Shown here: piece after piece, positions 1 to 64,000 of the stretch
Position numbering within the stretch: position 1 is the stretch's first letter
Layout of the letters: every line of letters starts with the position of its first letter
Source: Opitutus sp. GAS368
GTDB taxonomy: Bacteria; Verrucomicrobiota; Verrucomicrobiia; Opitutales; Opitutaceae
DNA length: 64,000 bases
Assembly (NCBI RefSeq): GCF_900104925.1
Contig: NZ_LT629735.1
Coordinates: forward strand, 776,291-840,290
Reading direction: 5' to 3'
Notes under the pieces: generated by a model
Told to the model about the DNA's origin: nothing
The model's input: the letters and a program-made list of their open reading frames with translations, nothing else
Database searches by the model: none
Program-made: the position numbers and the translations under genes

Positions 1-1
1 C

Positions 2-523
2 ACGTTCGGCACGGCGAGCTTCTATGTCATGCGCCGCGGCGAGGGCCTCTACCTGCGCGTGCGCGACAGCGCGGCCGCCGGCCGCGCGCACTTCGCCGGC
101 CTCGATTATTTCCCCATCGATCCGGCGTGGCGCATCGAGGCCGCATGGGTGCCGTTCAACCCGGTCAGGCAGGTCAACATCACCAACCTGATCGGCGTGA
201 CCGAGCCCGCGCCCGTGCCGGGCCGGGCCGTGTTCACCCACCAGGGCCACACCGTCGAGCTGCTGCCGATCGACGAGGGCGGCGACGACCTGTTCTTCGT
301 GCTCACCGACCTCACCGCCGGCGAGGACACCTACGAGGCTTCGCGTTTCCTCTACGCGCCCAAGCCAAAGGCCGGCGAGACGAAGGTCGTCCTTGATTTC
401 AACCGGATGCAGAATCCGCCGTGCGCCTTCACCGCCTTCGCCACCTGCCCGCTCCCGCCGAAGGAAAACCGCCTGCCGTTCCGCGTCACCGCCGGGGAAA
501 AGAAATACCGTGGAAACCACTGA
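2..523 (+). CDS. DUF1684 family protein, C-terminal part (5' end outside window)
   Basis: The reading frame is open from base 2, so the start lies upstream of the window; the ATG at 29 is internal (upstream residues read TFGTASFYV). The C-terminal signature is typical of DUF1684: a DFNRMQNPPCAF stretch, then FATCPLPPKENRLPF and a final GEKKY. Members are often small uncharacterised proteins, some exported. The function is unknown. About 170 residues are visible, roughly the conserved half of the family. It lies in the same direction as the galactanase gene that follows about 100 bases later. Confidence 0.85.
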   Translation, partial: TFGTASFYVMRRGEGLYLRVRDSAAAGRAHFAGLDYFPIDPAWRIEAAWVPFNPVRQVNITNLIGVTEPAPVPGRAVFTHQGHTVELLPIDEGGDDLFFVLTDLTAGEDTYEASRFLYAPKPKAGETKVVLDFNRMQNPPCAFTAFATCPLPPKENRLPFRVTAGEKKYRGNH

Positions 524-625
524 TACGCTGATCGCCGGCCGGAACGGTGCCCCGCGCGCGCACCCCGGCCTGCCGGACAACGGCCAGCGGGCCGTGCGCG
601 CCGGGGGCCTCAAGCCCCTTCCCTG

Positions 626-1723
626 ATGAAATCCTTCCCCGCAGCCGCGCTGGTCCTGCCGATCCTGCTCGGCCTGGCCGGCTGCGCAACGGACCGCGCC
701 GTGCCGCCCGCCCCGCGGCCGGTGCTGGCCTACGCCATCGGCGCCGACCTGTCGTTCCTTCGTCAGGCCGAGGCCCGCGGCACAGTGTTCAAGGACCAGG
801 GCGCGGCCCGGCCCGGTCTGCAAATCTTCCGCGACCACGGTTACAACTGGATCCGGCTGCGGATCTTCCCCACGCCTGACGAGCTGCCGAACGACCTCGC
901 CTACACCCTGGCCCTCGCGCGCGAGGCGAAACAGCTCGGTTTCAAATTCCTGCTCGATTTCCACTACTCGGACACGTGGGCGGACCCCGCCAAGCAGTTC
1001 CTGCCCGCCGCCTGGACGGGCAAGTCGCATGCGGAACTGGTGAACCTGATCCACGACTACACCCGCGATACGATCCGGGCCTTCCGCGAGGCGGGCGTCA
1101 TGCCCGACATGGTCCAGCCGGGCAACGAGATCATCAACGGCATGCTGTGGCCCGACGGCCGCCTGCCCGCGCAGTGGGACCACCTCGCCGCGCTCCTGAA
1201 ATCCGCCATCGCCGGTGTCGACGCCGGGCGCGGCGATGCCCCGCGGCCGCGCATCATGATTCACATCGATCGCGGCGGCGACCGGGCCGGCACGCAGGCG
1301 TTTTTCGACCAATGCCTCGCGCGGGGGGTCGACTTCGATGTCATCGGCCAGAGTTATTATCCGTGGTGGCACGGCTCGATTCTCGACCTGCGGGAGAACC
1401 TCGCCTTCATGGCGGAGACCTACCGCAAAGACATCATCGTGGTGGAGACCGCCTACAATTGGCGCCCGGCCGAATACAAGTCGGGCGGCGCCCCGTTCCC
1501 CGAGACCCCGGAGGGCCAGCGCGGCTTCCTCGATGAGGTGAACCGCGCCGTCCTCGCCACCCCGCACGGCCTCGGCAAGGGGGTCTTCTGGTGGGAGCCG
1601 GCCGTGTCGCTCTCGCCGATCCACAGCCGCGGCATGTTCGACGCGGAAGGCAACGCGCTGCCGGTGATCTCCGTCTTCGACAGATTCGCCCGCGGCCATC
1701 CACCCAAGAAGTCCGCGCCCTGA
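626..1723 (+). CDS. Arabinogalactan endo-beta-1,4-galactanase (GH53), lipoprotein
   Basis: 365 residues. It begins with a lipoprotein signal (hydrophobic run then LAGC, lipid-accepting Cys near residue 20), so it is probably anchored at the outer face of a membrane. GH53 features are clear: YNWIRLRIF near residue 73, LDFHYSDTWADP near 111, the acid/base Glu in QPGNEI (E168) and the nucleophile Glu in VVETAYNW (E274), followed by WWEPA. The family cuts beta-1,4-galactan in pectin side chains. It is about the usual catalytic-domain length with no extra module. Confidence in the enzyme family is high; the substrate is inferred. Confidence 0.93.
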   Translation: MKSFPAAALVLPILLGLAGCATDRAVPPAPRPVLAYAIGADLSFLRQAEARGTVFKDQGAARPGLQIFRDHGYNWIRLRIFPTPDELPNDLAYTLALAREAKQLGFKFLLDFHYSDTWADPAKQFLPAAWTGKSHAELVNLIHDYTRDTIRAFREAGVMPDMVQPGNEIINGMLWPDGRLPAQWDHLAALLKSAIAGVDAGRGDAPRPRIMIHIDRGGDRAGTQAFFDQCLARGVDFDVIGQSYYPWWHGSILDLRENLAFMAETYRKDIIVVETAYNWRPAEYKSGGAPFPETPEGQRGFLDEVNRAVLATPHGLGKGVFWWEPAVSLSPIHSRGMFDAEGNALPVISVFDRFARGHPPKKSAP

Positions 1724-1788
1724 GATTTTGACGGTCCGGGCCGCCCGACCTTGCCCCGGTCCTCGTTTCTGCCCGGTTGGTAGTGGGT

Positions 1789-2404
1789 CGGTTTGGTTTC
1801 TTCGCTGTGGTAGGTCGGGGTTTATCCCCGACAGGTTGCGTGGCATGTCGGGCCTATTACCAATCGCCTCAAGCTCGGGGGTGTCTTCAAACCTCCGAAA
1901 AGGACCACTAATGAGGATTACCTATTGAAGTTACATCGATCAGCTAGCGGGTAGGGCGAGTCGTCCCGACGAGCCGCTCCGTGCCACGGCTCATCCGGAG
2001 GATTCGCCCTACCTGGCCTCGCGTCTCATCTTTAGGTAATGCTCAATAATAGGATTTCACCCATGCTGAAATCCACCGAAACCGCTCCGGCTGATCGCCT
2101 GCGCGGTGGGTTTCGGGGGGCCCGCTAATCGCGGGCAGAGAGGGCGGCGATCAGCCGCCCCCTGAACCTGGCGGCGGAGGCGATCAGCCGGAGCAGTGAA
2201 AGGAGATTCCGCCGTTGGCGGAATCCTTTTAGTGGTCCCCCCTTCCGGGCTTTGAAAACACTCCCTATTACACTCTACACCAAGGTCGCCAAGACCGCGA
2301 AGCAGATCCTGCGAGGGGAAATATCTCTGCGTTCTTTGCGGCCTTCGTGCAAGAGCTTTGGGTGTTTGGTATAAAGCCCGACCTACATCAAACTGACCCA
2401 CTAC
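1789..2404. repeat. Triple-nested repeat block in the 1724-2578 intergenic region
   Basis: The 855 bases between the galactanase and beta-helix genes hold no convincing gene. The outer unit is the dispersed 128-bp element (ends TTATACCAA/TTGGTATAA) with its usual flanks (GTGGGTC, CCCGACCTACATC). It is split: its left end is at 1855-1875 and the rest at 2269-2374. A 390-bp element sits between (1876-2266) with imperfect inverted ends of about 43 bases. A further insert with a palindrome of the GTAGGGCGA type lies inside that (1951-2012). Intact copies of the outer unit elsewhere (for example 29558-29686) show the uninterrupted order. Confidence 0.75.
1876..2266. repeat. 390-bp element with long imperfect inverted ends (copy 1)
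   Basis: The left end GGGTGTCTTCAAACCT and the right end, read in reverse (GGGAGTGTTTTCAAAGCC), are imperfect inverted repeats extending through GGACCACTAA. The middle includes a GC-rich palindromic block (CCGCTCCGGCTGATCGCC... ending GGCGGAGGCGATCAGCCGG). A second copy lies at 31941-32348 and carries a MITE insertion. A short relative with the same ends lies at 26509-26680. No reading frame looks like a transposase, so this is a non-autonomous element. Confidence 0.7.
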
Positions 2405-2578
2405 CGCCTGGTTGGGCCGCTTCCCTTCACCCCATGTAACCCCTCCGCTGCCTTCTGTTCTGCTTCCCCGCGCTGCTGGCTCTACGGCGCCGGGGCGGGC
2501 GTCGTGCTGACCAAGCTGGTTATCAAATAAAGCATCAACCCCTCTTGCCGCGCAGCGGGGAGCCGACAGTTTGCCGGC

Positions 2579-4186
2579 ATGCCCCTCACCCCCACCCCCC
2601 GCTGGCTGTTTGCCTTGGCCGTCCTTGTCCCGGTGCTGCGCGCCGCTGAGCCCGGCTCACCCTCCAAGGTCTTGGCGAAGGAGGGCGAACCCGCGCCCGG
2701 CAAAACCCCGGGCCGCACCGGGCTGGTCGGCGTCGGGACGGACGGACGGCTGCGCTACCAGCCCTACACCTCGCGCGGCGACACGCTCCCGGATTTCTCC
2801 CATTGCGGCTACGCCGGCGGTGACCGGGCGATTCCCGACGCGGTCGTTCGGGAAACCCTCTCGCCGAAGGCCGGCGAAGGCGACGACAGCCCGCGGATCC
2901 AGGACGCGCTCGACCGCGTGGCCGCCCTGCCCCCCGGTGCGGACGGCCTGCGGGGCGCCGTGCTGCTCCAGCGCGGCACCTACACCTGCAATGCCCCGCT
3001 GCACCTTCGCGCCAGTGGCGTCGTGCTGCGCGGCGAAGGCGACGGCGAGGCTGGCACGGTCCTCACGGCCGCCTTCCGGAAGGCCGGGCCGCTCGTGCTC
3101 GTCGGCGGCGCGGAAAGCCCGAAGGAGGACGCCAGGAGCCGCGTGGAGATCACGGACGACTACGTGCCGGTCGGCGCCACGAACCTGAACGTCGCCGATG
3201 CCGCCGGCTACGCGGTCGGCCAGACGGTGTTCGTCACGCGCCGGGGCAACGCCGCGTGGATCCACACCATCGGCATGGACCGCATCCAACCGCGCGCCAG
3301 CGATCCGCATTCCACCAAGCAATGGACGCCCTTCGACCTGAAGTTCGACCGGGTCATCACTGCGATCGACGGCCACCGCGTCACGGTCGACGCACCGATC
3401 GCCTGCGCGATCGATCAACAATGGGGCGGCGGCGCGCTGGGGCGTTGCATGGGCCCGGACCGGATCGAGCACTGCGGCGTCGAGTCGCTGCGCGGCATCT
3501 CCATCTACGACGCGAAGAAGACCGCCCGATACCAGGGCGAGACCGTCTTCGTCGATGAGGACCACGCCACCTACCTCGTGCAGTTCAACCACGTGAAGAA
3601 TGCCTGGGCGCGCAACCTCACCACGCTGCATTTCTACCACGGCCCGGCCTACGTCAACGACACGGCCAAGTGGATCACCGTGCAGGACTGCCGCGCGTTG
3701 GCGCCCGTGTCGGTCATCACGGGCGGCCGGCGTTATCCCTACTGCGTGCTCGGCCAGCTGGTGCTGGTGCAGCGCTGCTTCTCGTCGGAGGCGCGGCACG
3801 CCTTTGTGTTCGGCGCGCGGGTGGCCGGCCCGAACGTGTTTTTCGACTGCCGCTCCGAGCACGACTACGCCACCAGCGAGCCGCACCACCGCTGGTCCGT
3901 CGGCGGGCTTTACGACAACGTCGACGCCCACCTGGCCATCCAGGACCGGCAGTGGATGGGCTCGGGCCATGGCTGGGCCGGCGCCAATTACGTCGTCTGG
4001 AACTCGCAGGGCGAACTGGTCTGCCAGCAGCCGCCCACCGCGCAGAACTTCGCCATCGGTTTCACGGGCCAGCGCACCAAGGGCGCCTTCGAGCGGCCGG
4101 ACGGCTGGTGGGAGAGCACCGGTACCCGCGTCGAGCCGGGCAGCCTGTTCCTCGCGCAACGCCGCGACCGGTTGGGGCACGACTGA
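2579..4186 (+). CDS. Secreted pectate-lyase-like (right-handed beta-helix) protein
   Basis: 535 residues with an N-terminal signal peptide (hydrophobic LFALAVLVPVLRAAE, likely cut near residue 23). Residues about 95-150 (DDSPRIQDALDRVA, GAVLLQRGTYTCNAPLHL, GVVLRGEG) have the pattern of the first coils of the pectate-lyase superfamily beta-helix, and repeating hydrophobic turns follow to about residue 440. I see no diagnostic catalytic residues that name a lyase class, so the activity is open. Its place near a galactanase, an MFS exporter and a TonB receptor suggests glycan use. Confidence 0.75.
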   Translation: MPLTPTPRWLFALAVLVPVLRAAEPGSPSKVLAKEGEPAPGKTPGRTGLVGVGTDGRLRYQPYTSRGDTLPDFSHCGYAGGDRAIPDAVVRETLSPKAGEGDDSPRIQDALDRVAALPPGADGLRGAVLLQRGTYTCNAPLHLRASGVVLRGEGDGEAGTVLTAAFRKAGPLVLVGGAESPKEDARSRVEITDDYVPVGATNLNVADAAGYAVGQTVFVTRRGNAAWIHTIGMDRIQPRASDPHSTKQWTPFDLKFDRVITAIDGHRVTVDAPIACAIDQQWGGGALGRCMGPDRIEHCGVESLRGISIYDAKKTARYQGETVFVDEDHATYLVQFNHVKNAWARNLTTLHFYHGPAYVNDTAKWITVQDCRALAPVSVITGGRRYPYCVLGQLVLVQRCFSSEARHAFVFGARVAGPNVFFDCRSEHDYATSEPHHRWSVGGLYDNVDAHLAIQDRQWMGSGHGWAGANYVVWNSQGELVCQQPPTAQNFAIGFTGQRTKGAFERPDGWWESTGTRVEPGSLFLAQRRDRLGHD

Positions 4187-4196
4187 CGTCGTTTCC

Positions 4197-4258
4197 TGTA
4201 GGAGCCTGCTTGCAGGCGATTCGGGGCATACGCCATCGCTTGTAAACAAGCTCCTACA
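4197..4258. repeat. Palindromic TGTAGGAGC repeat
   Basis: Starts TGTAGGAGCCTGCTTGCAGG and ends with the inverted GCTCCTACA. A better conserved copy is at 5935-6003, and a half copy is near 39284-39312 (CTGTAGGAGGGGCTTTACGC). It lies just after the beta-helix gene and resembles REP-type intergenic palindromes. Confidence 0.8.
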
Positions 4259-4327
4259 AATCCACCGCCCATCCCGCGGAAAAGCCGCCGGCATCTGCGG
4301 ACTCGCCAAGCCGGGCCGGGCCGTTGA

Positions 4328-5584
4328 ATGATGCGGCCCATGGAGACCACCGCGCCCCGTCCGCCTGCCGTCAAGTTCATCTTTGTCACGCTGACGCTTG
4401 CCATCATGGGCTTCGGCCTGCTCATCCCGGTCCTGCCGAAGCTCATCGTGCAGTTCCGCGGCGGCGACCTCACGAGCGGCTCGCACACCTACGGCATCAT
4501 CTTCACCATCTACGCGCTGATGCAGTTCATCGGCTCGCCGATCCTCGGTTCGTTGTCCGACCGGTTCGGCCGCCGCCGCATCATCCTGATCGCCACGGCC
4601 GGCTCGGCCATCGACTACGTGATCATGGCCTGCGCCCCGTCGCTCTGGTGGCTCTTCGTGGCGCGGACGATCGCCGGGTTCACGGCCGGCGTCTTCGCCA
4701 CGGCCAACGCCTACATCGTGGACGTCACGCCACCGGAGAAGCGCGCCGGTGCCTTCGGTCTGCTGGGCGGCGCGTTCGGCATTGGTTTCGTTCTCGGTCC
4801 GCTGCTCGGCGGCTTCCTGGCGGAGTATGACCTGCGGCTGCCCTTCTGGGTCGCGGCCGGCTGCTCGGCCACCAACTGGCTGTGGGGGTTCTTCGTGCTG
4901 CCCGAATCCCTCCAGCCCGGGAACCGCCGCGACTTTTCCTGGGCCCGCGCCAACCCCTTCGGCGCACTGGCCGCGCTCAAGAATTTCCCCGCGGTGCTCG
5001 GGCTGGTCGAGTCCTACTTCCTCCTGATGATGGCGCAGGCCGTGACCTTCTCCACCTGGGCGCTCTACACGGACTACCGGTATCATTGGTCTCCGCGCAT
5101 GGTCGGCTTCTCGCTGATGTTCGCCGGCGTGATGTCCGGCGTGTTCCAGGCCGTGCTCGTGCGGCGCATCGTGCCCAAGCTGGGTGAAACCCGCGCCGTG
5201 CTGACCGGCCTGTGCATCTCCTGCCTCGGCTACCTGGCCTATGGCTCCGCCACGCAGGGCTGGATGATCTTCGTGATCGTCGTGTTCGTCTGCATGGCCG
5301 GCGTCGCCGGGCCGGCGTTGCAGTCGTATATCAGCCGGCACGTGCCCGCGAACCAACAGGGCGCGGTGCAGGGCGTGTTGAGCGGCCTGCAGAGTCTCGG
5401 CATGATCCCCGGCGGGCTCATGGCGACCTGGAGCTTCGGCTGGGCGATCTCGCCGGACCGGTCGTATCACGTGCCCGGCCTCGCCTTCTTCGAGGCGTCG
5501 TTGCTCGTCTTCATCGCCCTGGTGCTCGTGCAGCGCAGCTTCCGCAAGGATGTGGCCGCGGCCGCCGCGAAGGCGGCGGCCTGA
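4328..5584 (+). CDS. MFS transporter, TetA/TCR-like
   Basis: 418 residues with about 12 predicted membrane segments. The cytoplasmic loop between segments 2 and 3 carries the MFS signature GSLSDRFGRRRIILI (about residues 76-90), and VTPPEKRAGAFGLLGGAFGIGFVLGPLLGG (about 136-165) matches the drug:H+ antiporter motif region. These place it nearest the TetA/multidrug branch. The substrate cannot be read from sequence; sugar or drug efflux are both possible. The start at 4328 is favoured because residues after METTAPRPPAVKF enter the first membrane helix at once. Confidence 0.88.
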   Translation: MMRPMETTAPRPPAVKFIFVTLTLAIMGFGLLIPVLPKLIVQFRGGDLTSGSHTYGIIFTIYALMQFIGSPILGSLSDRFGRRRIILIATAGSAIDYVIMACAPSLWWLFVARTIAGFTAGVFATANAYIVDVTPPEKRAGAFGLLGGAFGIGFVLGPLLGGFLAEYDLRLPFWVAAGCSATNWLWGFFVLPESLQPGNRRDFSWARANPFGALAALKNFPAVLGLVESYFLLMMAQAVTFSTWALYTDYRYHWSPRMVGFSLMFAGVMSGVFQAVLVRRIVPKLGETRAVLTGLCISCLGYLAYGSATQGWMIFVIVVFVCMAGVAGPALQSYISRHVPANQQGAVQGVLSGLQSLGMIPGGLMATWSFGWAISPDRSYHVPGLAFFEASLLVFIALVLVQRSFRKDVAAAAAKAAA

Positions 5585-5757
5585 CGGTCCGAAAAATTTC
5601 CGCGTGCGCGGCCAACCAAACCGCCGCCACCGCCGGTTGAGCGCACTTCCCCGATCCCTCGACCGCCTGCGGAATTGATCCATCCGGAAGCGGGCTCCCT
5701 GCGTGGACCAGTTGTCTGGTAAATTACCGCAAACGCCCCGGACTGGGGTGGTATCAG

Positions 5758-5902
5758 CCGGACTCATGCAGTCAGAGCAGGTGGAACCGGGCCTCCGGAC
5801 CGGTTTTCTATACCGTGCGCCGAAGCAACCCGTCCGGAGGCCGGGTTCCACCTTTCAGTCCATCTCTCTTCGGGGGATTTTAGTTCAACTGCATGAGTCC
5901 GG
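5758..5902. repeat. 145-bp element with perfect 15-bp inverted ends enclosing a GC palindrome
   Basis: CCGGACTCATGCAGT at 5758-5772 is repeated exactly in inverse at 5888-5902. Inside is a long palindrome beginning AGGTGGAACCGGGCCTCCGG and ending with its inverse (GGGTTCCACCT). A relative of the inner palindrome is at 53863-53940. The arrangement fits a small non-autonomous mobile element. The 5585-6236 stretch otherwise holds only the next palindrome and the upstream region of the TonB receptor gene. Confidence 0.75.
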
Positions 5903-5934
5903 ATCAGACAAGTTCGGTTCATATTGTAGGAGCC

Positions 5935-6003
5935 TGCTTGCAGGCGATTCAGGCGTTGGGGATTGGCTCCGCGGGTCAAATCGCCTGCCAGCAGGCTCCT
6001 ACA
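5935..6003. repeat. Palindromic TGTAGGAGC repeat (copy 2)
   Basis: TGTAGGAGCCTGCTTGCAGG ... GCCTGCCAGCAGGCTCCTACA, a perfect-ended imperfect hairpin about 230 bases upstream of the TonB receptor start. Same family as 4197-4258. Confidence 0.85.
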
Positions 6004-6236
6004 TTCGGAAACTGGTCTCTTGGGATTATGCAGTGAACTTATCTGGTGGGACATTAGGGTGTTTTCCCCGTAAACATCGCATATATATAGCATTTAGACT
6101 CAAAAATTGAGCATTTAGGCCTGCTCTCTGCTTGATTGTCGGTCCAGCGGGGCCATGCTTCCGCCCCGAACAGATCGATTGGCTTACCGGCAAAGACCGC
6201 CGGTGAAGCGACTTAAACACCTAACCAAATCAAGTC

Positions 6237-9164
6237 ATGAGCAAACGCTCCGTAAGTGGATTACGGCAGGCCTGCGCGTTAATCGCGTGCGCCTCCCTCA
6301 ACGTGGTTGCTGGCTACGCCCAGCAATCTGCTGCTGAAACGCCCGTGAAACTGGAAAAGTTCGTCGTCACGGGATCGAACATTCCTTCCACGCTCACGGC
6401 CGGCGAAGCCGATGCGCTCCCGGTCGTCTCGATCGACCGCAAGGCGATCGATGCCACGGGCTACTCGACCGCCGCCGATCTGCTGCAGAAGATCACGGCC
6501 TCCAACGGTGGCGCGGTCCCGATCTCCAACAACGCCACCGGGTTCACCCCGGCCGCCGCGTCCATCTCGCTGCACGGCCTCGGGCCGGAAGCCACGCTGG
6601 TGCTGATCAACGGCCACCGCGTGGCTGATTATCCGATCGGCAATGGCGGCCAGACCGCCTTCGTCGACCTCAACAGCATTCCGCTTTCGGCGGTCGAGCG
6701 CATCGAGGTGCTCACCAGCGGCGCTTCGGCCATTTACGGCGCCGATGCCGTCGCCGGCGTGGTGAACATCATCTTCCGGAAAAACTTCGATGGCGCCCAG
6801 GCTACCTTCAAGTATGGCAATACGACCAACAAGGACTCCCATGAGCTCGTCGCGAGCTTTGTCCAGGGCGTCTCGAATGAAACCGGCAGCCTCACCGCCG
6901 GCCTGGATTATTTCAGCCGGGCGGCGATCTTCAACCATGACCGCTCCTACTCGACGATCCCGCCGTATGTGAGCACCAACGCCATTCCGATCAACGCCCA
7001 GATCACCACGGCGGCCTATGACCAGGCCCTCGGCCTGCCCGCCGGCACCCGGCCCCCGGGCGTGACCAAGGACGTGTTCTACGCCGACCCCGGCGTGTTC
7101 CCCGGCGCTTCGGGCGGCAACTCCGTCCCCGCGGACGGCAATATCGTGCCCGGCAGCACCAACAAGGGTAACACCCCCGCCAGCCAGTATATCTACTCGA
7201 ACGGCCGCCAGTCGGTCTGGAACTTCAACCAGACCTCCGGCGCTTATCCCGCCTTCTCGCACTACGGCGCCTTCGTCAACGGCGAGCGCAAGCTGTTCGG
7301 CATGGATAACGTCAAGGCCTACGTCGACATGTCCTACCAGCACAACTTCTCGGAGTCGCAGCTCGCTCCCCTGGCGACCGGCACGTTCACCACTCCGGGC
7401 AGCGTGGAGTATGTCATTCCGGCCAACACCCCCAACCCGTTGCCCACGCCCGATGGTCGCGCCCGTGCGGCCGCCCCGGGAGCCTACAATCCGTTCAATC
7501 CGTTCAACGTCGACATCACCGGCGGCACCAAATTCCGCCTGTTTGAGTTCGGCAACCGCATCCTCAAGTCCGACAGCGACGCCTTCATGGCCACCGCGGG
7601 CGTGAAGATGGACCATATCCTGGACACTTGGAACGTGGACATGGGTGCCCGTTACAGCACCATCGGCGTGCACCAGGACTTCAAGCTGGTTTCGACCTCG
7701 CGCTTCAACCAGATCGTAAACGCCAACGACCCGATCTTCAACCCGGCCAGCTCGACCTACATCGGCACGACCACGCCCTACAATCCGTTCGGCTATTCCC
7801 CCGACAACCCGATCCCGTCGAACGCCCTCACCGTCAACTACGCGACGGTCCACGTGAAGGACCAGTTCACGAGCTATCTCCGCAATCCCTTCTTCACCGT
7901 GAGCTCCGGTGAAGTCGCCAAGCTCCCGGCCGGTGACATCGGCGCCGCCCTGGGCGTCGACTACCGCATCGAGACCCTCGAGCAGAATCCCGACGCGATC
8001 AGCCTGCTCGGTGACGATGGCAGTGGTGCGGAAAACTTCGTCAACAAGAGCCGCAGCGTCCTCGCCTTCTTCGGTGAGATCAAGGTGCCGCTGATCAGCC
8101 CGAGCCAGCACATCCCCGGCGCCTATGACCTGTCGGTCCAGGCGGCGGCGCGCGATGAGCGCTTCCTCACCAGCAAACAGAGCAAGCTGGTGCCTGAGGT
8201 GGCCTTCCGTTATCAGCCGATTGACGACACCCTCACCCTCCGCGCCAGCTTCGGCAAGGGTATCCGCCAGCCCTCCCTGTTCGAGTTGTATGGCGGCACG
8301 GTCAACGGCCTCACGGCGCTGGTGGATCCGCGCACCGGCACCGGCCTCCCGGAAACCCCCACGCAGCAGGGTTCCAACACCGCCCTCCGGTCTGAGGAGA
8401 CCAAGACCTACACCGCCGGCATTGTCTGGTCCCCCAAGGCATACGGTCTGAAGGGTTTCACGGCCAACGTCGACTGGTGGCGCGTGGAACGCGTGGGCAC
8501 GGTCATCTCGAACCCGCAGAACGTGCTGGATCGCCGCTTTGGCGCCTCGCCGGGCGGACTGCAGCCGGGTGAATCCGTCACCCTGGACGGTGCCGGCACC
8601 ATTCTCGGTGTCACCGCTCCCTACATCAATGCGGGCCAGACGATTGCCCAAGGCTTCGATTTCGAGGCCAGCTATGTGCAGAACACCGCCTCCCTGGGCC
8701 GGTTCGACTACGGTGTCGGCGGCACCTACTTCTATTCGTTCAAGCAGTCCTTCATCCTCGGCCAGCCGGTGACGGAGCAGATCGGCACCGATGCCAGCGG
8801 CGGTCAGGGTCTGGACGGCTACATCAAGTGGAAGACCAAGGCCAACATCGACTGGAACTACAAGAACTTCGACACCTTCGCGGTGCTCAATTACACCGGT
8901 GGCTTCCTCGACTACGATGCCGACGGCAATCCGTTCAACGTGAAGGCCATGATCACCCTGGATCTCCAGTTCAGCTATACCTTCCACGACGGCATGCTCA
9001 CCAAGTATATGGACAACACGAAGCTCACGATCGGCGGACTCAACGTGCTGGATAAGAACCCCCCGTTCTCGTCCGGCAGCGGCAGCAACGCCTCGGGCTA
9101 TCCCGGGTTCCTCTACGACTCCACGGGACGCTTCCTCTACGTGCAGCTGAGCCGGAAGTTCTGA
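6237..9164 (+). CDS. TonB-dependent receptor
   Basis: 975 residues. It has a signal peptide (hydrophobic ACALIACASLNVVAGYAQQ), then an Opitutaceae-like VKLEKFVVTGSNIP segment (about residues 37-50), a plug domain (LPVVSIDRKAIDATGYSTAADLLQKI; GPEATLVLINGHRVADYP; LSAVERIEVLTSGASAIYGADAVAGVVNIIF, about residues 60-185) and a long beta-barrel. It ends in YVQLSRKF with the terminal Phe expected for outer-membrane assembly. It imports a large substrate across the outer membrane using TonB energy; glycans are likely given the neighbouring galactanase, but this is inference. A strong terminator follows, so it is probably a single transcription unit. Confidence 0.95.
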   Translation: MSKRSVSGLRQACALIACASLNVVAGYAQQSAAETPVKLEKFVVTGSNIPSTLTAGEADALPVVSIDRKAIDATGYSTAADLLQKITASNGGAVPISNNATGFTPAAASISLHGLGPEATLVLINGHRVADYPIGNGGQTAFVDLNSIPLSAVERIEVLTSGASAIYGADAVAGVVNIIFRKNFDGAQATFKYGNTTNKDSHELVASFVQGVSNETGSLTAGLDYFSRAAIFNHDRSYSTIPPYVSTNAIPINAQITTAAYDQALGLPAGTRPPGVTKDVFYADPGVFPGASGGNSVPADGNIVPGSTNKGNTPASQYIYSNGRQSVWNFNQTSGAYPAFSHYGAFVNGERKLFGMDNVKAYVDMSYQHNFSESQLAPLATGTFTTPGSVEYVIPANTPNPLPTPDGRARAAAPGAYNPFNPFNVDITGGTKFRLFEFGNRILKSDSDAFMATAGVKMDHILDTWNVDMGARYSTIGVHQDFKLVSTSRFNQIVNANDPIFNPASSTYIGTTTPYNPFGYSPDNPIPSNALTVNYATVHVKDQFTSYLRNPFFTVSSGEVAKLPAGDIGAALGVDYRIETLEQNPDAISLLGDDGSGAENFVNKSRSVLAFFGEIKVPLISPSQHIPGAYDLSVQAAARDERFLTSKQSKLVPEVAFRYQPIDDTLTLRASFGKGIRQPSLFELYGGTVNGLTALVDPRTGTGLPETPTQQGSNTALRSEETKTYTAGIVWSPKAYGLKGFTANVDWWRVERVGTVISNPQNVLDRRFGASPGGLQPGESVTLDGAGTILGVTAPYINAGQTIAQGFDFEASYVQNTASLGRFDYGVGGTYFYSFKQSFILGQPVTEQIGTDASGGQGLDGYIKWKTKANIDWNYKNFDTFAVLNYTGGFLDYDADGNPFNVKAMITLDLQFSYTFHDGMLTKYMDNTKLTIGGLNVLDKNPPFSSGSGSNASGYPGFLYDSTGRFLYVQLSRKF

Positions 9165-9196
9165 TCCCGCCCAGGCGGAATCCCGTTTCGCTCTTC

Positions 9197-9228
9197 AGCG
9201 CCCGCCCTCACCGGCGGGCGCTTTTTTT
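9197..9228 (+). terminator. Rho-independent terminator of the TonB receptor gene
   Basis: A 10-bp perfect stem (AGCGCCCGCC / GGCGGGCGCT, loop CTCACC) is followed by a T run (9223-9228), 33 bases after the receptor stop codon. The first copy of the structured repeat begins right at the T run. Confidence 0.95.
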
Positions 9229-9484
9229 GCCCGTGAATCCGGCGGAGCACGGAGTTCTCGGGACAAACACCGGGCTGGCAGAAGCCAGCAACGGTGTAAC
9301 CCTCGCCATCAGCGCCGCCAGCGCGAAGCGCGGCAAGGCGGCTGGCGAAGAACTCAGGACATGCACCGGGTGGCCAGCAGGCCACAACGGTGTAGCCCCA
9401 TGCTGGCAGATTAGCCGCAGCGAAGGGCTGCGCGACTGATCCCGGGCGCCCAGCAGGGCGCAACAGGAAGCCAGCAACGGTGTA
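9229..9484. repeat. Structured repeat array: three modules with covarying hairpins
   Basis: Module hairpins are at 9268-9296, 9364-9392 and 9441-9467. Each reads outer stem (CACCG/CGGTG, or TCCCG/CAGGA in the third), spacer GG on the left and CAA on the right, a five-base inner stem, and a loop AGAA or AGCA. The inner stems differ but stay paired: CTGGC/GCCAG, TGGCC/GGCCA, CGCCC/GGGCG. An upstream constant part reads GCCCGTGAATCCGGCGG and later CTCGGGACAAACACCGGG. A preceding GAAGG-loop hairpin (GCAGC/GCTGC) also varies between copies. A truncated module follows at 9468-9484. No protein is predicted. Confidence 0.8.
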
Positions 9485-9602
9485 AACACCCAAAGCTTTT
9501 ACACGAAGGCCGCAAAGAACGCAGAGATATTTCCCATCGCAGGATCTGCTTCGCGGTCTTGGCGACCTTGGTGTAGAGTGTAGTAGCTTGAGGCGATTGG
9601 CC
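9482..9602 (-). repeat. Dispersed 128-bp element (copy)
   Basis: Copy of the TTATACCAA-ended element in reverse orientation (CACCCAAAGCTTTTACACGA ... CTTGGTGTAGAGTGTAGTAG). Other copies are at 1855/2269, 17983, 27461, 29558, 32349 and 46128. The usual flank CCCGACCTACATCAAACTGA follows. Confidence 0.85.
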
Positions 9603-9628
9603 TAAAGCCCGACCTACATCAAACTGAC

Positions 9629-9789
9629 CCACCCCGTCGCTCCGCGCCATCGGCCGTCGCCGGGCCCATGGCCGACAGGCCCCTCTCCAGAAGGGAGTAT
9701 CGGCCGGCGTTGGTTTGGGTCCCCTCTGGAGAGGGGTGCCCGCCAGGGCGGGGTGTGTCGCCCGGGGCGTCCTCTACCTGACGGAGGAG
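9629..9789 (-). repeat. Left-truncated copy of the TA-flanked MITE
   Basis: Matches the reverse complement of the MITE at 32113-32268: CGTCGCTCCGCGCC, GCCGGCGTTGGTTTGG, CCCCTCTGGAGAGGGGTGCC, GGGCGGGGTGTGTCGC and the end TACCTGACGGAGGAGTG followed by ATA. Its left end is missing and fused to the flank of the 128-bp element, and it carries an extra 30 bases near 9647-9676. Confidence 0.7.
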
Positions 9790-9833
9790 TGATAAACGCT
9801 TGTCAGGCCGCTTGGGCGGCGGAAGATTTCCCC

Positions 9834-10355
9834 ATGCGCCTGCGTCTTTTCTGCCTGGGTCTGCTTCTCGCCGCCGTCGCCGGCCCGGCCTGGTCGGCCG
9901 GATTTCTCGAAAGCCTGAGCCCGGAGCAGAAGAAGCAGATGGGACTGGACGGGCTCACCGCCGCCCAGGCGGCCGCCGTCAACGACGCGGTGGCGCACTA
10001 CCAGGCCGGCAACGTCGCCGCGCTCACGCAGCAGGCCGCCGCCACCGCCGTCGCCGACTACAAGGCGAAGCAGGAACCGGTCGTGGTGGCTCACGCCGTG
10101 AATGTCGCCCGGCAAAGGCAGGCGGAGGAGAATCAGGAACGGGTCGCCTGCCACATCCGCGGCTCCTTTAACGGCTGGTCGGGCGGCACGCTCTTCACCA
10201 TGGACAACGGGCAGGTCTGGCAGCAGACGGGCAGCGAGGTCTATTACACCCCGCCGGTCGACGACGCGATCGTCGAGGTGCGCAAGGCCTCCAGCGGCTA
10301 CCACCGCCTGTATCTGTCGGACGGCCGCTGGATCACGGTGAAGCGCGTGCGCTGA
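9834..10355 (+). CDS. Hypothetical secreted protein
   Basis: Not recognised. 173 residues from the ATG at 9834; the frame is open further upstream, but this start gives a clean signal peptide (RLRLFCLGLLLAAVAGPAWSA). The mature part begins with a helical region (SLSPEQKKQMGLDGLTAAQAAAVNDAVAHYQ), then a Lys/Gln/Glu-rich stretch (about residues 80-110) and a beta-rich tail with FNGWSGGTLFTMDNGQVWQQT and RWITVKRVR, an arrangement seen in small periplasmic proteins of unknown role. It sits isolated between repeat arrays. Confidence 0.7.
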   Translation: MRLRLFCLGLLLAAVAGPAWSAGFLESLSPEQKKQMGLDGLTAAQAAAVNDAVAHYQAGNVAALTQQAAATAVADYKAKQEPVVVAHAVNVARQRQAEENQERVACHIRGSFNGWSGGTLFTMDNGQVWQQTGSEVYYTPPVDDAIVEVRKASSGYHRLYLSDGRWITVKRVR

Positions 10356-10357
10356 TT

Positions 10358-10555
10358 TGCCCGTGAATCCGGCGTAGCGCGGAGTGCTCGGGACATTCGC
10401 CCCGGCGCAGGCCGGTGGACGAACCCCGTGATGCCAGCAGGCATCAACAGGGCACACCGGGCCCGTAGCTCAGCCGCGACGAAGGTCGCGCGACTGATCC
10501 CGGGCGCCCAGCAGGGCGCAACAGGAAGCGGGCAACGGCGGCCCGTGAATCCGGT
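10358..10555. repeat. Second structured repeat array with covarying hairpins
   Basis: Begins with the constant GCCCGTGAATCCGGCG as at 9229. Hairpins are at 10424-10452 (outer CCCCG/CAGGG, spacer TG and CAA, inner ATGCC/GGCAT, loop AGCA) and 10498-10526 (outer TCCCG/CAGGA, inner CGCCC/GGGCG, loop AGCA). A GAAG-loop hairpin before the second one (GCGAC/GTCGC) corresponds to GCAGC/GCTGC in the first array. The rest of the 10356-10743 gap shows no gene; a partial constant segment recurs at 10539-10555. Confidence 0.78.
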
Positions 10556-10743
10556 GCAGGGTCGGCGCTTGGCCTGTCCTTCATAGCCTTGGTGACGGAG
10601 GATCGTCGGACCTGATTTCGCCATGAGCCCCGGCCCGGCGACAAGCACCGGCCCTACAGTCTACAGCAAACACTCTGCGCTCTCCGCGCCTGCCAGCCAT
10701 AGGCCCGGCGAAGGCTGGACCTCTGTATTGAAACCACCCTGGC

Positions 10744-11430
10744 TCAGGCCTTCGGCGGGCCGCCAAAATGGGCTTTATGGGCGGCATAACCCGCCAGATC
10801 CGAAAGCATCGACTCGATCGTGGCCGCCAGCGGCTCGATCTTCACCATGCCGGAGAACACCGCCTTGTCGCCGATCTCGCTCGTGAGGATGAACGCCGGG
10901 CGCTGGTCGATCTGGTGCGCGAAGAACTCCGCCGTGCTGGCCTGGATCCGCGCGGCCACCTCGGCCGACTCGGCCCGGGCGCGCAATTTTTTGCCGTCGA
11001 GCTCTTGCCGCGCCGAAGCCTGGCGAAGGCGGGTGGTCGCCTTCACCGCCACCTTGATCGCCGCGTCCATCGAGGCGACCTTGAGGCCGTCGCGGTCCGC
11101 CGCGTGGGCCAGCGCCAGCCGCAGCTCGTCGCCGGTGAGCCCGAAATCCTTGCCCGCCTCCGCCACGTAGCTGGCGGCGGGGAACAGCCCCTCGCGCCAC
11201 GGCTCCAGCCAGCCCGAGTTCAGCATGAAGGGCGACTTCATCATCAGGCCGCTGCGGCGGTAGAACCAGTCGCACTGCTCGCGCGAGACCGGGTAGTCCT
11301 CCCGGCGCATCAGCGCGATCTTCCACTCGAAGTCCACGCGGCCGGCGTAGCGGCGCTGCAGCTCGGCCCAGGTCGGCTCGACCCAGTAGCACCACGATGA
11401 AATGACCTCGAGATAGTAGGTGACTTTCAT
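10744..11430 (-). CDS. DsbA-family thioredoxin-fold protein (FrnE/HCCA isomerase-like)
   Basis: 228 residues. The N-terminus MKVTYYLEVISSWCYWVEP aligns with the start of the DsbA/FrnE/2-hydroxychromene-2-carboxylate isomerase group, where the first strand is followed by a CxxC or SxxC-type active site. Here only one Cys is present (SSWCYW), so it lacks a dithiol pair and is more likely a glutathione-dependent isomerase-type or degenerate member. An inserted helical domain (about residues 60-170) and the cis-Pro strand (QRPAFILTSEIGDKAVFSG, about 180-200) follow. No signal peptide, so cytoplasmic. The substrate is unknown. Confidence 0.75.
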   Translation of the reverse strand: MKVTYYLEVISSWCYWVEPTWAELQRRYAGRVDFEWKIALMRREDYPVSREQCDWFYRRSGLMMKSPFMLNSGWLEPWREGLFPAASYVAEAGKDFGLTGDELRLALAHAADRDGLKVASMDAAIKVAVKATTRLRQASARQELDGKKLRARAESAEVAARIQASTAEFFAHQIDQRPAFILTSEIGDKAVFSGMVKIEPLAATIESMLSDLAGYAAHKAHFGGPPKA

Positions 11431-11518
11431 GCCGCGAGGCTCGCGGCATCCCGGCGGTGCGTCAATTGCTCAGCGCGGCACTCCGCACACAGCACCACGC
11501 AACCCGGGCCAAGACAGT

Positions 11519-11827
11519 TTAAACCACGGAAAACACCGACGGCGGCTTTGCGTAGATGGCGAAGCCATACACCGAAGGAATTCTTACAGGAGGAAACGGA
11601 GGTAACCGAGGTTGGTTTGAGTGTTCTCTGTTATCTCCGTTAACTCCTGTGCAAGGGTTGGTCCTGTTTCCGTGTGTTCTGTGTATTCCGTGGTGAATCC
11701 TCAGCCCTCTTTGCCGGGCGACTGGCCCGGACAAACACCGGGTTGGCAGCAGCCAACAACGGCGAGGTCTCAGGTCTCAGGTTTCAGGTTTCAGGTTTCA
11801 GGTTTCCTGAGCGGCGGTCTCCGCCGC
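11519..11827. repeat. Mixed repeats: AACCACGGAA-type inverted pair, one structured hairpin and a CAGGTTT tandem
   Basis: 11519-11695 begins TTAAACCACGGAAAACACCG and ends with the inverse (TCTGTGTATTCCGTGGTGAA). 11711-11764 is a copy of the structured repeat: first hairpin CCGGGC/GCCCGG, then outer CACCG/CGGCG with inner TTGGC/GCCAA and loop AGCA (11736-11764). 11767-11806 is a tandem of a seven-base TCAGGTT-like unit. The 11431-11827 gap holds no gene that I can support. Confidence 0.75.
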
Positions 11828-12568
11828 TCACGGCTTCTTCTTGAAGAGATCCTGCAGCGCCTGGCCGGCTTTCTGCGCGGCCTCCTTGGTCTTTTCGAGC
11901 GAGGCGGCGCCGGCCGTGCCGCCGACCTTGCTGAGCGCGTTGGCCGTGCCGCTGACGATGCTCGTCAGCACGTGCTTCATCAGCGCGCTGGCGAGCTGGT
12001 CGGCCGTGATGCCGCCCTCCGCCACGCCGAGGTCGTCGACGCTGATGGGCGGCAGCGGCACCGGCAGCGCGGCGGCGCCCACGCCGAGCGTGGCCTTGCC
12101 GTTGGTCACACGGAATTTCTTCACGACAAACTTGATCGGCTGGCCGCTCTTGGTCGCCGGCGCCTTGCCCCCGCCGCCCGTGAACTGGTCGATGTTCTTC
12201 AGCAGGTCCTTGATGTTGCTGGTGACAAACTTCGTCTCGTAGGTGAACTCCGGCTGGTCGATGGTGATCTCGTCGATGACCACGTGGTCGCCGAAGATCG
12301 ACCATGGCTGCACGGCCACGTGGACCGTGCCGAGGTAGAAGGCCCGGCCCTCGGTCCAGCCCTTGGGGTTGTCGACCGCCAGGCCGCTGAGCGTGCCCGA
12401 GCCGGTCAGCGGCGAGATGCTCGCCCCGGCCAGCTCCACCTTCGTCTGGGTCAGTTGCGGTCCGAAGTTGTTCACGCCGGCCTTGACGATGGAGCCCAGG
12501 AAAAAAGCCAGGACGACATAGAGGCCGACGGCGGCGAGCAGACCGATGAGGAGGATTTTTTTGAGCAT
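11828..12568 (-). CDS. AsmA-like / DUF748-type envelope protein
   Basis: 246 residues. One N-terminal membrane anchor (KILLIGLLAAVGLYVVLAFFLG, residues 4-25) is followed by a periplasmic region in the style of AsmA/DUF748 proteins: GTLSGLAVDNPKGW (about 58-71), then VIDEITIDQPEFTYE (about 97-111), the usual rhythm of short beta-segments. The end is a coiled helical tail rich in Ala, Lys and Gln (EKTKEAAQKAGQALQDLFKKKP). It is much shorter than classical AsmA. A role in outer-membrane lipid or protein assembly is a family-level guess. Confidence 0.65.
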   Translation of the reverse strand: MLKKILLIGLLAAVGLYVVLAFFLGSIVKAGVNNFGPQLTQTKVELAGASISPLTGSGTLSGLAVDNPKGWTEGRAFYLGTVHVAVQPWSIFGDHVVIDEITIDQPEFTYETKFVTSNIKDLLKNIDQFTGGGGKAPATKSGQPIKFVVKKFRVTNGKATLGVGAAALPVPLPPISVDDLGVAEGGITADQLASALMKHVLTSIVSGTANALSKVGGTAGAASLEKTKEAAQKAGQALQDLFKKKP

Positions 12569-13032
12569 GGCAGGATTGGATTGACGGAATAGTGCCCGGT
12601 TCCCCGCCGGTCGGCAAGCCCCAGTCCGTGAAGAAATTGTTCAATGTTCATCGCTCAGCGTTCAATTTTCATTTCCCGACCCAATGAACAACGAACGACG
12701 AACATTGAAAAATGAACAATCCGTCCTCCACTGGCTCCTGTGCAAGGTCAGGTCCTGCTTCCGTGTGTTCTGTGTGTTCCGTGGCTAAAATCCTCGGGTC
12801 TCAGGTTTCAAGTCTCTCAATCGGTCGCCCGGCCCCTGTATTTACACTTGTCACACCGCGTTGCCGCCCCTCTCTATTCCGCCAACAAGCCCTTTGCCCC
12901 GGCTTGCCGGGGACAAGTTCTCCAGAGCCCGGTCTTTCACCTTTCAACTTCAACCCGGCGCCGACTTTTCAGGTCTCAGGTTTCAAGTTTCAGGTCTCTT
13001 CCTTCCTCCTTCTTCCTTCTTAATTCAAACCC
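12569..13032. repeat. Repeat-filled gap upstream of parE
   Basis: 12641-12722 is an inverted pair around AATGTTCA/TGAACATTG. 12726-12790 repeats the GTGTGTTCCGTGG unit of 11670-11695. 12797-12812 and 12968-12997 are CAGGTTT tandems. 12889-12920 has a half copy of the structured repeat: TTTGC, stem CCCCGGC/GCCGGGG, then GACAA. No gene is evident, and no clear ribosome-binding site precedes the parE start at 13033. Confidence 0.65.
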
Positions 13033-14874
13033 ATGGCCCAAGCCTACACCGAAGCCAGCATCAAGACCCTCAGCTCCCTCGAGCACATCCGGCTCCGCCC
13101 CGGCATGTATATCGGCCGGCTCGGCAACGGCGCCCACGCCGAGGACGGCATCTACGTCCTGCTCAAGGAGACCATCGATAACTCCATCGACGAATTCATG
13201 ATGGGCGGCGGCCGCAAGATCGAGGTCGAGCTCACCGACCGCTCCGTCAAGGTCCGCGACTACGGCCGCGGCATCCCGCTGGGCAAGCTCGTGGACTGCG
13301 TCTCCATCATCAACACCGGCGCCAAATACGACTCCGAAACCTTCCAGAAGGCCGTCGGCCTCAACGGCGTCGGCCAGAAGGCCGTCAACGCCCTCTCCCT
13401 CACCTACCGCGCCCAGGCCGTCCGCGACGGTGAGACCAAGGTCGTCGAGTTCGAGAAGGGCAAGCTCAAGACCCAGTCGCGCGTCACCAAGACCGAGGAG
13501 CGCACCGGCACCATCATCGAGTTCACGCCCGACGAGAAACTCTTCGGCTCCGACTTCAAGTTCCGCACCGAGTTCATCGAGGACATGCTGTGGAACTACG
13601 CCTTCCTCAACCGCGGCCTCACCCTCACGCTCAACGGCAAGCCCTTCAAGTCGGAGAACGGCCTGAAGGACCTCCTCACCAAGGAGCTCTCCGGCGAGCC
13701 GCTCTACCCGATCATCCACCTCGAGGGCGAGGACATCGAGATCGCCCTCACCCACGGCAAGCACTACGGCGAGGAATACTGGTCCTTCGTCAACGGCCAG
13801 CACACCACCATGGGCGGCACCCACCTCGCCGCCTTCCGCGAGGCCCTCGTCGAGACCCTCCGCAACCACTTCAAGAAGGACTTCGACGCCGCCGACGTCC
13901 GCCAGTCGATCGACGCCGCCATCGTCGTCCGCGTGCAGGAGCCCGTCTTCGAGTCGCAGACCAAGACCAAGCTCGGTTCCGCCGACCTCGGCCCCAAGGG
14001 CCCCTCGATCAAGGAATTCGTCGGCAAGTTCATGCAGCAGTCGCTCGACACGTATCTCCACAAGAACCGCGAGACGGCCGAGATCATCAAGGCGAAGATC
14101 GAGGAGAACGAGCACGAGCGCAAGGAGCTCGCCGGCATCCGCAACATCGCCCGCGAGCGCGCCAAGAAGGCCTCCCTCCACAACCGCAAGCTCCGCGACT
14201 GCCGCCTCCACCTCGGCGACCGCAACGAGCGCGCCGAGGAATCCACCCTCTTCATCGTCGAGGGCGACTCCGCCGCCGGCTCCCTCACCGCCACGCGCGA
14301 CGTCCAGACCCAGGCCGTCTTCGCCCTCAAGGGCAAGCCGCTCAACACCTACGGCCTGACCAAGAAGGTCATCTACGAGAACGAGGAGTTCCACCTCCTC
14401 CAGGCCGCCCTCAACATCGAGGACGGCATGGACGGCCTGCGCTACAACCGCATCGTCATCGCCACCGACGCCGACGTGGACGGCATGCACATCCGCCTGC
14501 TGCTGCTCTCGTTCTTCCTGCAGTTCTTCCCCGACGTCATCCGCCAGGGCCACCTCTTCATCCTGCAGACGCCCCTCTTCCGCGTCCGCAACAAGAAGAT
14601 CACGCGCTACTGTTACTCCGAGTCGGAGAAGCAGGCCGCCGTCGCCGAGTGCGGCGCCACGCACGAGATCACGCGCTTCAAGGGCCTCGGCGAGATCAGC
14701 GCCGGCGAGTTCAAGGACTTCATCGGCGAGAACATCCGCCTCGACCCGGTGAACCTGCACCACCTCTACAGCTCCGACGAGCTCCTGAGCTTCTTCATGG
14801 GCAAGAACACCCCCGAGCGCCAGGACTTCATCATCGACAACCTGAGAGTCGAAAAAGATTTGGTCGAAGTGTGA
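13033..14874 (+). CDS. parE: DNA topoisomerase IV subunit B
   Basis: 613 residues. The GHKL ATPase region is intact: [14 protein letters not shown] (about residues 47-60), [13 protein letters not shown] (about 74-86) and [14 protein letters not shown] (about 111-124). The TOPRIM domain shows [12 protein letters not shown] (about 413-424) and metal-binding DADVDGMH (about 478-485), then [13 protein letters not shown] (about 550-562). The length and the GDSAAGS form resemble the Bacteroidota-like ParE branch rather than GyrB. With the parC product downstream it should form the A2B2 decatenase. The start is the first Met of [28 protein letters not shown]. Confidence 0.95.
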
Positions 14875-14924
14875 GTTTTGGCACCCTAATCTCCACTAAT
14901 CCCTCACTAATCTATTCTTCATCT

Positions 14925-15014
14925 CTGTCATTCTGAGCGAAGCGAAGAATCCAGTATGATGTGCGCCAACGGTTGTGCTGCTGGATCCTTCACTTCGCTC
15001 AGGATGACAATCCA
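14925..15014. repeat. GTCATTCTGAGCGAAGCGAAG palindromic repeat between parE and parC
   Basis: Starts GTCATTCTGAGCGAAGCGAA and ends with the inverse CTTCGCTCAGGATGACA. Relatives are at 26532-26642 and 52229-52316. A TTAGTGTGGATTAGTGGTTA-type segment follows at 15038-15059, a unit seen again near 25258, 30583 and 30683. Confidence 0.85.
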
Positions 15015-15105
15015 AACCCTTTCCGAAATTAGTGTCTTCTTAGTGTGGATTAGTGGTTAAAAAAATCGCTCTCTTCACTCTCTCTCACTTTCACTCTCCC
15101 AAGAA

Positions 15106-17319
15106 ATGGCCAAGAAGAAACCCTCCAAGAAATCCGACCAAGCCGAGCTCGCGCTCGACGGCGCAGACGCGCCGTTGCCAAGCGATAAGCGTAAAGCAGT
15201 AAGCGCTAAGCCTTCCGAAGAAAACCAACCGGATTCCCCGGTAGATACCTCCGTTCCGAAGCCTTCCGAGCTTAAAGCTTCAAGCTTACCGCTTACCGCT
15301 GCTTCCGTTGAGGAGGCTCCGCCCCCCAAGCGGAAGAAGGGCGAAAAAGTTCAGGACGAACAAGCGCCGTTGGCTCAGAGCTATCGCAATTGGTTTTTGG
15401 ATTACGCGTCCTACGTCATTCTCGACCGCGCCGTCCCGCACATCGACGACGGCCTGAAGCCCGTCCAGCGCCGCGTCCTCCACACCCTCTGGGACATGGA
15501 CGACGGCCGCTTCCACAAGGTCGCCAACGTCGTCGGCGCCACGATGAAGCTCCACCCGCACGGCGACGCCTCCATCGGCGCCGCGCTCGTGTCCATCGGC
15601 CAGCGCGCCTGGCTCATCGAGCCCCAGGGCAACTACGGCAACACCCTCACTGGCGACGATGCCGCCGCCCCCCGCTACATCGAGGCCCGCCTGACCGCCT
15701 TCGCCAAGGACGTCCTCTTCAACCCGAAGACCACCACCTGGCAGCTCAGCTACGACGGCCGCAACAAGGAGCCGATCACCCTCCCCGCCAAGTTCCCCAT
15801 CGTCCTCCTCGAGGGCGCCGACGGCATCGCGGTCGGCCTCTCGACCAAGATTCTCCCGCACAACTTCAACGACCTCTGCCGCGCGGCCATCAACCACCTC
15901 CAGGGAAAAACCTTCCGCATCCTCCCTGACTTCCCGACCGGCGGCACCGCCGACTTCGCGGAATACAACGACGGCGAGCGCGGCGGCAAGGTGAAGGTCC
16001 GCGCCAAGATCGAGGAGCGCTCCAAATACCTCCTCGCCGTCACCGAGCTCCCCTACGGCGTCACCACCGAGAGCCTCATCGAGTCCATCCTCGCCGCCAA
16101 CGCCAAGGGCAAGATCAAGGTCAAGCACGTCGACGACAACACCGCCGACAAGGTCGAGATCCTCATCCACCTCCCGCAGGGCTCCGAGCCCGACAAGGTC
16201 ATCCAGCAGCTTTACGTCTTCACCAGCTGCCAGGTGCAGCTCAACCCCGCCGCCTGCGTCATCGTCCGCGACCCCAAGACCGGCGATGACAAGCCCCACT
16301 TCCTCGGCGTCCGCGACATCCTCAAGGCCAGCGCCGAGGCCACGCGCGAGCTCCTCAAGCGCGAGCTTGAGATCAGGCTCGGCGAGCTCGAGCAGCAGTG
16401 GCACTGGGATTCCCTCGAGCGCATCTTCATCGAGGAGCGCATCTACCGCCTCATCGAGAAGTCCAAGACCTGGGAGAGCGTCCTCGCCGAGATCCGCGGC
16501 GGCCTGAAGCCCTTCCTCAAGCAGCTCCGCCGCGAGGTGACCGACGACGACATCGTCCGCCTCACCGAGATCCGCATCAAGCGCATCTCCGCCTACAACC
16601 GCTTCCAGGCCGACGAGGCCATGAAGAAGATCGAGGAAGGCATCAAGGAGACGAAGGCCAACCTCAAGAAGCTCACCGAGTATGCCGTCGCCTGGTTCGA
16701 GTCTCTCGCCGAGAAATACGGCAAGGGTATCAGGCGGAAGACCAGCTACGACGAGATCGAGCAGATCGACGCCTCGGAGGTGGTCTCGGCCAACCAGCGC
16801 CTCTACGTCAACCGCGAGGACGGCTTCATCGGCCTCAACTGGCGCCAACACGAGTTCGTCACCGAGTGCACGATCCTCGACTCTGTCCTCACGATCATGG
16901 GCGACGCCAGCCTCAAGGTCACGAAGGTCGCCGACAAGACCTTCATGGGCCGCGATATCAAACACGTCGCGGTGTGGCCCAAGGAAGGCGACACGAAGTT
17001 CTACACGATGATCTACCGGGACGGCCCCGAGGGAAAGAGCTACGCCAAGAAATTCCAAATCGGCGGCCTCAGCCGCGACAAGCTCTACCCCCTGGCCAAG
17101 ACCGAAGGCTCGCGGATCGTGTGGCTGGACATTCAGGAGAAAGAAAAGGACATGCCGAAAAGCGTGCACATCTCCTTGGACGGCCGCTCGGGTGCCCGGG
17201 TGCGCGAGTTCGATTTCGATCTCACCCCGGTGCCTGTCTCAACCCGGACCTCCAAGGGGCTCACAGTAACAAAGTGGGCTGTTAAAGAGGTAAAGATTAA
17301 CGATCTGGCTCTGAAGTGA
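15106..17319 (+). CDS. parC: DNA topoisomerase IV subunit A
   Basis: 737 residues. It begins with about 85 low-complexity residues that contain an in-frame repeat (see 15181-15300). The catalytic core starts at SYRNWFLDYASYVILDRAVPHIDDGLKPVQRRVL (about 90-125), with the DNA-cleaving Tyr in AAPRYIEARL (Y191). A coiled-coil region follows (about 430-555) and then a short C-terminal domain, as in Bacteroidota-like ParC. The last 25 codons use A/T-ending codons (GTA, ACA, AAA, ATT) while the rest of the gene uses almost only G/C-ending codons. Fragments of alternative versions of this end lie downstream at 17402, 21005, 21212 and 21841. Confidence 0.95.
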   Translation: MAKKKPSKKSDQAELALDGADAPLPSDKRKAVSAKPSEENQPDSPVDTSVPKPSELKASSLPLTAASVEEAPPPKRKKGEKVQDEQAPLAQSYRNWFLDYASYVILDRAVPHIDDGLKPVQRRVLHTLWDMDDGRFHKVANVVGATMKLHPHGDASIGAALVSIGQRAWLIEPQGNYGNTLTGDDAAAPRYIEARLTAFAKDVLFNPKTTTWQLSYDGRNKEPITLPAKFPIVLLEGADGIAVGLSTKILPHNFNDLCRAAINHLQGKTFRILPDFPTGGTADFAEYNDGERGGKVKVRAKIEERSKYLLAVTELPYGVTTESLIESILAANAKGKIKVKHVDDNTADKVEILIHLPQGSEPDKVIQQLYVFTSCQVQLNPAACVIVRDPKTGDDKPHFLGVRDILKASAEATRELLKRELEIRLGELEQQWHWDSLERIFIEERIYRLIEKSKTWESVLAEIRGGLKPFLKQLRREVTDDDIVRLTEIRIKRISAYNRFQADEAMKKIEEGIKETKANLKKLTEYAVAWFESLAEKYGKGIRRKTSYDEIEQIDASEVVSANQRLYVNREDGFIGLNWRQHEFVTECTILDSVLTIMGDASLKVTKVADKTFMGRDIKHVAVWPKEGDTKFYTMIYRDGPEGKSYAKKFQIGGLSRDKLYPLAKTEGSRIVWLDIQEKEKDMPKSVHISLDGRSGARVREFDFDLTPVPVSTRTSKGLTVTKWAVKEVKINDLALK
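15181..15300. repeat. In-frame inverted repeat in the parC N-terminal linker
   Basis: The left arm AGCGATAAGCGTAAAGCAGT (15181-15210) and right arm CAAGCTTACCGCTTACCGCT (15271-15300) are imperfect inverses of about 30 bases. AAGCCTTCCGA occurs twice between them. The segment encodes residues 26-65, a Ser/Lys/Pro/Glu-rich stretch before the conserved domain. It looks like intergenic-type repeat DNA read as protein. Confidence 0.7.
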
Positions 17320-17401
17320 TCCATCTGAACATCCTCAGGTTTGCTCCGCCATCTCCGCGCCAGGCGCTCCGTCAGGTCTCGGGTTTCAGGTTTCTCTGCC
17401 T

Positions 17402-17464
17402 AGCCTGACCGTCACCAAGTGGTCAGTGAAGGAAGTGAAGATCAACGACCTCGCCCTGAAGTAA
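17402..17464 (+). pseudogene. parC 3'-end fragment 1 (GC-rich codon version)
   Basis: Encodes SLTVTKWSVKEVKINDLALK followed by TAA. It matches the last 19-20 residues of the live parC apart from an Ala-to-Ser change, but about 15 of 60 bases differ, nearly all at silent positions. Its G/C-ending codons match the body of parC better than the present parC end does. It lies 82 bases after the parC stop, behind a CAGGTCTCGGGTTTCAGG tandem repeat. Confidence 0.9.
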
Positions 17465-17511
17465 GGTAGGGCGCGGACTCCGCTCCGCGCTTTCCCTGAC
17501 GCCTCCCTTGG

Positions 17512-17594
17512 AGGGCCCATCTCCTGATGGGCCCTGCCTTGGCTAGCTCCGGATCAGCACCGCCGAATCCAGCGGGTCCGGCAGCAGGCCGGAC
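17512..17594. other. Two strong hairpins after the parC fragment
   Basis: 17512-17535 is a 9-bp perfect stem (AGGGCCCAT/ATGGGCCCT, loop CTCCTG). 17576-17594 is a 7-bp stem (GTCCGGC/GCCGGAC) with loop AGCAG, like the loop of the structured repeat but with different flanks. Neither has a T run, so terminator function is uncertain. The rest of 17465-17646 holds nothing I recognise. Confidence 0.55.
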
Positions 17595-17646
17595 TCTCTC
17601 CACTCCCCGCCTTGACTTTGCCGCCGCCCGATGACTCCTTGCGGGC

Positions 17647-17823
17647 ATGAAACTCAAGTCACGCCGCACTGTTTCTCCCCGGGCCAAGGCCAGGAACGGC
17701 CGGCGTGTTTCCGTCTCGCGTCTGCCCAGCTTTGCCGATGCGGCCAAGCGTGTGGCTGGCATGATGGAAGGCGCCCCCAACCTCTCCAGCCGTGAAGGCT
17801 TTGGCCCCAGGCTACTTGGTTGA
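17647..17823 (+). CDS. Small antitoxin-like protein upstream of a broken PIN toxin
   Basis: 58 residues: a basic N-terminus (KLKSRRTVSPRAKARNGRRVSVSRLPS) and a tail FADAAKRVAGMMEGAPNLSSREGFG. Length, the basic first half and its overlap with the start of a PIN-domain frame (17792) fit a type II antitoxin paired with VapC. Which antitoxin fold it has cannot be said. The partner is truncated, so this may be an orphan. Confidence 0.6.
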   Translation: MKLKSRRTVSPRAKARNGRRVSVSRLPSFADAAKRVAGMMEGAPNLSSREGFGPRLLG

Positions 17824-17959
17824 TGCCGGCCCGCTGATCGCGCTCTTTGCCCGACGCGACCGCTGGCACAAATGGGCGACGGAAGTGTTTTTCGCCATCG
17901 GTGAACCGCTTTGTCGCGCCAGAGCTTCAGCGACGGCGGAAGCCTTGCGCGAAGCCGCC
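17792..17959 (+). pseudogene. VapC-like PIN toxin, N-terminal remnant
   Basis: Starts ATG inside the antitoxin gene. Residues YLVDAGPLIALFARRDRWHKWATEVF match the first strand of PIN nucleases with the first catalytic Asp (LVDAGP). After about residue 40 the frame runs into a repeat (TTGTCGCGCCAGAGCT..., also at 21794-21840) and then the 128-bp dispersed element, so the other acidic residues are missing. The expected length is about 130 residues. It cannot be a working toxin. Confidence 0.75.
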
Positions 17960-17982
17960 GTGAGGTGTAAACTGCATATTAT

Positions 17983-18105
17983 CCCAAACACCCAAAGCTC
18001 TTACACGAAGGCCGCAAAGAACGCAGAGATATTTCGCATCGCAGGATCTGCTTCGCGGCCTTGGCGACCTTGGTGTAGAGTGTAGTCGCTTGAGGCGATT
18101 GGTAT
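17983..18105 (-). repeat. Dispersed 128-bp element (copy)
   Basis: CCCAAACACCCAAAGC to GATTGGTATTG, reverse orientation. It forms the artificial C-terminal frame of the broken PIN toxin. Confidence 0.85.
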
Positions 18106-18145
18106 TGTCCCACCCCTTAACCGCCCAACAAAAAGGCAGGATCCC

Positions 18146-18886
18146 ATGGCTAAAAAAACCTCCACCCCCACCCTCGACCGCCACCCGGTCGTATCCCGCA
18201 AAAAATGGCTCGCCGCACGCACCCGCCTGCTGACGAAGGAAAAGGCATTCACCCACGCCCGCGAACGGCTCGCCGCGGAACGCCGCGCCCTGCCCTGGGT
18301 CAAGATCGACAAGGAGTATGTGTTCGAGGGTCCGAAGGGCCGCGAGACGCTGGCCGACCTGTTCGCGGGGAGAAGCCAGCTGGTCATCTATCACTTCATG
18401 TTCGGCCCCCGCGAAAAAGCCGGCTGCGCCCACTGCTCCTTCTGGGCGGACAGCTTCGATCCCATCATCCGGCATCTCAACCAACGCGACGTGACGATGC
18501 TCGCGGTGTCGCGCGCGCCGCTGAAAAAGCTGGCGCGGTTCAAAGCCCGCATGGGCTGGAGCTTCAAGTGGGTCTCGTCGCACGGATCGGATTTCAACTA
18601 CGATTTCCATGTCTCGTTCCCGGAGGCCGCAGTCCGGAGCGGGAAGCAATTCTACAATTACCGCCTGGGGCCGGCCTTTTGCGCCGACCGCGAGGGCGTG
18701 AGCGCCTTTTACAAGAACAGCCGGGGGGAGATCTTTCACACCTATTCCTGTTTCGCGCGAGGCATCGACATGATGAACACCGCCTACCAATACCTCGACC
18801 TCGTGCCCAAGGGCCGCGACGAGGATCCGGACATGGCCCAATCATGGGTGGACTATCACGACAAATACCGCTCCACGCTGCCATGA
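18146..18886 (+). CDS. DUF899 family thioredoxin-like protein
   Basis: 246 residues. DUF899 features: HPVVSRKKWLAARTRLLTKEKAFTHARERLAAERRALPWVK at the N-terminus, YVFEGPKGRETLADLF (about 58-73), LVIYHFMFGPREKAGCAHCSFWADSF (about 79-104) with the thioredoxin-like Cys pair CAHC, and a C-terminal VSAFYKNSRGEIFHTYSCFARG. The family is thought to be redox-active but lacks a defined role. The start follows an AGGCAGG-like ribosome-binding site. A diverged copy of its last 24 codons lies at 21694-21768. Confidence 0.9.
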   Translation: MAKKTSTPTLDRHPVVSRKKWLAARTRLLTKEKAFTHARERLAAERRALPWVKIDKEYVFEGPKGRETLADLFAGRSQLVIYHFMFGPREKAGCAHCSFWADSFDPIIRHLNQRDVTMLAVSRAPLKKLARFKARMGWSFKWVSSHGSDFNYDFHVSFPEAAVRSGKQFYNYRLGPAFCADREGVSAFYKNSRGEIFHTYSCFARGIDMMNTAYQYLDLVPKGRDEDPDMAQSWVDYHDKYRSTLP

Positions 18887-18995
18887 TAGGCCGAAGCCCG
18901 TCCATGCTGCAGCGCGGCAGCTTGAAGCGAAGGCGGGGCCATTCAGTCCATCATCTTCTCTCAAAAGCTCTTGAAACACCCCGTCGGTCCCGGGC

Positions 18996-20501
18996 TCAGC
19001 TGACCGGCTGACGCTGAAGATCCGGGGCGGCGGATTTTTCCCCCGCCCCATCCAGCTGGGCCGCGGCGAGCCGGCCGATCAGCCGCAGCGCGGACTGGAT
19101 GCGATCCGACCACGGGGAGGAGGTGTTGAGTCGGATGCAATGGTTGAAGCGCGGTTGCGCCGAGAACAGGATGCCCGGTGCAATGCTGACCTTTTTTTGC
19201 AACGCCTCATGGTAGAGCCGCACCGTGTCCACCGCCGCGGGAAACTGCACCCACAGGACGTAGCCGCCATCCGGCTGGGTCAGGCGGGTGCCGGGCGGGC
19301 AATGGCGCCGGAGGTTTTCCGAGTAGAGCCGCAGGTGCTGTTGATAGGTCCGGCGCAGACTGCGGAGGTGATGATCATAGCCGCCGATCCGGAGGAAATC
19401 GGTGATGGTTTTTTGCAGGACCAGCGGGGTTCCCATGGTGTTGGCCATTTTCAACCGGCGCACGGGTTCGAGGTAACGGCCGGGGGCGCACCAACCGACC
19501 CGGAAACCGGGGACCAGCGTCTTCGCGAACGAGCCGCACAACAGCACCCGCCCATCGGTATCCCACGCCTTCAGTGGTCGCGGACATTGCGCGCCAAAAT
19601 GCAGCTCGGTGTAAACGTCGTCCTCCACCGCGGGGATATCGAACTCCTGCAGCAGGGCGTAGAGCCTGGCTTTGTGGGCGTCGCTCAGGCTGCAACCGAG
19701 CGGATTCTGGTAGTTGGGCATCACGAACAACGCCGTGATTTTCCGGGCGACCAGGGCGGCGCGCAGTTCCTCGAGCTGGAGCCCCTCGCGCGGACAGGCG
19801 GGGATTTCCAGCACGCGGACCCCGAGGCTTTGCAGGATCTGCATGAGCCCGAAGGACACCGGCGTCTCCATGGCCACGGTGTCACCCGGCTTCGTCACCG
19901 CCCGGATGGAGAGATTCAGCGCCTCGGTGCAGCCAACGGTGATCAGCACCTCGGCGTGGGACAGGGCGACACCGGCATGCACGTAGCGGCGGGCGATTTC
20001 GCGGGCGAGCGGCTCAAAGCCCCAGTTTACGGTCGAGCGGGCGAGCGAGTCGGGGTCATCGCGAATGATCGACGCCATCATCCGGGCGATCCGCCGGTTG
20101 GGAAAGATCGCGGCATCGGGCGTGCTCCATCCGAACGCGACATTCGCCGGCAGGGCGGAGCTGGTCATCACCTCCGCCGCGAGATCGCTCACCCCCACAT
20201 AACTGGGCCGGGCCATGGGGCGGGCCATCTGGGGCAGCGGGTATTCCACGCCGGAACGGGGCCGGATATAAAACCCTGACTGGGAACGCACCTCCACCTC
20301 GCCCAGGTTTTCCAGGCTGGCATAGGCCTTGACCACCGTGCCTGTGCTTACCCCGCGCTGCCGGGCCATCTGGCGGACCGATGGCAGCTTTTCCCCCGGC
20401 CGCAACGTGCCCTCCGCGATGAAACGCCGCACGGATTCCGCCAGTGTGCGATAGGTGGTGTTCTGGCGTTGGATCGGCACCGCAGGCATGGGCATGCGCA
20501 T
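18996..20501 (-). CDS. MocR-type regulator (GntR winged helix plus aminotransferase domain)
   Basis: 501 residues. The N-terminal GntR helix-turn-helix covers about residues 15-80 (RRFIAEGTLRPGEKLPSVRQMARQRGVSTGTVVKAYASLENLGEV). A fold-type I PLP-dependent aminotransferase domain follows, with GCTEALNLSIRAV, NYQNPLGCSLS and the PLP-binding Lys in CGSFAKTLVPGFRVGW. Most such proteins control vitamin B6 or amino-acid genes on their own divergent promoter. A small unrelated gene lies divergently at 20655. The frame is intact and codon use matches the host. A catalytic aminotransferase role cannot be excluded. Confidence 0.93.
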   Translation of the reverse strand: MRMPMPAVPIQRQNTTYRTLAESVRRFIAEGTLRPGEKLPSVRQMARQRGVSTGTVVKAYASLENLGEVEVRSQSGFYIRPRSGVEYPLPQMARPMARPSYVGVSDLAAEVMTSSALPANVAFGWSTPDAAIFPNRRIARMMASIIRDDPDSLARSTVNWGFEPLAREIARRYVHAGVALSHAEVLITVGCTEALNLSIRAVTKPGDTVAMETPVSFGLMQILQSLGVRVLEIPACPREGLQLEELRAALVARKITALFVMPNYQNPLGCSLSDAHKARLYALLQEFDIPAVEDDVYTELHFGAQCPRPLKAWDTDGRVLLCGSFAKTLVPGFRVGWCAPGRYLEPVRRLKMANTMGTPLVLQKTITDFLRIGGYDHHLRSLRRTYQQHLRLYSENLRRHCPPGTRLTQPDGGYVLWVQFPAAVDTVRLYHEALQKKVSIAPGILFSAQPRFNHCIRLNTSSPWSDRIQSALRLIGRLAAAQLDGAGEKSAAPDLQRQPVS

Positions 20502-20654
20502 CGGGCGCGTCAGGCAGTTTAACGCCCCCGCCCGGCCTGGCGATCCTATTCACTGGAACCACTTGCACCGGCCGGCTGGCACAGTTCGCCGATCAGGTCC
20601 GTGACACAGCCGGCTAAAAGTGGCCGCGGCCTGCTCTGCATGCACCGTGCGGGT

Positions 20655-20984
20655 ATGAACAACCAACCCTCCCCCGCGGCGCAAAACCCCGATGAACCCG
20701 GTCGCCCGGCTTGTTATTGGGAGAAATATGACGATTTCCTCAAACAGTGTGGTGATGAGCAGCTCTGGTCGATGCTGCGGGAAATCCAGGGCCGACTGGG
20801 CACCCGGATGGAAAAACCACGCGACCTGGAGCATGTCCGGGCCATCACGCATCGCCTGAACAATATCCTGACAGCCATCTCGATGAAAAATGATCTGGCG
20901 CAGCTGAAGGCTTGGGCAGCCAATTCCCGGCCGCTGCAATGCAACCGCCCCGACGGTCAGATGCAATCAGGCTGCGGAGATTGA
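20655..20984 (+). CDS. Small hypothetical protein
   Basis: 109 residues from the ATG at 20655. Not recognised. It contains a helical segment DLEHVRAITHRLNNILTAISMKNDLAQLK, whose HRLNNILTAI core resembles the dimerisation/H-box helix of some histidine kinases, but no kinase domain follows. It is divergent from the MocR-type gene and may share its control region. The end runs into a parC-derived fragment. Confidence 0.5.
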   Translation: MNNQPSPAAQNPDEPGRPACYWEKYDDFLKQCGDEQLWSMLREIQGRLGTRMEKPRDLEHVRAITHRLNNILTAISMKNDLAQLKAWAANSRPLQCNRPDGQMQSGCGD

Positions 20985-21004
20985 TGCGTGCCAGGCGAAC
21001 CCGC

Positions 21005-21130
21005 GCCCGCATCCGCGAACTCGATTTCGACCTGACCTCAATTTCTGTCAGCACTCGCACATCCAAAGGCCTGAACGTCACCAGATGGTCCGTTAAGGAA
21101 GTGAAACCCAATGACCTCGAACTCAAATAA
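21005..21130 (+). pseudogene. parC 3'-end fragment 2
   Basis: Encodes ARIRELDFDLTSISVSTRTS, then KGLNVTRWSVKEVKPNDLELK and TAA. It aligns with the last 42 residues of the live parC (ARVREFDFDLTPVPVSTRTS...) with about ten changes, so it derives from a more distant parC. It is the longest of the fragments and has an intact stop. A CAGGTTT tandem repeat follows at once (21122-21155), as also occurs next to fragment 1. Confidence 0.88.
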
Positions 21131-21211
21131 CCTCAGGTTTCAGGTCTCAGGTCTCCGGTTTCTCTGCCTGGGCCTCACCGCTTGCCTCGTCGAAGCCTTG
21201 TGCGGAGACGG

Positions 21212-21264
21212 GTCACCAAATGGTCCATCAAGAGGTCAAACGCAACGACCTCACCCTAAAGTAG
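21212..21264 (+). pseudogene. parC 3'-end fragment 3 (frameshifted)
   Basis: GTCACCAAATGGTCCATCAA then, after loss of two bases, GAGGTCAAACGCAACGACCT and CACCCTAAAGTAG. Restoring the bases gives VTKWSIKEVKRNDLTLK and a stop, a further variant of the parC end. Confidence 0.8.
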
Positions 21265-21271
21265 GCGTTAT

Positions 21272-21432
21272 CCTGATAGATCGAGCAAGCCAGCGCAATC
21301 ATTGGGACAAACTTCAAGACCGTGTTGAGCGAGACGCCACACATGCGAGTAGTGGCACGCATCGAGCAACCCTCAACGAGGTATTGCACCACCCGGATTC
21401 GCTTTTCTGTAGAGGGGATGTTTTGCCATGGC
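21272..21432 (-). pseudogene. IS1-like transposase, N-terminal remnant
   Basis: The minus strand reads STEKRIRVVQYLVEGCSMR, then ATTRMCGVSLNTVLKFVPMI and ALACS. This is the helix-turn-helix start of IS1-type transposases (pattern EKR..VL..L.EG.S.R...R..GVS..TV.K). The start codon would need a frame change at ATGGCAAAAC (about 21428), and the catalytic part is missing. It is evidence of past insertion-sequence activity beside the parC fragments. Confidence 0.65.
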
Positions 21433-21499
21433 CGTTATTGGATTGACTAAATGTAATACAGAATACCTGATTCATCGCAAGAGCTTTTCGTATTACAAT

Positions 21500-21673
21500 A
21501 TGTCCAAGAAATCCAAGAAGGGTCGGCCCAAGCTTCCAAAGGGGGCGGCGAAGACGCCTTTTCCAATCCGTTTCTCAGAAATCGAGCTGGTCGCGTTTGA
21601 ACGAAAGGCTGTGGCCCAAGGGCTGACCGTGAGGGCGTGGATTACTGCAATGTTGAATGAGGCGGCGAAATGA
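21500..21673 (+). CDS. Small ribbon-helix-helix-like protein
   Basis: 57 residues from the ATG at 21500. A basic Lys-rich head (SKKSKKGRPKLPKGAAK) is followed by TPFPIRFSEIELVAFERKAVAQGLTVRAWITAMLNEAAK, with the strand-helix-helix pattern of CopG/Arc-type DNA-binding proteins or antitoxins. No toxin follows; a DUF899 fragment does. Lower GC than its neighbours. Possibly a cargo or control gene of a lost element. Confidence 0.6.
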   Translation: MSKKSKKGRPKLPKGAAKTPFPIRFSEIELVAFERKAVAQGLTVRAWITAMLNEAAK

Positions 21674-21693
21674 TCAGAAGCTAAGGGTGAAGC

Positions 21694-21768
21694 GGCCGCG
21701 ACGAGAATCCGGACATGGCGCAATCCTGGGTGGACTATCACGACAAATATCGCTCTACGCTTCCGTGA
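21694..21768 (+). pseudogene. DUF899 gene 3'-end fragment
   Basis: Encodes GRDENPDMAQSWVDYHDKYR, STLP and a TGA stop. It matches the last 24 codons of the DUF899 gene at 18812-18886 with 7 base differences in 75, six of them silent. The close match and silent bias suggest an allele from a related genome rather than local slippage. Confidence 0.88.
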
Positions 21769-21840
21769 CCTGCCCAAGTCCAACCCGCCGCCTTGTCGCG
21801 CCAGAGCTCTAGCGACGGCGGAAGCCTCGCGCGAAGGCGG

Positions 21841-21897
21841 GTCTCCACCCGCACTTCAAAGGGTCTGACCGTCACCAAATGGTCCATAAAGGAAGTT
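21841..21897 (+). pseudogene. parC 3'-end fragment 4, at the breakpoint of a defence gene
   Basis: Encodes VSTRTSKGLTVTKWSIKEV and then stops matching. It is preceded by the TTGTCGCGCCAGAGCT repeat shared with 17911-17957. On the other strand this fragment supplies the false C-terminus of the dCTP-deaminase-like remnant, so the break in that gene lies exactly at the edge of a parC-derived segment. Confidence 0.82.
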
Positions 21898-22454
21898 ATA
21901 CCCCGCTGCTTTAGCCGTTCTTCACGAGCTTCTGGTGAAGAATAAACACCAATGCAGATAAAAAGATCTCCATAAACAGCTTTGAATGCATTCAGTTCAT
22001 CCTGGTTTTTGATTGAATCGATTATATGGCAAAATCGTTCGGGTTGAAATTCGCTGCCTCCGCTAACTTTCAACTTTTGATCTCGCCTGATCGAAATCTC
22101 TGCAATCGCTAGTTCAGCAAGAACTGAGTTCCCATAGGTGCCTTTGATCCGATTACCTTCAGAAATGAGCGTATGGTAGCGACTATAAATCGATGCTTTG
22201 TTGATGGGAGATTCCGCATATTTTTCAATATACGTGCTCAGTTTTGTCACATAACTTTGGTAGCTGTAATGCCCTTCTAACAGCGCCTTAAGTCGATTTG
22301 AAACCGCTTCCGTTGGGGCACCAACGGAACCACATAAACCAATCACGATTTCGTGTGTATGGGTGCTTCGAATCTGTAGGAGAAGGTCCTTTTCGTCTCC
22401 TGTCGGGAGGAGTTCTGCGGCCTGGCCTTGCGGTATTGGTTGGGATTGAGCCAT
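21898..22454 (-). pseudogene. Anti-phage dCTP-deaminase-type protein, N-terminal NTPase-like domain only
   Basis: About 185 residues from the ATG at 22454; a TTG at 22475 is an alternative start. It shows the N-terminal domain seen in AvcD/anti-phage dCTP deaminases: EIVIGLCGSVGAPTEAVSN (P-loop-like), then NRIKGTYGNSVLAELAIAEISIRRD, and later FKAVYGDLFICIGVYSSPEAREERLKQRG. The zinc-binding deaminase domain that should follow is absent; the frame instead enters the antisense of parC fragment 4. Low GC relative to the host suggests transfer. Family assignment is from memory of the family, not a search. Confidence 0.7.
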
Positions 22455-22467
22455 AGGGTGATTCAAA

Positions 22468-22487
22468 GATGCCAATTATTTGGCATC
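22468..22487. promoter_or_regulatory. Perfect palindrome upstream of the deaminase remnant
   Basis: GATGCCAA TTAT TTGGCATC, an 8-bp perfect inverted repeat starting 14 bases upstream of the ATG at 22454. It could be an operator or an RNA hairpin in the leader. The 22488-22732 stretch is AT-rich and shows no gene I can name; it may be the old leader of this gene. Confidence 0.45.
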
Positions 22488-22732
22488 GCGTGGCCCAACG
22501 CGTCTTTGTGGTTTTATCTCTAATATACCTCCGCCTGAACGCACGTCCAAAAAACCTTATGCGCCAGCTGAAGGGGAACTTGCCTATTACACTGCTAGAG
22601 GCGGAGGTGAAAGCTCCCTGTTTACCCACGCGTGGTTTAATAATCTTCCACGGAAACATATTTCCGACTTTTTACGGTTATCCTACTTTTTGACTCTTGA
22701 CTTACTTTTTAGCAGACGCCTGATTTCAGGTC

Positions 22733-22978
22733 ATGAATGCTACTTCAACCACCGAAACGGTTCAGTTCACCACCAAGGGCCAGGTGGTGATCCCTGCGAA
22801 ACTTCGCAAGGAATTCGGAATTGAGGACGGCACGAAGGCGTCGGTCACCAAGACTCCCGAAGGCATCCTCCTCCGGCCCATCACCCGCTCTTACATCAAG
22901 AGCCTGCGCGGTTCCCTCAAAGGCTGCGGCGTTATGAAGTCCATGATGGCAGATCGCAAACACGAGAGGGCCCTCTGA
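22733..22978 (+). CDS. vapB: AbrB/SpoVT-type antitoxin (VapB)
   Basis: 81 residues. FTTKGQVVIPAKLRKEFGIEDGTKASVTKTPEGILLRPI (residues about 12-50) is a canonical swapped-hairpin AbrB DNA-binding domain. The C-terminal tail (about 55-81) would wrap the toxin. The PIN toxin gene begins two bases after this stop, so they are co-transcribed, and the pair should repress its own promoter. Confidence 0.92.
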   Translation: MNATSTTETVQFTTKGQVVIPAKLRKEFGIEDGTKASVTKTPEGILLRPITRSYIKSLRGSLKGCGVMKSMMADRKHERAL

Positions 22979-22979
22979 C

Positions 22980-23390
22980 ATGGCCAATCGTGTTCTAGAC
23001 AGCTGGGCGTTGATGGCCTTCTTCGAGGATGAATCTGCGGCGGAAGCCGTAGAAGAGCTCCTCGACCAAGCAAGCCGGGGAAAACACAAGCTCTTCCTGA
23101 CGTCCATCAACTGGGCTGAAGTCTACTACAGCACGATGCGAGAAACTTCGCAGGATGTCGCCGAGCAACACGCACAGATCATCGCCAGCCTGCCCATCGA
23201 AATCGTTGGTATCGGCGACGACCTCAAACTCGCCCGTCAAGCCGCTATCTACAAGGCCACCTACCGCCTAAGCCTAGCTGATGCCTTCGCCGCTGCCTTG
23301 GCCAAGGAAAAGAAGGCCGAGCTGGTGACCGGAGATCAAGAATTCAAGGCCCTCGATAAGGAAATTAAAATGCTGTGGCTCACCCACTAG
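22980..23390 (+). CDS. vapC: PIN-domain ribonuclease toxin (VapC)
   Basis: 136 residues. PIN acidic residues are visible: RVLDSWALMAFFEDE (first Asp), the Glu in INWAEVYYS (about residue 44), and SLADAFAAALAKEKKAELVTGDQEFKAL with the distal Asps. Full length, no disruption. The family cleaves specific RNAs (often tRNA or rRNA) when not held by VapB. Confidence 0.93.
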   Translation: MANRVLDSWALMAFFEDESAAEAVEELLDQASRGKHKLFLTSINWAEVYYSTMRETSQDVAEQHAQIIASLPIEIVGIGDDLKLARQAAIYKATYRLSLADAFAAALAKEKKAELVTGDQEFKALDKEIKMLWLTH

Positions 23391-23429
23391 ATTCACCCAA
23401 ACGAGCATGTAACGCTTAACATTGACCCT

Positions 23430-24221
23430 ATGAGTAAGCCCCAATGGCAATTTAACGATCGGCGCAGAAAAGATCCTATTCGTGATCCAATTCAAGGGGA
23501 ATTCTTCGCAAATGAAGCAATCAAAAATCCTGAAGAGGCACTGATCAGAGAAGGGATTCAAAATTCTCTAGACGCGGCCCTCAAAGATGGAGATCAGAAC
23601 CCCGTCCAAATACGCGTGTTTCTCGCGACTAATGGGGCCGCCGCCTCTTCGAAAAGCGTCAAACAATTCATGATCGGAGCTTGGGATCATTTCAGCGCGA
23701 AAGGAAACGGCATAAAACATCCTCCTTCATCTGATGCGGTCTGCCCTTTCCTTGTTTTCGAAGACTTTGGAACCTGCGGACTAAACGGAGATGTGAATCA
23801 GTCCGAAGAAGAAAAGGGCAATTTGTTCTTTTACTTCTTTCGTGCTGAAGGTCGTTCGGAAAAACTTGGCGATAAACGCGGGCGATGGGGCGTTGGCAAA
23901 CATGTGTTCCCAAGTGCTAGCCAAGTTAATTCCGTATTCGGCCTAACTGTTCGCTCTGCCGATGGAGAGCGCTATTTGATGGGGCGATCCGTTCTAAAAT
24001 GCCATTCAGTTGGTGAAGAAGATTTCATGCCCGATGGATATTTTGGACTAGCAGATGAAGACGGCTTTACGGGGCCGGTTAGCGATTCTGCCATTATAGA
24101 TGATTTTTGCTCGAGTTTTGGGGTCACGCGCAAAAAGGAGACCGGCCTCACAATTGTGATGCCGTGGATCAACCCTGATTTCTCGGCCGGACAGTTAGTA
24201 TCAGCGGTATTGCGCGGATAG
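23430..24221 (+). pseudogene. MORC/MutL-like GHKL ATPase of a restriction-type defence operon, truncated
   Basis: 263 residues. GHKL motifs: IREGIQNSLDA (about 39-49, Mg-binding Asn), VFEDFGTCGLNGD (about 109-121) and GRWGVGKHVFPSASQV (about 151-166). The head MSKPQWQFNDRRRKDPIRDPIQGEFF is typical of the prokaryotic MORC-like ATPases found beside Dcm, Vsr and Z1 helicase genes. Those proteins are usually much longer. This one loses its C-terminal part at about 24200, where the sequence turns directly into the end of a Dcm gene. AT-rich codon use relative to the host supports transfer. Confidence 0.8.
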
Positions 24222-24460
24222 CCAACCGCCCGTCCACGACCGTGGTCTCACATATCTCGAAGGACGGTCACTACTTCATCCACTACGACCCGGCGCAGTG
24301 CCGGAGTCTGACTGTGCGCGAAGCCGCCCGCCTACAAACCTTCCCGGACAACTACCTCTTCGAAGGCCCGCGCACCGAGCAATACAAGCAGGTCGGCAAT
24401 GCCGTCCCTCCCCTGCTCGCCAAGCAAATCGCAAAGATAGTCGCGGAATTACTTGACTGA
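24203..24460 (+). pseudogene. DNA (cytosine-5) methyltransferase, C-terminal remnant
   Basis: A frame different from the ATPase ORF reads [21 protein letters not shown], then [32 protein letters not shown] and [20 protein letters not shown]. These are C5-methylase motif IX ([16 protein letters not shown]) and motif X (QVGNAVPP). Motifs I-VIII, including the PC catalytic site, are gone. The fusion point with the MORC-like gene implies a deletion that removed the end of one and the start of the other. Confidence 0.88.
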
Positions 24461-24461
24461 T

Positions 24462-24734
24462 TTAGTCTGCTGGTTCGGCAGCTCCGGTCTTTCGAGCACT
24501 CCAACGCTTGGACTTCTCGTCCTGAACCAGAACTTGTTCGGCAGCGAGTAAACCCAAGAGCGTTCGGCTTACATGACCTTCGTGACCGACATGCCCTTGA
24601 TAGATTCCAAGCTTACGTCCGATTTCGGCATTTGTTAGTCCCTCAGGCGAGCTAGCGACGAGTTCGTAAACCGCACCTTTAAGCTCAGCCATTGCCCGTT
24701 GAGCTCGAGTATAGAGCGAAGTTTCCATGGCCAT
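24462..24734 (-). CDS. Small winged-helix protein beside vsr
   Basis: 90 residues. LKGAVYELVASSPEGLTNAEIGRKLGI (about 18-44) and HVSRTLLGLLAAEQVLVQDEKSKRWSARK (about 54-82) have the helix-turn-helix plus wing pattern of MarR/ArsR-like small proteins. Convergent with the Dcm remnant and divergent from vsr. Small winged-helix genes of this kind accompany some Dcm/Vsr systems. Role unknown. Confidence 0.65.
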   Translation of the reverse strand: MAMETSLYTRAQRAMAELKGAVYELVASSPEGLTNAEIGRKLGIYQGHVGHEGHVSRTLLGLLAAEQVLVQDEKSKRWSARKTGAAEPAD

Positions 24735-24787
24735 GTTGTAACTGATTGAAACCCTCCCGCAAGGCTGGTCATCCTACCTGCCGGGCC

Positions 24788-25261
24788 ATGGCAGACATAT
24801 TTTCAAAGACTAAGCGCTCTGATGTGATGTCCCGCATCCGAGGAACTAAGAACAAGGGCACCGAGCTGCGGCTGATCCAGGTTTTCCGGGTGAATGGCAT
24901 CACGGGCTGGCGACGGGGCTGTTCGCTGTCGCTCAGGGTTTCAGGTCTCAAGTCTCAGGTTTCAGGTCTCGCAGGCCACCGCTCCACGGGCCGAGTCCGC
25001 CCCGACTTCATATTCCCCCGGCTCCGTGTGGCCGTCTTCGTCGACGGTTGTTTCTGGCACGGCTGCCCCAGGCACGCCACATGGCCGAGGACCCGGGCGA
25101 GCTTCTGGAAAGCCAAGATCGAGGGCAACCGCACACGGGACCGGCTGGTCGGCCGTGAGCTTCGCCGGTCCGGCTGGCGTGTGATCCGCATTTGGGAGCA
25201 TGAATTGGCTAAGCGCAATTCGCCACGGCTTTTCCGCCGGCTTTCCGTGCTCCAAAATTAG
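24788..25261 (+). CDS. vsr: Very short patch repair (Vsr) endonuclease with an internal repeat insertion
   Basis: 157 residues from the ATG at 24788 (MADIFSKTKRSDVMSRIRGTKNKGTE). The catalytic core is present: RVRPDFIFPRLRVAVFVDGCFWHGCPRHAT (Asp of the PDF motif and the GCFWHGC zinc/catalytic motif), WRVIRIWEHEL at the end. Between GWRRGC (about residue 43) and TGRVRPDF (about 66) lies an extra stretch LRVSGLKSQVSGLAG encoded by a CAGGTTT-type tandem (24932-24972), in frame. Vsr nicks T:G mismatches made by deamination at Dcm sites; its partner methylase is only a remnant here. Activity with the insertion is uncertain. Confidence 0.85.
   Translation: MADIFSKTKRSDVMSRIRGTKNKGTELRLIQVFRVNGITGWRRGCSLSLRVSGLKSQVSGLAGHRSTGRVRPDFIFPRLRVAVFVDGCFWHGCPRHATWPRTRASFWKAKIEGNRTRDRLVGRELRRSGWRVIRIWEHELAKRNSPRLFRRLSVLQN
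24932..24972. repeat. CAGGTTT tandem inside vsr
   Basis: TCAGGGTTTCAGGTCTCAAG then TCTCAGGTTTCAGGTCTCGC, the same tandem found in intergenic DNA at 11767, 12968, 17370, 21122, 25770 and 30531. Here it encodes about residues 49-62 of Vsr. Confidence 0.85.
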
Positions 25262-25440
25262 TGCCGATTAGCGTTCATTAGTGGTTAAAAAGTTTTCCTG
25301 TCTCCTTTGCGTCTCCGCGCCTCTGCGCCTCTGCGCCTCTGCGTGAGACCATCCCTGCCTGCCCAGCCTATTGGCCAAAAAAAAAGCCGTTTGTTCCAAA
25401 ATGGAACACTTTGCAGGTCTGGATCTGGTATGGTTGCCAC
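25262..25440. repeat. TTAGTG-type and CTCTGCGCC-type repeats
   Basis: 25258-25290 carries GTGCCGATTAGCGTTCATTA then GTGGTTAAAA. 25298-25345 carries three tandem copies of CCTCTGCG within TTTGCGTCTCCGCGCCTCTG. The same pair occurs at 30583-30660 and, in part, at 31365-31392. No gene. Confidence 0.7.
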
Positions 25441-25926
25441 ATGAAAACTTCGTGTTCCTTGGAGGGCCATCGCATCCTGATTCTGGCAGGCGAATATGGC
25501 GGCGAGGAAGGCATCTGCCTTGGCAGGGTTGCCGGCATCAATCGTTGGGCTGTCTCGCCTGATTCCTCGGCGGCCATTCTCGAGCTCCACTTCGAGAGTG
25601 AATTCGCGCTGCTCTTGAATCTGTCCGCTGCCCCTTCTCGGCTCGGAACCGACCCGGCCCGCCTTCGCGCCCTTCGTATGCCCGTGAATCCGGCGGAGCG
25701 CGGAGTTCTCGGGACAAACACCGGGCCCACAGCAGCGGGCAACGGTGCGCGTTTGCTTGAGCCAATCCTCAGGTCTCAGGTTTGCTCCGCCATCTCCGCG
25801 CCAGGCGCTCCGTCAGGTCTCAGGTTTCCAATCCCCGCCCCAGACACGCCACCCAGCCCAAGATCAGCCTTCGCCAACGCTTCGGCCCGACAAGCCAACG
25901 CCAAGTTCTGGCGCGAGTTGGTTTGA
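25441..25926 (+). CDS. Small KOW-like protein whose frame runs into repeats
   Basis: The first about 72 residues look like a real small protein: GHRILILAGEYGGEEGICLGRVAG resembles a KOW-type turn, followed by VSPDSSAAILELHFESEFALLLNLS. From about 25680 the frame is made of the structured repeat (PVNPAERGVLGTNTG) and CAGGTTT tandems, so the native stop is probably lost. Function unknown. Confidence 0.45.
   Translation: MKTSCSLEGHRILILAGEYGGEEGICLGRVAGINRWAVSPDSSAAILELHFESEFALLLNLSAAPSRLGTDPARLRALRMPVNPAERGVLGTNTGPTAAGNGARLLEPILRSQVCSAISAPGAPSGLRFPIPAPDTPPSPRSAFANASARQANAKFWRELV
25680..25747. repeat. Structured repeat, single module
   Basis: Constant GCCCGTGAATCCGGCGGAGC and CTCGGGACAAACACCGGG as at 9229; hairpin 25719-25747 with outer CACCG/CGGTG, inner CCCAC/GCGGG (one A-C mismatch), loop AGCA. 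CAGGTTT tandems follow at 25770-25783 and 25816-25829; the rest of the gap to 25982 shows no gene. Confidence 0.8.
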
Positions 25927-25982
25927 CGCTGGGTTGGGACGGCCCGATTCTGCCGCGGTCGCCCGTGTCCCTGGGCGACCGC

Positions 25983-26450
25983 ATGAAATACCCCACCCTC
26001 CTGCTGCTCGGCGCCTGCCTCGCCCTTGCCCCGCTCGCCCGCGCCACCGACGACTCCGCCGCTTTCCGCATCCGCTTCGGCGTCCTGCGCGAAGACAAGG
26101 ACGGCAATTCCTCCCTGGTGGCGGAAACCACCGACCTGGTGCGAAAATTCAAGGCTACGGGCTACCGCTGGGGCTTCGAGATCACGACGTCGGCCGCCAA
26201 CGTTCCGTTCGAATATCAATTTGTCTTTCACCTTCCCGCCCCACCCGATCAGGTGACAGGTGACCTGGCCAAGACGAATCCCGAAAAACCCGGCACCACT
26301 ATTTCGTCAGAGAAGACCAGGACCTCGGAGACCGCGGTGATCCATTCCTTCTGGTTCGATCCCGGCGACCCCACCGGCAACTGGCAGATCGAGATATGGG
26401 TGAACGATAAACTGGCCAGGACGATCAGCTTTCGCGTCCGCAACGAATAG
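25983..26450 (+). CDS. Hypothetical secreted protein
   Basis: 155 residues from the ATG at 25983, which gives a signal peptide (TLLLLGACLALAPLARA). The mature part is beta-rich: FRIRFGVLREDKDG, GYRWGFEITTSAANVPFEYQFVFHLPAPPDQV, HSFWFDPGDPTGNWQIEIWVNDKLARTISFRV, which resembles an immunoglobulin-like sandwich. No known family recognised. Flanked by repeats on both sides. Confidence 0.65.
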   Translation: MKYPTLLLLGACLALAPLARATDDSAAFRIRFGVLREDKDGNSSLVAETTDLVRKFKATGYRWGFEITTSAANVPFEYQFVFHLPAPPDQVTGDLAKTNPEKPGTTISSEKTRTSETAVIHSFWFDPGDPTGNWQIEIWVNDKLARTISFRVRNE

Positions 26451-26508
26451 GCGGCCGGCGGATCGCCCGGGCCGCGTGACGCCGGGGTTTGGCCATACTG
26501 TTTCTTTT

Positions 26509-26680
26509 AGGGAGTGTTTTCAAACCCGGTTTGTCATCCTGGGCGCAGCGAAGGATCCACGGCAGCGAAGACCATATCGCGAGCGAACGCATGGATGAGG
26601 ATGTCGCTGCGCTCGGAACTTCACTTCGTTCAGAATGACAGGAAACGGGTATTGGTTGGGTTTGAAAACACGCCCGGCTG
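26509..26680. repeat. Composite: GGGAGTGTTTTCAAA ends around a TCATCCTGG-type palindrome
   Basis: Outer inverted ends AGGGAGTGTTTTCAAACCCG and GGGTTTGAAAACACGCCCGG enclose 26532-26642, a palindrome starting TTGTCATCCTGGGCGCAGCG and ending CGTTCAGAATGACA. The ends match those of the 390-bp elements, and the inner part matches 14925 and 52229. Confidence 0.7.
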
Positions 26681-26714
26681 GCCGGACCCGGACGGAAAAG
26701 CGCGGCTTGACTCT

Positions 26715-26726
26715 GCTTACGTAAGC
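26715..26726. promoter_or_regulatory. Perfect 12-bp palindrome upstream of vapB
   Basis: GCTTACGTAAGC lies 15 bases before the antitoxin start at 26742. Position and symmetry fit the operator bound by a VapB dimer or the VapBC complex; this is inference. Confidence 0.5.
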
Positions 26727-26741
26727 ATTTGTTTCCCACGT

Positions 26742-26975
26742 ATGAAGACCAAGCTCACCCTTTATGTGGACAAGGCCGCCGTCAAACGGGGCAAGCTCTG
26801 GGCGCGCCGCCGCAAGGTTCCGCTCTCCTGGGTGGTGGAGAACCACCTGAACCGCCTGACCGCGGCCGATGCCGGCGAGCGCTTCCTCGACAAGTGGCAG
26901 GGCGCCTTTAAACTCGACCCAACCGCGCTCAAAGACGAGCGGGTGGCGGCGATTGTCGCCAAGCACATGCGCTGA
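26742..26975 (+). CDS. VapB-type antitoxin
   Basis: 77 residues: KLTLYVDKAAVKRGKLWARRRKVPLSWVVENHLNRL (ribbon-helix-helix pattern, residues about 4-39) followed by an acidic toxin-binding tail. A PIN toxin gene starts two bases after the stop. Start chosen at the ATG before KTKLTLYVDK because the upstream frame consists of repeat sequence. Confidence 0.82.
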   Translation: MKTKLTLYVDKAAVKRGKLWARRRKVPLSWVVENHLNRLTAADAGERFLDKWQGAFKLDPTALKDERVAAIVAKHMR

Positions 26976-26977
26976 CC

Positions 26978-27394
26978 ATGCGGCCGTTGCTGGATACCAA
27001 CGTGCTGGTTGACGTCGCCCTGCGCCGTCCAGGCTTGCATGTAGCCAGCGGAGCCACGGTGGCCTGGTGCCTCAACAATCCCGGCTCCGGTCTTCTGGCC
27101 GTCCACTCACTGGCGACCTTCTCCTATCTGGTCGGACGGTCAGCCGGGCCAGCCAAAGCACGCGAATTCATCGCCGACCTGATTGAGGGCACGGACATAG
27201 CCCGGCTGGACAATACCGAGGTCAAACGCGCCCTGGCCTTTCCCATGGCGGACTTCGAGGACGCGCTAATTGCGGCAGCCGCCGAAGGCGCGGGGGCCAC
27301 CCACATCGTCACCCGCAACACCGCCAATTTCCGCCGGTCCCCCGTGAAGGCCGTGACCCCGGAGGATTTTGTCCGGCTGGCCGCCAAGGCCTGA
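26978..27394 (+). CDS. PIN-domain ribonuclease toxin (VapC)
   Basis: 138 residues. PIN residues: LLDTNVLVDVAL (first Asp), central acidic region, DFEDALIAAAAEGAGATHIVTRNTANF (distal Asp pair). Complete. Forms a second, independent VapBC module in the window, of a different antitoxin type from the one at 22733. Confidence 0.92.
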   Translation: MRPLLDTNVLVDVALRRPGLHVASGATVAWCLNNPGSGLLAVHSLATFSYLVGRSAGPAKAREFIADLIEGTDIARLDNTEVKRALAFPMADFEDALIAAAAEGAGATHIVTRNTANFRRSPVKAVTPEDFVRLAAKA

Positions 27395-27460
27395 CCGGCA
27401 GGAGCGGCCGGGCCATGCCCGATACACCCCTGAGGCCTCGGGCTCTGGTAACGTAATACG

Positions 27461-27589
27461 TTATACCAAACACCCGAAGCTTTTACCCGAAGGCCGCAAA
27501 GAACGCAGAGATATTTCCCATCGCAGGATCTGCTTCGCGGTCTTGGCGACCTTGGTGTAGCGTGTAGTAGCTTGAGGCGATTGGTATAA
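27461..27589 (-). repeat. Dispersed 128-bp element, intact copy
   Basis: Perfect 9-bp inverted ends TTATACCAA (27461-27469) and TTGGTATAA (27581-27589). Internal part ACACGAAGG-like, CGCAGAGATATTTCCCATCG, CTTGGCGACCTTGGTGTAG. Flank AGCCCGACCTGCATCAAACT follows. No gene in 27395-27658. Confidence 0.88.
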
Positions 27590-27658
27590 AGCCCGACCTG
27601 CATCAAACTGACCCACTACCCAAATCCTCTTGCGCCTTTTGCAGCCGACCGGGGCGGT

Positions 27659-29422
27659 TCAGTTCCGGGCGTCGGCCACCTTGACCGGTTCCGTCTCCGG
27701 GTGGTTCGCGGCCAGATAGCCGCGGATGTGCGCCAGCTCGCTCCGCCCGCCGTCCCCCTTCGCCGTCAGCGCGGCCAGTCTGGCATAGTAGAGCCGCGCC
27801 TTCTCCCGGTCCCCGGCCTGTTCGGCCGCCAGTCCCGCGCCATACAAACCCCGGTAACGTGCCGGGTAGATCTTGAGCGCGGCTTCAAACGCCGCCAGCG
27901 CCTCCCGCGGCTGGCCGGTTGCCAGCAACATGTCCCCCAGCTGCTCGCGCACCGGCACGAGCGCCCCGGGCGAGACGGGACTCTTGCCGAGGTCGTCCTC
28001 CGCCTTGGCCACGTGGCGCAACTGGTCGATCGCCCCGTCCTTTTTGCCCTCGCCGAACATCACCCAGGCCCCGGCGGCCATCAACTGCAGCTCGAGATGC
28101 ATGCGGTAGTAATCGAATTTGGCGTCGGTCGTCGCATCGGCGAGCTGCCGCATCCGGGCGATCGCCTGGCGCGCCCCGGCCAGGTCGCCGCTGCGGGCCC
28201 GGCCGATGGCATGGGCGTATTCGATCAGGGCCTCCATGAAGGGAAACCTGGCCCAATGCGGCAGCTCCGGCACGGGCAGCGCCGCCGCCTCCGCCCACGC
28301 GTTGCGTTCGAGCGCATAGCGGGAAGGCACGGCGGCCAGCGCATACGCGGCGGAAAATTCCAGCTCCGGGTTGGTTTTTCTCACGGTGCCGACGAAGTCC
28401 CTCACCTCCTTCGCCTTGGCGTCCTGCGCTTCCTGCAGGAAGGCGTAGACCATGTAATCGAGCGCGTGCAGTTCCTCTGCTTCGGTCGCGGCGCGGTGGC
28501 GCTTGGCCGCGTAGGCGCGCGAGGCGGCGCTGGAGTCCTGGTTGGCGACGACGGCCTCATCCCACATGCCCAGGCGCGTGTAGATGTGCGAGGGCATGTG
28601 CAGCGCGTGCGGCACCCAGGGCGCGATGGAACCATAGGCTTGGGCGGCCGGCAGCCCGCGCGTGGCCAGCGAGGGATAGTCGTAGCAATGGATCAGGTAG
28701 TGCGCGACCCCCGGATGGCGCGGATTTTTCCGCCAAAGTTCCTCGAGGATTTCCGCGGCCTTCAACTGGTTGGCGAGCGTGGCGTCGGTCGGGGTGGCGT
28801 AGCCGACCGAGAGGACCGCCAGCGCGTAGAAGGTGCGGGTTTCGAAGTCATCGGGATACCGGGCGAAGAGCTCGCGCATCGCCTTCTCATAGGCGACGAC
28901 CCGGTCGCGCGGGCCCACCGGCCCGTGGCAGGACTGACCGGTCGGGCCGAGGTCGAGGCTCTCGGCCGTGTTGTAGTAGGCGTTCAGCGCCGTGATAAAG
29001 CGGCGCTCGCGGTCGGTGCCGGCGGCCAGGGCCATCGCCTTGTCCGCGGCCGCCTTGCCCGCGCGCATTTCGTCCGGGGTCGGCGGCGCCCAGATAGGGT
29101 GCCACCAGGTCATCGCGATGCCCCATTGCGCCATGGCGCAGGCGGGATCCTTTTCCGCCACGGCGGTGAAGACCCGGCGCGCCTCCTCGTAGAAGAAGGA
29201 ATGCAGCAGCGCCACGCCGCGCATGAACTCCGGCTTGGCGGACGGTGCGCAGGTCACGGGAAAATCCACCGCCCCGACCATGCGCACGTCGCCCGGCTCA
29301 GGGGTCGGGCCGGACGGGCCGGCGGCGGCCAGGGTCGTCGCGAGGCCGGAAGTGAACAGAACAAAGGCGGCGCCGAACAGGCGGCGCACACCGCGGATAG
29401 AGGCAGGGGCGGGTGTGCTCAT
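27659..29422 (-). CDS. Secreted tetratricopeptide-repeat protein
   Basis: 587 residues with a signal peptide (GAAFVLFTSGLATTLAAAG). TPR-like helical repeats run through most of it: FMRGVALLHSFFYEEARRVFTAVAEKDPACAMAQWGIA near residue 66, and a clear C-terminal pair (LGDMLLATGQPREALAAFEAALKIYPARYRGLYGAGLAAEQAGDREKARLYYARL, about 490-560). Proteins of this layout are common in Acidobacteriota and Verrucomicrobiota and have no assigned function. It likely acts as a periplasmic interaction scaffold; that is inference. Confidence 0.85.
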   Translation of the reverse strand: MSTPAPASIRGVRRLFGAAFVLFTSGLATTLAAAGPSGPTPEPGDVRMVGAVDFPVTCAPSAKPEFMRGVALLHSFFYEEARRVFTAVAEKDPACAMAQWGIAMTWWHPIWAPPTPDEMRAGKAAADKAMALAAGTDRERRFITALNAYYNTAESLDLGPTGQSCHGPVGPRDRVVAYEKAMRELFARYPDDFETRTFYALAVLSVGYATPTDATLANQLKAAEILEELWRKNPRHPGVAHYLIHCYDYPSLATRGLPAAQAYGSIAPWVPHALHMPSHIYTRLGMWDEAVVANQDSSAASRAYAAKRHRAATEAEELHALDYMVYAFLQEAQDAKAKEVRDFVGTVRKTNPELEFSAAYALAAVPSRYALERNAWAEAAALPVPELPHWARFPFMEALIEYAHAIGRARSGDLAGARQAIARMRQLADATTDAKFDYYRMHLELQLMAAGAWVMFGEGKKDGAIDQLRHVAKAEDDLGKSPVSPGALVPVREQLGDMLLATGQPREALAAFEAALKIYPARYRGLYGAGLAAEQAGDREKARLYYARLAALTAKGDGGRSELAHIRGYLAANHPETEPVKVADARN

Positions 29423-29535
29423 GGCGGGCAGGAGAAACAGGCTGGTGAACCGGGGCGTGGGGGCAGGCGGGGAGGCTTTTGAAAGAGCGTAAGCGGTCGG
29501 GAAGAGAGACGCACGAAAGAAAAACGGGGGGTGGC

Positions 29536-29760
29536 TCAGTTTGAGGTAGGTCGGGCTTTATACCAATCGCCTCAAGCTACTGCACTCTACACCAAGGTCG
29601 CCAAGACCGCGAAGCAGATCCTGCGAGAGGAAATATCTCTGCGTTCTTTGCGGCCTTCGTGTAAAAGCTTTGGGTGTTTGGGATTAGGCCCGACATGCCA
29701 CGCGACCTGTCGGGGATAAACCCCGACCTACAACAGGGAAGAAACCAATCTGACCCACTA
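29536..29760 (+). repeat. 128-bp element with full flanks
   Basis: Element at 29558-29686 in forward orientation. The right flank (GGCCCGACATGCCACGCGAC ... GGGATAAACCCCGACCTACA) is the inverse of 1810-1853 at the other end of the window. This copy shows the uninterrupted junction that lets the insertion at 1876-2266 be recognised. No gene in 29423-29776. Confidence 0.85.
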
Positions 29761-29776
29761 GCCGGGCGGGCCTGGA

Positions 29777-30091
29777 TCACTGCGCCGGCTTGCCACCCTG
29801 GCGGATATAGTCGCCCATCGTGGCGGCGGACAGGTTGATCCGCCGCCGCCGCGCGATCGCAGTGTATTTCCGCAACAGGACCGGGTCGGCCAGCACGCGC
29901 CGGTGGAAGAAGCCGGCCGAGCGCATCAGCTCGCGCCGGGCCAGCTGGGCCGCCGAGGGCTTCACCTTGCTCATGTCGGGCTTGAGGCTCACCACCCCGC
30001 CGCGCTTGTCCTTGCGGTATTGCTTGAAGACCAGGTTGCCGAAACTGCCGGACAGGCTGGCGAGGGCGGGTGAGAGGGTGAATTTTGCCAT
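29777..30091 (-). CDS. Conserved small basic protein of unknown function
   Basis: 104 residues, strongly basic. SGSFGNLVFKQYRKDKRGGVVSLKPDMSKVKPSAAQLARRELMRSAGFFHRRVLADPVLLRKYTAIARRR. The head (G.LGNLVF.QY..G) and spacing resemble small proteins found in several phyla without known role. No membrane segment or signal. Possibly nucleic-acid binding. Confidence 0.6.
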   Translation of the reverse strand: MAKFTLSPALASLSGSFGNLVFKQYRKDKRGGVVSLKPDMSKVKPSAAQLARRELMRSAGFFHRRVLADPVLLRKYTAIARRRRINLSAATMGDYIRQGGKPAQ

Positions 30092-30832
30092 GGGTTGCTT
30101 GCGGTGGGTTTGGCCATGCTTCCGCCATAGTTCCGCCGTAGTCCCGTCGTAGTCCCTACGGGTAGACCGGCGCTGTCGGACAGCTATAACTCGGCTATCC
30201 TTCGGCTCACCTTGGGGGTGCCGGGGGGAACACCCCGGGTAGCCGGGGAGCGACCGCGGGGTGAGGCCGGGCGTCGGGACGTGGGAAGGAAGTCACAGCT
30301 CACGCGGCAACCTAGCCTGCCGCGGCCCGGCGGCCAAACTGGAAGACTGCCTGAAAAAAGGCGCCTAAATCGAGTCACCCCAAAACGGCCCGGCCGGGAA
30401 ATTTCAAGCCGATCCCGGACTCCTCCGCCACGACGGAAGCCTGCGCTGCCACCGTCGCCGCGCAGCGCTCCGTCAAGTTTCTGGTCTTGTTACTTCGCGT
30501 CTCCGCGTCTTCGCCTGAACCATTCCCTCAGGTCTCAGGTTTCAGCTTTCAGGTTTCCGATCCCTGCCCCCGGCCTGAACATGAGTGCCGATTAGTGCCC
30601 ATTAGTGGTTAAAGGTTTCCCCGTCTCCTTTGCATCTCCGCGCCTCTGCGTGAACCAATCCGAGGATCCAAGGCTTCCTTCATTAGCGTCCATTAGTGTG
30701 GATTAGTGGTTAAAAAAACCTGCCTCCTCCGCCCGCGCTGGGTGATTCAACCGGCCCCGTCGGGCGAATGTGTCGGGGTTGTAACATTGCGCGGCTTGCC
30801 GGAGCCGGCCGGACTACTACCGTCGCTCCCCC
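30092..30832. other. 741-base gap with repeats and an unexplained GC-rich segment
   Basis: 30117-30165 repeats a TCCGCCATAG/CCGCCGTAGTCC/GTCGTAGTCC pattern. 30190-30420 is GC-rich with hairpins (GGGGTGCCGGGGGGAACACCCC and CTACCCGGG-type) but no gene or RNA family I recognise. 30531-30558 is a CAGGTTT tandem, 30583-30617 and 30683-30716 are TTAGTG units, and 30620-30660 is a TTTGCATCTCCGCGCCTCTG unit. Confidence 0.5.
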
Positions 30833-31294
30833 ATGCACCTTTACCTGATCCGCCACGCCCATGCCCTGGACGGCGACGACGATGCGGCCCGACCGCTCAG
30901 CGCCAAGGGTCGGAGCCAGATCCGTGCCTTGGGCCGTTTCCTGCGCGGCTCCGGGGCCTTCGAGGCCGGGGAAATCTGGCACAGCCCGCTGCGGCGCTCC
31001 GCGGACACCGCCGTCCTGCTGGCCAAACGGCTCAAGGCCAAGGCCCGGCTCACTACGGTCTCCGGCCTCCGGCCCGGCGACTCCCCCGATTCCATCGTCA
31101 AAAAACTCCTCGCCCTGCGCCGGCCGGTGGCGGTGGTCGGCCACGAGCCGCACCTGAGCGCCCTGGCGTCGTTGCTGGTGACCGGGAAGGCCGCGCCGCC
31201 GCGCTTCGTGCTGAAGAAGTGCGCCGTGCTCCGGCTGGACCGGGGCGGCGGCGCGTGGGCCGTGCGCTGGCACGTCTCCCCCGAGCTGGTCTGA
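30833..31294 (+). CDS. sixA: SixA-type phosphohistidine phosphatase
   Basis: 153 residues, the usual SixA size. The histidine-phosphatase motif YLIRHAHAL (residues 4-12; the family usually shows RHG or RHA) and the second histidine in VAVVGHEPHLSAL (about 102-114) are present, with HSPLRRSADTA (about 50-60) as the conserved Arg/Ser region. SixA removes phosphate from histidine residues of phosphotransfer proteins; the target here is unknown. Cytoplasmic, single gene among repeats. Confidence 0.9.
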   Translation: MHLYLIRHAHALDGDDDAARPLSAKGRSQIRALGRFLRGSGAFEAGEIWHSPLRRSADTAVLLAKRLKAKARLTTVSGLRPGDSPDSIVKKLLALRRPVAVVGHEPHLSALASLLVTGKAAPPRFVLKKCAVLRLDRGGGAWAVRWHVSPELV

Positions 31295-31438
31295 CCGGCC
31301 GCCGGGCGGGCCGCAAAAAATGCTCTCCGCCCCAAACCACCTGTCCCGTAATACGTGACATTCCTTTTTGCGTCTCCGCGCCTTGGCGTGAGCCAAATCC
31401 GAGGTTGAATCTCCGCCCTGCCCGACTAGCTTTCCGAC

Positions 31439-31630
31439 GTGAGCAACCGCGAACTCGCCATCGAAATCGTGCAACAGCTGCCCCCCGACACTCCCCTCCG
31501 GGAGATCGCCCGGGAGATCGAGCTGCGCGCCGGCATCGAGGCAGCTCGCGCTCAAGTCCGCCGCGGTGAAGGCCAGCCCGTCGAGCAAGTTCGCAAACTT
31601 GTAGACACATGGGCCTCTCCGTCATCCTGA
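31439..31630 (+). CDS. Antitoxin of a RelBE/ParDE-type module
   Basis: 63 residues from a GTG start. ELAIEIVQQLPPDTPLREIAREIELRAGIEAARAQVRRGEGQPVEQVRKLV is all-helical and resembles the short antitoxins that precede ParE/RelE toxins. It overlaps the toxin start by 22 bases, which implies coupled translation. No promoter was identified; the 31295-31438 gap contains only a TTTGCGTCTCCGCGCC repeat. Confidence 0.78.
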   Translation: MSNRELAIEIVQQLPPDTPLREIAREIELRAGIEAARAQVRRGEGQPVEQVRKLVDTWASPSS

Positions 31631-31914
31631 CCCCGCAGGCGATCGAAGACCTCAGCGGCATCGTCCGCCGGATCGCCACTGACAGTCCCGACCGGGCCCG
31701 CGCCTTCGGCCACGCCCTCCTTGACGCCGCCTTGGCCATCGATCCCTTCCCCGCACGCGGCCGCATGGTGCCCGAAGCCGGCGACCCGGCCGTGCGCGAG
31801 GTCTTGCACGGCGATTACCGGATCATCTACGAAGTTCATCGTAACCCCGACGCGGTCTATGTGCTGCGTTTCTGGCACGGTGCCCGGGGCACGCCCCACC
31901 TGCCCCCGGCCTGA
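31609..31914 (+). CDS. RelE/ParE-family toxin
   Basis: 101 residues. SVILTPQAIEDLSGIVRRIATDSPDRARAFGHALLDAALAIDPFPARGRMVPE... VREVLHGDYRIIYEVHRNPDAVYVLRFWHGAR has the ParE/RelE layout: two N-terminal helices, then a four-strand sheet ending with the VLRFWHG strand. It acts on gyrase or ribosomes depending on subgroup, which cannot be decided here. Complete. Confidence 0.92.
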   Translation: MGLSVILTPQAIEDLSGIVRRIATDSPDRARAFGHALLDAALAIDPFPARGRMVPEAGDPAVREVLHGDYRIIYEVHRNPDAVYVLRFWHGARGTPHLPPA

Positions 31915-31940
31915 ACATGAGTGCCGATTAGTGCCCATTA

Positions 31941-32348
31941 GGGAGTGCCTTCAAACCTTCAAAAAAGAACCATTAATGAGATTTCACCAAGGGTGAAATC
32001 CACAGAAACCGCTCCGGCTGATCTCCTGCGCGGTGGGTTTCAGGGGCCCGCTGATCGCGGGCAGAAAGGGCGGCGATCAGCCGCCCCCTGAACCTGGCGG
32101 CGGAGGCGATTAGCACTACTCCGTTAGGTATATGATGCCTCGAGCGACACACCCCGCCCTGACGGGCACCCCTCTTCAGAGGGGATCCAAACCAACGCCG
32201 GCGATAATCCCCTCTGGAGAGGGGTGGCGCGGAGCGACGGGGTGTGTTGGAACCTAACGGAGTAGTGCTAGCCGGAGCGATGAAAGTAGATTCCGCCGTT
32301 GGCGGAATCCTTTTAGTGGTCCCCTTCCGAGCTTTGAAACCACTCCCT
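31941..32348. repeat. 390-bp type element (copy 2), interrupted by a MITE
   Basis: Ends GGGAGTGCCTTCAAACCT (left) and its imperfect inverse near 32330-32348. The middle matches copy 1 (AAACCGCTCCGGCTGAT, GAACCTGGCGGCGGAGGCGAT, ATTCCGCCGTTGGCGGAATC). A 156-bp MITE interrupts it at 32113-32268. The right end abuts a partial 128-bp element, as in copy 1. Confidence 0.78.
32113..32268. mobile_element. MITE with 17-bp perfect ends and TA target duplication
   Basis: GCACTACTCCGTTAGGT (32113-32129) and the perfect inverse ACCTAACGGAGTAGTGC (32252-32268), flanked on both sides by TA. Removing it and one TA restores GGCGGAGGCGATTAGCCGGAGC, which matches the empty site in copy 1 (GGCGGAGGCGATCAGCCGGAGC, 2172-2193). 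TA duplication fits a Tc1/mariner or IS630-type transposase acting in trans. A truncated relative is at 9629-9789. Confidence 0.88.
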
Positions 32349-32486
32349 ACTACACTCTACACCAAGGTCGCCAAGGCCGCGAAGCAGATCCTGCGATGGG
32401 AAATATCTCTGCGTTCTTTGCGGCCTTCGTGTAAAAGCTTTGGGTGTTTGGCCTAAAGCCCGACCTACATCAAACTGACCCACTAC
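32349..32486 (+). repeat. Dispersed 128-bp element, left-truncated copy
   Basis: TACACTCTACACCAAGGTCG to TTTGGGTGTTTGGCCTAAAG, then the CCCGACCTACATCAAACTGA flank. The left end is replaced by the 390-bp element. Confidence 0.85.
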
Positions 32487-32545
32487 CCGCCGGCCGGCCA
32501 AAAGGCCGGATTTGACGCAGTCCGGTTGTTGGGACACCGTGCGGC

Positions 32546-33850
32546 ATGAAACGTCAGAGGCTGGCCGAGAAGCCTGTGATCACCTTGCTCCGGCCGCAGG
32601 TGGGAGTTTCCTTCCTGACCATCCTCGCGCTCGGCTCCACCCTCGCAGGTTGCGCCCAGGCGCCCTACTACACCGAGCCCGCCCCGTCACCGCTTGCCTA
32701 CAATGTGCCCGCCTCGGCCCTGCGTTCGCCCGAGGAGCTCGACGATATTTTCGCCCCCATCGCCCTCTATCCGGATGCCCTCGTGGCGCTGATCCTGCCG
32801 GCCGCGACCGTGCCCGATGACATCGTCGATGCGGCCGACTTTCTCAGGAGAAACGGCAACCCCGCCCTGCTGGACCGCCAGCCCTGGGATGAGAGCGTCA
32901 AGTCGCTGGCCCACTATCCCGAGATCGTGCAATGGATGGACGAGAACCTTCCCTGGACGCAGCAGGCCGGCCAGGCCTTCCGCCTCCAGCCGGCCGACGT
33001 GATGAAATCGATCCAGCAGCTGCGCGCCCGGGCGCTGGCCGCCGGCACCCTCCGGAACACGCCGCAGCAACAGGTGATCATGGACGGCACCGAAATCCGC
33101 ATCGTGCCCGCCGGGCCCGACATGATCTATGTGCCACGCTACGATCCCGTGGTGGTTTACGAGGAGCAGGTTCCGGCTGATGCCGTCTGGGTGACCTTCG
33201 GCGTGGGCTTCCCGGTGGGAGGCTGGCTCAACTGCGATCTCGATTGGGACCATCACGGCATCTGGGTCGGCGATTGGGAACATAACCGCGACTACCGCCA
33301 CCCGCCGTGGCGCGACCGGGACCATGACCGGGACCGGGATCGAGACCACGATCGCGACCGGGACCGCGATCATGATCAGGGCCGGGATCGAGATCAGGGC
33401 CGGGACAGGCGCCCGCCCGTCGGACACACGTGGCAGCCGAATCCCGGGCAACACCGGGAGCCTCCGCGCGAACCCGATCGAGTCCGTCCGCCGATCAATC
33501 ACCCGCGTCCTATCTCCCGGGGCACGGTGCCTGAGAGCCAGGCGCCCAGCCCGCCGCCCGCACCCGATTATCGCCGGGGAAACCCGCCCGCGAATGTGCG
33601 GCCGGATCCCCGCGGCTATGCTGCTCCTCCGGCGGTGAACCATGGGCCGCCCGCCGCCCGTCCCGCCGCGCCGCCCACGAGCGTGTTTGGGGGCTACAGC
33701 CGGGGCAGCGACGCCCGCGACGCCAGCCAGCGCGGCCAGTCCAGCCGGCAACAGGTGCAAAGCGCACCCGCCGCGCATCCAAATCCACCCGCCGCGCGTT
33801 CGGAGCCGGCGTCGAATGACAAGCGCGACCCGCGCCGCCAGCCAAACTGA
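32546..33850 (+). CDS. DUF3300 lipoprotein with an Asp/Arg/His-rich tail
   Basis: 434 residues. Lipoprotein signal with TLAGC lipobox (Cys about residue 36). The DUF3300 domain follows: EELDDIFAPIALYPDALVALILPAATVPDDIVDAADFL (about 60-98), then WDESVKSLAHYPEIVQWMDENLPWTQQAG and IYVPRYDPVVVYE. From about residue 250 a repetitive DRDHDRDRD tail (33308-33410, a simple repeat of GACCGGGACC-like units) leads into a Pro-rich region. DUF3300 is usually encoded beside DUF2950, as here (20-base gap). Role unknown; anchored in the envelope. Confidence 0.9.
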   Translation: MKRQRLAEKPVITLLRPQVGVSFLTILALGSTLAGCAQAPYYTEPAPSPLAYNVPASALRSPEELDDIFAPIALYPDALVALILPAATVPDDIVDAADFLRRNGNPALLDRQPWDESVKSLAHYPEIVQWMDENLPWTQQAGQAFRLQPADVMKSIQQLRARALAAGTLRNTPQQQVIMDGTEIRIVPAGPDMIYVPRYDPVVVYEEQVPADAVWVTFGVGFPVGGWLNCDLDWDHHGIWVGDWEHNRDYRHPPWRDRDHDRDRDRDHDRDRDRDHDQGRDRDQGRDRRPPVGHTWQPNPGQHREPPREPDRVRPPINHPRPISRGTVPESQAPSPPPAPDYRRGNPPANVRPDPRGYAAPPAVNHGPPAARPAAPPTSVFGGYSRGSDARDASQRGQSSRQQVQSAPAAHPNPPAARSEPASNDKRDPRRQPN

Positions 33851-33870
33851 CTTTCCCGGCACCCGCGCCC

Positions 33871-34839
33871 ATGAAAACCGATTCACGATTCCACCTGCTC
33901 GCCGGACTCCTCGGCGCCGCGCTCGTTTTCGGGAACAGCATGGCGGCCGCGGAGCCGGTCGCGCCGCCCGCCGCCGCCGCGCCCCAGCGCCAGTTCGCCT
34001 CGCCCGACGAGGCCGTGAAGGCCCTCCTCGCCGCGACCCGGGACCACGACAAACCCACCCTGCACGAAATCTTCGGGCCGCACGGCCACGAGCTGATCTC
34101 GGGGGACAAGGTGCAGGATGCGAAGGAATTCGCGGACTTTGCCAAGGCGCTCGGTCAACTCTGCCGGCTCTCGGCCGAGGGCCCCGACAAGATGGTGCTC
34201 AACATCGGCGCCCAGGACTGGCCCTTCCCCATCCCGCTCGTCCGCCAGGACGGAAAGTGGTTCTTCGACACCCTCGCCGGCAAGGAGGAGATCATCAACC
34301 GGCGGGTGGGCGGGAACGAGCTCGTCGCGATCGGCGTCTGCCGCACCTACGTCGAGGCCCAGCGCGAATACGCCGGCCAGGACCGCGACAACAGCGGGGT
34401 TTTGAAATACGCGCAGAAGATCAAGAGCACTCCCGGGCAGAAGGACGGATTATTCTGGGAACCCGCCCCGGGTGAGGAGCCGAGCCCGTTCGGGCCCTTG
34501 GTGGCGAGCGCCCGCGCCGAGGGTTACGGTCCGCGCAAGCCGGGCGAGGCGCCCCAGCCGTTTCACGGTTATCTATTCAAGATCCTGACCAAACAGGGCC
34601 CTCATGCTCCCGGCGGGGCCTACAACTATATCATCAACGGGAACATGATCGCCGGCTTTGCCTTGGTCGCGTATCCGGGCATGTGGGGCGAATCGGGCGT
34701 CATGACCTTCATCGTCAACCAGCAGGGCCGGGTCTACCAGGCCAACCTTGGTCCGGACCCGGCCGCCAAGGTCGCGGCCCTGTCCGAATTCGATCCCGAC
34801 AGTGCCTGGACGCCCGTGCCTGCGCCGGGCCGGCCGTGA
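33871..34839 (+). CDS. DUF2950 periplasmic protein
   Basis: 322 residues with a signal peptide (LLAGLLGAALVFGNSMAAAEP). DUF2950 features: FASPDEAVKALLAATRDHDKPTLHEIFGPHGHELISGD (about 46-83), VLNIGAQDWPFPIPLVRQDGKWFFDTLAGKEEIINRRVGGNE (about 110-151), GYLFKILTKQGPHAPGGAYNYIINGNMIAGFALVAYPG. Co-directional and closely spaced with the DUF3300 gene, so a functional pair in the periplasm is likely. No enzyme activity is known. Confidence 0.93.
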   Translation: MKTDSRFHLLAGLLGAALVFGNSMAAAEPVAPPAAAAPQRQFASPDEAVKALLAATRDHDKPTLHEIFGPHGHELISGDKVQDAKEFADFAKALGQLCRLSAEGPDKMVLNIGAQDWPFPIPLVRQDGKWFFDTLAGKEEIINRRVGGNELVAIGVCRTYVEAQREYAGQDRDNSGVLKYAQKIKSTPGQKDGLFWEPAPGEEPSPFGPLVASARAEGYGPRKPGEAPQPFHGYLFKILTKQGPHAPGGAYNYIINGNMIAGFALVAYPGMWGESGVMTFIVNQQGRVYQANLGPDPAAKVAALSEFDPDSAWTPVPAPGRP

Positions 34840-34945
34840 TTCCGGCCGGGTCGTTTTGCCGAAGAAAAGCGTGCGACAGGAAAGGTTTCGCCCCAACCTG
34901 ATGTCACCCCGCGCTGGTTCGTTGCGTTTTAACGCCCCTCCCCCA

Positions 34946-35182
34946 ATGCCCTCCCGCCCTCCTCGTTCCCTGGTGATTTCGCGTCGTGATTTTTGCCGGG
35001 CCGCGACCGGCACCGCGGCCGTCGCACCCTTCATCGCCCCGTCGCGCCTGTTTGGCGCCGATGCGCCTGGCCAAGGCCAACACCGCCTGATTCGAGGCCG
35101 GCCAGGACGCACCCGCCGGCCATTCAGGCCGTCAGGCGCTTGGCGGCATTCTGGGCGAGCAGGGCCAGTTCCGCCGACTTGA
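34946..35182 (+). pseudogene. Tat-signal N-terminal remnant of a Gfo/Idh/MocA-type oxidoreductase
   Basis: MPSRPPRSLVISRRDFCRAATGTAAVAPFIAPSRLFGADAPGQ is a twin-arginine signal (SRRDF) of the kind carried by exported Gfo/Idh/MocA proteins. After about residue 46 the frame departs from any such protein and runs antisense to the end of the neighbouring intact oxidoreductase gene. Only the signal and a few residues remain. Confidence 0.65.
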
Positions 35183-36281
35183 AGGCATGGGCCTGCGTCA
35201 TGGCTTTTTCCGTGCGGTTCAGGCAATCGAGGATGAACTCGCCGAAGAAACGGTAACCGACCTTGCCCTCCACGGGGATGTGGGCGACGCCCTTCTCGTT
35301 GGCCAGATAGACATGATTGCCCGTCGTGTCCCGGGCGATGTCGATGTATTTGCGCAGCTCGATGAAACCCTTCGTGCCCAGGATGAAGGTCCGGCCGTCG
35401 CCCCAGGTGGCGAGACTGTCGGGGGTATACCAGTCCACCCGGACATAGTTCGACGCCCCGGTGTTGCCGACCAGCGAGGCCTCGCCGTAGTCCTCGAGCT
35501 CCGGGTAGTTCGGGTTGGCAAAGTTCCCGATCAGCGCCTGCGTCACCGTGGCATCGGTCGCGCCGGTGTAGGCGAGGAACTGTTCGAACTGGTGGCTGCC
35601 GATGTCGCAAAGGATGCCGCCATACTTCGCCCGCTGGAAAAACCAGGCCGGCCGGGTGGCCGCGCTCAGGCGGTGGGGCGCGAGGGAGGTGACCTGCACG
35701 ACGCGGCCGATGACCCCCTGCTGGACGAGGTCGGTGGCATACATGGCGGATTCATTGTGCAACCGCTCGCCGAAATAAACCATGTGCTTCCGGCCGGTGC
35801 GCGCCACCACGGCCTTTGACTGCGCCAGCTGCTCGAGCGTGGTGAAGGGCGCCTTGTCGCTGAAGTAATCCTTGCCCGCCTCCATGATGCGGCAGCCCAG
35901 CGGGCCCCGCTCGGACGTGACCGCCGCCGACGCCACCAGGTGCACCTCGGGATCCGACAGGATCTCATCCAGGGACCGGGCGACCCTGGCCTGGGGATAT
36001 TTCTCCCGAAACGCCTTGGTCTTCTTCTCGTCCGGATCAAAAACCCACTTCAACGTCGCGCCGGCCTCGGTCAGGCCGTTGCTCATGCCGTTGATGTGGC
36101 CGTGGTCGAGGTGCGCCGCGGCGAAGACGAATTCGCCCGGCTTCACGACGGCATTCGGTTTGCCCACGGGGGCGTAATTCATCCCGTCCGCCTTGTTGTC
36201 GGCGGCGAACAGGTTTTGCGGGGCGGCGGAGCCGGCCGCCATGGCCACGGCCGCGCTGGTGAGAAAGTCACGACGATTCAT
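35124..36281 (-). CDS. Tat-exported Gfo/Idh/MocA family oxidoreductase
   Basis: 386 residues from the ATG at 36281. Twin-arginine signal NRRDFLTSAAVAMAAGSAAPQNLFAA. The Rossmann domain shows FVFAAAHLDHGHINGMSNGLTEAGATLKWVFDPDEKKTKAFREKYPQARVARSLDEIL. The substrate domain has the family KxxxxDKPF-type region as GKDYFSDKAPFTTLEQLAQSKAVV and a conserved histidine in CDIGSHQFEQFL. Members act on sugars or sugar-like polyols with NAD(P); the substrate here is unknown. Confidence 0.9.
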   Translation of the reverse strand: MNRRDFLTSAAVAMAAGSAAPQNLFAADNKADGMNYAPVGKPNAVVKPGEFVFAAAHLDHGHINGMSNGLTEAGATLKWVFDPDEKKTKAFREKYPQARVARSLDEILSDPEVHLVASAAVTSERGPLGCRIMEAGKDYFSDKAPFTTLEQLAQSKAVVARTGRKHMVYFGERLHNESAMYATDLVQQGVIGRVVQVTSLAPHRLSAATRPAWFFQRAKYGGILCDIGSHQFEQFLAYTGATDATVTQALIGNFANPNYPELEDYGEASLVGNTGASNYVRVDWYTPDSLATWGDGRTFILGTKGFIELRKYIDIARDTTGNHVYLANEKGVAHIPVEGKVGYRFFGEFILDCLNRTEKAMTQAHAFKSAELALLAQNAAKRLTA

Positions 36282-36289
36282 AGGGTGGT

Positions 36290-36571
36290 TTGCGCCAGGG
36301 GAAGCTTCAGGACCCGGTGCAGACTTTGATCCGGCGTCGCATGCCCAGGAACGTGATTTTGAACCGGTCGTCAAACAAGCGCAAATCCGGGTGGGCCGGC
36401 TGCAGCCTGCTGCTCACGTGGTGGGTGCAGTATCACACCGCGACCAGCGTCTTCTTCCACGCGTTCATCGCCATCCTCACCTGCATCGTGACCGGCTATC
36501 TGGCCAGCCTCGTCTTCGCCCGGCGCGCCGGACGGAAAAACCTGCGGGGCCTGACGCTCTGGACGATGTGA
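36290..36571 (+). pseudogene. Sodium:solute symporter, C-terminal remnant
   Basis: Only the end is family-like: from about 36390, LLLTWWVQYHTATSVFFHAFIAILTCIVTGYLASLVF then RRAGRKNLRGLTLWTM, the last membrane helix and the RGLTLWT-type terminus of SSS transporters. The upstream part of the frame is not transporter-like. Possibly a leftover of a transporter once linked to the neighbouring oxidoreductase gene. Confidence 0.55.
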
Positions 36572-36680
36572 GCCCCGCGCTCCGATCGCTCTTCCCCGAT
36601 CCGGCGGCGCCCTCCCCCTCCGCCGATTGCATTCGCCTGCAGGACGAAGGGCTGCTTGTTTCGGAAAAACACGAATTCGC

Positions 36681-37109
36681 ATGAGTGACATCGATCCCCG
36701 CCTCACCCGCGTCTGCGAGAACTACCAGCGCACCGTCCATGAGAAGAACGTCGCCGCCTTCCTCGGCCTCTACCATCCCTCGGCCCGCGTCTTCGACACC
36801 TGGGGCGTGTGGTCCTATGAGGGCGAGCAAGCCCGGCGCCAGGTGATCGAGCAGTGGTTCTCGTCCCTGGGCGAGGAGCGCGTGGCAGTGACCTTCGATC
36901 GCCTGCAGACCACCGTCACCGGCGACCTGGCCTCCCTCACGGCCCGGGTGATCTATGCGGCGATCTCCGCCGCCGGGACCGAACTGCGCAGCATGCAGAA
37001 TCGGCTGACCTGGGTGCTCAAACTGGAAGGCGGCTCGTGGAAGATCATCCACGAGCACACCTCGGTCCCGATCGGCCCCGACCTGAAGGGCATCCTGCAG
37101 CGCGACTAG
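36681..37109 (+). CDS. SnoaL/DUF4440-like (NTF2-fold) protein
   Basis: 142 residues from the ATG at 36681. Pattern of the NTF2 fold: an N-terminal helix (VCENYQRTVHEKNVAAFLGLYHPSARVFDTW), then strands VAVTFDRLQTTVTGDLASLTARVIYAAIS and the final MQNRLTWVLKLEGGSWKIIHEHTSVPI. Full length for the family. Such proteins are isomerase-like or ligand-binding; no specific function can be read. The frame is open to 36627, but the shorter start removes a non-conserved head. Confidence 0.82.
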   Translation: MSDIDPRLTRVCENYQRTVHEKNVAAFLGLYHPSARVFDTWGVWSYEGEQARRQVIEQWFSSLGEERVAVTFDRLQTTVTGDLASLTARVIYAAISAAGTELRSMQNRLTWVLKLEGGSWKIIHEHTSVPIGPDLKGILQRD

Positions 37110-37225
37110 CCCGCACCTTCGCGTGAGATTGACCGGTCTTCAGTTCTCCGTCCTCCGTCATCTGTCCTCCGTCCTCCGCCGGTTGCTGGCTTGTAGCCGC
37201 CGGGCGCCGCCCCTACCCTCGGCCG

Positions 37226-38245
37226 ATGGAAACCACCGCGTGGGCTGATCTGGGCGACGAGGCGTTGCTCGACAAAAAGATCTCCCAGCTCGGCCTGACC
37301 CTGGCGGGCACGCCGCTCGCGGCGCTGGTGCAGCAACTGTATGACGAGCTGACGGCGAAGGGCCTGGTGTTCCATCCGCCCTGCCACGTCGGCGACGAGT
37401 GGTTCGTGCCCGTCGGCATCCCGGCCATCTTCGTCCCGTTCTTCCTGACGCACGAGCGCCTGCGCCGGCTGGAGCGGACGATGATGCTCGAGGTCGAGGG
37501 CGAGAGCCCCGAGTGGTTCATGCGGCTCATGCGCCACGAGGCGGCCCACGCCTATGCCTACGCCTACCAGCTGACCCGGAAACGGAAATGGCAGCGCGTG
37601 TTCGGCCTGACCTCCACCGACACGACGCCGGACTCCTACCGGCCGCGGCCCTACAGCCATTCCTACGTCGTGCACCTCGACGACTGGTATGCGCAGAGCC
37701 ACCCGGACGAGGATTTCGCCGAGACCTTCGCCGTGTGGCTGACGCCGGGACTCGACTGGCGCGAGCGCTTCAAGGGCTGGAAGGCCCTGCAGAAACTCGA
37801 ATACGTCGAGGAGCTGATGGGGTCGCTCGCCGGCCGGATGCCGCCCTACCAGCCGGGTTACCGGGTGAAGGACTTCGACTGCCTCAACGTCAAGCTGAAG
37901 ACCCACTACGCGCGGAAGCGGAAGCTCTACGAGGACACCTACCCGGATTTCTACGACCGCGACCTGCGCCAACTCTTCACCGGCGCGCCCGACGCCGGCC
38001 GGGCCCTGGCGGCCTCGCGCTACCTCCGCGCGCGGCGCCGCGAACTGCTGGACGCGGTGTGCGAGCCGACGAACGAGAAACGCTACCGCGTCAACAAGCT
38101 GCTCGCCCGCCTGATCGAGCGCTGCGACCAGCTCGGCCTGCACCTCCCGTCCGGCGGCCCGGCGCCGGACCTGCCCGTGGCCGCCTACATCACGACGCTC
38201 GTCATGAACTACCTCTTCACGGGAAAATTCAAACGCACCAAGTGA
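37226..38245 (+). CDS. Putative zinc metallopeptidase (Mx/PF15887-like)
   Basis: 339 residues. Zinc-binding motif MRHEAAHAYAYAYQL (HExxH-like, about residues 103-117) and a third-ligand region HPDEDFAETFAVWLTP (about 161-176). No signal peptide. The next gene, an ATP-grasp enzyme, starts four bases after this stop, so the two are translated from one message. The pairing of this peptidase family with a Ddl-like ATP-grasp suggests a joint peptide-related job, but no substrate is known. Confidence 0.83.
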   Translation: METTAWADLGDEALLDKKISQLGLTLAGTPLAALVQQLYDELTAKGLVFHPPCHVGDEWFVPVGIPAIFVPFFLTHERLRRLERTMMLEVEGESPEWFMRLMRHEAAHAYAYAYQLTRKRKWQRVFGLTSTDTTPDSYRPRPYSHSYVVHLDDWYAQSHPDEDFAETFAVWLTPGLDWRERFKGWKALQKLEYVEELMGSLAGRMPPYQPGYRVKDFDCLNVKLKTHYARKRKLYEDTYPDFYDRDLRQLFTGAPDAGRALAASRYLRARRRELLDAVCEPTNEKRYRVNKLLARLIERCDQLGLHLPSGGPAPDLPVAAYITTLVMNYLFTGKFKRTK

Positions 38246-38249
38246 CGCC

Positions 38250-39269
38250 ATGGCCAAGAGACTGAAAGTCCTCGCCCTGTTCGACACCGGTCAGCCCACG
38301 GCCATCGACGCCGACCTGGGGCCGGAGCTGAAGACGGACGACTGGAAGACCGAGGCCGGCGTGCTGGCCGCGCTCGACGAGCTCGGGCACACCCACGAGC
38401 ACCTGGCGATCTTCGACGATCCCGATCTGCTGCGGCAGAAGCTCCAGACCTTCAGCCCGGATGTGATCTTCAACCTCGCCGACACCTTCCGGAACAACCC
38501 CACGTTTGACCAGCACATCGTGTCGTTCCTCGCGATGCTCGGCATCCCCTTCACCGGCTGCGGCCCGTCGGGGCTGGTCCTGTGCAAGCACAAGGGCATC
38601 TCGAAGAAAATCCTCAGCTACCACCGCATCCCCACCGCCGCCTTCGTCACCATCCCGCGCGGCAAGCGCAGCGCGCGGCCGAAGCGGCTGCGCTTCCCCA
38701 TCCTGGTGAAGCCGCTCAAGGAGGAGGCTTCCTACGGCATCTCGCAGGCCTCGTTCGTGGAGAACGACGGGCAGTTCCAGGAACGGGTGCAGTTCATCCA
38801 CGAGAAGCTGGACGGCGACGTCATCGCCGAGGAATACATCGAGGGCCGCGAGCTCTACGTCAGCATCATGGGCAACCACCGCCTCCAGGTCTTCCCGATC
38901 CGCGAGCTGGTCTTCCGCGAGGTGCCGCCCGACGAGCCGAAGATCGCCACCTACAAGGCGAAGTGGGACGAGGCCTACCGCGAGCGCTGGGGCCTGGAAA
39001 ACCGCTTCGCCACCGGCCTGGATCCGGCGGTGGTGCGGAACATCGAGGCGGTCTGCAAGCGCATCTACCGCCTGCTGACGATCGACGGCTACGCGCGGCT
39101 CGACCTGCGGCTGACCGCGCAGAACGAGGTCTACTTCATCGAGGCGAACCCGAATCCCATCCTCGCCCCCGACGAGGACTTCGCCCAGTCGGCCCTGAAG
39201 GCGGGTTTGTCCTACCCGCAGCTGATCGACCGGATCGCCCGCCTCGGGCTGATCACCGACCGGGATTGA
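38250..39269 (+). CDS. ATP-grasp ligase, D-Ala-D-Ala ligase-like
   Basis: 339 residues. ATP-grasp signs: FPILVKPLKEEASYGISQASFVEN (about 149-172), DVIAEEYIEGRELYVSIMGN (about 190-209), and the metal-binding end ARLDLRLTAQNEVYFIEANPNPIL (about 284-307). The first domain (VIFNLADTFRNNPTFDQHIVSFLAMLGIPFTGCGPSGLVLCKHKGISKKIL) resembles Ddl. It lacks features that would mark it as cell-wall Ddl, and its partner is a metallopeptidase, so it more likely joins other amino acids or peptides. Confidence 0.88.
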   Translation: MAKRLKVLALFDTGQPTAIDADLGPELKTDDWKTEAGVLAALDELGHTHEHLAIFDDPDLLRQKLQTFSPDVIFNLADTFRNNPTFDQHIVSFLAMLGIPFTGCGPSGLVLCKHKGISKKILSYHRIPTAAFVTIPRGKRSARPKRLRFPILVKPLKEEASYGISQASFVENDGQFQERVQFIHEKLDGDVIAEEYIEGRELYVSIMGNHRLQVFPIRELVFREVPPDEPKIATYKAKWDEAYRERWGLENRFATGLDPAVVRNIEAVCKRIYRLLTIDGYARLDLRLTAQNEVYFIEANPNPILAPDEDFAQSALKAGLSYPQLIDRIARLGLITDRD

Positions 39270-39283
39270 GGCGGGTCTCCAAC

Positions 39284-39312
39284 TGTAGGAGGGGCTTTAC
39301 GCCCCGATTCTT
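39284..39312. repeat. Half copy of the TGTAGGAG palindrome
   Basis: CTGTAGGAGGGGCTTTACGC with the internal inverse GGGGC/GCCCC, just before the convergent ORF6N gene. Confidence 0.55.
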
Positions 39313-39324
39313 GCCTTCCGCCTT

Positions 39325-40014
39325 TTAGCGCTTGGGCTTCTTCAACAGCGTATGAAACCCCAGCTCTTTCGTCGGTTTCTCCGGCGGGTTGAGCAAAGGC
39401 CGGAGCTTTTCGTAGACATCGCGCAGAATCACGTCGTGCGTCACGAGCTTCTTATCAATCTCCACGAGGCGCTTGAACACCGTCGCATGAGCCTGGAGTT
39501 CCTCGCGCATCTGAACGAACGCCCTGACCACAAACAAACTCATCTGCACCGCCCGCGAACTTTTGAGCACTGTCGCTGCCATCAACGCTCCGTGCTCGGT
39601 GAATGCCCAAGGCAAGTAAGCCGCACCGCGATGCTTCCGGGAACTCATCGCAATTTGCGATGAGTTCGGAGCATCAGACTGATTATCAGTGCCTTCAGAA
39701 CTTGATATCGCAATTTGCGATATCAAACGGAGGGATTCCTCGCGGGTGAGTTGGAAGCGAAAGTCGGCCGGGAAGCGGTCGGCATTGCGCTTCACCGCTT
39801 CGTTAAGCCGTGAGGTGGTCACGCCGTAAAGCCGGGCAAGATCACTATCGAGCATCACGCGCTGACGCCGGATATTATGAATCGGCGGTAACTGTGAGCG
39901 ATTCCGCCCTGATGGGGCACCCGACTCTCTCACCCTCCGTCCCGTTAGACCGGGACTCCGGGCCAAACCTGCGGCTTGGCCATCTTCGCGCTGCTGCGCT
40001 TCGTCGTTTTTCAT
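39325..40014 (-). CDS. ORF6N-domain (phage antirepressor-like) protein
   Basis: About 229 residues from the ATG at 40014; the frame is open to 40095. The ORF6N domain is clear: PPIHNIRRQRVMLDSDLARLYGVTTSRLNEAVKRNADRFPADFRFQLTREES, later YLPWAFTEHGALMAATVLKSSRAVQMSLFVVRAFVQMREEL. Between the halves lies a variable linker with SQIA twice, encoded by two palindromes (39641-39667, 39702-39726). ORF6N proteins derive from phages and are common as solitary genes. Confidence 0.88.
   Translation of the reverse strand: MKNDEAQQREDGQAAGLARSPGLTGRRVRESGAPSGRNRSQLPPIHNIRRQRVMLDSDLARLYGVTTSRLNEAVKRNADRFPADFRFQLTREESLRLISQIAISSSEGTDNQSDAPNSSQIAMSSRKHRGAAYLPWAFTEHGALMAATVLKSSRAVQMSLFVVRAFVQMREELQAHATVFKRLVEIDKKLVTHDVILRDVYEKLRPLLNPPEKPTKELGFHTLLKKPKR
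39641..39726. repeat. Two perfect palindromes with a shared core inside the ORF6N gene
   Basis: 39641-39667: arms GAACTCATCGCA / TGCGATGAGTTC around ATT. 39702-39726: arms TTGATATCGCA / TGCGATATCAA around ATT. The core TCGCAATTTGCGA is the same, but the outer arms differ and remain perfectly complementary. Confidence 0.9.
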
Positions 40015-40095
40015 GGGCCAGGATCTCCTCGCTGCAAACGGCAGCCGCGTGGCCCGGTCATCAATCAGCCGCAACTCACCCAAACGTTCGAGCAA

Positions 40096-40300
40096 AACTC
40101 AGCCCCGACCCCACAGCTCCTGACATAGGGCTGTCAGGGCCTGCTGTTAGAGTCGCCTTGTGAGACTCAAACCGTCAACCTTCCCCATCGCTTTAACACC
40201 GAGGACCCAGAGTGCCCAGAGAAGATTACCTCCGTGGTCTCTGCGATCTCGGGGTTTAAAAATCCCTTCGTTTCTTAGCTGCTTTGTGTTCAATTAGCTC
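40096..40300. repeat. Gap with a CCGAGGACCCAGAGTGCCCAGAG-type repeat
   Basis: 40192-40262 (TTTAACACCGAGGACCCAGA ... CTCGGGGTTTAAAAA) is an imperfect inverted repeat; a relative lies at 46003-46070. No gene. Confidence 0.6.
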
Positions 40301-41275
40301 ATGCCGAAAAGTAACCTGAAACGCCTTCCCCCCAAGAAGCGTCCGCGGAAAGCCAAGGCCAACACCCGCGGCGCCGAGGCCGCCGAAGCCCTGCTGGGCG
40401 AGCTGACCGGCGTCGCCCTCGAGACCAAGGCGGCCGTCGAGCGCGCCGGCGGTGTGGTCGTCGGCCAATACGCCGAGCCCATCGGGAAGCATCCGCTCCT
40501 GCTGGCCGTGCTGCCCATCGCCGCGGTCGAGCCGACGCCCTTCCAGCGCGACGTGTCCGACATGCACCACAAGAAGCTGGCCGACGTCATCGACCGCACC
40601 GGCATGTTCCTCGACCCGATCATCGCCATCACGGCGCCGGAGGGCGGCTTCTGGACGCCCAACGGCGGTCACCGCCTCGCCGCCATGCGCCGGCTGGGCG
40701 CGAAGTCCATCACCGCCCTCGTCGTCCCGAAGCGCGAGGTCGCCTGGCAGATCCTGGCCCTCAACACCGAGAAGGCCCACAACCTGAAGGACAAGTCCCT
40801 CGAGGTCATCCGCATCTTCCGGAACCTGCTCGAGGACAGCGCCAGCAAGGCCGAGAAGGATTTCGCTTATTACTTCGAGGAGGCGTCGCTCATCACCATG
40901 GGCCTCTGCTACGAGCAGAAGCCCCGCTTCAGCGGCGGCGTCTACAACTCGTTCGTCCGGCGTTTGACCTCGTTCGCCGACGACTCCCTGACGAAAGCGC
41001 TCAAGACCCACGAGAAACACGCCACGATGTTGCTGGAGCTCGACGAGAAGGTCGCCGAGGCCGTGGCCAAGCTGAAGGCCAAGGGCTTTGTCAGTCCCTA
41101 CCTGAAGACCTTCGTTGTCGCCCGCTCGAACCCGCTGCGCTTCATGAAGGAGCCGCCGGAGCTCGAGGAGCTCATCAAGACGATCCGCGGCAAGGTCGAG
41201 CGCATGAACGTGGACCGGATCAAGCAGGAGGACATCAGCGCATCGGGCGGCGGCGGCGCAGCCGACGACGAGTAA
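40301..41275 (+). CDS. ParB-like nuclease-domain protein
   Basis: 324 residues. The N-terminal ParB/Srx-like region includes LPIAAVEPTPFQRDVSDMHHKKLADVIDRTGMFLDPIIAI (about 69-110) and GGFWTPNGGHRLAAMRRLGAKSITALVVPKREVAWQILALNTEKAHNL (about 114-161), where GGHRLAAM corresponds to the GERR-type box. The rest is helical without a recognisable centromere-binding domain. It is not beside parA, so a chromosome-partition role is doubtful; such solitary ParB-like proteins are of unknown function. Confidence 0.82.
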   Translation: MPKSNLKRLPPKKRPRKAKANTRGAEAAEALLGELTGVALETKAAVERAGGVVVGQYAEPIGKHPLLLAVLPIAAVEPTPFQRDVSDMHHKKLADVIDRTGMFLDPIIAITAPEGGFWTPNGGHRLAAMRRLGAKSITALVVPKREVAWQILALNTEKAHNLKDKSLEVIRIFRNLLEDSASKAEKDFAYYFEEASLITMGLCYEQKPRFSGGVYNSFVRRLTSFADDSLTKALKTHEKHATMLLELDEKVAEAVAKLKAKGFVSPYLKTFVVARSNPLRFMKEPPELEELIKTIRGKVERMNVDRIKQEDISASGGGGAADDE

Positions 41276-41480
41276 TGCCGCGGGTGGACGACCTGCGACG
41301 CCAAGGGCCGGGTCGTCAAAGTCAGGGGCTTCAAACCGAAAAAGCAGGCGTAAGATTCGTCAGTTGTTGATTGGCGGTTGGTTGTGCCGGACGGAAAATA
41401 AGCGCAACCGGCGGCACTACGGCCGGCGCACCCGGTCCAACCCACTCATCGCGGTTTATCCGTGTCCACGCCCATCTGCC

Positions 41481-43409
41481 ATGCCCATGGACATGCCAGT
41501 CTCCCGCCGTCCGTCCCGTCGTCTTCGCGTTGCGGGCTGGCTTGTGCTGGTGCTCTCGTTCCCGACGTGGGCCGGGGCCGCGCTCGACACGTCCTACGCG
41601 GTGCAGGCCAGCGCCACGGTGCAGGCCTCGCCCCCGCAAATCACGATCTCCTGGACGACGGGCCCGCTCTCTTCCGGCGCCACCGGCTACGCCGTGTCCC
41701 GCAAGGACGCCGGCGCCACCGTTTGGACGCCGCTCATCAACCTGCCCGCCATCAGCACGAGCTATGTCGACACGAACGTGACGGTGGGCCGCCTTTACGA
41801 ATATCAGATTGTCCGGCAATCCCCGCTCCTGACCGGCTACGGCTACCTTGCCTCCGGCATCGACCTGCCGGTCGTCGATTCCCGCGGAAAAGTCATCCTT
41901 GTCGTGGACAGCAGCATCGCCGGGGCGCTCACGGCCGAGATCGCCCAACTGATCAGCGACCTCACGGGCGACGGCTGGACGGTGGCCCGCCGCGACGTCG
42001 GCCGCGGCGACGCACCCGCCGCCGTGCGCGAGGTGATCCGCGGCGCCTACAACGAGGACCCGGCGAACGCCCGCGCCGTGCTGCTGCTCGGCCACGTGCC
42101 CGTGGCCAAATCCGGCAACCTCGACGTCGACGGCCACGGCGGGCGGCCGTTGCCCGCGGACGTGTTCTACGGCGACATGGCCGGCACCTGGACCGATGCG
42201 AACGGCGACGGCGTGTTCGACCAGAACCAGATTCCTTCGGACGTGGGACTGATGGTCGGCCGCGTCGACTTCGCGGACATGCCCTCGTTCGGGAGCGAGA
42301 CCGACCTGCTCCGCCGCTATCTGGGCAAGGACCACGACTTCCGCCAAGCCATCCGGCGGGTGACGCCGCGCGCGCTGGTGGGCGACCGGTTCGGCGATTT
42401 CGGCGGCGAGGCCTTCGCGGCCTCCGGCTTCCGGACCTTCTCCGCGGTGCTCGGCCCGGGCCGCATAACGGCCGCGAATGTCGAGGACATCAGCCCGGCG
42501 GACCAACGCTGGATCTCCCTGCTCACCGCGAACGACTGGCTGTGGGTCTACGGCGCGGGCGCCGGCAGCAACACCAGCATCGGCGGGCTCGGCCTCCACG
42601 GCCTCTACTTCGACGTGTGGTCCACCGACCTCGTGAACCAGGGCGCGCGCGGGACCTTCTACCTGCTGTTTGGCAGCTGGCTGCTGGACTGGAGCCAGCC
42701 GGACAACATCATGCGGGCCGCCCTCGCGGCGCCCGACTACGGCCTGACGGCGGCCTTCTCCGGCCGGCCGCACCTTTTCTTCCAACACATGGCGATGGGC
42801 GAGACCGCGGGTTTCGGCATCCGGCTGAGCCAGAACAACACCACGCTCTATACCAACCAGGTGAACCTCCAGACCCGCGGCATCCATATCGCGCTGCTGG
42901 GCGATCCGACACTGCGCATGCATGTCGTCGCGCCACCGGGCGGATTGAGCGTGACGACCGGCGGGGGCTCGCCGCAGCTGTCCTGGACCGCCTCGCCGGA
43001 CGCCGACACCGGCTATCATGTCTATCGCGCGACGAGCGACGCCGGGCCGTTCACCCGGATCACCGATTCGCCCGTGACGGCGACAACGTTCACCGATCTC
43101 AGCGCACCCGCGGGCACGTTCACGTATATGGTGCGGGCCGTCCGGCACGAGGTGTCGGGCGGGGGCACCTATTTCAACCAGAGCCAGGGGGCCTTTATCG
43201 CGGCCTCGAGCACCAATCCGACGCCCAGCCCCACGCCCAGTCCGGCACCCAGTCCGAGCCCGTCGCCCAGCCCGAGCCCGTCCCCGGGCGGCGGGGGCAT
43301 GGCGGCGCCGAATGGCGGCGGTGGAGGCGGCGCGACTTCTCCGTGGATGTCCGCGGCGCTCATCCTCCTGGTCCTCCTGCGCGTCCGTTTGCGGCGATCC
43401 GAAAGGTGA
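41481..43409 (+). CDS. Secreted fibronectin-type III protein with a C25-peptidase-like core
   Basis: 642 residues from the ATG at 41481. Signal peptide (WLVLVLSFPTWAGAAL), one Fn3-like domain (about 33-120), then a central region VILVVDSSIAGALTAEIAQLISDLTGDGW ... ARAVLLLGHVPV ... PADVFYGD resembling gingipain-type C25 cores. I cannot place the catalytic Cys/His pair with confidence, so it may be inactive. A second Fn3-like domain (about 495-575) precedes a PSPSPSP linker and a C-terminal hydrophobic segment followed by LRRSER, like a sorting tail. Confidence 0.7.
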   Translation: MPMDMPVSRRPSRRLRVAGWLVLVLSFPTWAGAALDTSYAVQASATVQASPPQITISWTTGPLSSGATGYAVSRKDAGATVWTPLINLPAISTSYVDTNVTVGRLYEYQIVRQSPLLTGYGYLASGIDLPVVDSRGKVILVVDSSIAGALTAEIAQLISDLTGDGWTVARRDVGRGDAPAAVREVIRGAYNEDPANARAVLLLGHVPVAKSGNLDVDGHGGRPLPADVFYGDMAGTWTDANGDGVFDQNQIPSDVGLMVGRVDFADMPSFGSETDLLRRYLGKDHDFRQAIRRVTPRALVGDRFGDFGGEAFAASGFRTFSAVLGPGRITAANVEDISPADQRWISLLTANDWLWVYGAGAGSNTSIGGLGLHGLYFDVWSTDLVNQGARGTFYLLFGSWLLDWSQPDNIMRAALAAPDYGLTAAFSGRPHLFFQHMAMGETAGFGIRLSQNNTTLYTNQVNLQTRGIHIALLGDPTLRMHVVAPPGGLSVTTGGGSPQLSWTASPDADTGYHVYRATSDAGPFTRITDSPVTATTFTDLSAPAGTFTYMVRAVRHEVSGGGTYFNQSQGAFIAASSTNPTPSPTPSPAPSPSPSPSPSPSPGGGGMAAPNGGGGGGATSPWMSAALILLVLLRVRLRRSER

Positions 43410-43534
43410 CAGGGTGCGGTCGCCCGACAGGCACCAGGGGCCGGATCGTCAAAATCACACCGAAGAAGAAAGACCTGATGGTTGCAGTTCGGCCCGGATT
43501 GGGCATCGTAGCCGCCACCCACCCGCTTCCTCCC

Positions 43535-44593
43535 ATGGCCAAGCCTGCCTGTTACTCCGTCAAAGCCTTCTCCGCCACCGCGGCCACGGCCCCGCTCGCC
43601 GCCGCCACCATCGAGCGCCGCTCGCCGCGCGCCACCGATGTCCAGATCCAGATCCAATATTGCGGCGTCTGCCATTCCGATCTCCACTTTGCCCGCAATG
43701 AATGGCACTTCACGCAGTATCCGGCCGTGCCGGGCCACGAGATCGTCGGCAAGGTGACGGCCACCGGCAAGGGCGTGAAGAAGTTCAAGGTGGGCGACAC
43801 CGTCGGCGTGGGCTGCCTCGTCGATTCCTGCCGCACCTGTCCGGAATGCCGCGCGGGCCTCGAGCAGTTCTGCAACGGCATGGTGATGACCTACGGCAGC
43901 ACGGACCCGATCCTCGGTGGCGGCACCCTCGGCGGCTATTCGCAGAGCATCGTCGTGACGGAGGACTTCGTGCTCCGCCTGCCCGCCAACCTCGATCCCG
44001 CCGCCGCCGCGCCGCTGCTGTGCGCCGGCATCACCACCTATTCCCCGCTGCGCCACTGGAAGGTCGGCAAGGGCCAGAAGGTCGGCATCGTCGGCCTGGG
44101 CGGCCTCGGCCACATGGGCGTCAAGTTCGCCAAGGCCTTTGGCGCCCACGTCGTCCTGTTCACCACGTCGACCGGCAAGGTCGCGGACGGCAAGCGCCTC
44201 GGCGCCCACGAGGTCGTGATCTCCAAGGACGAGGCCCAGATGGCGGCCCATGCCGGCAGCTTTGACTTCATCCTGGACACCGTTTCCGCCAACCACGACC
44301 TCAACGCTTATTTCAACCTGCTGAAGCGCGACGGCAACCTGACGCTGGTCGGCGCGCCCGAGCAGCCGCTGCCCGTGGCGGCATTCCCCCTGATCATGCG
44401 CCGCCGCTCCTTCTCCGGCTCGCTCATCGGCGGGCTGCCCGAGACGCAGGAAATGCTGGATTTCTGCGGCAAGCACAAGATCACCTGCGACATCGAGATG
44501 ATCCGCATGGACCAGATCAACACCGCCTACGAGCGCATGCTCAAGAGCGACGTGAAATACCGCTTCGTGATCGACATGGCCTCGCTCAAGTGA
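43535..44593 (+). CDS. NAD(P)-dependent zinc alcohol dehydrogenase (YahK/cinnamyl-alcohol type)
   Basis: 352 residues. Catalytic zinc ligands in CGVCHSDLHF and GHEIVG; structural zinc Cys cluster CRTCPECRAGLEQFC. Rossmann motif VGIVGLGGLGHMGVKFAKAFGAHVV (about 181-205). It matches the cinnamyl-alcohol/YahK branch that reduces aldehydes with NADPH. Start chosen at MAKPACYSVKAF; the open frame upstream antisenses or overlaps the preceding gene. Confidence 0.93.
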   Translation: MAKPACYSVKAFSATAATAPLAAATIERRSPRATDVQIQIQYCGVCHSDLHFARNEWHFTQYPAVPGHEIVGKVTATGKGVKKFKVGDTVGVGCLVDSCRTCPECRAGLEQFCNGMVMTYGSTDPILGGGTLGGYSQSIVVTEDFVLRLPANLDPAAAAPLLCAGITTYSPLRHWKVGKGQKVGIVGLGGLGHMGVKFAKAFGAHVVLFTTSTGKVADGKRLGAHEVVISKDEAQMAAHAGSFDFILDTVSANHDLNAYFNLLKRDGNLTLVGAPEQPLPVAAFPLIMRRRSFSGSLIGGLPETQEMLDFCGKHKITCDIEMIRMDQINTAYERMLKSDVKYRFVIDMASLK

Positions 44594-44608
44594 GCCCGGC
44601 CGGACCGG

Positions 44609-44896
44609 TCACCCGCCCATATACGCCCGATAGCCGGACAGCTCGTCCTCGGTGACGGGTTCCACGCCCAGGAGGATATGCTTCTCGCCCCAGCCCTCGG
44701 GCGACATGGGCGCGTGCCCGAGGGCGACCTTGAGCGAGGACGACTTGATCCCCTGCGGCGGCTCCTTGAAATCCTCCGCGTAAATCCGGATGTGCACGGC
44801 GAAGTCCACGCGCAGCACCTTGACGATCATATAACCCGTGCCGTCCGACCGTTTCCCGGCATAGAGGCCGCCCGGGATGATTGCGCCCCGCGTCAC
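44609..44896 (-). CDS. Small hypothetical protein, coupled to the upstream membrane protein
   Basis: 95 residues from a GTG at 44896 that overlaps the upstream stop (GTGA), typical of translational coupling. GGLYAGKRSDGTGYMIVKVLRVDFAVHIRIYAEDFKEPPQGIKSSSLKVALGHAPMSPEGWGEKHILLGVEPVTEDELSGYRAYM; mixed alpha/beta, no signal. Not recognised. Confidence 0.72.
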   Translation of the reverse strand: MTRGAIIPGGLYAGKRSDGTGYMIVKVLRVDFAVHIRIYAEDFKEPPQGIKSSSLKVALGHAPMSPEGWGEKHILLGVEPVTEDELSGYRAYMGG

Positions 44897-45192
44897 GGCT
44901 TGGGGGCCTGCTTGGCCAGGAACTTCTGATACCGGCCCTCGTTCAGTTTCCACATGATCCAGCCGAAGGCGGCGCCGCCGAGCAGCCAGATCACTAGGGA
45001 AATCGCGAGCCGCAGCGGTTCCGGCATCACCTCCGACTTGCGGTTCACCAAGAACGTCATGACGACGAACATCGGCACGCCGTAGGAGAGGACGCCCGTG
45101 ATGAGGATGAAGCGCTTCTTCCCCTTCCGACGGAGCAGATCCCAGTTCCTCAGATCCCGGGGAAGCTCGTCCGGTGCGGGAGTCTGGCTCAT
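44893..45192 (-). CDS. Small two-helix membrane protein
   Basis: 99 residues. Helices at FILITGVLSYGVPMFVVMTFLV (about 28-49) and LRLAISLVIWLLGGAAFGWIMW (about 60-81), with charged ends. Forms a two-gene unit with 44609-44896. Function unknown. Confidence 0.78.
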   Translation of the reverse strand: MSQTPAPDELPRDLRNWDLLRRKGKKRFILITGVLSYGVPMFVVMTFLVNRKSEVMPEPLRLAISLVIWLLGGAAFGWIMWKLNEGRYQKFLAKQAPKP

Positions 45193-45305
45193 GCCCGCAC
45201 GCTAGCACCGCCCCGCTCCGCGCCAAGCCGGAACACCGTCCCGAAGGGCTCTGGCGTGGTTTAAACTGCCTTGGCATTTATCCGCGGGAGCGTTTTTCTC
45301 CCGGC

Positions 45306-45983
45306 ATGTTGAAACGCCTCCTTCCCCTCGGGCTGGCCCTGGTCTTCGCCGTCGGCTCGCTCCCGGCCGTCGAAACCACCGAGCCGCCGAACCTCTATAC
45401 CCTCAAGCAGCAGATCACCGCCTATGTCGCCACGGGCCAATACGGCAAGGAGGTCGCCAAGGTCGCCGCCGAGGCCAACGCCTACCTCGTCAAACGCATC
45501 CCCAAGGGCATCCCGCGCAGCGCCAAGACCAGCAAGAAGCTGGCCGTGGTGTTCGACATCGACGAGACCATCCTGAGCAACGTCCGCCACATCCAGGCCA
45601 ACGACTACGGGTATATCCCGAAAATCTGGGACACCTGGGTGGCCGAGGGCCAGTGCACCGCCATCTACCCGGTCCAGGCCGTCTACCAGACCGCCGTCAA
45701 CGCCAAGGTGGATGTGTTCTTCATCACCGGCCGGACCGAAAAGGACGCGCCCGCCACCGAGCGCAACCTGCGCCAGGTCGGCTACGAGACCTGGTCCCGG
45801 ATCATCTACAAGCCCGCCGACTTCGCGGAATCGACCCGGGCCTTCAAGATCGACGTCCGCCGCAAGCTGGCCGCCGAAGGCTACCTGATCATCCTCAACA
45901 TGGGCGACCAGGACAGCGACCTGCTCGGCGGTTACAGCGAGCGGATCTTCAAGCTGCCGAATCCGTTCTATATCGTGAACTAG
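45306..45983 (+). CDS. Secreted HAD-family acid phosphatase
   Basis: 225 residues from the ATG at 45306, with a signal peptide (LLPLGLALVFAVGSLPAVE). HAD motif I AVVFDIDETILSN (nucleophile Asp about residue 83), motif II DVFFITGRTEK (Thr), motif IV GYLIILNMGDQDSDLLGG. This matches the HAD acid phosphatase family (PF03767). It removes phosphate from nucleotides or other esters in the periplasm. Confidence 0.92.
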   Translation: MLKRLLPLGLALVFAVGSLPAVETTEPPNLYTLKQQITAYVATGQYGKEVAKVAAEANAYLVKRIPKGIPRSAKTSKKLAVVFDIDETILSNVRHIQANDYGYIPKIWDTWVAEGQCTAIYPVQAVYQTAVNAKVDVFFITGRTEKDAPATERNLRQVGYETWSRIIYKPADFAESTRAFKIDVRRKLAAEGYLIILNMGDQDSDLLGGYSERIFKLPNPFYIVN

Positions 45984-46002
45984 ATCGGGATATTTTTAAC
46001 GC

Positions 46003-46255
46003 AGAGGTCGCAGAGGGCACGGAGAGAATCTCCCATCAGGCTCAGTGCCCTCCGCGGGCTCTGGGTTTAAAACGGTTTGGTTGGTCTCCCATCCGGGTCC
46101 ATCGGCGCAATCCGTGGTTAAAAAAACTTATACCAATCGCTTCAAACTACTCCACTCTACACCAAGGTCGCCAAGACCGCGAAGCAGATCCTGCGATGGG
46201 AAATATCTCTGCGTTCTTGCGGCCTTCGTGTAAAAGCTTTGGGTGTTTGGTATTA
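46003..46255 (+). repeat. GCAGAGGTCGCAGAG repeat followed by an intact 128-bp element
   Basis: 46003-46070 is a relative of 40192-40262. 46105-46127 has the AATCCGTGGTTAAAA unit seen at 51117-51131. 46128-46255 is a 128-bp element with ends TTATACCAA and TTGGTATTA. No gene in 45984-46260. Confidence 0.85.
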
Positions 46256-46260
46256 TCTTA

Positions 46261-48468
46261 TTATCTGGCGGGTGCGGCAGTCACCGGAGCTTCCACCGGC
46301 GCGGGCTCCCAGAAGTAATGCCCTTGCTGCACGCGGTTGTAGCGGATCCAGATGGCGCCGGCGATGAGTGCGACGAGCACGGCCAGCAGCGCGAACCGCC
46401 GGCGACGGGCCGCGGCCTCCTTGTCCTCGTAGGGATCATCGAGGGAAAGTTTTGATCCGGCGGGCTTGCGCGCCAGCTCGGTCAGGGCGGAGCCGAAGGG
46501 AATGTTGATCTTCACGCGGCCGTTGATGGCCCAGCCGTTGCTTTCCAGGATCGGCCCGAGCGTGCGCTGCCGGAGCTTGAGCCAGGCGATGATCACCGCG
46601 GGCAGCGAGATCGCGAGCATGACGGCAACGAGCACCAGCGGGAGCTGCCACCAGTGCAGCTCGGCCAGCTTGGCGCTGACCGTCGCGAGCGCGCCGCCGA
46701 TGGCCCCGACGGCCACGCCGAGGGCGGCGACGACGCCGACATCCAGCTTCTTCGGCGGCGGGGGTGGCGGCACCGGTTGCGTGGCCGCGACCGCGCTCTG
46801 GGCGGCGGCGTTGGCGGCGGCATCCACCGCCTTGTCGGCGACCTTGCCGAGGCGGTCGTTGGCCGCGGCATCGGCGGCCGCCGCGCGCTTGGCGACCATC
46901 TCGTCGATCAGGCGGACAAATTTCTTGTAAGGTGACCAGAACGCCTGACGCAGGCTGATCGGGTTGTCCACCAGGCTGGTGATGACCGCATCCCAGTCCC
47001 GGCCCTGACGGTCGTAGAAGACGCCGTTGCGTCCCACAAAGAGGTAGTCGCTGTCACCTTGGGTGAAGCAGGCCGCCACCTTCATCGCGGCGCCGCCGGT
47101 CCGCTTGCAGTCCACATAGGCGATGTAAATCTTGCCCATGGCGGCGAGCGGGCTGGGCCCGGTCACCTGGATGCACAGCTCCGTGCTGCGACTGTCGAGG
47201 TAGAGCGTGCCGGCCTGGAAGACGGCCCACTTGTCGCGCGAGTAGAAGTCGGCGAAATTCACGAAGTTGTGCAGCAACGCGCGCAGATCGCGGTAATAGT
47301 GCGTCAGCCGGTCGACATCGGTGATGGCCTTGAACTCCGGCTCGAGGGCCTTGTCCCGCGCGAGCAGGTCGGCCAGCACCGCGCGGCCCTGGCCGGCGAG
47401 GACCGCCTTGACCCGGGGCAGGCCGAGCTTTTCCACCGCACTGCCGGCCTTGCCGCCCAGCCAGGTCTCGTAGGCCGAGAACTTGGCGTTCAACGCGGCC
47501 CATTCCTCGGCGGTCAGCATCTTTTTCTCGGCGCCGTAGATGGGTTTGACGACCGCCTGTTGCAAGGTGGCGAGCGCCCCGGCCCACGCGGGGTTGACCC
47601 CCTCCACCAAAGGCAGCGGACGTCCGGCCTCGATGCGGGCCAGCGGGAAACCGGCGACCTCCTCGGCGGTGATTTTCAGGTCCTTGGCGGCGATCGCCAG
47701 ATATTCGCTCTCGGCGCGGTTGAGCGCCGCGGTGGCGCGGCTGTCAAAGGCCGCGAGCCGGCAGCGGCCGTAGTAGTCCTCGGCCTTGGCACGGACGGCT
47801 TTCAGCGCGGCGCACGCGGCGTCGGTCGCATCTCCCAGGATGGCGATGTCCTTGGCCGAGCTCTGCCCCACCCACGCGGCGTAGGCCGCGAGCTCCGTGA
47901 AAAATGCGTCAACCTTTTCCGCGGTGACGCCGACCGAGCCGGTGCGATCCGAAGCGCCCCCAAAACAGGCGATGATATCCTTGATCAAGGCCTGCGCCTC
48001 CGGGTCCTCCGTGGCCTCGGGCGGGATGACACCGTCGCCGTTGAGCGGGCTGGCGGAGAAGATCTTCGCCGTGTCGGAGGCATCGGCCGCGGCAATGGCG
48101 GCGGCGCTCCTTTTTCCCAGGTTGGCGAGCACCTGTTTGGCGGAGGCCAGGATGATCTTCCCCTCGGGCGTCGCATCGTTGATTGCCGCCAAGGGCAGGG
48201 CGTCGGCGCCTTTTAAAAGGTCGCCGGGCTCCCTCAACCGGGCGGACGCCCACTTGATCGCGGCGAGCAGTTCCGGCACGCGGATGTGCCCGTCGCCGTC
48301 GGTGTCGATCATCGCGAGGGTCTTCTCGTCGAGTTCGAGGCCCTTCACCGGGCAGCTCAGTGCCACCCACAGCTTGGGGTCGAGCTGCTCGAGATTGAGC
48401 AGGTCGGCGCCGGTTTCGAGGGAGACCTGGTCGAGCTCGCCGGTCCGGAAGAATTTCCAGGAGTGCAT
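46261..48468 (-). CDS. EF-hand-containing membrane-anchored protein
   Basis: 735 residues from the ATG at 48468 (MHSWKFFRTGELDQVSLETG). An EF-hand loop DTDGDGHIRVPEL (about 49-61) and a second imperfect one near SPLNGDGVIPPEATED suggest calcium binding. Long helical middle. C-terminal membrane segments in VGVVAALGVAVGAIGGALA, LVLVAVMLAISLPAVIIAWL and FALLAVLVALIAGAIWI. Such large proteins occur in Opitutaceae-like and planctomycete genomes; no function is known to me. Confidence 0.75.
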   Translation of the reverse strand: MHSWKFFRTGELDQVSLETGADLLNLEQLDPKLWVALSCPVKGLELDEKTLAMIDTDGDGHIRVPELLAAIKWASARLREPGDLLKGADALPLAAINDATPEGKIILASAKQVLANLGKRSAAAIAAADASDTAKIFSASPLNGDGVIPPEATEDPEAQALIKDIIACFGGASDRTGSVGVTAEKVDAFFTELAAYAAWVGQSSAKDIAILGDATDAACAALKAVRAKAEDYYGRCRLAAFDSRATAALNRAESEYLAIAAKDLKITAEEVAGFPLARIEAGRPLPLVEGVNPAWAGALATLQQAVVKPIYGAEKKMLTAEEWAALNAKFSAYETWLGGKAGSAVEKLGLPRVKAVLAGQGRAVLADLLARDKALEPEFKAITDVDRLTHYYRDLRALLHNFVNFADFYSRDKWAVFQAGTLYLDSRSTELCIQVTGPSPLAAMGKIYIAYVDCKRTGGAAMKVAACFTQGDSDYLFVGRNGVFYDRQGRDWDAVITSLVDNPISLRQAFWSPYKKFVRLIDEMVAKRAAAADAAANDRLGKVADKAVDAAANAAAQSAVAATQPVPPPPPPKKLDVGVVAALGVAVGAIGGALATVSAKLAELHWWQLPLVLVAVMLAISLPAVIIAWLKLRQRTLGPILESNGWAINGRVKINIPFGSALTELARKPAGSKLSLDDPYEDKEAAARRRRFALLAVLVALIAGAIWIRYNRVQQGHYFWEPAPVEAPVTAAPAR

Positions 48469-48553
48469 GGAGGTGGGTGGATGAAAGGAGGCTGCTGAAG
48501 GAACCCCGGCATCCTTGCGGCCGGGGCCGTTTTTGGCAAACGCGAAGCGCAAA

Positions 48554-48606
48554 CCTGTAGCGGCGCTCTATGAACGCCGGACGGCGGTCCCAGACCGCCG
48601 CTACAG
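48554..48606. repeat. GTAGCGGCG palindrome
   Basis: CTGTAGCGGCGCTCTATGAA ... GACCGCCGCTACAG, an inverted repeat in the divergent gap between the EF-hand and esterase genes. Confidence 0.7.
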
Positions 48607-48650
48607 AAATTCCCGCTCGCCGCTCCGGCTGCCCCGCCCCACCCTGTCTC

Positions 48651-49382
48651 ATGCACCGCGAAATTCACCGGTGGCGCAGCCCGCGCCTGGACAAGAACAT
48701 GGAGGTGGCGGTCTACGGCCACTACGGCTTCGCGCTGCTCATGTTCCCCACCGCCGCGGCCGACTTCCTGGAATACGAGCGCTTCCACGTGATCGACTCG
48801 CTCTCCCGCTTCATCAACAGCGGCTGGGTGAAGGTTTTCTCGATCAACTCCATCAACAACGAGAGCTGGCTGAACGACTCGATGCCCCCGCGGCACAAGG
48901 CCATCCGCCACCAGCAGTTCAACGGCTATGTGACGGAGGAGGTCCTCCCCTTCATCCATTCGCACTGCGGCGGCCGCGTGATGACCATCACCACCGGCGC
49001 CTCCTTCGGCGCGCTGCACGCCGCCAACACGCTCTTCCGCCGCCCCGACCTGGTCGACGGCTGCATCGCGATGTCCGGCGTCTACGACCTGAAGGAATAC
49101 ACCAAGGGCTACTGGGACGAGGACGTGTATTTCAACTCGCCGGTCGACTACCTGCCCAACCTGAACGATGAGGGCACCCTCGCCCACCTCCGCGCGAAGC
49201 ACCACATCCACTTCGTCTCCGGCCAGGGCGACCACGAGATGCCGTCGTCCTCGGTGGACATCGGCCGCATCCTCTCCGGCAAGGGCATCCCGCACGAGAT
49301 CGACCTCTGGGGCCACGATGTGAACCACGACTGGCCCTGGTGGCGCCGCATGCTCCCGCACTACCTCGGGACGAAGTTTTAG
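48651..49382 (+). CDS. Alpha/beta-hydrolase esterase (esterase D / PF00756-like)
   Basis: 243 residues from the ATG at 48651. Nucleophile elbow GASFG in TTGASFGALHAANTL (about residue 124-138; family GxSxG), acid region in GQGDHEMPSS, and the histidine in LWGHDVNHDWPWWRRML near the end. Matches the esterase family that includes formylglutathione hydrolase-like and uncharacterised short esterases. No signal peptide. The substrate is unknown. Confidence 0.85.
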   Translation: MHREIHRWRSPRLDKNMEVAVYGHYGFALLMFPTAAADFLEYERFHVIDSLSRFINSGWVKVFSINSINNESWLNDSMPPRHKAIRHQQFNGYVTEEVLPFIHSHCGGRVMTITTGASFGALHAANTLFRRPDLVDGCIAMSGVYDLKEYTKGYWDEDVYFNSPVDYLPNLNDEGTLAHLRAKHHIHFVSGQGDHEMPSSSVDIGRILSGKGIPHEIDLWGHDVNHDWPWWRRMLPHYLGTKF

Positions 49383-49419
49383 TGGAGAGCGCACGTCCCT
49401 GCGGGCCGTCCGCCTTAAA

Positions 49420-49477
49420 GTAGGGTCGGCGCTTGCGCCGACCTCGCCCACATGGTCGCCGCAAGCAGCGACCCTAC
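49420..49477. repeat. GTAGGGTCG palindrome, intergenic copy
   Basis: GTAGGGTCGGCGCTTGCGCC ... GCAAGCAGCGACCCTAC with 9-bp perfect ends. The same element occurs inside the coding region at 56196-56257, and its first half recurs at 57002. Confidence 0.9.
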
Positions 49478-49491
49478 AAATCCAAACTACC

Positions 49492-51036
49492 TCAGTCGCC
49501 GAACTTGATGCCTTGTGCGAGCGGGAGGGAGTCGGAGTAGTTGATCGTCACGGTCTGCCGGCGCATGTAGGCCTTCCAGGCATCGCTGCCGCTCTCACGG
49601 CCGCCGCCGGTTTCCTTCTCGCCGCCGAAGGCCCCGCCGATCTCGGCGCCGCTCGTGCCGATGTTGACGTTGGCGATGCCACAGTCGCTGCCGCGCGCGG
49701 CCAGGAACTGCTCCGCCTCGCGCAGGTCCGTCGTGAAGATCGCCGAGCTCAGGCCCTGTGGCACGCCGTTCTGCAGGGCGATGGCCTCGTCGAGCGTCTT
49801 GTAGCCCATGACGTAGAGGATCGGGGCGAAGGTCTCGTGCTGCACCACCGGCCATTCGTTCCGCGCCTCGGCGATGCAGGGCGTCACGTAGTTGCCCTTG
49901 AGCCGCCCGCCGCCGAACAGGATCCTGCCGCCCTGCTTCTTCAGCTCGGCGAGCGCCTTCATCATGTTCTCCACCGCGGCCTCGTCAATGAGCGGGCCGA
50001 CGAGGTTGCCCGTCTGCAGCGGGCTGCCGATCGGGAGCTGCTTGTAGGCCGTGATGAGTGACTCGGTGAACTTCGCCTTGATGGACTCGTGGACGATGAT
50101 GCGGCGCGTGCTGGTGCAGCGCTGGCCGGCGGTGCCGACGGCGCCGAAGACGATGGCGCGCTTCGCGAGCTTCAGGTCGGCCGAGGGCGCGACGATGATG
50201 GCGTTGTTGCCGCCGAGCTCGAGCAGCGAGCGGCCGAAGCGCTTCGCCACGACCTCGCCGACGCGCCGGCCCATGCGCGTCGAGCCGGTGGCCGACACCA
50301 GCGGGATGCGGCGGTCGTTGGTCATGAGCTCGCCGACCGACGGGCCGTCGCCGATGACGAGCGCGAAGATGGCCGGGTCCACGCCGTTGGCGCGGCAGAC
50401 CTTTTCGGCGATCTTGATGCAGGCGATGGCGGTCAGCGGAGTCTTCTCGGACGGTTTCCAGAGCGTCGCGTCACCGCAGGCCGCCGCGAGGGCGCTGTTC
50501 CAGGCCCAGACGGCCACGGGAAAATTGAAGGCCGAGATGATGCCGACGACGCCGAGGGGCTGCCATTGCTCCATCATGCGGTGGCCGGGGCGCTCGGATG
50601 CGATGGTCAGGCCGTGCAGCTGGCGCGAGAGGCCCGTGGCAAAGTCGCAGATGTCGATCATCTCCTGCACCTCGCCGCCGCCCTCCGGCAGGATCTTGCC
50701 CGCCTCGAGCGAGACGAGCTGGCCGAGCTCGGTCTTCAGGCTGCGCAGGCCGTTGCCCAGCTGGCGGACGACCTCGCCGCGCTTCGGCGCCGGGACATCG
50801 CGCCACGCCAGGAAAGCCTTCTGCGCCGCCGCGACCGCCAGTTCATAGTCCTCCGGGGTCGCCTGCCGCACCCGGCCGAGCAGCGAGCCGTCGACCGGCG
50901 AATGCTTCGCGAGCACGGCCCCCGAGCCGCCCCACGCGCCGGCGAAGACGCCGGGGTTGGTCGCCTTTTGCGAGAGCCCGAGCTTGGGGAAGATCGCCTT
51001 GGCGACGGCCGCGACGGAGGTGGATTTAAAGGCCAT
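49492..51036 (-). CDS. amaB: Aldehyde dehydrogenase, ALDH7 type (alpha-aminoadipate semialdehyde dehydrogenase)
   Basis: 514 residues. NAD-binding and catalytic regions: WNSALAAACGDATLWKPSEKTPL, LELGGNNAI (general-base Glu), GTAGQRCTSTRRIIVHES (nucleophile Cys). The C-terminal signature IGGAFGGEKETGGGRESGSDAWKAYMRRQTVTINYSDSLPLAQGIKF is specific for ALDH7/antiquitin, which oxidises alpha-aminoadipate semialdehyde to 2-aminoadipate in lysine breakdown. Same strand as the lysine/saccharopine dehydrogenase-like and DUF1338 genes. Confidence 0.9.
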   Translation of the reverse strand: MAFKSTSVAAVAKAIFPKLGLSQKATNPGVFAGAWGGSGAVLAKHSPVDGSLLGRVRQATPEDYELAVAAAQKAFLAWRDVPAPKRGEVVRQLGNGLRSLKTELGQLVSLEAGKILPEGGGEVQEMIDICDFATGLSRQLHGLTIASERPGHRMMEQWQPLGVVGIISAFNFPVAVWAWNSALAAACGDATLWKPSEKTPLTAIACIKIAEKVCRANGVDPAIFALVIGDGPSVGELMTNDRRIPLVSATGSTRMGRRVGEVVAKRFGRSLLELGGNNAIIVAPSADLKLAKRAIVFGAVGTAGQRCTSTRRIIVHESIKAKFTESLITAYKQLPIGSPLQTGNLVGPLIDEAAVENMMKALAELKKQGGRILFGGGRLKGNYVTPCIAEARNEWPVVQHETFAPILYVMGYKTLDEAIALQNGVPQGLSSAIFTTDLREAEQFLAARGSDCGIANVNIGTSGAEIGGAFGGEKETGGGRESGSDAWKAYMRRQTVTINYSDSLPLAQGIKFGD

Positions 51037-51056
51037 GTGGGAGACGGTGATTTTAT

Positions 51057-51132
51057 TTAACCACGGATTTCACGGATTGAAACCGATATATCTGATTCAT
51101 CCGAAAGTATCCGTGCAATCCGTGGTAAAAAA
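51057..51132. repeat. ACCACGGATTTCACGGATT inverted repeat
   Basis: TTAACCACGGATTTCACGGA ... TCCGTGCAATCCGTGGTAAA between the ALDH7 and lysine-dehydrogenase-like genes; an imperfect palindrome also represented in part at 46105-46125 and 41448-41465. Confidence 0.75.
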
Positions 51133-51142
51133 GAATGGGCAC

Positions 51143-52219
51143 TTACTTGCCATACACGCGGCCGCCCCACCGGGTGGAGAGGAAGCTCTCGAGCGAGACG
51201 GATTCCTGCCGCACGAAGCCCGGGCCGAGCTTCTTCTTCGAGAACAGTTCGAGCACGCCCACGATGCCGGCGGCGGTGGTGAGCTGGATGGCGTTGAGCT
51301 TCCGGCCGTGGATCGTGTCGCCGTGCATTTTCTTGATGAAGCTGCGCTGCTTCAGGCCGCCGCCGGCCTCGTTGCCGACGACGCTGACATAGAACACCAC
51401 GACGTCGGACTCGGTGAGCGGCACCTCCTGGTCGAAGATCTGCGTGACCAGCTCCTGGCGCGGCGCGAGGTTCAGGTCCTGCAGGAGGAACTTCATCAGG
51501 TCGCGGTGACCCGGGTAGCGCATGGTCTTGTAGTTCAGGTCGCCCACCTTGCCGGCGAAGGTCTGGCACATCGTCGCGACGCCGCCCGAGGTGTTGAAGG
51601 CCTCGTATTCGGTGCCGTCGATCGTGATGCGCTCCACGCCGTCGAGCGGCATGGTCGTCACGAGCTTGCCCCCGTGCAGCGCCTCGCCGACCTGGCAGTA
51701 TTCGTTGATGAGCCCCGCCGTGCTCCAGCTGAGGTAATACTTCATCTGGTTGCTGGCATTGAGCGGCAGCGCGCCGACGCGCATCTCGCAGTTGCGGACG
51801 AACTGCAGCGATGACGCGAGCGAGCCGCCCACGATGTTGATGGCGCCCGGTGCGAGCCCGCACTGCGGCATGAACGTGGCCTTGGGCGCCTTCTTCGCGA
51901 GCTTCTGGATGAAGGCCGTCGTCTCCACGTCCTCGGTCAGGTCGAAGTAACTGACGCCCGCCTTGGCGCAGGCGCTGGCGATGGCCTTGTTCAGGAAATA
52001 GGGCGCGGCGCTGACGATCGCATCCACGCCCTGGACGAAGGCCGCGAGCGACGCGGTCTCCTTGACGTCGACCTGGACAAACCTGGATTTCTTCAGGCCG
52101 GTGAGGTCGATGTTCGCGCGGGCGTCCGCGAGCGCGACGCCGGTGCAGAACTTGCAGGACTCGAGGAGGGTGGCGATGGTGCCGCCGACTTTGCCGGCAC
52201 CGACAATTCCGATTTTCAT
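51143..52219 (-). CDS. Saccharopine dehydrogenase / lysine 6-dehydrogenase-like protein
   Basis: 358 residues. MKIGIVGAGKVGGTIATLL is the NAD(P)-binding start, followed by DAIVSAAPYFLNKAIASACAKAGVSYFDLTED (about 85-116), the PF03435 signature, and MPQCGLAPGAINIVGGSLA. The size is closer to L-lysine 6-dehydrogenase or single-domain saccharopine reductase than to the bifunctional enzyme. In this cluster the likely product is alpha-aminoadipate semialdehyde, handed to the ALDH7 enzyme. Which of the two reactions it performs is not decidable by eye. Confidence 0.85.
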   Translation of the reverse strand: MKIGIVGAGKVGGTIATLLESCKFCTGVALADARANIDLTGLKKSRFVQVDVKETASLAAFVQGVDAIVSAAPYFLNKAIASACAKAGVSYFDLTEDVETTAFIQKLAKKAPKATFMPQCGLAPGAINIVGGSLASSLQFVRNCEMRVGALPLNASNQMKYYLSWSTAGLINEYCQVGEALHGGKLVTTMPLDGVERITIDGTEYEAFNTSGGVATMCQTFAGKVGDLNYKTMRYPGHRDLMKFLLQDLNLAPRQELVTQIFDQEVPLTESDVVVFYVSVVGNEAGGGLKQRSFIKKMHGDTIHGRKLNAIQLTTAAGIVGVLELFSKKKLGPGFVRQESVSLESFLSTRWGGRVYGK

Positions 52220-52228
52220 GAGGAGGGA

Positions 52229-52316
52229 TTTGTCATCCTGAACGAAGTGAAGGATCCAGCGGCATGTTCGCCGGCGCCCATCGTGATGGATTCTTCGCTG
52301 CGCTCAGAATGACATG
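52229..52316. repeat. TCATCCTGAACGAAG palindrome
   Basis: TTTGTCATCCTGAACGAAGT ... CGCTGCGCTCAGAATGACAT, relative of 14925-15014 and 26532-26642. Confidence 0.85.
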
Positions 52317-52371
52317 CTGAAGTAAATGGGTTCGTCTTTTGTGGAGGGCCCGCGTCCCTGCGGACCGCGAC

Positions 52372-53763
52372 TTAATGGGCGGCGTGGGCTTCCTGGACCT
52401 TGCGCGGATCGACGGCGGCGATGATGGCGCTGACGGCCTTCTGGTTGAAGCCTTTGAAGCCGCCCTTGCGCTCGAGGTTCTCGAGGTGGCTGCCGATGGC
52501 GCCGTCCTTGATGAAACCGTCGGCCTGCGCGTTCGTGATCAGGCCCTTTTTCCGCAGCAGCTCGGCGCGCGCCGGGTTGACCGGCCAGCGCTCGCCCTCG
52601 GTGAAGGCCTGCTTGAGGAACGGGAAATCGGAGAAGGGCTTCATCGTGACGATGCCCTCCGCCGCGAGCTGCTCCTTGAGCAGCGGGTGGTTGAAGCGCG
52701 CCTCGAGGTGGTGCATGCCCGACTGCAGGAAGCTGTCGCCATGGAGGCCGCACCAGAGGCCGACCGTGCCGACCTTCGCCACCTCGGGCAGGCGTTTGGC
52801 TGCGTAGTCCTCGTCCACTTCGTCGGGCAGCAGGTCCACGTCGGCAAACACCACGATGCCGACCGCCGGCGTCTCCATCACCTGCGCGCCCCACCCGGCC
52901 TCGGCGCCGGCGTAGAAACGCTCGCGCTTCGACAGGCCGAGCTGCTCCATGAACCTCACCAGGCCGGGAAAATGACGGCGCGAGCAGCGGAAGGTGTGGT
53001 GATCGTGGTTGGCCCAGCCGAGGCCGAGCAGATCCTGCCGGCGCTTCTGCACGCGGCCGGCGCGGTTGCGCAGCTCCCAGAAGTAGCGTTCCTCGGCGAA
53101 ATAGAGTTCGCACGCCACGTCCGTGCCGACGAGGTCGAGGCACTGCTGCAACACCTCAAAGGCGTGTTTCTCGCCGTCGTCGTCGTTGGCGAAATCGCGT
53201 TTCCGCGTCCGCCACAGCTCGCGGACCCTGAGCACCGCGTCGGCAAAACCGGGGCGCGGCTCGCTGACGATGAACCCGCGGTAGCCGAGCCGCTCGACGG
53301 CCTGGAAAAGCGCGCCGTTCTCCTCGCTCACGGCGATGAGGCGATAGCGGGCGCAGGGCGCGCCGATCGGCGTGCCGGTCAGGCCGTGCCGCGCCATGAA
53401 GTCGGCCAGGAACTCCGGCCGGATCGCCAGCGAGAGCGGCGCGGCGGCCGGCGTGGCCTTCAGGCTCACGATGACCCGCGGCAGCATGGCGTGCGGGTGG
53501 GCCAGCACGGTGTGGAAGGTCGGCACATCCGTCACCTCGGTGACAAAACCCGCGGCGCGGAACGCCGCCTCGTGGTTCTGCGAGACGACAAAATGGTCGG
53601 TCCACTCGAAGAATTCGGTGCCGGTCTCGGCGTGCATGCGCGCCGCCAGCCGGGCCGCCGTGGCGTTTTTGGCCAGGAAGGCGTTGATATGGGTCGAGAG
53701 CAGCGCCTCGGCCTCGTAGGCGAGCGGCCAGTTGAAATTGTCGGGAGCGTTCAGGGCGGGCAT
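52372..53763 (-). CDS. hglS: 2-oxoadipate dioxygenase/decarboxylase (DUF1338, HglS/YdcJ-like)
   Basis: 463 residues from the ATG at 53763. DUF1338 features: FFEWTDHFVVSQNHEAAF (metal-ligand His about residue 57), GTPIGAPCARYRLIAVSEENGALFQAVERLGYRGFIVSEPRPGF, and WANHDHHTFRCSR with further His. This Fe(II) enzyme family converts 2-oxoadipate to D-2-hydroxyglutarate in the D-lysine/2-aminoadipate route. Its placement between a lysine-pathway pair and a D-2-hydroxyglutarate-dehydrogenase-like gene supports that role. The frame is open to 53814, but the first conserved residues follow the 53763 Met. Confidence 0.88.
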   Translation of the reverse strand: MPALNAPDNFNWPLAYEAEALLSTHINAFLAKNATAARLAARMHAETGTEFFEWTDHFVVSQNHEAAFRAAGFVTEVTDVPTFHTVLAHPHAMLPRVIVSLKATPAAAPLSLAIRPEFLADFMARHGLTGTPIGAPCARYRLIAVSEENGALFQAVERLGYRGFIVSEPRPGFADAVLRVRELWRTRKRDFANDDDGEKHAFEVLQQCLDLVGTDVACELYFAEERYFWELRNRAGRVQKRRQDLLGLGWANHDHHTFRCSRRHFPGLVRFMEQLGLSKRERFYAGAEAGWGAQVMETPAVGIVVFADVDLLPDEVDEDYAAKRLPEVAKVGTVGLWCGLHGDSFLQSGMHHLEARFNHPLLKEQLAAEGIVTMKPFSDFPFLKQAFTEGERWPVNPARAELLRKKGLITNAQADGFIKDGAIGSHLENLERKGGFKGFNQKAVSAIIAAVDPRKVQEAHAAH

Positions 53764-53862
53764 GGCGGGACGGGTTCGGCTTATGACATAAGCCCCGGCC
53801 CCCGCCCTGTCCAAGCCTGTTCTACTGGGCCGAAAGGAGTAGATTGGCGGGGATTCCCATCT

Positions 53863-53940
53863 GAAGGTGGAGCCCGGCCTCCGGACGGGCTTTCAGGACG
53901 CGCAAATCCTGAAACCTGCCCGGAGGTCAGGTTCCACCTT
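53863..53940. repeat. AGGTGGAGCCCGGCCTCCGG palindrome
   Basis: AGGTGGAGCCCGGCCTCCGG ... GGTCAGGTTCCACCT, divergent gap between the hglS-like and ydiJ-like genes; relative of the inner palindrome at 5776-5855. Confidence 0.8.
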
Positions 53941-53978
53941 GCCGACCGGTTGCGGCGGCTTCTACTGGATGACGCCGC

Positions 53979-56900
53979 ATGATCGCCGCTCCCATTTCCT
54001 CCGACCTGTCGTCCCTGGCCGCCCGCCTGACCGGCGAACTGCATTTCGACCGCACGATGCGGGCGCTCTATGCGACCGACGCCTCGGAATACCAGGAGAC
54101 GCCCGTCGCCGTCGCCCTGCCGAAGACCGAGGCCGACCTGCGCGAGCTCATCGCCTTCGCGAATCAGCACCACATCGGCCTCATCCCGCGTACCGCGGGC
54201 ACTTCCCTCGCCGGCCAGGTCGTCGGCGGCGGCCTCGTTGTCGACGTCGGCCGGCACCTGAACCGCATCGTGGCCACCGATGCCCAGGCGCGCCGCGTCC
54301 GCGTCCAGCCGGGTGTCGTCCGCAACGAGCTCAACCTCGCCCTCAAGCCGCTCGGCCTGTTCTTCACGCCCGAGACCTCCACCGCCAACCGCGCCATGAT
54401 CGGCGGCATGGTCGGCAACAACTCCTGCGGCGCCAACTCCATCGTCCACGGCACCACCCGCGAGCACCTTGTCTCCACCCGCGGCTTCCTGAGCGACGGC
54501 TCGGAGGTCACCTTCGGCCCGCTCACCGCGGCGGAGTTCGCCGCCAAGTGCGCCGGGCCCGCCACCCTCGAGACCAAGATCTACCGCACCGTCCGCGACC
54601 TGCTCGGCGACGCGAAAAACCGGCAGCTGATCCGCGACCACTACCCGAAGCCGACCGTCACCCGCCGCAACACCGGCTACGCGCTCGACCGGCTGATGGA
54701 GTGCAACGTCTTCGACCCGGCCTCGGCCAAGCCCTTCAATCTCTGCCAGCTGCTCGCCGGCTCCGAGGGCACGCTCTTCCTCGGCGTCGAGTTCGAGCTC
54801 AACGTCGAGCCGCTGCCGCCGGCGGGTGCGCTGATGTGCGCCCATTTCCAGACCATCCAGGATTCGCTGCACGCCACGCTCATCGCGATGCGCCACCGGC
54901 CGTTCGGCTGCGAGCTGATCGACCGCCACATCCTCGAGTGCACCAAGTCCAACCTCGAGCAGGCGAAGAACCGCTTCTTCGTCCAGGGCGACCCCGGCGC
55001 CGTGCTCGTGGTCGAGGTCCGCCTCGAAAAGCGCGAGGCCATCGAGCAGGTCATGGCCACGCTCGAGGGCGAGCTGCGCGCCGCCGGCTTGGGTTACGCC
55101 TTCCCCGTGCTCTGGGGCGACGACGCCAACAAGGTCTGGGATCTGCGCCGCGCCGGCCAGGGCCTCATGATGAACGTCCCGGGCGACGCCAAGCCACGCG
55201 AGGTCGTCGAGGACACGGCGGTCGCCGTCGAGGACCTGCCGGCCTACATCGCCGAGTTCGACCAATTGATGCGCGAGAAATACGGCATCAGCTCCGTCTA
55301 TTACGCCCACGCCGGTGCCGGCGAGCTGCACACCCGCCCGCTCTTCGACCTCAAGACGCCCGAGGGCATGAAGTTCTTCCGCGGCATCGCGACCGATGTC
55401 GCGCATCTCGTGAAGAAATACCGCGGCTCGCTCTCCGGCGAGCACGGCGACGGCCGCCTGCGCGGCGAGTTCATCCCGTTCATGGTTGGACCCGAGTGCT
55501 ACGCGATGATGCGCCGCGTGAAAGAGACCTTCGACCCGCGCGGCCTGTTCAATCCCGGCAAGATCATCGACACGCCGCCGATGGACACCTCGCTGCGCCA
55601 CGTCCCCGACCACCCGACGCCGGAATACAAGACCGTCTTCAACTTCAGCGCCACGCAGGGTGTGCTCCGCGCCGCCGAGAAATGCAACGGTGTCGGCGAG
55701 TGCCGCAAAACCCACCTGATGGGTGGCACGATGTGCCCGAGCTTCATGGCGACACGCAACGAGCAGGACACGACCCGCGCCCGCGCCAACATGCTGCGCC
55801 ACGTCCTGACCGAGGCCCGCGAGGGCATGAACGCCTGGGACAGCGAGCAGGTGAAGGACGTCATGGACCTCTGCCTCTCCTGCAAGGGCTGCAAGTCCGA
55901 GTGCCCGTCCAACGTCGACGTCGCCCGCCTCAAGGCCGAGTGGCAGCAGCACTATTACGACGCCAACGGCGTGCCGCTCCGCTCGCGGCTGGTCGCCGGC
56001 TTCACGCCGTCCATGCGGCTGGCCTCGCTCTTTCCCGCGCTCTACAACTGGGCCGTCACCGCGCCCGACGTCTCGCGCTGGATCAAGCGCTTCGCCGGCT
56101 TCTCTCTGAAGCGCAGCCTGCCGGAGCTGCACGCCACCACGCTCGCCAAATGGCACGCCCAACACGCGAATAAGACCGGTCTCGGCGGTATTCCCGTAGG
56201 GTCGTCGCTTGCGACGACCTCGCCGGCCAACCAGGTCGCCGCAAGCGGCGACCCTACACCCAATCCTTTTCCCCACGGCAGGGTCTTCCTCTTCTGCGAC
56301 GAGTTCACGAACTACAACGACACGCCCATGGGCATCAAGGCCGTGCAGTTGCTGAACAAGCTTGGCTACGAGGTCGTCATCCCGGCGCATGTCGAGAGCG
56401 GCCGCGCGCATTTCTCGAAGGGTCTGGTGCGCGACGCGCAGAAGTTCGCCATCCGCAACGTCGAGCTGCTCAAGGATGTCGTCAGCGCGCAAACGCCACT
56501 CATCGGCCTCGAGCCGTCGTGCATCCTGGGTTTCCGCGACGAGTATCCCGACCTCATGCCGGACCATCTGCTCGATGCGGCGAAGACGCTCGCGAAGAAC
56601 GCGCTGCTCATCGACGAGTTCATCGCCCGGGAGGCCGACGCCGGCCGCATCAGCCGCCTCGCCTTCAAACCGCAGATCCGCGCCATCAAGCTGCACGGCC
56701 ACTGTCACCAGAAGGCGCTGTCGTCGCTGGTGCCGACGGTGAAGATGCTCGAGCTGCCCGCCGGCCACAAGGTGACGCTCATCCCCTCGGGTTGCTGCGG
56801 CATGGCCGGCTCGTTCGGCTACGAGGCGGAACATTTCGCCCTCTCCCAGCAGATCGGCGAATTGGTGCTCTTCCCCGCCGTGCGCAGCGCGCCGGAGGAC

Positions 56901-57005
56901 ACCCTCGTCGCCGCGCCGGGCACCAGCTGCCGCCACCAGATCAAGGACGCCACCGGCCGCACCGCGCTGCACCCGGTTGAGATCCTGCACGCGGCGCTGG
57001 CGTAG
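53979..57005 (+). CDS. FAD/Fe-S D-2-hydroxyglutarate dehydrogenase (YdiJ-like)
   Basis: 1008 residues. FAD-binding type-4 domain: LIPRTAGTSLAGQVVGGGLVVDVGRHLNRI, MIGGMVGNNSCGANS, and LLAGSEGTLFLGVEFEL. Oxidase C-terminal region: HAGAGELHTRPLFDLK, SGEHGDGRLRGEFIP. Fe-S part: CNGVGECRK...TMCPSF and CLSCKGCKSECPSNVDV, then a Cys-rich CCG-type domain (IPSGCCGMAGSFGYE). This layout and length are those of YdiJ, shown to oxidise D-2-hydroxyglutarate. In this context it would return the hglS product to 2-oxoglutarate. A GTAGGGTCG palindrome is inserted in frame (56196-56257). Confidence 0.92.
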   Translation: MIAAPISSDLSSLAARLTGELHFDRTMRALYATDASEYQETPVAVALPKTEADLRELIAFANQHHIGLIPRTAGTSLAGQVVGGGLVVDVGRHLNRIVATDAQARRVRVQPGVVRNELNLALKPLGLFFTPETSTANRAMIGGMVGNNSCGANSIVHGTTREHLVSTRGFLSDGSEVTFGPLTAAEFAAKCAGPATLETKIYRTVRDLLGDAKNRQLIRDHYPKPTVTRRNTGYALDRLMECNVFDPASAKPFNLCQLLAGSEGTLFLGVEFELNVEPLPPAGALMCAHFQTIQDSLHATLIAMRHRPFGCELIDRHILECTKSNLEQAKNRFFVQGDPGAVLVVEVRLEKREAIEQVMATLEGELRAAGLGYAFPVLWGDDANKVWDLRRAGQGLMMNVPGDAKPREVVEDTAVAVEDLPAYIAEFDQLMREKYGISSVYYAHAGAGELHTRPLFDLKTPEGMKFFRGIATDVAHLVKKYRGSLSGEHGDGRLRGEFIPFMVGPECYAMMRRVKETFDPRGLFNPGKIIDTPPMDTSLRHVPDHPTPEYKTVFNFSATQGVLRAAEKCNGVGECRKTHLMGGTMCPSFMATRNEQDTTRARANMLRHVLTEAREGMNAWDSEQVKDVMDLCLSCKGCKSECPSNVDVARLKAEWQQHYYDANGVPLRSRLVAGFTPSMRLASLFPALYNWAVTAPDVSRWIKRFAGFSLKRSLPELHATTLAKWHAQHANKTGLGGIPVGSSLATTSPANQVAASGDPTPNPFPHGRVFLFCDEFTNYNDTPMGIKAVQLLNKLGYEVVIPAHVESGRAHFSKGLVRDAQKFAIRNVELLKDVVSAQTPLIGLEPSCILGFRDEYPDLMPDHLLDAAKTLAKNALLIDEFIAREADAGRISRLAFKPQIRAIKLHGHCHQKALSSLVPTVKMLELPAGHKVTLIPSGCCGMAGSFGYEAEHFALSQQIGELVLFPAVRSAPEDTLVAAPGTSCRHQIKDATGRTALHPVEILHAALA
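56196..56257. repeat. GTAGGGTCG palindrome inside the ydiJ-like gene
   Basis: GTAGGGTCGTCGCTTGCGAC ... GCAAGCGGCGACCCTAC, 62 bases with 9-bp perfect ends, clearly the same element as 49420-49477. It encodes a low-complexity stretch (VGSSLATTSPANQVAASGDP) between the Fe-S section and the VFLFCDEFTNYND section. A half copy (GTAGGGTCGGCGC) begins at 57002 and provides the TAG stop codon of the same gene. Confidence 0.93.
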
Positions 57006-57134
57006 GGTCGGCGCTCGCCGCCTGACCGCGGCCGGGCGACCCGCGGCCGCCCTGCACGACCCGGGCATGACAGTGAAAAGCCGGGTTCCTTTCCGGCCGG
57101 TTTTCTGTCTTTTTGGGATCAACCGACCATCCCC

Positions 57135-58406
57135 ATGACCACCGACTACGCCGCCCGCCGCGCCCGCATTGCCCCGCACCTCGGCCTGACCGACGAGATC
57201 CTGCTCGTCGGCGCCGGCACACCGATCCCGAAGCCCGAGATCAGCGATGCCCTGCTGCCCTTCATCGCCCACCAGGAATACTATTACCTGACGGGCCACG
57301 CCGAGGCCACGGGGGGTATCATTGCCTATGACCCGAAATCGGGTTGGACCTCCTTCGTGCCCGAAGTCACCGAGATGGACCGCGTGTGGGAAGGCAAGGA
57401 GCAGCTGCCCGGTGAACTGCTCGGCAAATTCCCCGCGTGGCTCGCCGCGCGCAAGGGCCGCAAGGTCGTCGGGCTCGGCGCGCCCGTGGCCGGCGTGATG
57501 CCTGACGAGAAGCGCACCGCCGCGGTCCGCGAGGCCTACAAGCACGCCCGCCGGCCGAAGGAGCCGGTCGAGATCGACCTGATGAAACGCTGCGCGGCGG
57601 CGGCGGCGGCCGGCTACGCGAAAATCCAGCCGCTGCTCAAACCCGGCGTCAGCGAACGCACGTTGCAGATCGAGCTCGAGGCCGAGTTCTTCCGCCACGG
57701 GGCGCAGACCACGGGCTACGATTCCATCGTGGGCGTCGGCGCGCAGAGTGCCGTCTTCCACGGCTCGCCCTCGCCCGACCGCAAAGCGAAGGACGGCGAC
57801 TTCATCCTGATCGACGCCGGCCCGCAGACCGACCGCTATGTGATCGATGTCACCCGCACCTACGTGGCGGGCAAGCCGTCGGCCTTCCAACGCGACTTCG
57901 CGCAGGCCGTGCTCGGGGCGCAGGTCCGCGCCTGCGAGCGCTGTCGGCCCGGCGCGGAATGGAAGGATCTCCACCTCGCCACCGCAGTCGACATGCTGGG
58001 CAGCCTCGTCGCGATGGGGGTGATGAAGGGCAACCCGGCCTCGCTCGTCGAACAGGAAGCGCACACGCTGTTCTTCCCGCACGGCCTCGGCCACATGCTC
58101 GGCCTCGGCGTGCGCGATGCCGGCGGTCTCGAGCCCGGCCGCACCAAGGACCCGCGCCCCAGCCTCCGCACCCTGCGCATGGACCTCATCCTGCGACCTG
58201 GCTACATCGTCACCGTCGAGCCCGGCCTGTATTTCATCCCCGCCATCCTCAACGACCCGGCCCGCCGTGCCAAATACCGCGACGCCGTCAACTGGCCGCT
58301 GGCGGAGCAGATGCTCGGCCTCGGCGGCGTCCGCTTCGAGGACAACATCCTCGTGACCGACGGCGCGCCCGTGAACCTGACGGCCGCGATCCCAAAGGGC
58401 ATCTGA
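57135..58406 (+). CDS. pepP: Xaa-Pro aminopeptidase (aminopeptidase P, M24B)
   Basis: 423 residues. Metal-binding pita-bread fold residues: DFILIDAGPQTDRYVIDVTRTY (two Asp), HTLFFPHGLGHMLGLGVRDAGG (His), GYIVTVEPGLYFIP (Glu) and GVRFEDNILVTDG (Glu). N-terminal domain of the aminopeptidase P type (about residues 5-140). Removes an N-terminal residue before proline; cytoplasmic. The start follows the ydiJ-like gene by 129 bases that hold only the half palindrome. Confidence 0.94.
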   Translation: MTTDYAARRARIAPHLGLTDEILLVGAGTPIPKPEISDALLPFIAHQEYYYLTGHAEATGGIIAYDPKSGWTSFVPEVTEMDRVWEGKEQLPGELLGKFPAWLAARKGRKVVGLGAPVAGVMPDEKRTAAVREAYKHARRPKEPVEIDLMKRCAAAAAAGYAKIQPLLKPGVSERTLQIELEAEFFRHGAQTTGYDSIVGVGAQSAVFHGSPSPDRKAKDGDFILIDAGPQTDRYVIDVTRTYVAGKPSAFQRDFAQAVLGAQVRACERCRPGAEWKDLHLATAVDMLGSLVAMGVMKGNPASLVEQEAHTLFFPHGLGHMLGLGVRDAGGLEPGRTKDPRPSLRTLRMDLILRPGYIVTVEPGLYFIPAILNDPARRAKYRDAVNWPLAEQMLGLGGVRFEDNILVTDGAPVNLTAAIPKGI

Positions 58407-58410
58407 TGCC

Positions 58411-59097
58411 TCAGGCCGCGGGCCGCTTGGACACGAAGAGCCGGGGGAAGAACACCGCGGTGAACAGGCCGAGCACCAGGAGCGCCATCACCACGACGAG
58501 TCCGGCCGCCGCCAGCAGCGGCCAGCCCGCCGCGGCCAGCAGGAAGCCGCCGAACAGCCGCGAGTCCTCCGCGTAGCGCGCACGCAGGTCGACGCCCTCG
58601 CGCTCCACGTAGTTGGCCGCGTCGTCCACCGCGTCCATGTAGCGGTCATAGGCCGGGCGCAGCACCTCGACGTTGTATTGGTTGGCCTCGGCGATCTTCC
58701 CGGCGCGGGCCAGGGCCAGGAACCGGTCCGCCTTGTCGTCATATTCGCGGCCGAAACGGGCCATGGTGGCCACGTGCCGGCTGTCCTTGAGCGACTCCAT
58801 GGCGCTGATCTCGAACGCGTGCGCCTTGGCGCTGTCGCTGGCGTCTTTCATCTGGTTCAGCAGCGAGGCCCAGGCGGGCTCGTTCTGGGGGTCGGAAATG
58901 CGCCGGGCCAGCCGCTGCACGCCGCTCAGCTCGCGCGTCAGGGTGCGGAGATTGTTGATCAGCGGCACGCTGCGGTCGAGGAGCGCGGCATAGCGCTGCT
59001 CCATGGAGCGGAGGAAAAGCAGGCTGAGCACGCCCACCAGCAGGTTGGAGGCGAGCAGGGCCAGGATGAGGACGAAACGGAGCCGGCCGAATTGCAT
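58411..59097 (-). CDS. Four-helix-bundle sensor-like membrane protein
   Basis: 228 residues from the ATG at 59097 (an ATG at 59136 would add 13). First membrane helix LRFVLILALLASNLLVGVLSLLFL, a helical extracytoplasmic domain (about 30-180) with the pattern of 4HB_MCP sensor domains (INNLRTLTRELSGVQRLARRI), and a second membrane helix AAGLVVVMALLVLGLFTAVFF, then a short tail. No HAMP, kinase or methyl-accepting domain follows, so signalling output is unclear. It is convergent with pepP. Confidence 0.72.
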   Translation of the reverse strand: MQFGRLRFVLILALLASNLLVGVLSLLFLRSMEQRYAALLDRSVPLINNLRTLTRELSGVQRLARRISDPQNEPAWASLLNQMKDASDSAKAHAFEISAMESLKDSRHVATMARFGREYDDKADRFLALARAGKIAEANQYNVEVLRPAYDRYMDAVDDAANYVEREGVDLRARYAEDSRLFGGFLLAAAGWPLLAAAGLVVVMALLVLGLFTAVFFPRLFVSKRPAA

Positions 59098-59208
59098 GGG
59101 GCGGGTGGCGCGGCCCTTGCCTACAGCTTCGGGCATGCCGGTAAAAGAACGAAATGCCGCCGCGCGAAAACACCTCGCCGCTGGCATTGCCGGTGCTAAA
59201 ACACGGCC

Positions 59209-61020
59209 ATGCCCCTCACCCGCTTTTCCGTCCCGCCACTCCACACCGTCACCCGCTCGCTGGCCGCCGTGGCCATGGGCCGCGAGGCGCCGGATCTCGT
59301 CATCACCGGCGGACGCCTGCTCTCCACCTACACCGAGCGGATCCACGCGGACCGCGAGGTCTGGATCAAGTCCGGCCGCATCGCCGTCGTGAAGCCCGCC
59401 GGCTCGTTTTCGCCGGCCCCCGGCGCCAAAACCCGGATCTACGACGCGCGCGGCGGCATCCTGGCGCCCGGCCTGGTGGATCCGCACATCCACATCGAGA
59501 GCTCGATGATGACGGCCTGCGCCTACGCCGAGGGCGCCCTGCTCAACGGCACCACCACCATCTTCTGCGACAGCCATGAGATCGGCAACGTCTGCGACGC
59601 CGCCGGCATCGAGTGGATGCTGCGCGACGCCCGCCAGGCCCCGCTCAACATCTTCCTCACCGTGCCCAGCACCGTGCCGGCCACCTCGCCGCGCTTCGAG
59701 ACCGCCGGCGGCGACCTGACGCCCGCCAAGATCGGCAAACTTTTCGACAAGTGGCCCGAGGCCGTCGCCCTCGGCGAGAAAATGGACTTCGTGCAGGTGG
59801 CCATGGGCGACAAGCGCAGCCACGCCGTCCTCGCCGAGGCGCTCAAGCGCGGCCGCCCCGTCTGCGGCCACATCTACGGCCGCGAGTTCGTGGCCGCCGG
59901 CGCCGCCAGCGGTATCTCCGACACCCACGAGGCCATCGACCGCGAGATCTCCAACGACTTCCTCGAGAATGGCGTCTGGGTCTTCCTCCGCGGCGGCCCG
60001 CCGACCACGCCGTGGCACTCGCTGCCGCAGGCCATCAAGGCCGTCACCGAGCTCGGCGCCAACCCCAAGCGCGTCTGTGTGTGCACCGACGATCGCGACG
60101 CCGACGACCTTTTCCTGTTCGGCCTGGACTGGGTCGTGCGCGAGGCCGTGAAACACGGCATGAAGCCCGTCACCGCCTGGAGCATGGGCTCGCTCCACCC
60201 GGCGACGCGCTACGCCCAGGACGGCGACATCGGCGGCCTGGCCCCCGCCCGCCGGGCCGACCTCGTGCTGCTCAACGACGACCTCGTCCCGCAGAACACC
60301 TGGTATGGTGGCGAGCTCGTCGTCGAAAACCGCAAGATCACGCCGATCCTGGATAAGGCTCTCTCCAAGCGCTACCGCTACCCCAAGGCCGCCTACGAGA
60401 CAGTGAAGATCGCACCGAAGCTGAAACTCACGCCCGACCTCCCCGCCGGGCCGGTCACCGCCAACGTGATCCGCACCGCGCTGCCGGGCATCATCCTCTT
60501 CCACGAGCAGGTCGTGCTCAACCCCGCGCCGGGCACCACGTGGCCCGACCTCTTCGCGCAGCACGGCCTGTGCTTCGTCACCATCGTCGAGCGGCACGGC
60601 AAATCCGGCGAGGTCGCGCACGGCCTCCTCAAGGACTTCAACCTCAAGGAGGGCGCCGTCGGCAGCTCGGTCGGCCACGACGCGCACAACATCATCCTCG
60701 CCGGCACCAACGAGGCCGACCTGCAGCTGGCGCTGAAGACCATCAAGGCCATGCGCGGCGGCGTGTGTGTCATCCGCGGCGGCCAGGTCGTCGCCAAGGT
60801 CGCGCTGCCGGTCGCCGGCCTGTTGTCCGACAAGCGCGCCACCATCGTCGCCGCCGAGTCCACCGCGCTCAAGGCCGCGTGGACCGCCGCCGGCTGCACG
60901 CTGCCCTACATGGGCTTCAACCTCATCCCGCTCTCCGTCATCCCCGAGGTGCGCATCACGGACAAGGGCCTCGTCACGGTGCCGGGCATGCAGCTTCTGC
61001 CGCTGTTCGCGCGGCGCTAG
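59209..61020 (+). CDS. ade: Adenine deaminase
   Basis: 603 residues. Amidohydrolase metal motif [18 protein letters not shown] (about 86-103), [16 protein letters not shown] (about 122-137), GHIYGRE (about 222-228), [11 protein letters not shown] (about 289-299). The C-terminal half has the adenine-deaminase-specific region with [17 protein letters not shown] and [18 protein letters not shown]. Converts adenine to hypoxanthine in purine salvage; Mn-dependent in characterised members. Complete and of usual length. Confidence 0.94.
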
Positions 61021-63471
61021 CTAGCGGGCGAGCCAGCGCCGCATGCCGCCGGCCACGATCGCCAGCGTCAGCAGCGAGCTCACCGGCATCAGCACCGCCG
61101 CGAGCAGCGGGCTCATCCGGCCCGCGACGGCGAGGCCGACGGCCACGAGGTTGTAGGCGACGGAGAACACCAGCAGCCAGCCCTGCGTGCGCCGGCGCGC
61201 ATCGTTCACCTCGAACAACCGGCGGATGCCGTTCAGCCCGCGGCCGAGGTAATAAAAGTCGGCCTTCCTCTCGAGCACGCCGCGATGAATGACCGGCGTG
61301 CCGCGGGCAAACGCGGCGTCAAAGGCAAGGCTGTCGTTGGCGCCGTCGCCCAGCATCAGGGTGTCGCGCCGGTCGGTCTGCCGGATCCACGCCGCCTTTC
61401 CCTCCGGCGTAACCTCGGCCCGGCCATGGTCGGCGGGCAGGCCGAGCGCCCGGGTCATCCGGTCCACCTTGGCGCGGCGGTCGCCGCTCAGGATGTGGAT
61501 GGCGAGCCCGCGCGCCCGGAGCGCCGCGATTTCCGCCCCGGCATCCGCCCGCACCGCGTCGGCAAACCGGAACCGGGCCAGCACCACGCCGTCGCAGGCG
61601 AATTCCGTGTCGTGGCCCTCCTCCTCTTTGTAACCTATTGGGTTACGAGTCATCCCCCGCCAGCCGGGCCGGCCGAGCGACCAGCGGCCGTCCGGGGTCT
61701 CGAGGATCACGCCGAAGCCGGGTTCTTCGCGCAGTTCGCCGGCCGTCTCGGGTCCGACCGTCAGGTCGAGCGCCAGCAGGTTCTCGTGCAGGCCGCGGCT
61801 GACGGGATGCGTGTTGTCCCGCACCAGCGCCATGAGCACGGCGCGCGCCACCGGGGCCAGCGCGGCCAAGGTCGCGGGATTGTTCAGCACCGGCGTCTCC
61901 AGCGTCAGCGTGCCGGTCTTGTCGAAGATGATCCGGCGGATGCGCGCCACGCGCGGCCACAGGTCGGATTCGCGGACGAACACCCCGGCGCGGCGCAGCG
62001 CCGTCGCGGCCAACTCGTCGGCCAGCGGAAAAGCCAGCCCGATGGCGCACGGACACGACACGACCAGCACGGCCGTGATCACCGACCACGTGCGCACCGG
62101 GTCATGCGTGCCCAGCCACCAGCCGAGCCCGGCCGCGCTGGCGGCCGCGAGGATGCCGAGCAGGTAGCCGCGGATGACCCGCTCGAGGAACTGGTGGCGG
62201 CTGGCGTCGCGCGCGACCGGCCGCAGCAGCTGCGCGAGCAGCGAACCCTCCCACCCGCGCGCCGCGCACAAGCGGATGTCACCATGCCCGAGATTGACGG
62301 CACCCGCCGGCACCCGGGCGCCGGCGCGGCAGTCCCGCGGGTCGGCCTCACCCGAGATCCAGGCCGTGCCGACCGTGGCGGCAGGCGATTCCAGCCGCGC
62401 CTCGACGGGCACGACCTGGCCGGGACGCACGGCGAAAATGTCGCCCACCCGCAGGTCGGCGACCGCCCGCTCGGCCGGGCCGGCGGGCGTCTCGACGCGC
62501 ACCGGCTGGGGACGGTCCGCCGGCGAGAGGAGCCGGCGGCGATTCCGCTCGACGACCGCCACCTGCGCCCAGCGGCCGACGAGCATCAGCAGGATGAACG
62601 CCGCGACAAAGTCGAAGTAGACGAACTCCTCCCGGCGGGCCAGCCAGCCGTAGAGCGAGCCGAGGTAGGCACCGGTGATGCCGAGGGCGATGGGCAGGTC
62701 GATGTGCATCGTACCCGCGCGCAGCGCCGTGACGGCCCGGCCGAGGAAATACATGCCGCCCGTCAGCAGGCTGAGCGTGGCAAACACCAGCGAGAGCGTG
62801 CCAAAGAGCCGCGCATACGGGAACGTCGCCGCCATGCCGAAGTAGGCCGGCAGCGTGAAGAGCATGACGTTCATCGAGAACGCCGCGGCCAGCCCGATGC
62901 GTCGCGCCAGCCGCCGGCTCTCCGGCACCGCGGGCTCCTCGCCGGGCGGGCCCGCCAGGTAGTTGAAGGACTGCAACCGCCGCGCGAAGGCCGGCGCGTC
63001 AAACACCCCGCGCGTCCATCGCAACCGCATCCGGCCGAGCTGGGCGTCCGTCTCGATATGCAGCGCGCCGGGCTGCTGGTGGAAGACCTTCTCGATGAGC
63101 CAGACACAACCCGCGCAGGAAATGCCCTGCACCTCCAGCGTCAGCTCCGGGGTGCCGGGCGCCGCCGCGGCCGCCGCCTGCAGCCGGGCGAGCCACGCGT
63201 AGTCGCGCGGCTGGAACACGGCCTCGCCCACCGGGGCCACCACCGTGTCGCGGATCCGGTAATAACCCTCGAGTCCGTGCTCCGCCACGAGCCGGAAAAC
63301 ATAACCGCAGCCCGCGCAGCAGAAGCCGGCGGCCCGCGCCACCTCCCCCGCGAGCGGCGTCCCGCAGTGCCGGCAAAGGTGAACGGGGGCGGCTTGCTCG
63401 GCACGCAGTCCACGCACTCGCACCGTCGGGCTCACACCCCCGTTCACCCAATCGTTGGCTGGAAAATTCAT
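61021..63471 (-). CDS. ccoI: CcoI/FixI-type copper-transporting P-type ATPase
   Basis: 816 residues from the ATG at 63471. N-terminal zinc-finger-like domain with CRHCGTPL (33-40) and FCCAGCGYVF (50-59), metal-binding SCAGCVWLIE (119-128), membrane CPCAIG (473-478), phosphorylation DKTGT (517-521), NTHPVSR (553-559) and hinge GDGANDS (708-714). The N-terminal finger and CxxC in WLIE context are typical of CcoI, which supplies copper to cbb3-type cytochrome oxidase. A 14-residue segment TRNPIGYKEEEG (about 608-620) is encoded around a GTAACC/GGTTAC palindrome and may be inserted. The upstream TauE/SafE gene ends two bases before this start. Confidence 0.92.
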   Translation of the reverse strand: MNFPANDWVNGGVSPTVRVRGLRAEQAAPVHLCRHCGTPLAGEVARAAGFCCAGCGYVFRLVAEHGLEGYYRIRDTVVAPVGEAVFQPRDYAWLARLQAAAAAAPGTPELTLEVQGISCAGCVWLIEKVFHQQPGALHIETDAQLGRMRLRWTRGVFDAPAFARRLQSFNYLAGPPGEEPAVPESRRLARRIGLAAAFSMNVMLFTLPAYFGMAATFPYARLFGTLSLVFATLSLLTGGMYFLGRAVTALRAGTMHIDLPIALGITGAYLGSLYGWLARREEFVYFDFVAAFILLMLVGRWAQVAVVERNRRRLLSPADRPQPVRVETPAGPAERAVADLRVGDIFAVRPGQVVPVEARLESPAATVGTAWISGEADPRDCRAGARVPAGAVNLGHGDIRLCAARGWEGSLLAQLLRPVARDASRHQFLERVIRGYLLGILAAASAAGLGWWLGTHDPVRTWSVITAVLVVSCPCAIGLAFPLADELAATALRRAGVFVRESDLWPRVARIRRIIFDKTGTLTLETPVLNNPATLAALAPVARAVLMALVRDNTHPVSRGLHENLLALDLTVGPETAGELREEPGFGVILETPDGRWSLGRPGWRGMTRNPIGYKEEEGHDTEFACDGVVLARFRFADAVRADAGAEIAALRARGLAIHILSGDRRAKVDRMTRALGLPADHGRAEVTPEGKAAWIRQTDRRDTLMLGDGANDSLAFDAAFARGTPVIHRGVLERKADFYYLGRGLNGIRRLFEVNDARRRTQGWLLVFSVAYNLVAVGLAVAGRMSPLLAAVLMPVSSLLTLAIVAGGMRRWLAR

Positions 63472-63473
63472 GA

Positions 63474-64000
63474 TCAAAAGCAGAGGAAATCGCCCGCGCC
63501 GGGCCCGCCCAGGCCGAGGGTTCCGCGCAGCCGCCAGACCAGCAGGGCGGCGACAGCCAGGGCGAGGAGGCCCTGCAGCCGGGCCCGCGTGTGCGGGCCG
63601 AGGCGGGCGCGCACCCAGTGGACGTTCGCCTGCGCCAGCCAGAGCAGCGGCACCGTGCCAAGCCCGAACGCGAGCAGCGTCTCGGCACCATGCAGGGCCG
63701 AGCCGGACAGCAGCGCCAGCGACAGCAGGAAATAAAGCGGACCGCAGGGCAGCAGCGGCGTGGCCACGCCCAGCGCGGCGGCGGCGCGGACGCGCGACCC
63801 CCCGCGCAACCGCGCGAGCAGCGCGGCGTAGGCGCGCCCGAGCAGCGGCCACCGCGGCAGGCGCTGGTCGAGCCGGAACGCGACCGCGACAAAGAAGACC
63901 ACCAGCAGCCACGGCAGCCAGCGCAACACCCCCCCGCCGAGCAGCGCCAGCGGCCAGCGGCCCACGCCGCCCGCCAGCGCGCCGAGCACCGCGTAACCGG
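63474..64000 (-). CDS. Sulfite exporter TauE/SafE-family protein (5' end outside window)
   Basis: At least 175 residues are visible; the frame is open to the window edge (GYAVLGALAGGVGRWPLALLGGG), so the start lies beyond. Membrane helices include WLPWLLVVFFVAVAF, AAALGVATPLLPCGPLYFLLSLALLSGSALHGAETLLAFGLGTVPLLWL and LLALAVAALLVWRL. LPCGPLYF is typical of the small TauE/SafE proteins found next to ccoI in cbb3 oxidase loci. Two bases separate it from the ATPase gene, indicating an operon. Confidence 0.85.
   Translation of the reverse strand, partial: GYAVLGALAGGVGRWPLALLGGGVLRWLPWLLVVFFVAVAFRLDQRLPRWPLLGRAYAALLARLRGGSRVRAAAALGVATPLLPCGPLYFLLSLALLSGSALHGAETLLAFGLGTVPLLWLAQANVHWVRARLGPHTRARLQGLLALAVAALLVWRLRGTLGLGGPGAGDFLCF

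Follow-up and report, generated by a model that had tools for sequence, protein, structure and literature searches.

A Covarying Double-Hairpin Element in Opitutus sp. GAS368 and Its Relatives, Likely a Mobile Palindrome

Introduction

The RPEs of Rickettsia are described, in the portions of the reports drawn on here, as short mobile palindromes of about 105-150 bp, with long stem-loops and terminal inverted repeats, which lie in frame in unrelated genes and are translated, further copies being intergenic (PMC2229807, PMC10969869). The tagged REPs of Opitutus terrae, according to an excerpt of PMC3733652, are palindromes that occur within genes, including uvrA, and carry alternative complementary stem letters. 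Bacterial MITEs (Correia, ERIC, RUP) are small and non-autonomous, some being fused in frame to genes, as an extract of PMC2229807 has it, and GC42, a fungal mitochondrial GC cluster, is a small mobile hairpin of constrained structure whose units merge and shuffle (PMC4478555, in the part cited).

The window analyzed here is a stretch of 64,000 nucleotides from Opitutus sp. GAS368 (contig NZ_LT629735.1, positions 776,291 to 840,290). A first-pass annotation had singled out seven hairpins in it, with constant flanks and loop and an inner stem that changes from copy to copy while staying paired. Exactly these seven were found in the window by the covariance model R1 (E <= 0.01), which was built from 23 typed copies, those of the window included; the observation is confirmed.

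Structure and Covariation of the Element

The unit comprises 54-106 nt and consists of two adjacent hairpins, the hairpins reported earlier representing the second half, H2, and the first half, H1, covarying as well. H1 follows the scheme NNNG-CC(stem)-loop-(stem)GGA-CNNN and H2 the scheme NNCCGGG-(5 bp)-AGCA-(5 bp)-CAACRGNN; while the stems turn over, little change is seen in the AGCA loop, in the asymmetric GG/CAA bulge or in the A preceding CNNN. H1 and H2 stems are freely combined, the H1 arm TTTGCCGGGC being paired with eight different H2 stems. The ends read NNNG... and ...CRGNN, and each pairs inside its own hairpin; no terminal inverted repeat of the MITE kind joins the two ends, and no GTAG or CGTC tag, the hallmark of tagged REPs, is conserved at the ends or flanking positions. 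The second, upstream hairpin of the first-pass annotation turned out to be the H1 of TCAG-type nested copies, and the constant text linking its loci, GCCCGTGAATCCGGCGG, belongs to the long H1 form. Its outer stem, given as mostly CACCG/CGGTG, applies to four of the seven hairpins (9268, 9364, 11736 and 25719, CACCG with CGGTG or CGGCG); the outer stem is variable too, since the other three have TCCCG/CAGGA (9440, 10498) or CCCCG/CAGGG (10424). The annotation named no family, in line with Rfam, which gave no match within the window at gathering score and, for six further loci at E <= 0.5, one chance-level match outside the element.

Table 1. Copies and fragments of the element in the window; R1 and H2 starts are those of the R1 search.
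Feature	Coordinates	Strand	R1 start	H2 start	Description	Fold
Copy A, complete, 71 nt	9226..9296	+	9261	9268	long H1 9226-9267; H2 9268-9296, stem CTGGC/GCCAG, loop AGAA; lies behind ORF 6237-9164	-38.4 kcal/mol, z -5.8
Copy B	9364..9392	+	9357	9364	H2 stem TGGCC/GGCCA; upstream H1 (GGACATG end) did not parse, looks degenerate	
Copy C, TCAG-type (TTAG/CTGA)	9411..9468	+	9433	9440	nested in H2 loop of a host copy with leftover arms about 9400-9410 and 9469-9482; boundaries by hand	
Composite D	10356..10538	+			host plus two nested copies; host H1 10356-10395, H2 arms 10453-10469 and 10527-10538; boundaries by hand	
Nested copy in D, between host H1 and H2	10396..10452	+	10417	10424	TTCG/CGAA H1; H2 stem ATGCC/GGCAT	
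Nested copy in D, in host H2 loop between AGC and A	10470..10526	+	10491	10498	TCAG/CTGA H1; H2 stem CGCCC/GGGCG	z -3.95
Lone long-H1 fragment (GCCCGTGAATCCGG...), without H2	10541..10556	+				
Copy E, complete, 55 nt	11710..11764	+	11729	11736	short H1; H2 stem TTGGC/GCCAA	z -4.1
Copy F, 71 nt	25677..25747	+	25712	25719	long H1, first pairs imperfect (TATG/CAAA); H2 stem CCCAC/GCGGG; start by hand	

For the first 23 copies the covariation amounted to 0.550 versus 0.139, a value reached by none of 500 shuffles, and in the larger alignment A4 (106 rows, with rows lacking H1 and identical rows left out) to 0.502 versus 0.145 after shuffling. All 12 variable pairs counted exceeded the 95th percentile of unpaired columns in co-change on the tree; because NNNG/CNNN complementarity was required for locating H1, pairing is built into the first four H1 pairs of A4, so this count omits them, whereas the 0.502 and 0.145 scores include them. 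Among 146 copies (six whose H2 is not 29 nt being left out) there were 45 distinct inner stems, and 139 copies were fully paired, a proportion biased upward because the relatives' copies are the top-ranked loci (best 88) of a list ordered by a model that was itself trained on paired copies. The stem CCCAC/GCGGG at 25719, earlier taken as paired, holds one A.C mismatch. When the sequence 9229-9299 served as BLAST query, the genome yielded 33 matches at E <= 1, among them the query locus itself; of the 22 at E <= 1e-3, 19 had a recognizable H2 nearby, with all five inner pairs in 16 and four pairs in three, three of the 19 loci being near-identical composites. This sequence-only set agrees with the model-ranked set on the paired stems. 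Loose pattern scans of the window, allowing 2-3 mismatches, showed no excess over shuffles (17 vs 15.8; 17 vs 18.6), their exact matches being copies of the element. The count meant to tell which strand folds came to 35 G.T and 42 A.C cells. Selection for a folded form, be it of RNA or of single-stranded DNA, as the annotation had proposed, is well supported by the stems and the co-change on the tree, and neither of the outcomes that it had named as refuting, a lack of covariation or stems copied from a few fixed variants, was seen.

Distribution, Reading Frame and Insertion Sites

The covariance search of the genome and its relatives, suggested along with the first-pass annotation, yielded 45 matches in the organism's own genome, composite copies entering as separate matches. 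Within the genus, inferred to be Lacunisphaera, 19 of the 21 genomes contain copies, with 0 to 51 model matches per genome and a sum of more than 400 in 20 genomes; in the family Opitutaceae, copies were found in 15 of 200 sampled genomes. As the title of PMC5303756 indicates, isolates of the genus have been described. Tailed-phage contigs are among the carriers, and blastn searches of INPHARED and PLSDB, with one element sequence each, gave no match.

The position relative to genes was evaluated for 125 of the 152 parsed copies, 27 having been dropped (no parsed H1, or too long), with gene calls that relied on codon usage learned from the organism's own genome, the element not being excluded. 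Inside called genes lie 45 of the 125 copies, 43 in sense and two in antisense orientation; between tandem genes there are 32 sense and nine antisense copies, and several intergenic copies lie right behind a TGA stop codon. Calls made from the flanks only, with both sides callable, gave 15 copies sense in frame, none sense out of frame and two antisense; single sides gave 34 sense and four antisense, two copies had opposite strands, and 68 received no call. The frame is identical on both sides in 42 of the 43 sense in-gene copies (the exception, L054, having different frames), and among 116 distinct elements 83-95% are open, depending on the frame considered. Judged from the sequence, these appear to be in-frame insertions into protein genes such as characterize RPEs, and the in-gene copies are probably translated through, since the frames agree across the element. 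For the same reason an intron-like removal or bypass at the RNA level is disfavored.

Alignment of eleven own gene sites with relatives revealed an insertion compared to those without a copy, several of these comparisons containing extra indels. The cleanest site is galactokinase, where six relatives lack exactly the 54 nt and no target duplication is seen. A 7-bp flank duplication signal (z 7.1, perfect in 4 of 124 copies) was accompanied by a second peak at 14 bp (z 5.2), and the perfect cases sit in period-7 repeat text (AGGTCTC, TGTCCTC, CAGCTCT). A target site duplication of the MITE kind was rejected on account of these heptamer repeats, the raised 14-bp value and the clean galactokinase insertion; long flanking duplications in 3 of 125 copies look real, and are rare. 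The absence of target duplication together with subterminal hairpins at both ends is as in IS200/IS605-derived elements. Furthermore, copies nest inside one another's hairpin loops. Where genomes share a site, nine of ten cross-genome pairs from eight sites show greater similarity in the element than in its flanks (of 12 pairs, a within-genome pair and a pair whose elements are unlike were left out; three of the ten share one site). Mobility alone does not explain this likeness, which could reflect gene conversion or repeated insertion.

Origin and Mobility

We consider it likely that the element is a non-autonomous mobile palindrome of double-hairpin form, a new untagged family acting like the RPEs of Rickettsia or intragenic REPs; a mobile coding palindrome fits better than a discrete small RNA because copies are inserted in genes and phage contigs with the frame kept. 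A trans-acting enzyme would recognize the folded single strand by the near-constant GGAC, the GG/CAA bulge and the AGCA loop, any stem letters being admissible provided they pair, and would insert a copy into transcribed DNA in the single-stranded state (or into RNA), frequently at a hairpin loop. Frame-keeping insertions could survive in genes as about 18-32 additional amino acids, since each frame is open in most copies, and phages may move the element from species to species. Among the neighbors of 261 loci compared, no recurrent mobile gene, autonomous copy or companion gene was found, nor did a full-length relative, its two hairpins enclosing a Y1 transposase, occur among these neighbors or near the Y1 genes examined. 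IS110 is absent from the genomes G003 and G016.

Insertion linked to transcription or to a single-stranded state is suggested by a sense orientation that is near-absolute and by the nesting of loops within loops. A novel class of mobile element, moving in folded single-stranded form (RNA or open non-template DNA), recognized by shape instead of stem sequence, targeting hairpin loops and transcribed regions almost exclusively in sense, and using an unnamed enzyme or its own catalysis, we regard as improbable. A further reading, in which the element is an RNA structure acting in situ to regulate genes or protect mRNA, dispersed in a single episode and since maintained site by site through selection, with little part for mobility, is distinctly unlikely. 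The sense bias, the copies directly behind TGA stops and the conservation of the element beyond its flanks at shared sites speak for it; on the other hand, more than a third of the copies examined lie within called genes, where many relatives have nothing, the number of matches varies from none to dozens within one genus, and nesting and phage carriage suit mobility better.

In template switching on quasi-palindromes, one arm is copied from the other during replication. Compensated stems might thus be mutational in origin, and at one orthologous site the whole stem has indeed been replaced (CCGGC/GCCGG vs ATTCC/GGAAT; L050, L312). Arm copying would, however, tend to repair asymmetries such as the bulge, the A before CNNN and the loop, which are near-constant, and the free combination of H1 and H2 stems also argues against this explanation, which we deem very unlikely.

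That a Y1 (HUH) transposase mobilizes the element, be it as a RAYT REP like the GTAG repeats of Opitutus terrae or through an IS200-type enzyme, is the most improbable of these readings. It would suit the small hairpins without target duplication, and intragenic REPs are known in the same family (PMC3733652, in the excerpt). Of the 21 genomes of the genus, 16 have Y1 genes, including G000, G003 and G016, which are near-complete, and in G000 one of two strong IS200-type copies (3396105) is flanked by copies of the element about 0.6 and 1.3 kb away; the second has no element nearby and other hairpins at its ends. The conserved GTAG or CGTC tag is missing, however, and no R1 match was found near 20 stretches around Y1 matches, a subset of the more than 80 listed (best E 0.16, filters off). 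An association with RAYT is disfavored, as no element lies beside the RAYT genes examined, several of which have their own GTRG hairpins. Five element-bearing genus genomes, all drafts, show no Y1 match, and across the 21 genomes, drafts included, element presence does not follow Y1 presence. A group II intron or other retroelement is disfavored, RVT_1 being absent from the complete own genome and present in 4 of 21 genomes of the genus (RVT_1 model only).

Comparison with Known Systems

Beyond Rickettsia and the tagged REPs, the element represents a case of tiny mobile palindromes by which housekeeping proteins would gain extra peptides. The long-standing problem of their mode of movement becomes directly testable, and the insertions offer a natural experiment on protein sites tolerating 18-32 additional residues. 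As far as the cited excerpts describe RPEs, the element shares with them the short mobile palindrome apparently set in frame in unrelated genes, with copies also intergenic; it differs from RPEs, which are known here by description, in its 54-106 nt, two independent hairpins, freely changing paired stems, self-nesting, phage carriage and occurrence in Opitutaceae. Like the intragenic REPs of Opitutus terrae, presumably a member of the same bacterial family as the host, it combines in-gene palindromes with alternative complementary stem letters, insofar as the excerpt on those REPs covers them; unlike tagged REPs it has no terminal GTAG/CGTC, a fixed order of two hairpins and no copy beside the RAYT genes examined. 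With bacterial MITEs, as the extract presents them, it has in common that it is small and non-autonomous, whereas it shows neither an end-joining terminal inverted repeat nor target duplication. In contrast to the GC clusters and double-hairpin elements of fungal mitochondria, the latter small mobile hairpins as well, it resides on a bacterial chromosome and in phage, apparently in frame in genes, and no target duplication was seen at its insertions.

Architecture and covariation of the element

The mobile unit, read from copies across genomes, consists of two hairpins, H1 and directly thereafter H2, spanning 54–106 nt. H1 starts with NNNG, which pairs with the terminal CNNN of its 3' end, GGA-CNNN; the start is TTTG in 93 of 124 parsed copies, with TCCG, TCTG, TTCG, TCAG, TGCG and others making up the remainder, and its length falls into a short (~25–28 nt) and a long (35–67 nt) class. 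H2 consists of NNCCGGG, a variable 5-nt arm, AGCA, the complementary 5-nt arm and CAACRGNN. Folding of five sequences, one of them the antisense strand, returned both hairpins in every case (z −3.9 to −5.8). The seven hairpins of the first-pass annotation are real H2 units and the sole matches within the window to a covariance model built from 23 typed copies (E ≤ 0.01), while loose pattern scans of the window allowing mismatches gave no excess over shuffled sequence.

The claim that the stems differ between copies yet remain paired was borne out. The covariation score amounted to 0.550 versus 0.139 for shuffled data (23 copies), and to 0.502 versus 0.145 for 106 distinct two-hairpin rows, in which slid partners scored ≤0.095 and 437 cells were altered on both sides (135 shuffled); the count of doubly changed pairs in this set (16 versus 14.1 shuffled) is uninformative, as 41 of 500 shuffles reach 16. 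Among 146 standard-length H2 there are 45 distinct inner stems, and 139 of the 146 are fully paired. On a FastTree tree, rough because it was built on 50 columns, Fitch changes were counted with the first four H1 pairs excluded; same-branch co-change, relative to changes of the rarer column, averaged 0.71 in 12 variable pairs versus 0.106 in 498 unpaired column pairs, and all 12 lay above the 95th percentile of the latter (0.33). Copies gathered by sequence alone, with no structure model, gave an agreeing picture. Neither of the outcomes that would have refuted the claim, an absence of covariation or the copying of a few fixed variants, was thus observed.

Coordinates of features in the genome of Opitutus sp. 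GAS368
Feature	Reference	Position
Window within the single 4.15 Mb contig	genome	776291-840290
TCAG-type copy in H2 loop	window	9411-9468
TCAG-type copy in H2 loop	window	10470-10526
Copy between H1 and H2	window	10396-10452
Tandem heptamer text	window	11765-11799
Element copy	genome	3394774
IS200-type Y1 gene (C1)	genome	3396105-3396467
Element copy	genome	3397076

Insertion sites and turnover

The element inserts at sites that are empty in relatives. The joined flanks of 12 copies from GAS368 were searched against 38 genomes, and 11 sites were then aligned with chosen relatives. At the galactokinase site exactly 54 nt are absent in six of six relatives, with neither duplication nor loss of bases. 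The remaining ten sites lack the element in some or all relatives, often alongside extra indels, and at three of these (L050, L042, L048) the element or a remnant is present in some. Nine host genes were named by Pfam: galactokinase, tRNA (uracil-5) methyltransferase, GH30, UvrA, SNF2 helicase, PIG-L, a GTPase, a glucuronyl esterase and DsbD. Several species have unrelated repeat sequence at the methyltransferase site (L042). Tandem heptamers (AGGTCTC/AGGTTTC, TGTCCTC, CGAAAAT) occur there within the gene of relatives, at the element's place, and are dispersed in these genomes, including many copies' flanks. At three loci of other genomes, L069 and L083 (both G003) and L082 (G029), the 27–48 nt preceding the element, abutting it directly in L069 and L083 and two bases off in L082, recur 26–43 nt after it; in L069 and L082, from two different genera, the duplicated flank is apparently the same gene end.

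At shared sites the element was more similar than its flanks in nine of ten cross-genome pairs, a pattern compatible with in-place function or with gene conversion; the tenth, L050/L312, showed 80% for the element versus 81% for the flanks. One orthologous site in three genomes (L050, L304, L312) carries differing inner stems (CCGGC/GCCGG, CCGGC/GTCGG, ATTCC/GGAAT), and two genomes hold unlike forms, a 75 nt TGCG type (L284) and a 54 nt TCCG type (L291), at about the same place in similar genes.

Copies are also nested in one another. In GAS368, TCAG-type copies lie inside H2 loops, at or beside the AGC-A junction (table; L064, L081), and others between H1 and H2 (table; L060–L062, L079), while relatives also carry copies within H1 loops (L119, L136, L156, L158), all sites seen through a detection bias, since stem-breaking insertions would evade the model. 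As element copies make up only ~2.7 kb of the 4.15 Mb genome, random insertion predicts far under one nested case. L060–L062 are near-identical composites, and composites may have been copied as whole units rather than nested independently.

Orientation and reading frame

Codon-usage gene calls on 125 copies placed 43 sense and 2 antisense within genes, 32 sense and 9 antisense between tandem genes, 17 between divergent and 17 between convergent genes, with one neighbour missing for 5. A frame test on flanks only gave, with both sides callable, 15 sense copies in frame, none out of frame and 2 antisense; with a single side callable, 34 sense and 4 antisense; opposite strands for 2 copies and no call for 68. 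Reading frame is retained: of the 43 sense copies within genes, 42 have matching left and right frames (40 of 41 where the call is confident), the sole exception being L054, and the predicted peptides across the element use all three frames (21, 11 and 10 copies). Any one frame, on either strand, is open in 83–95% of 116 distinct elements, so the sense bias is not imposed by stop codons alone; all six are jointly open in 60% of elements versus 36% of dinucleotide shuffles and 14% of flanks.

By a hand count of clusters, ~28 copies in GAS368 run against and ~10 with the inferred leading strand; in 20 GC skew samples, negative values prevail from 3.95 Mb to 1.3 Mb and positive values from 1.75 Mb to 3.7 Mb, though not at every sample (2.05 Mb is an exception).

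Distribution

At E ≤ 0.01 the model finds 45 matches in GAS368 and 1 to 51 in each of 19 of 21 same-genus genomes; the element occurs in one of 16 genomes from other genera of the family, and none of 20 from other families of the order has a model match. Of 200 genomes drawn across the family and searched under stricter filters, 15 were positive, belonging to 5 of the 49 genera. GTDB contigs scanned with a sequence pattern yielded at least 120 stretches; those listed come from MAGs titled Opitutaceae, Opitutia or Verrucomicrobia, bar one 4.5 kb Devosia MAG contig with three model matches and two long ORFs lacking a Pfam match, which is possibly mis-binned. IMG/VR holds ten stretches on six contigs, the available parts of one showing six model matches and of another three. 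Ten proteins encoded on five of the six contigs were compared with PHROG: six matched terminase, portal, head or tail families, each of the five contigs contributing one or more of these, and four had no match. Searches with one element sequence each found no match among INPHARED phages or PLSDB plasmids.

Mechanism and related systems

The best supported reading is that a folded single strand of the element would be mobilised in trans into single-stranded transcribed DNA, or RNA, copies being retained where harmless and in frame. Structure, insertion, sense bias and frame retention are observed directly in the copies, whereas the single-strand intermediate and the mobilising enzyme are our inference. 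A Y1 enzyme (HUH transposase type) is a possible candidate: Y1 genes occur in 16 of 21 genus genomes, those lacking a match are drafts, and one of two equally scoring IS200-type genes of GAS368 sits between element copies in an element-rich stretch (table). The examined RAYT genes, however, come with their own tagged hairpins, and the element was not found beside them. RAYT-like genes (MPDHVH or MPDHLH; L366, L381, L382, L384) with GTRG-tagged hairpins near both ends are a separate REP system of the same genus. RVT_1 reverse transcriptases occur in 4 of 21 genus genomes, with no match in GAS368, and IS110 in 10 of 21, with no match in genomes G003 or G016; GAS368 carries six IS110-family copies with equal scores.

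A literature search, mostly without subscription papers, found no description of this element. Its closest relatives in kind are the RPEs (PMC2229807, PMC10969869), the intragenic REPs of O. terrae (PMC3733652) and the GC42 of yeast mitochondria (PMC4478555).
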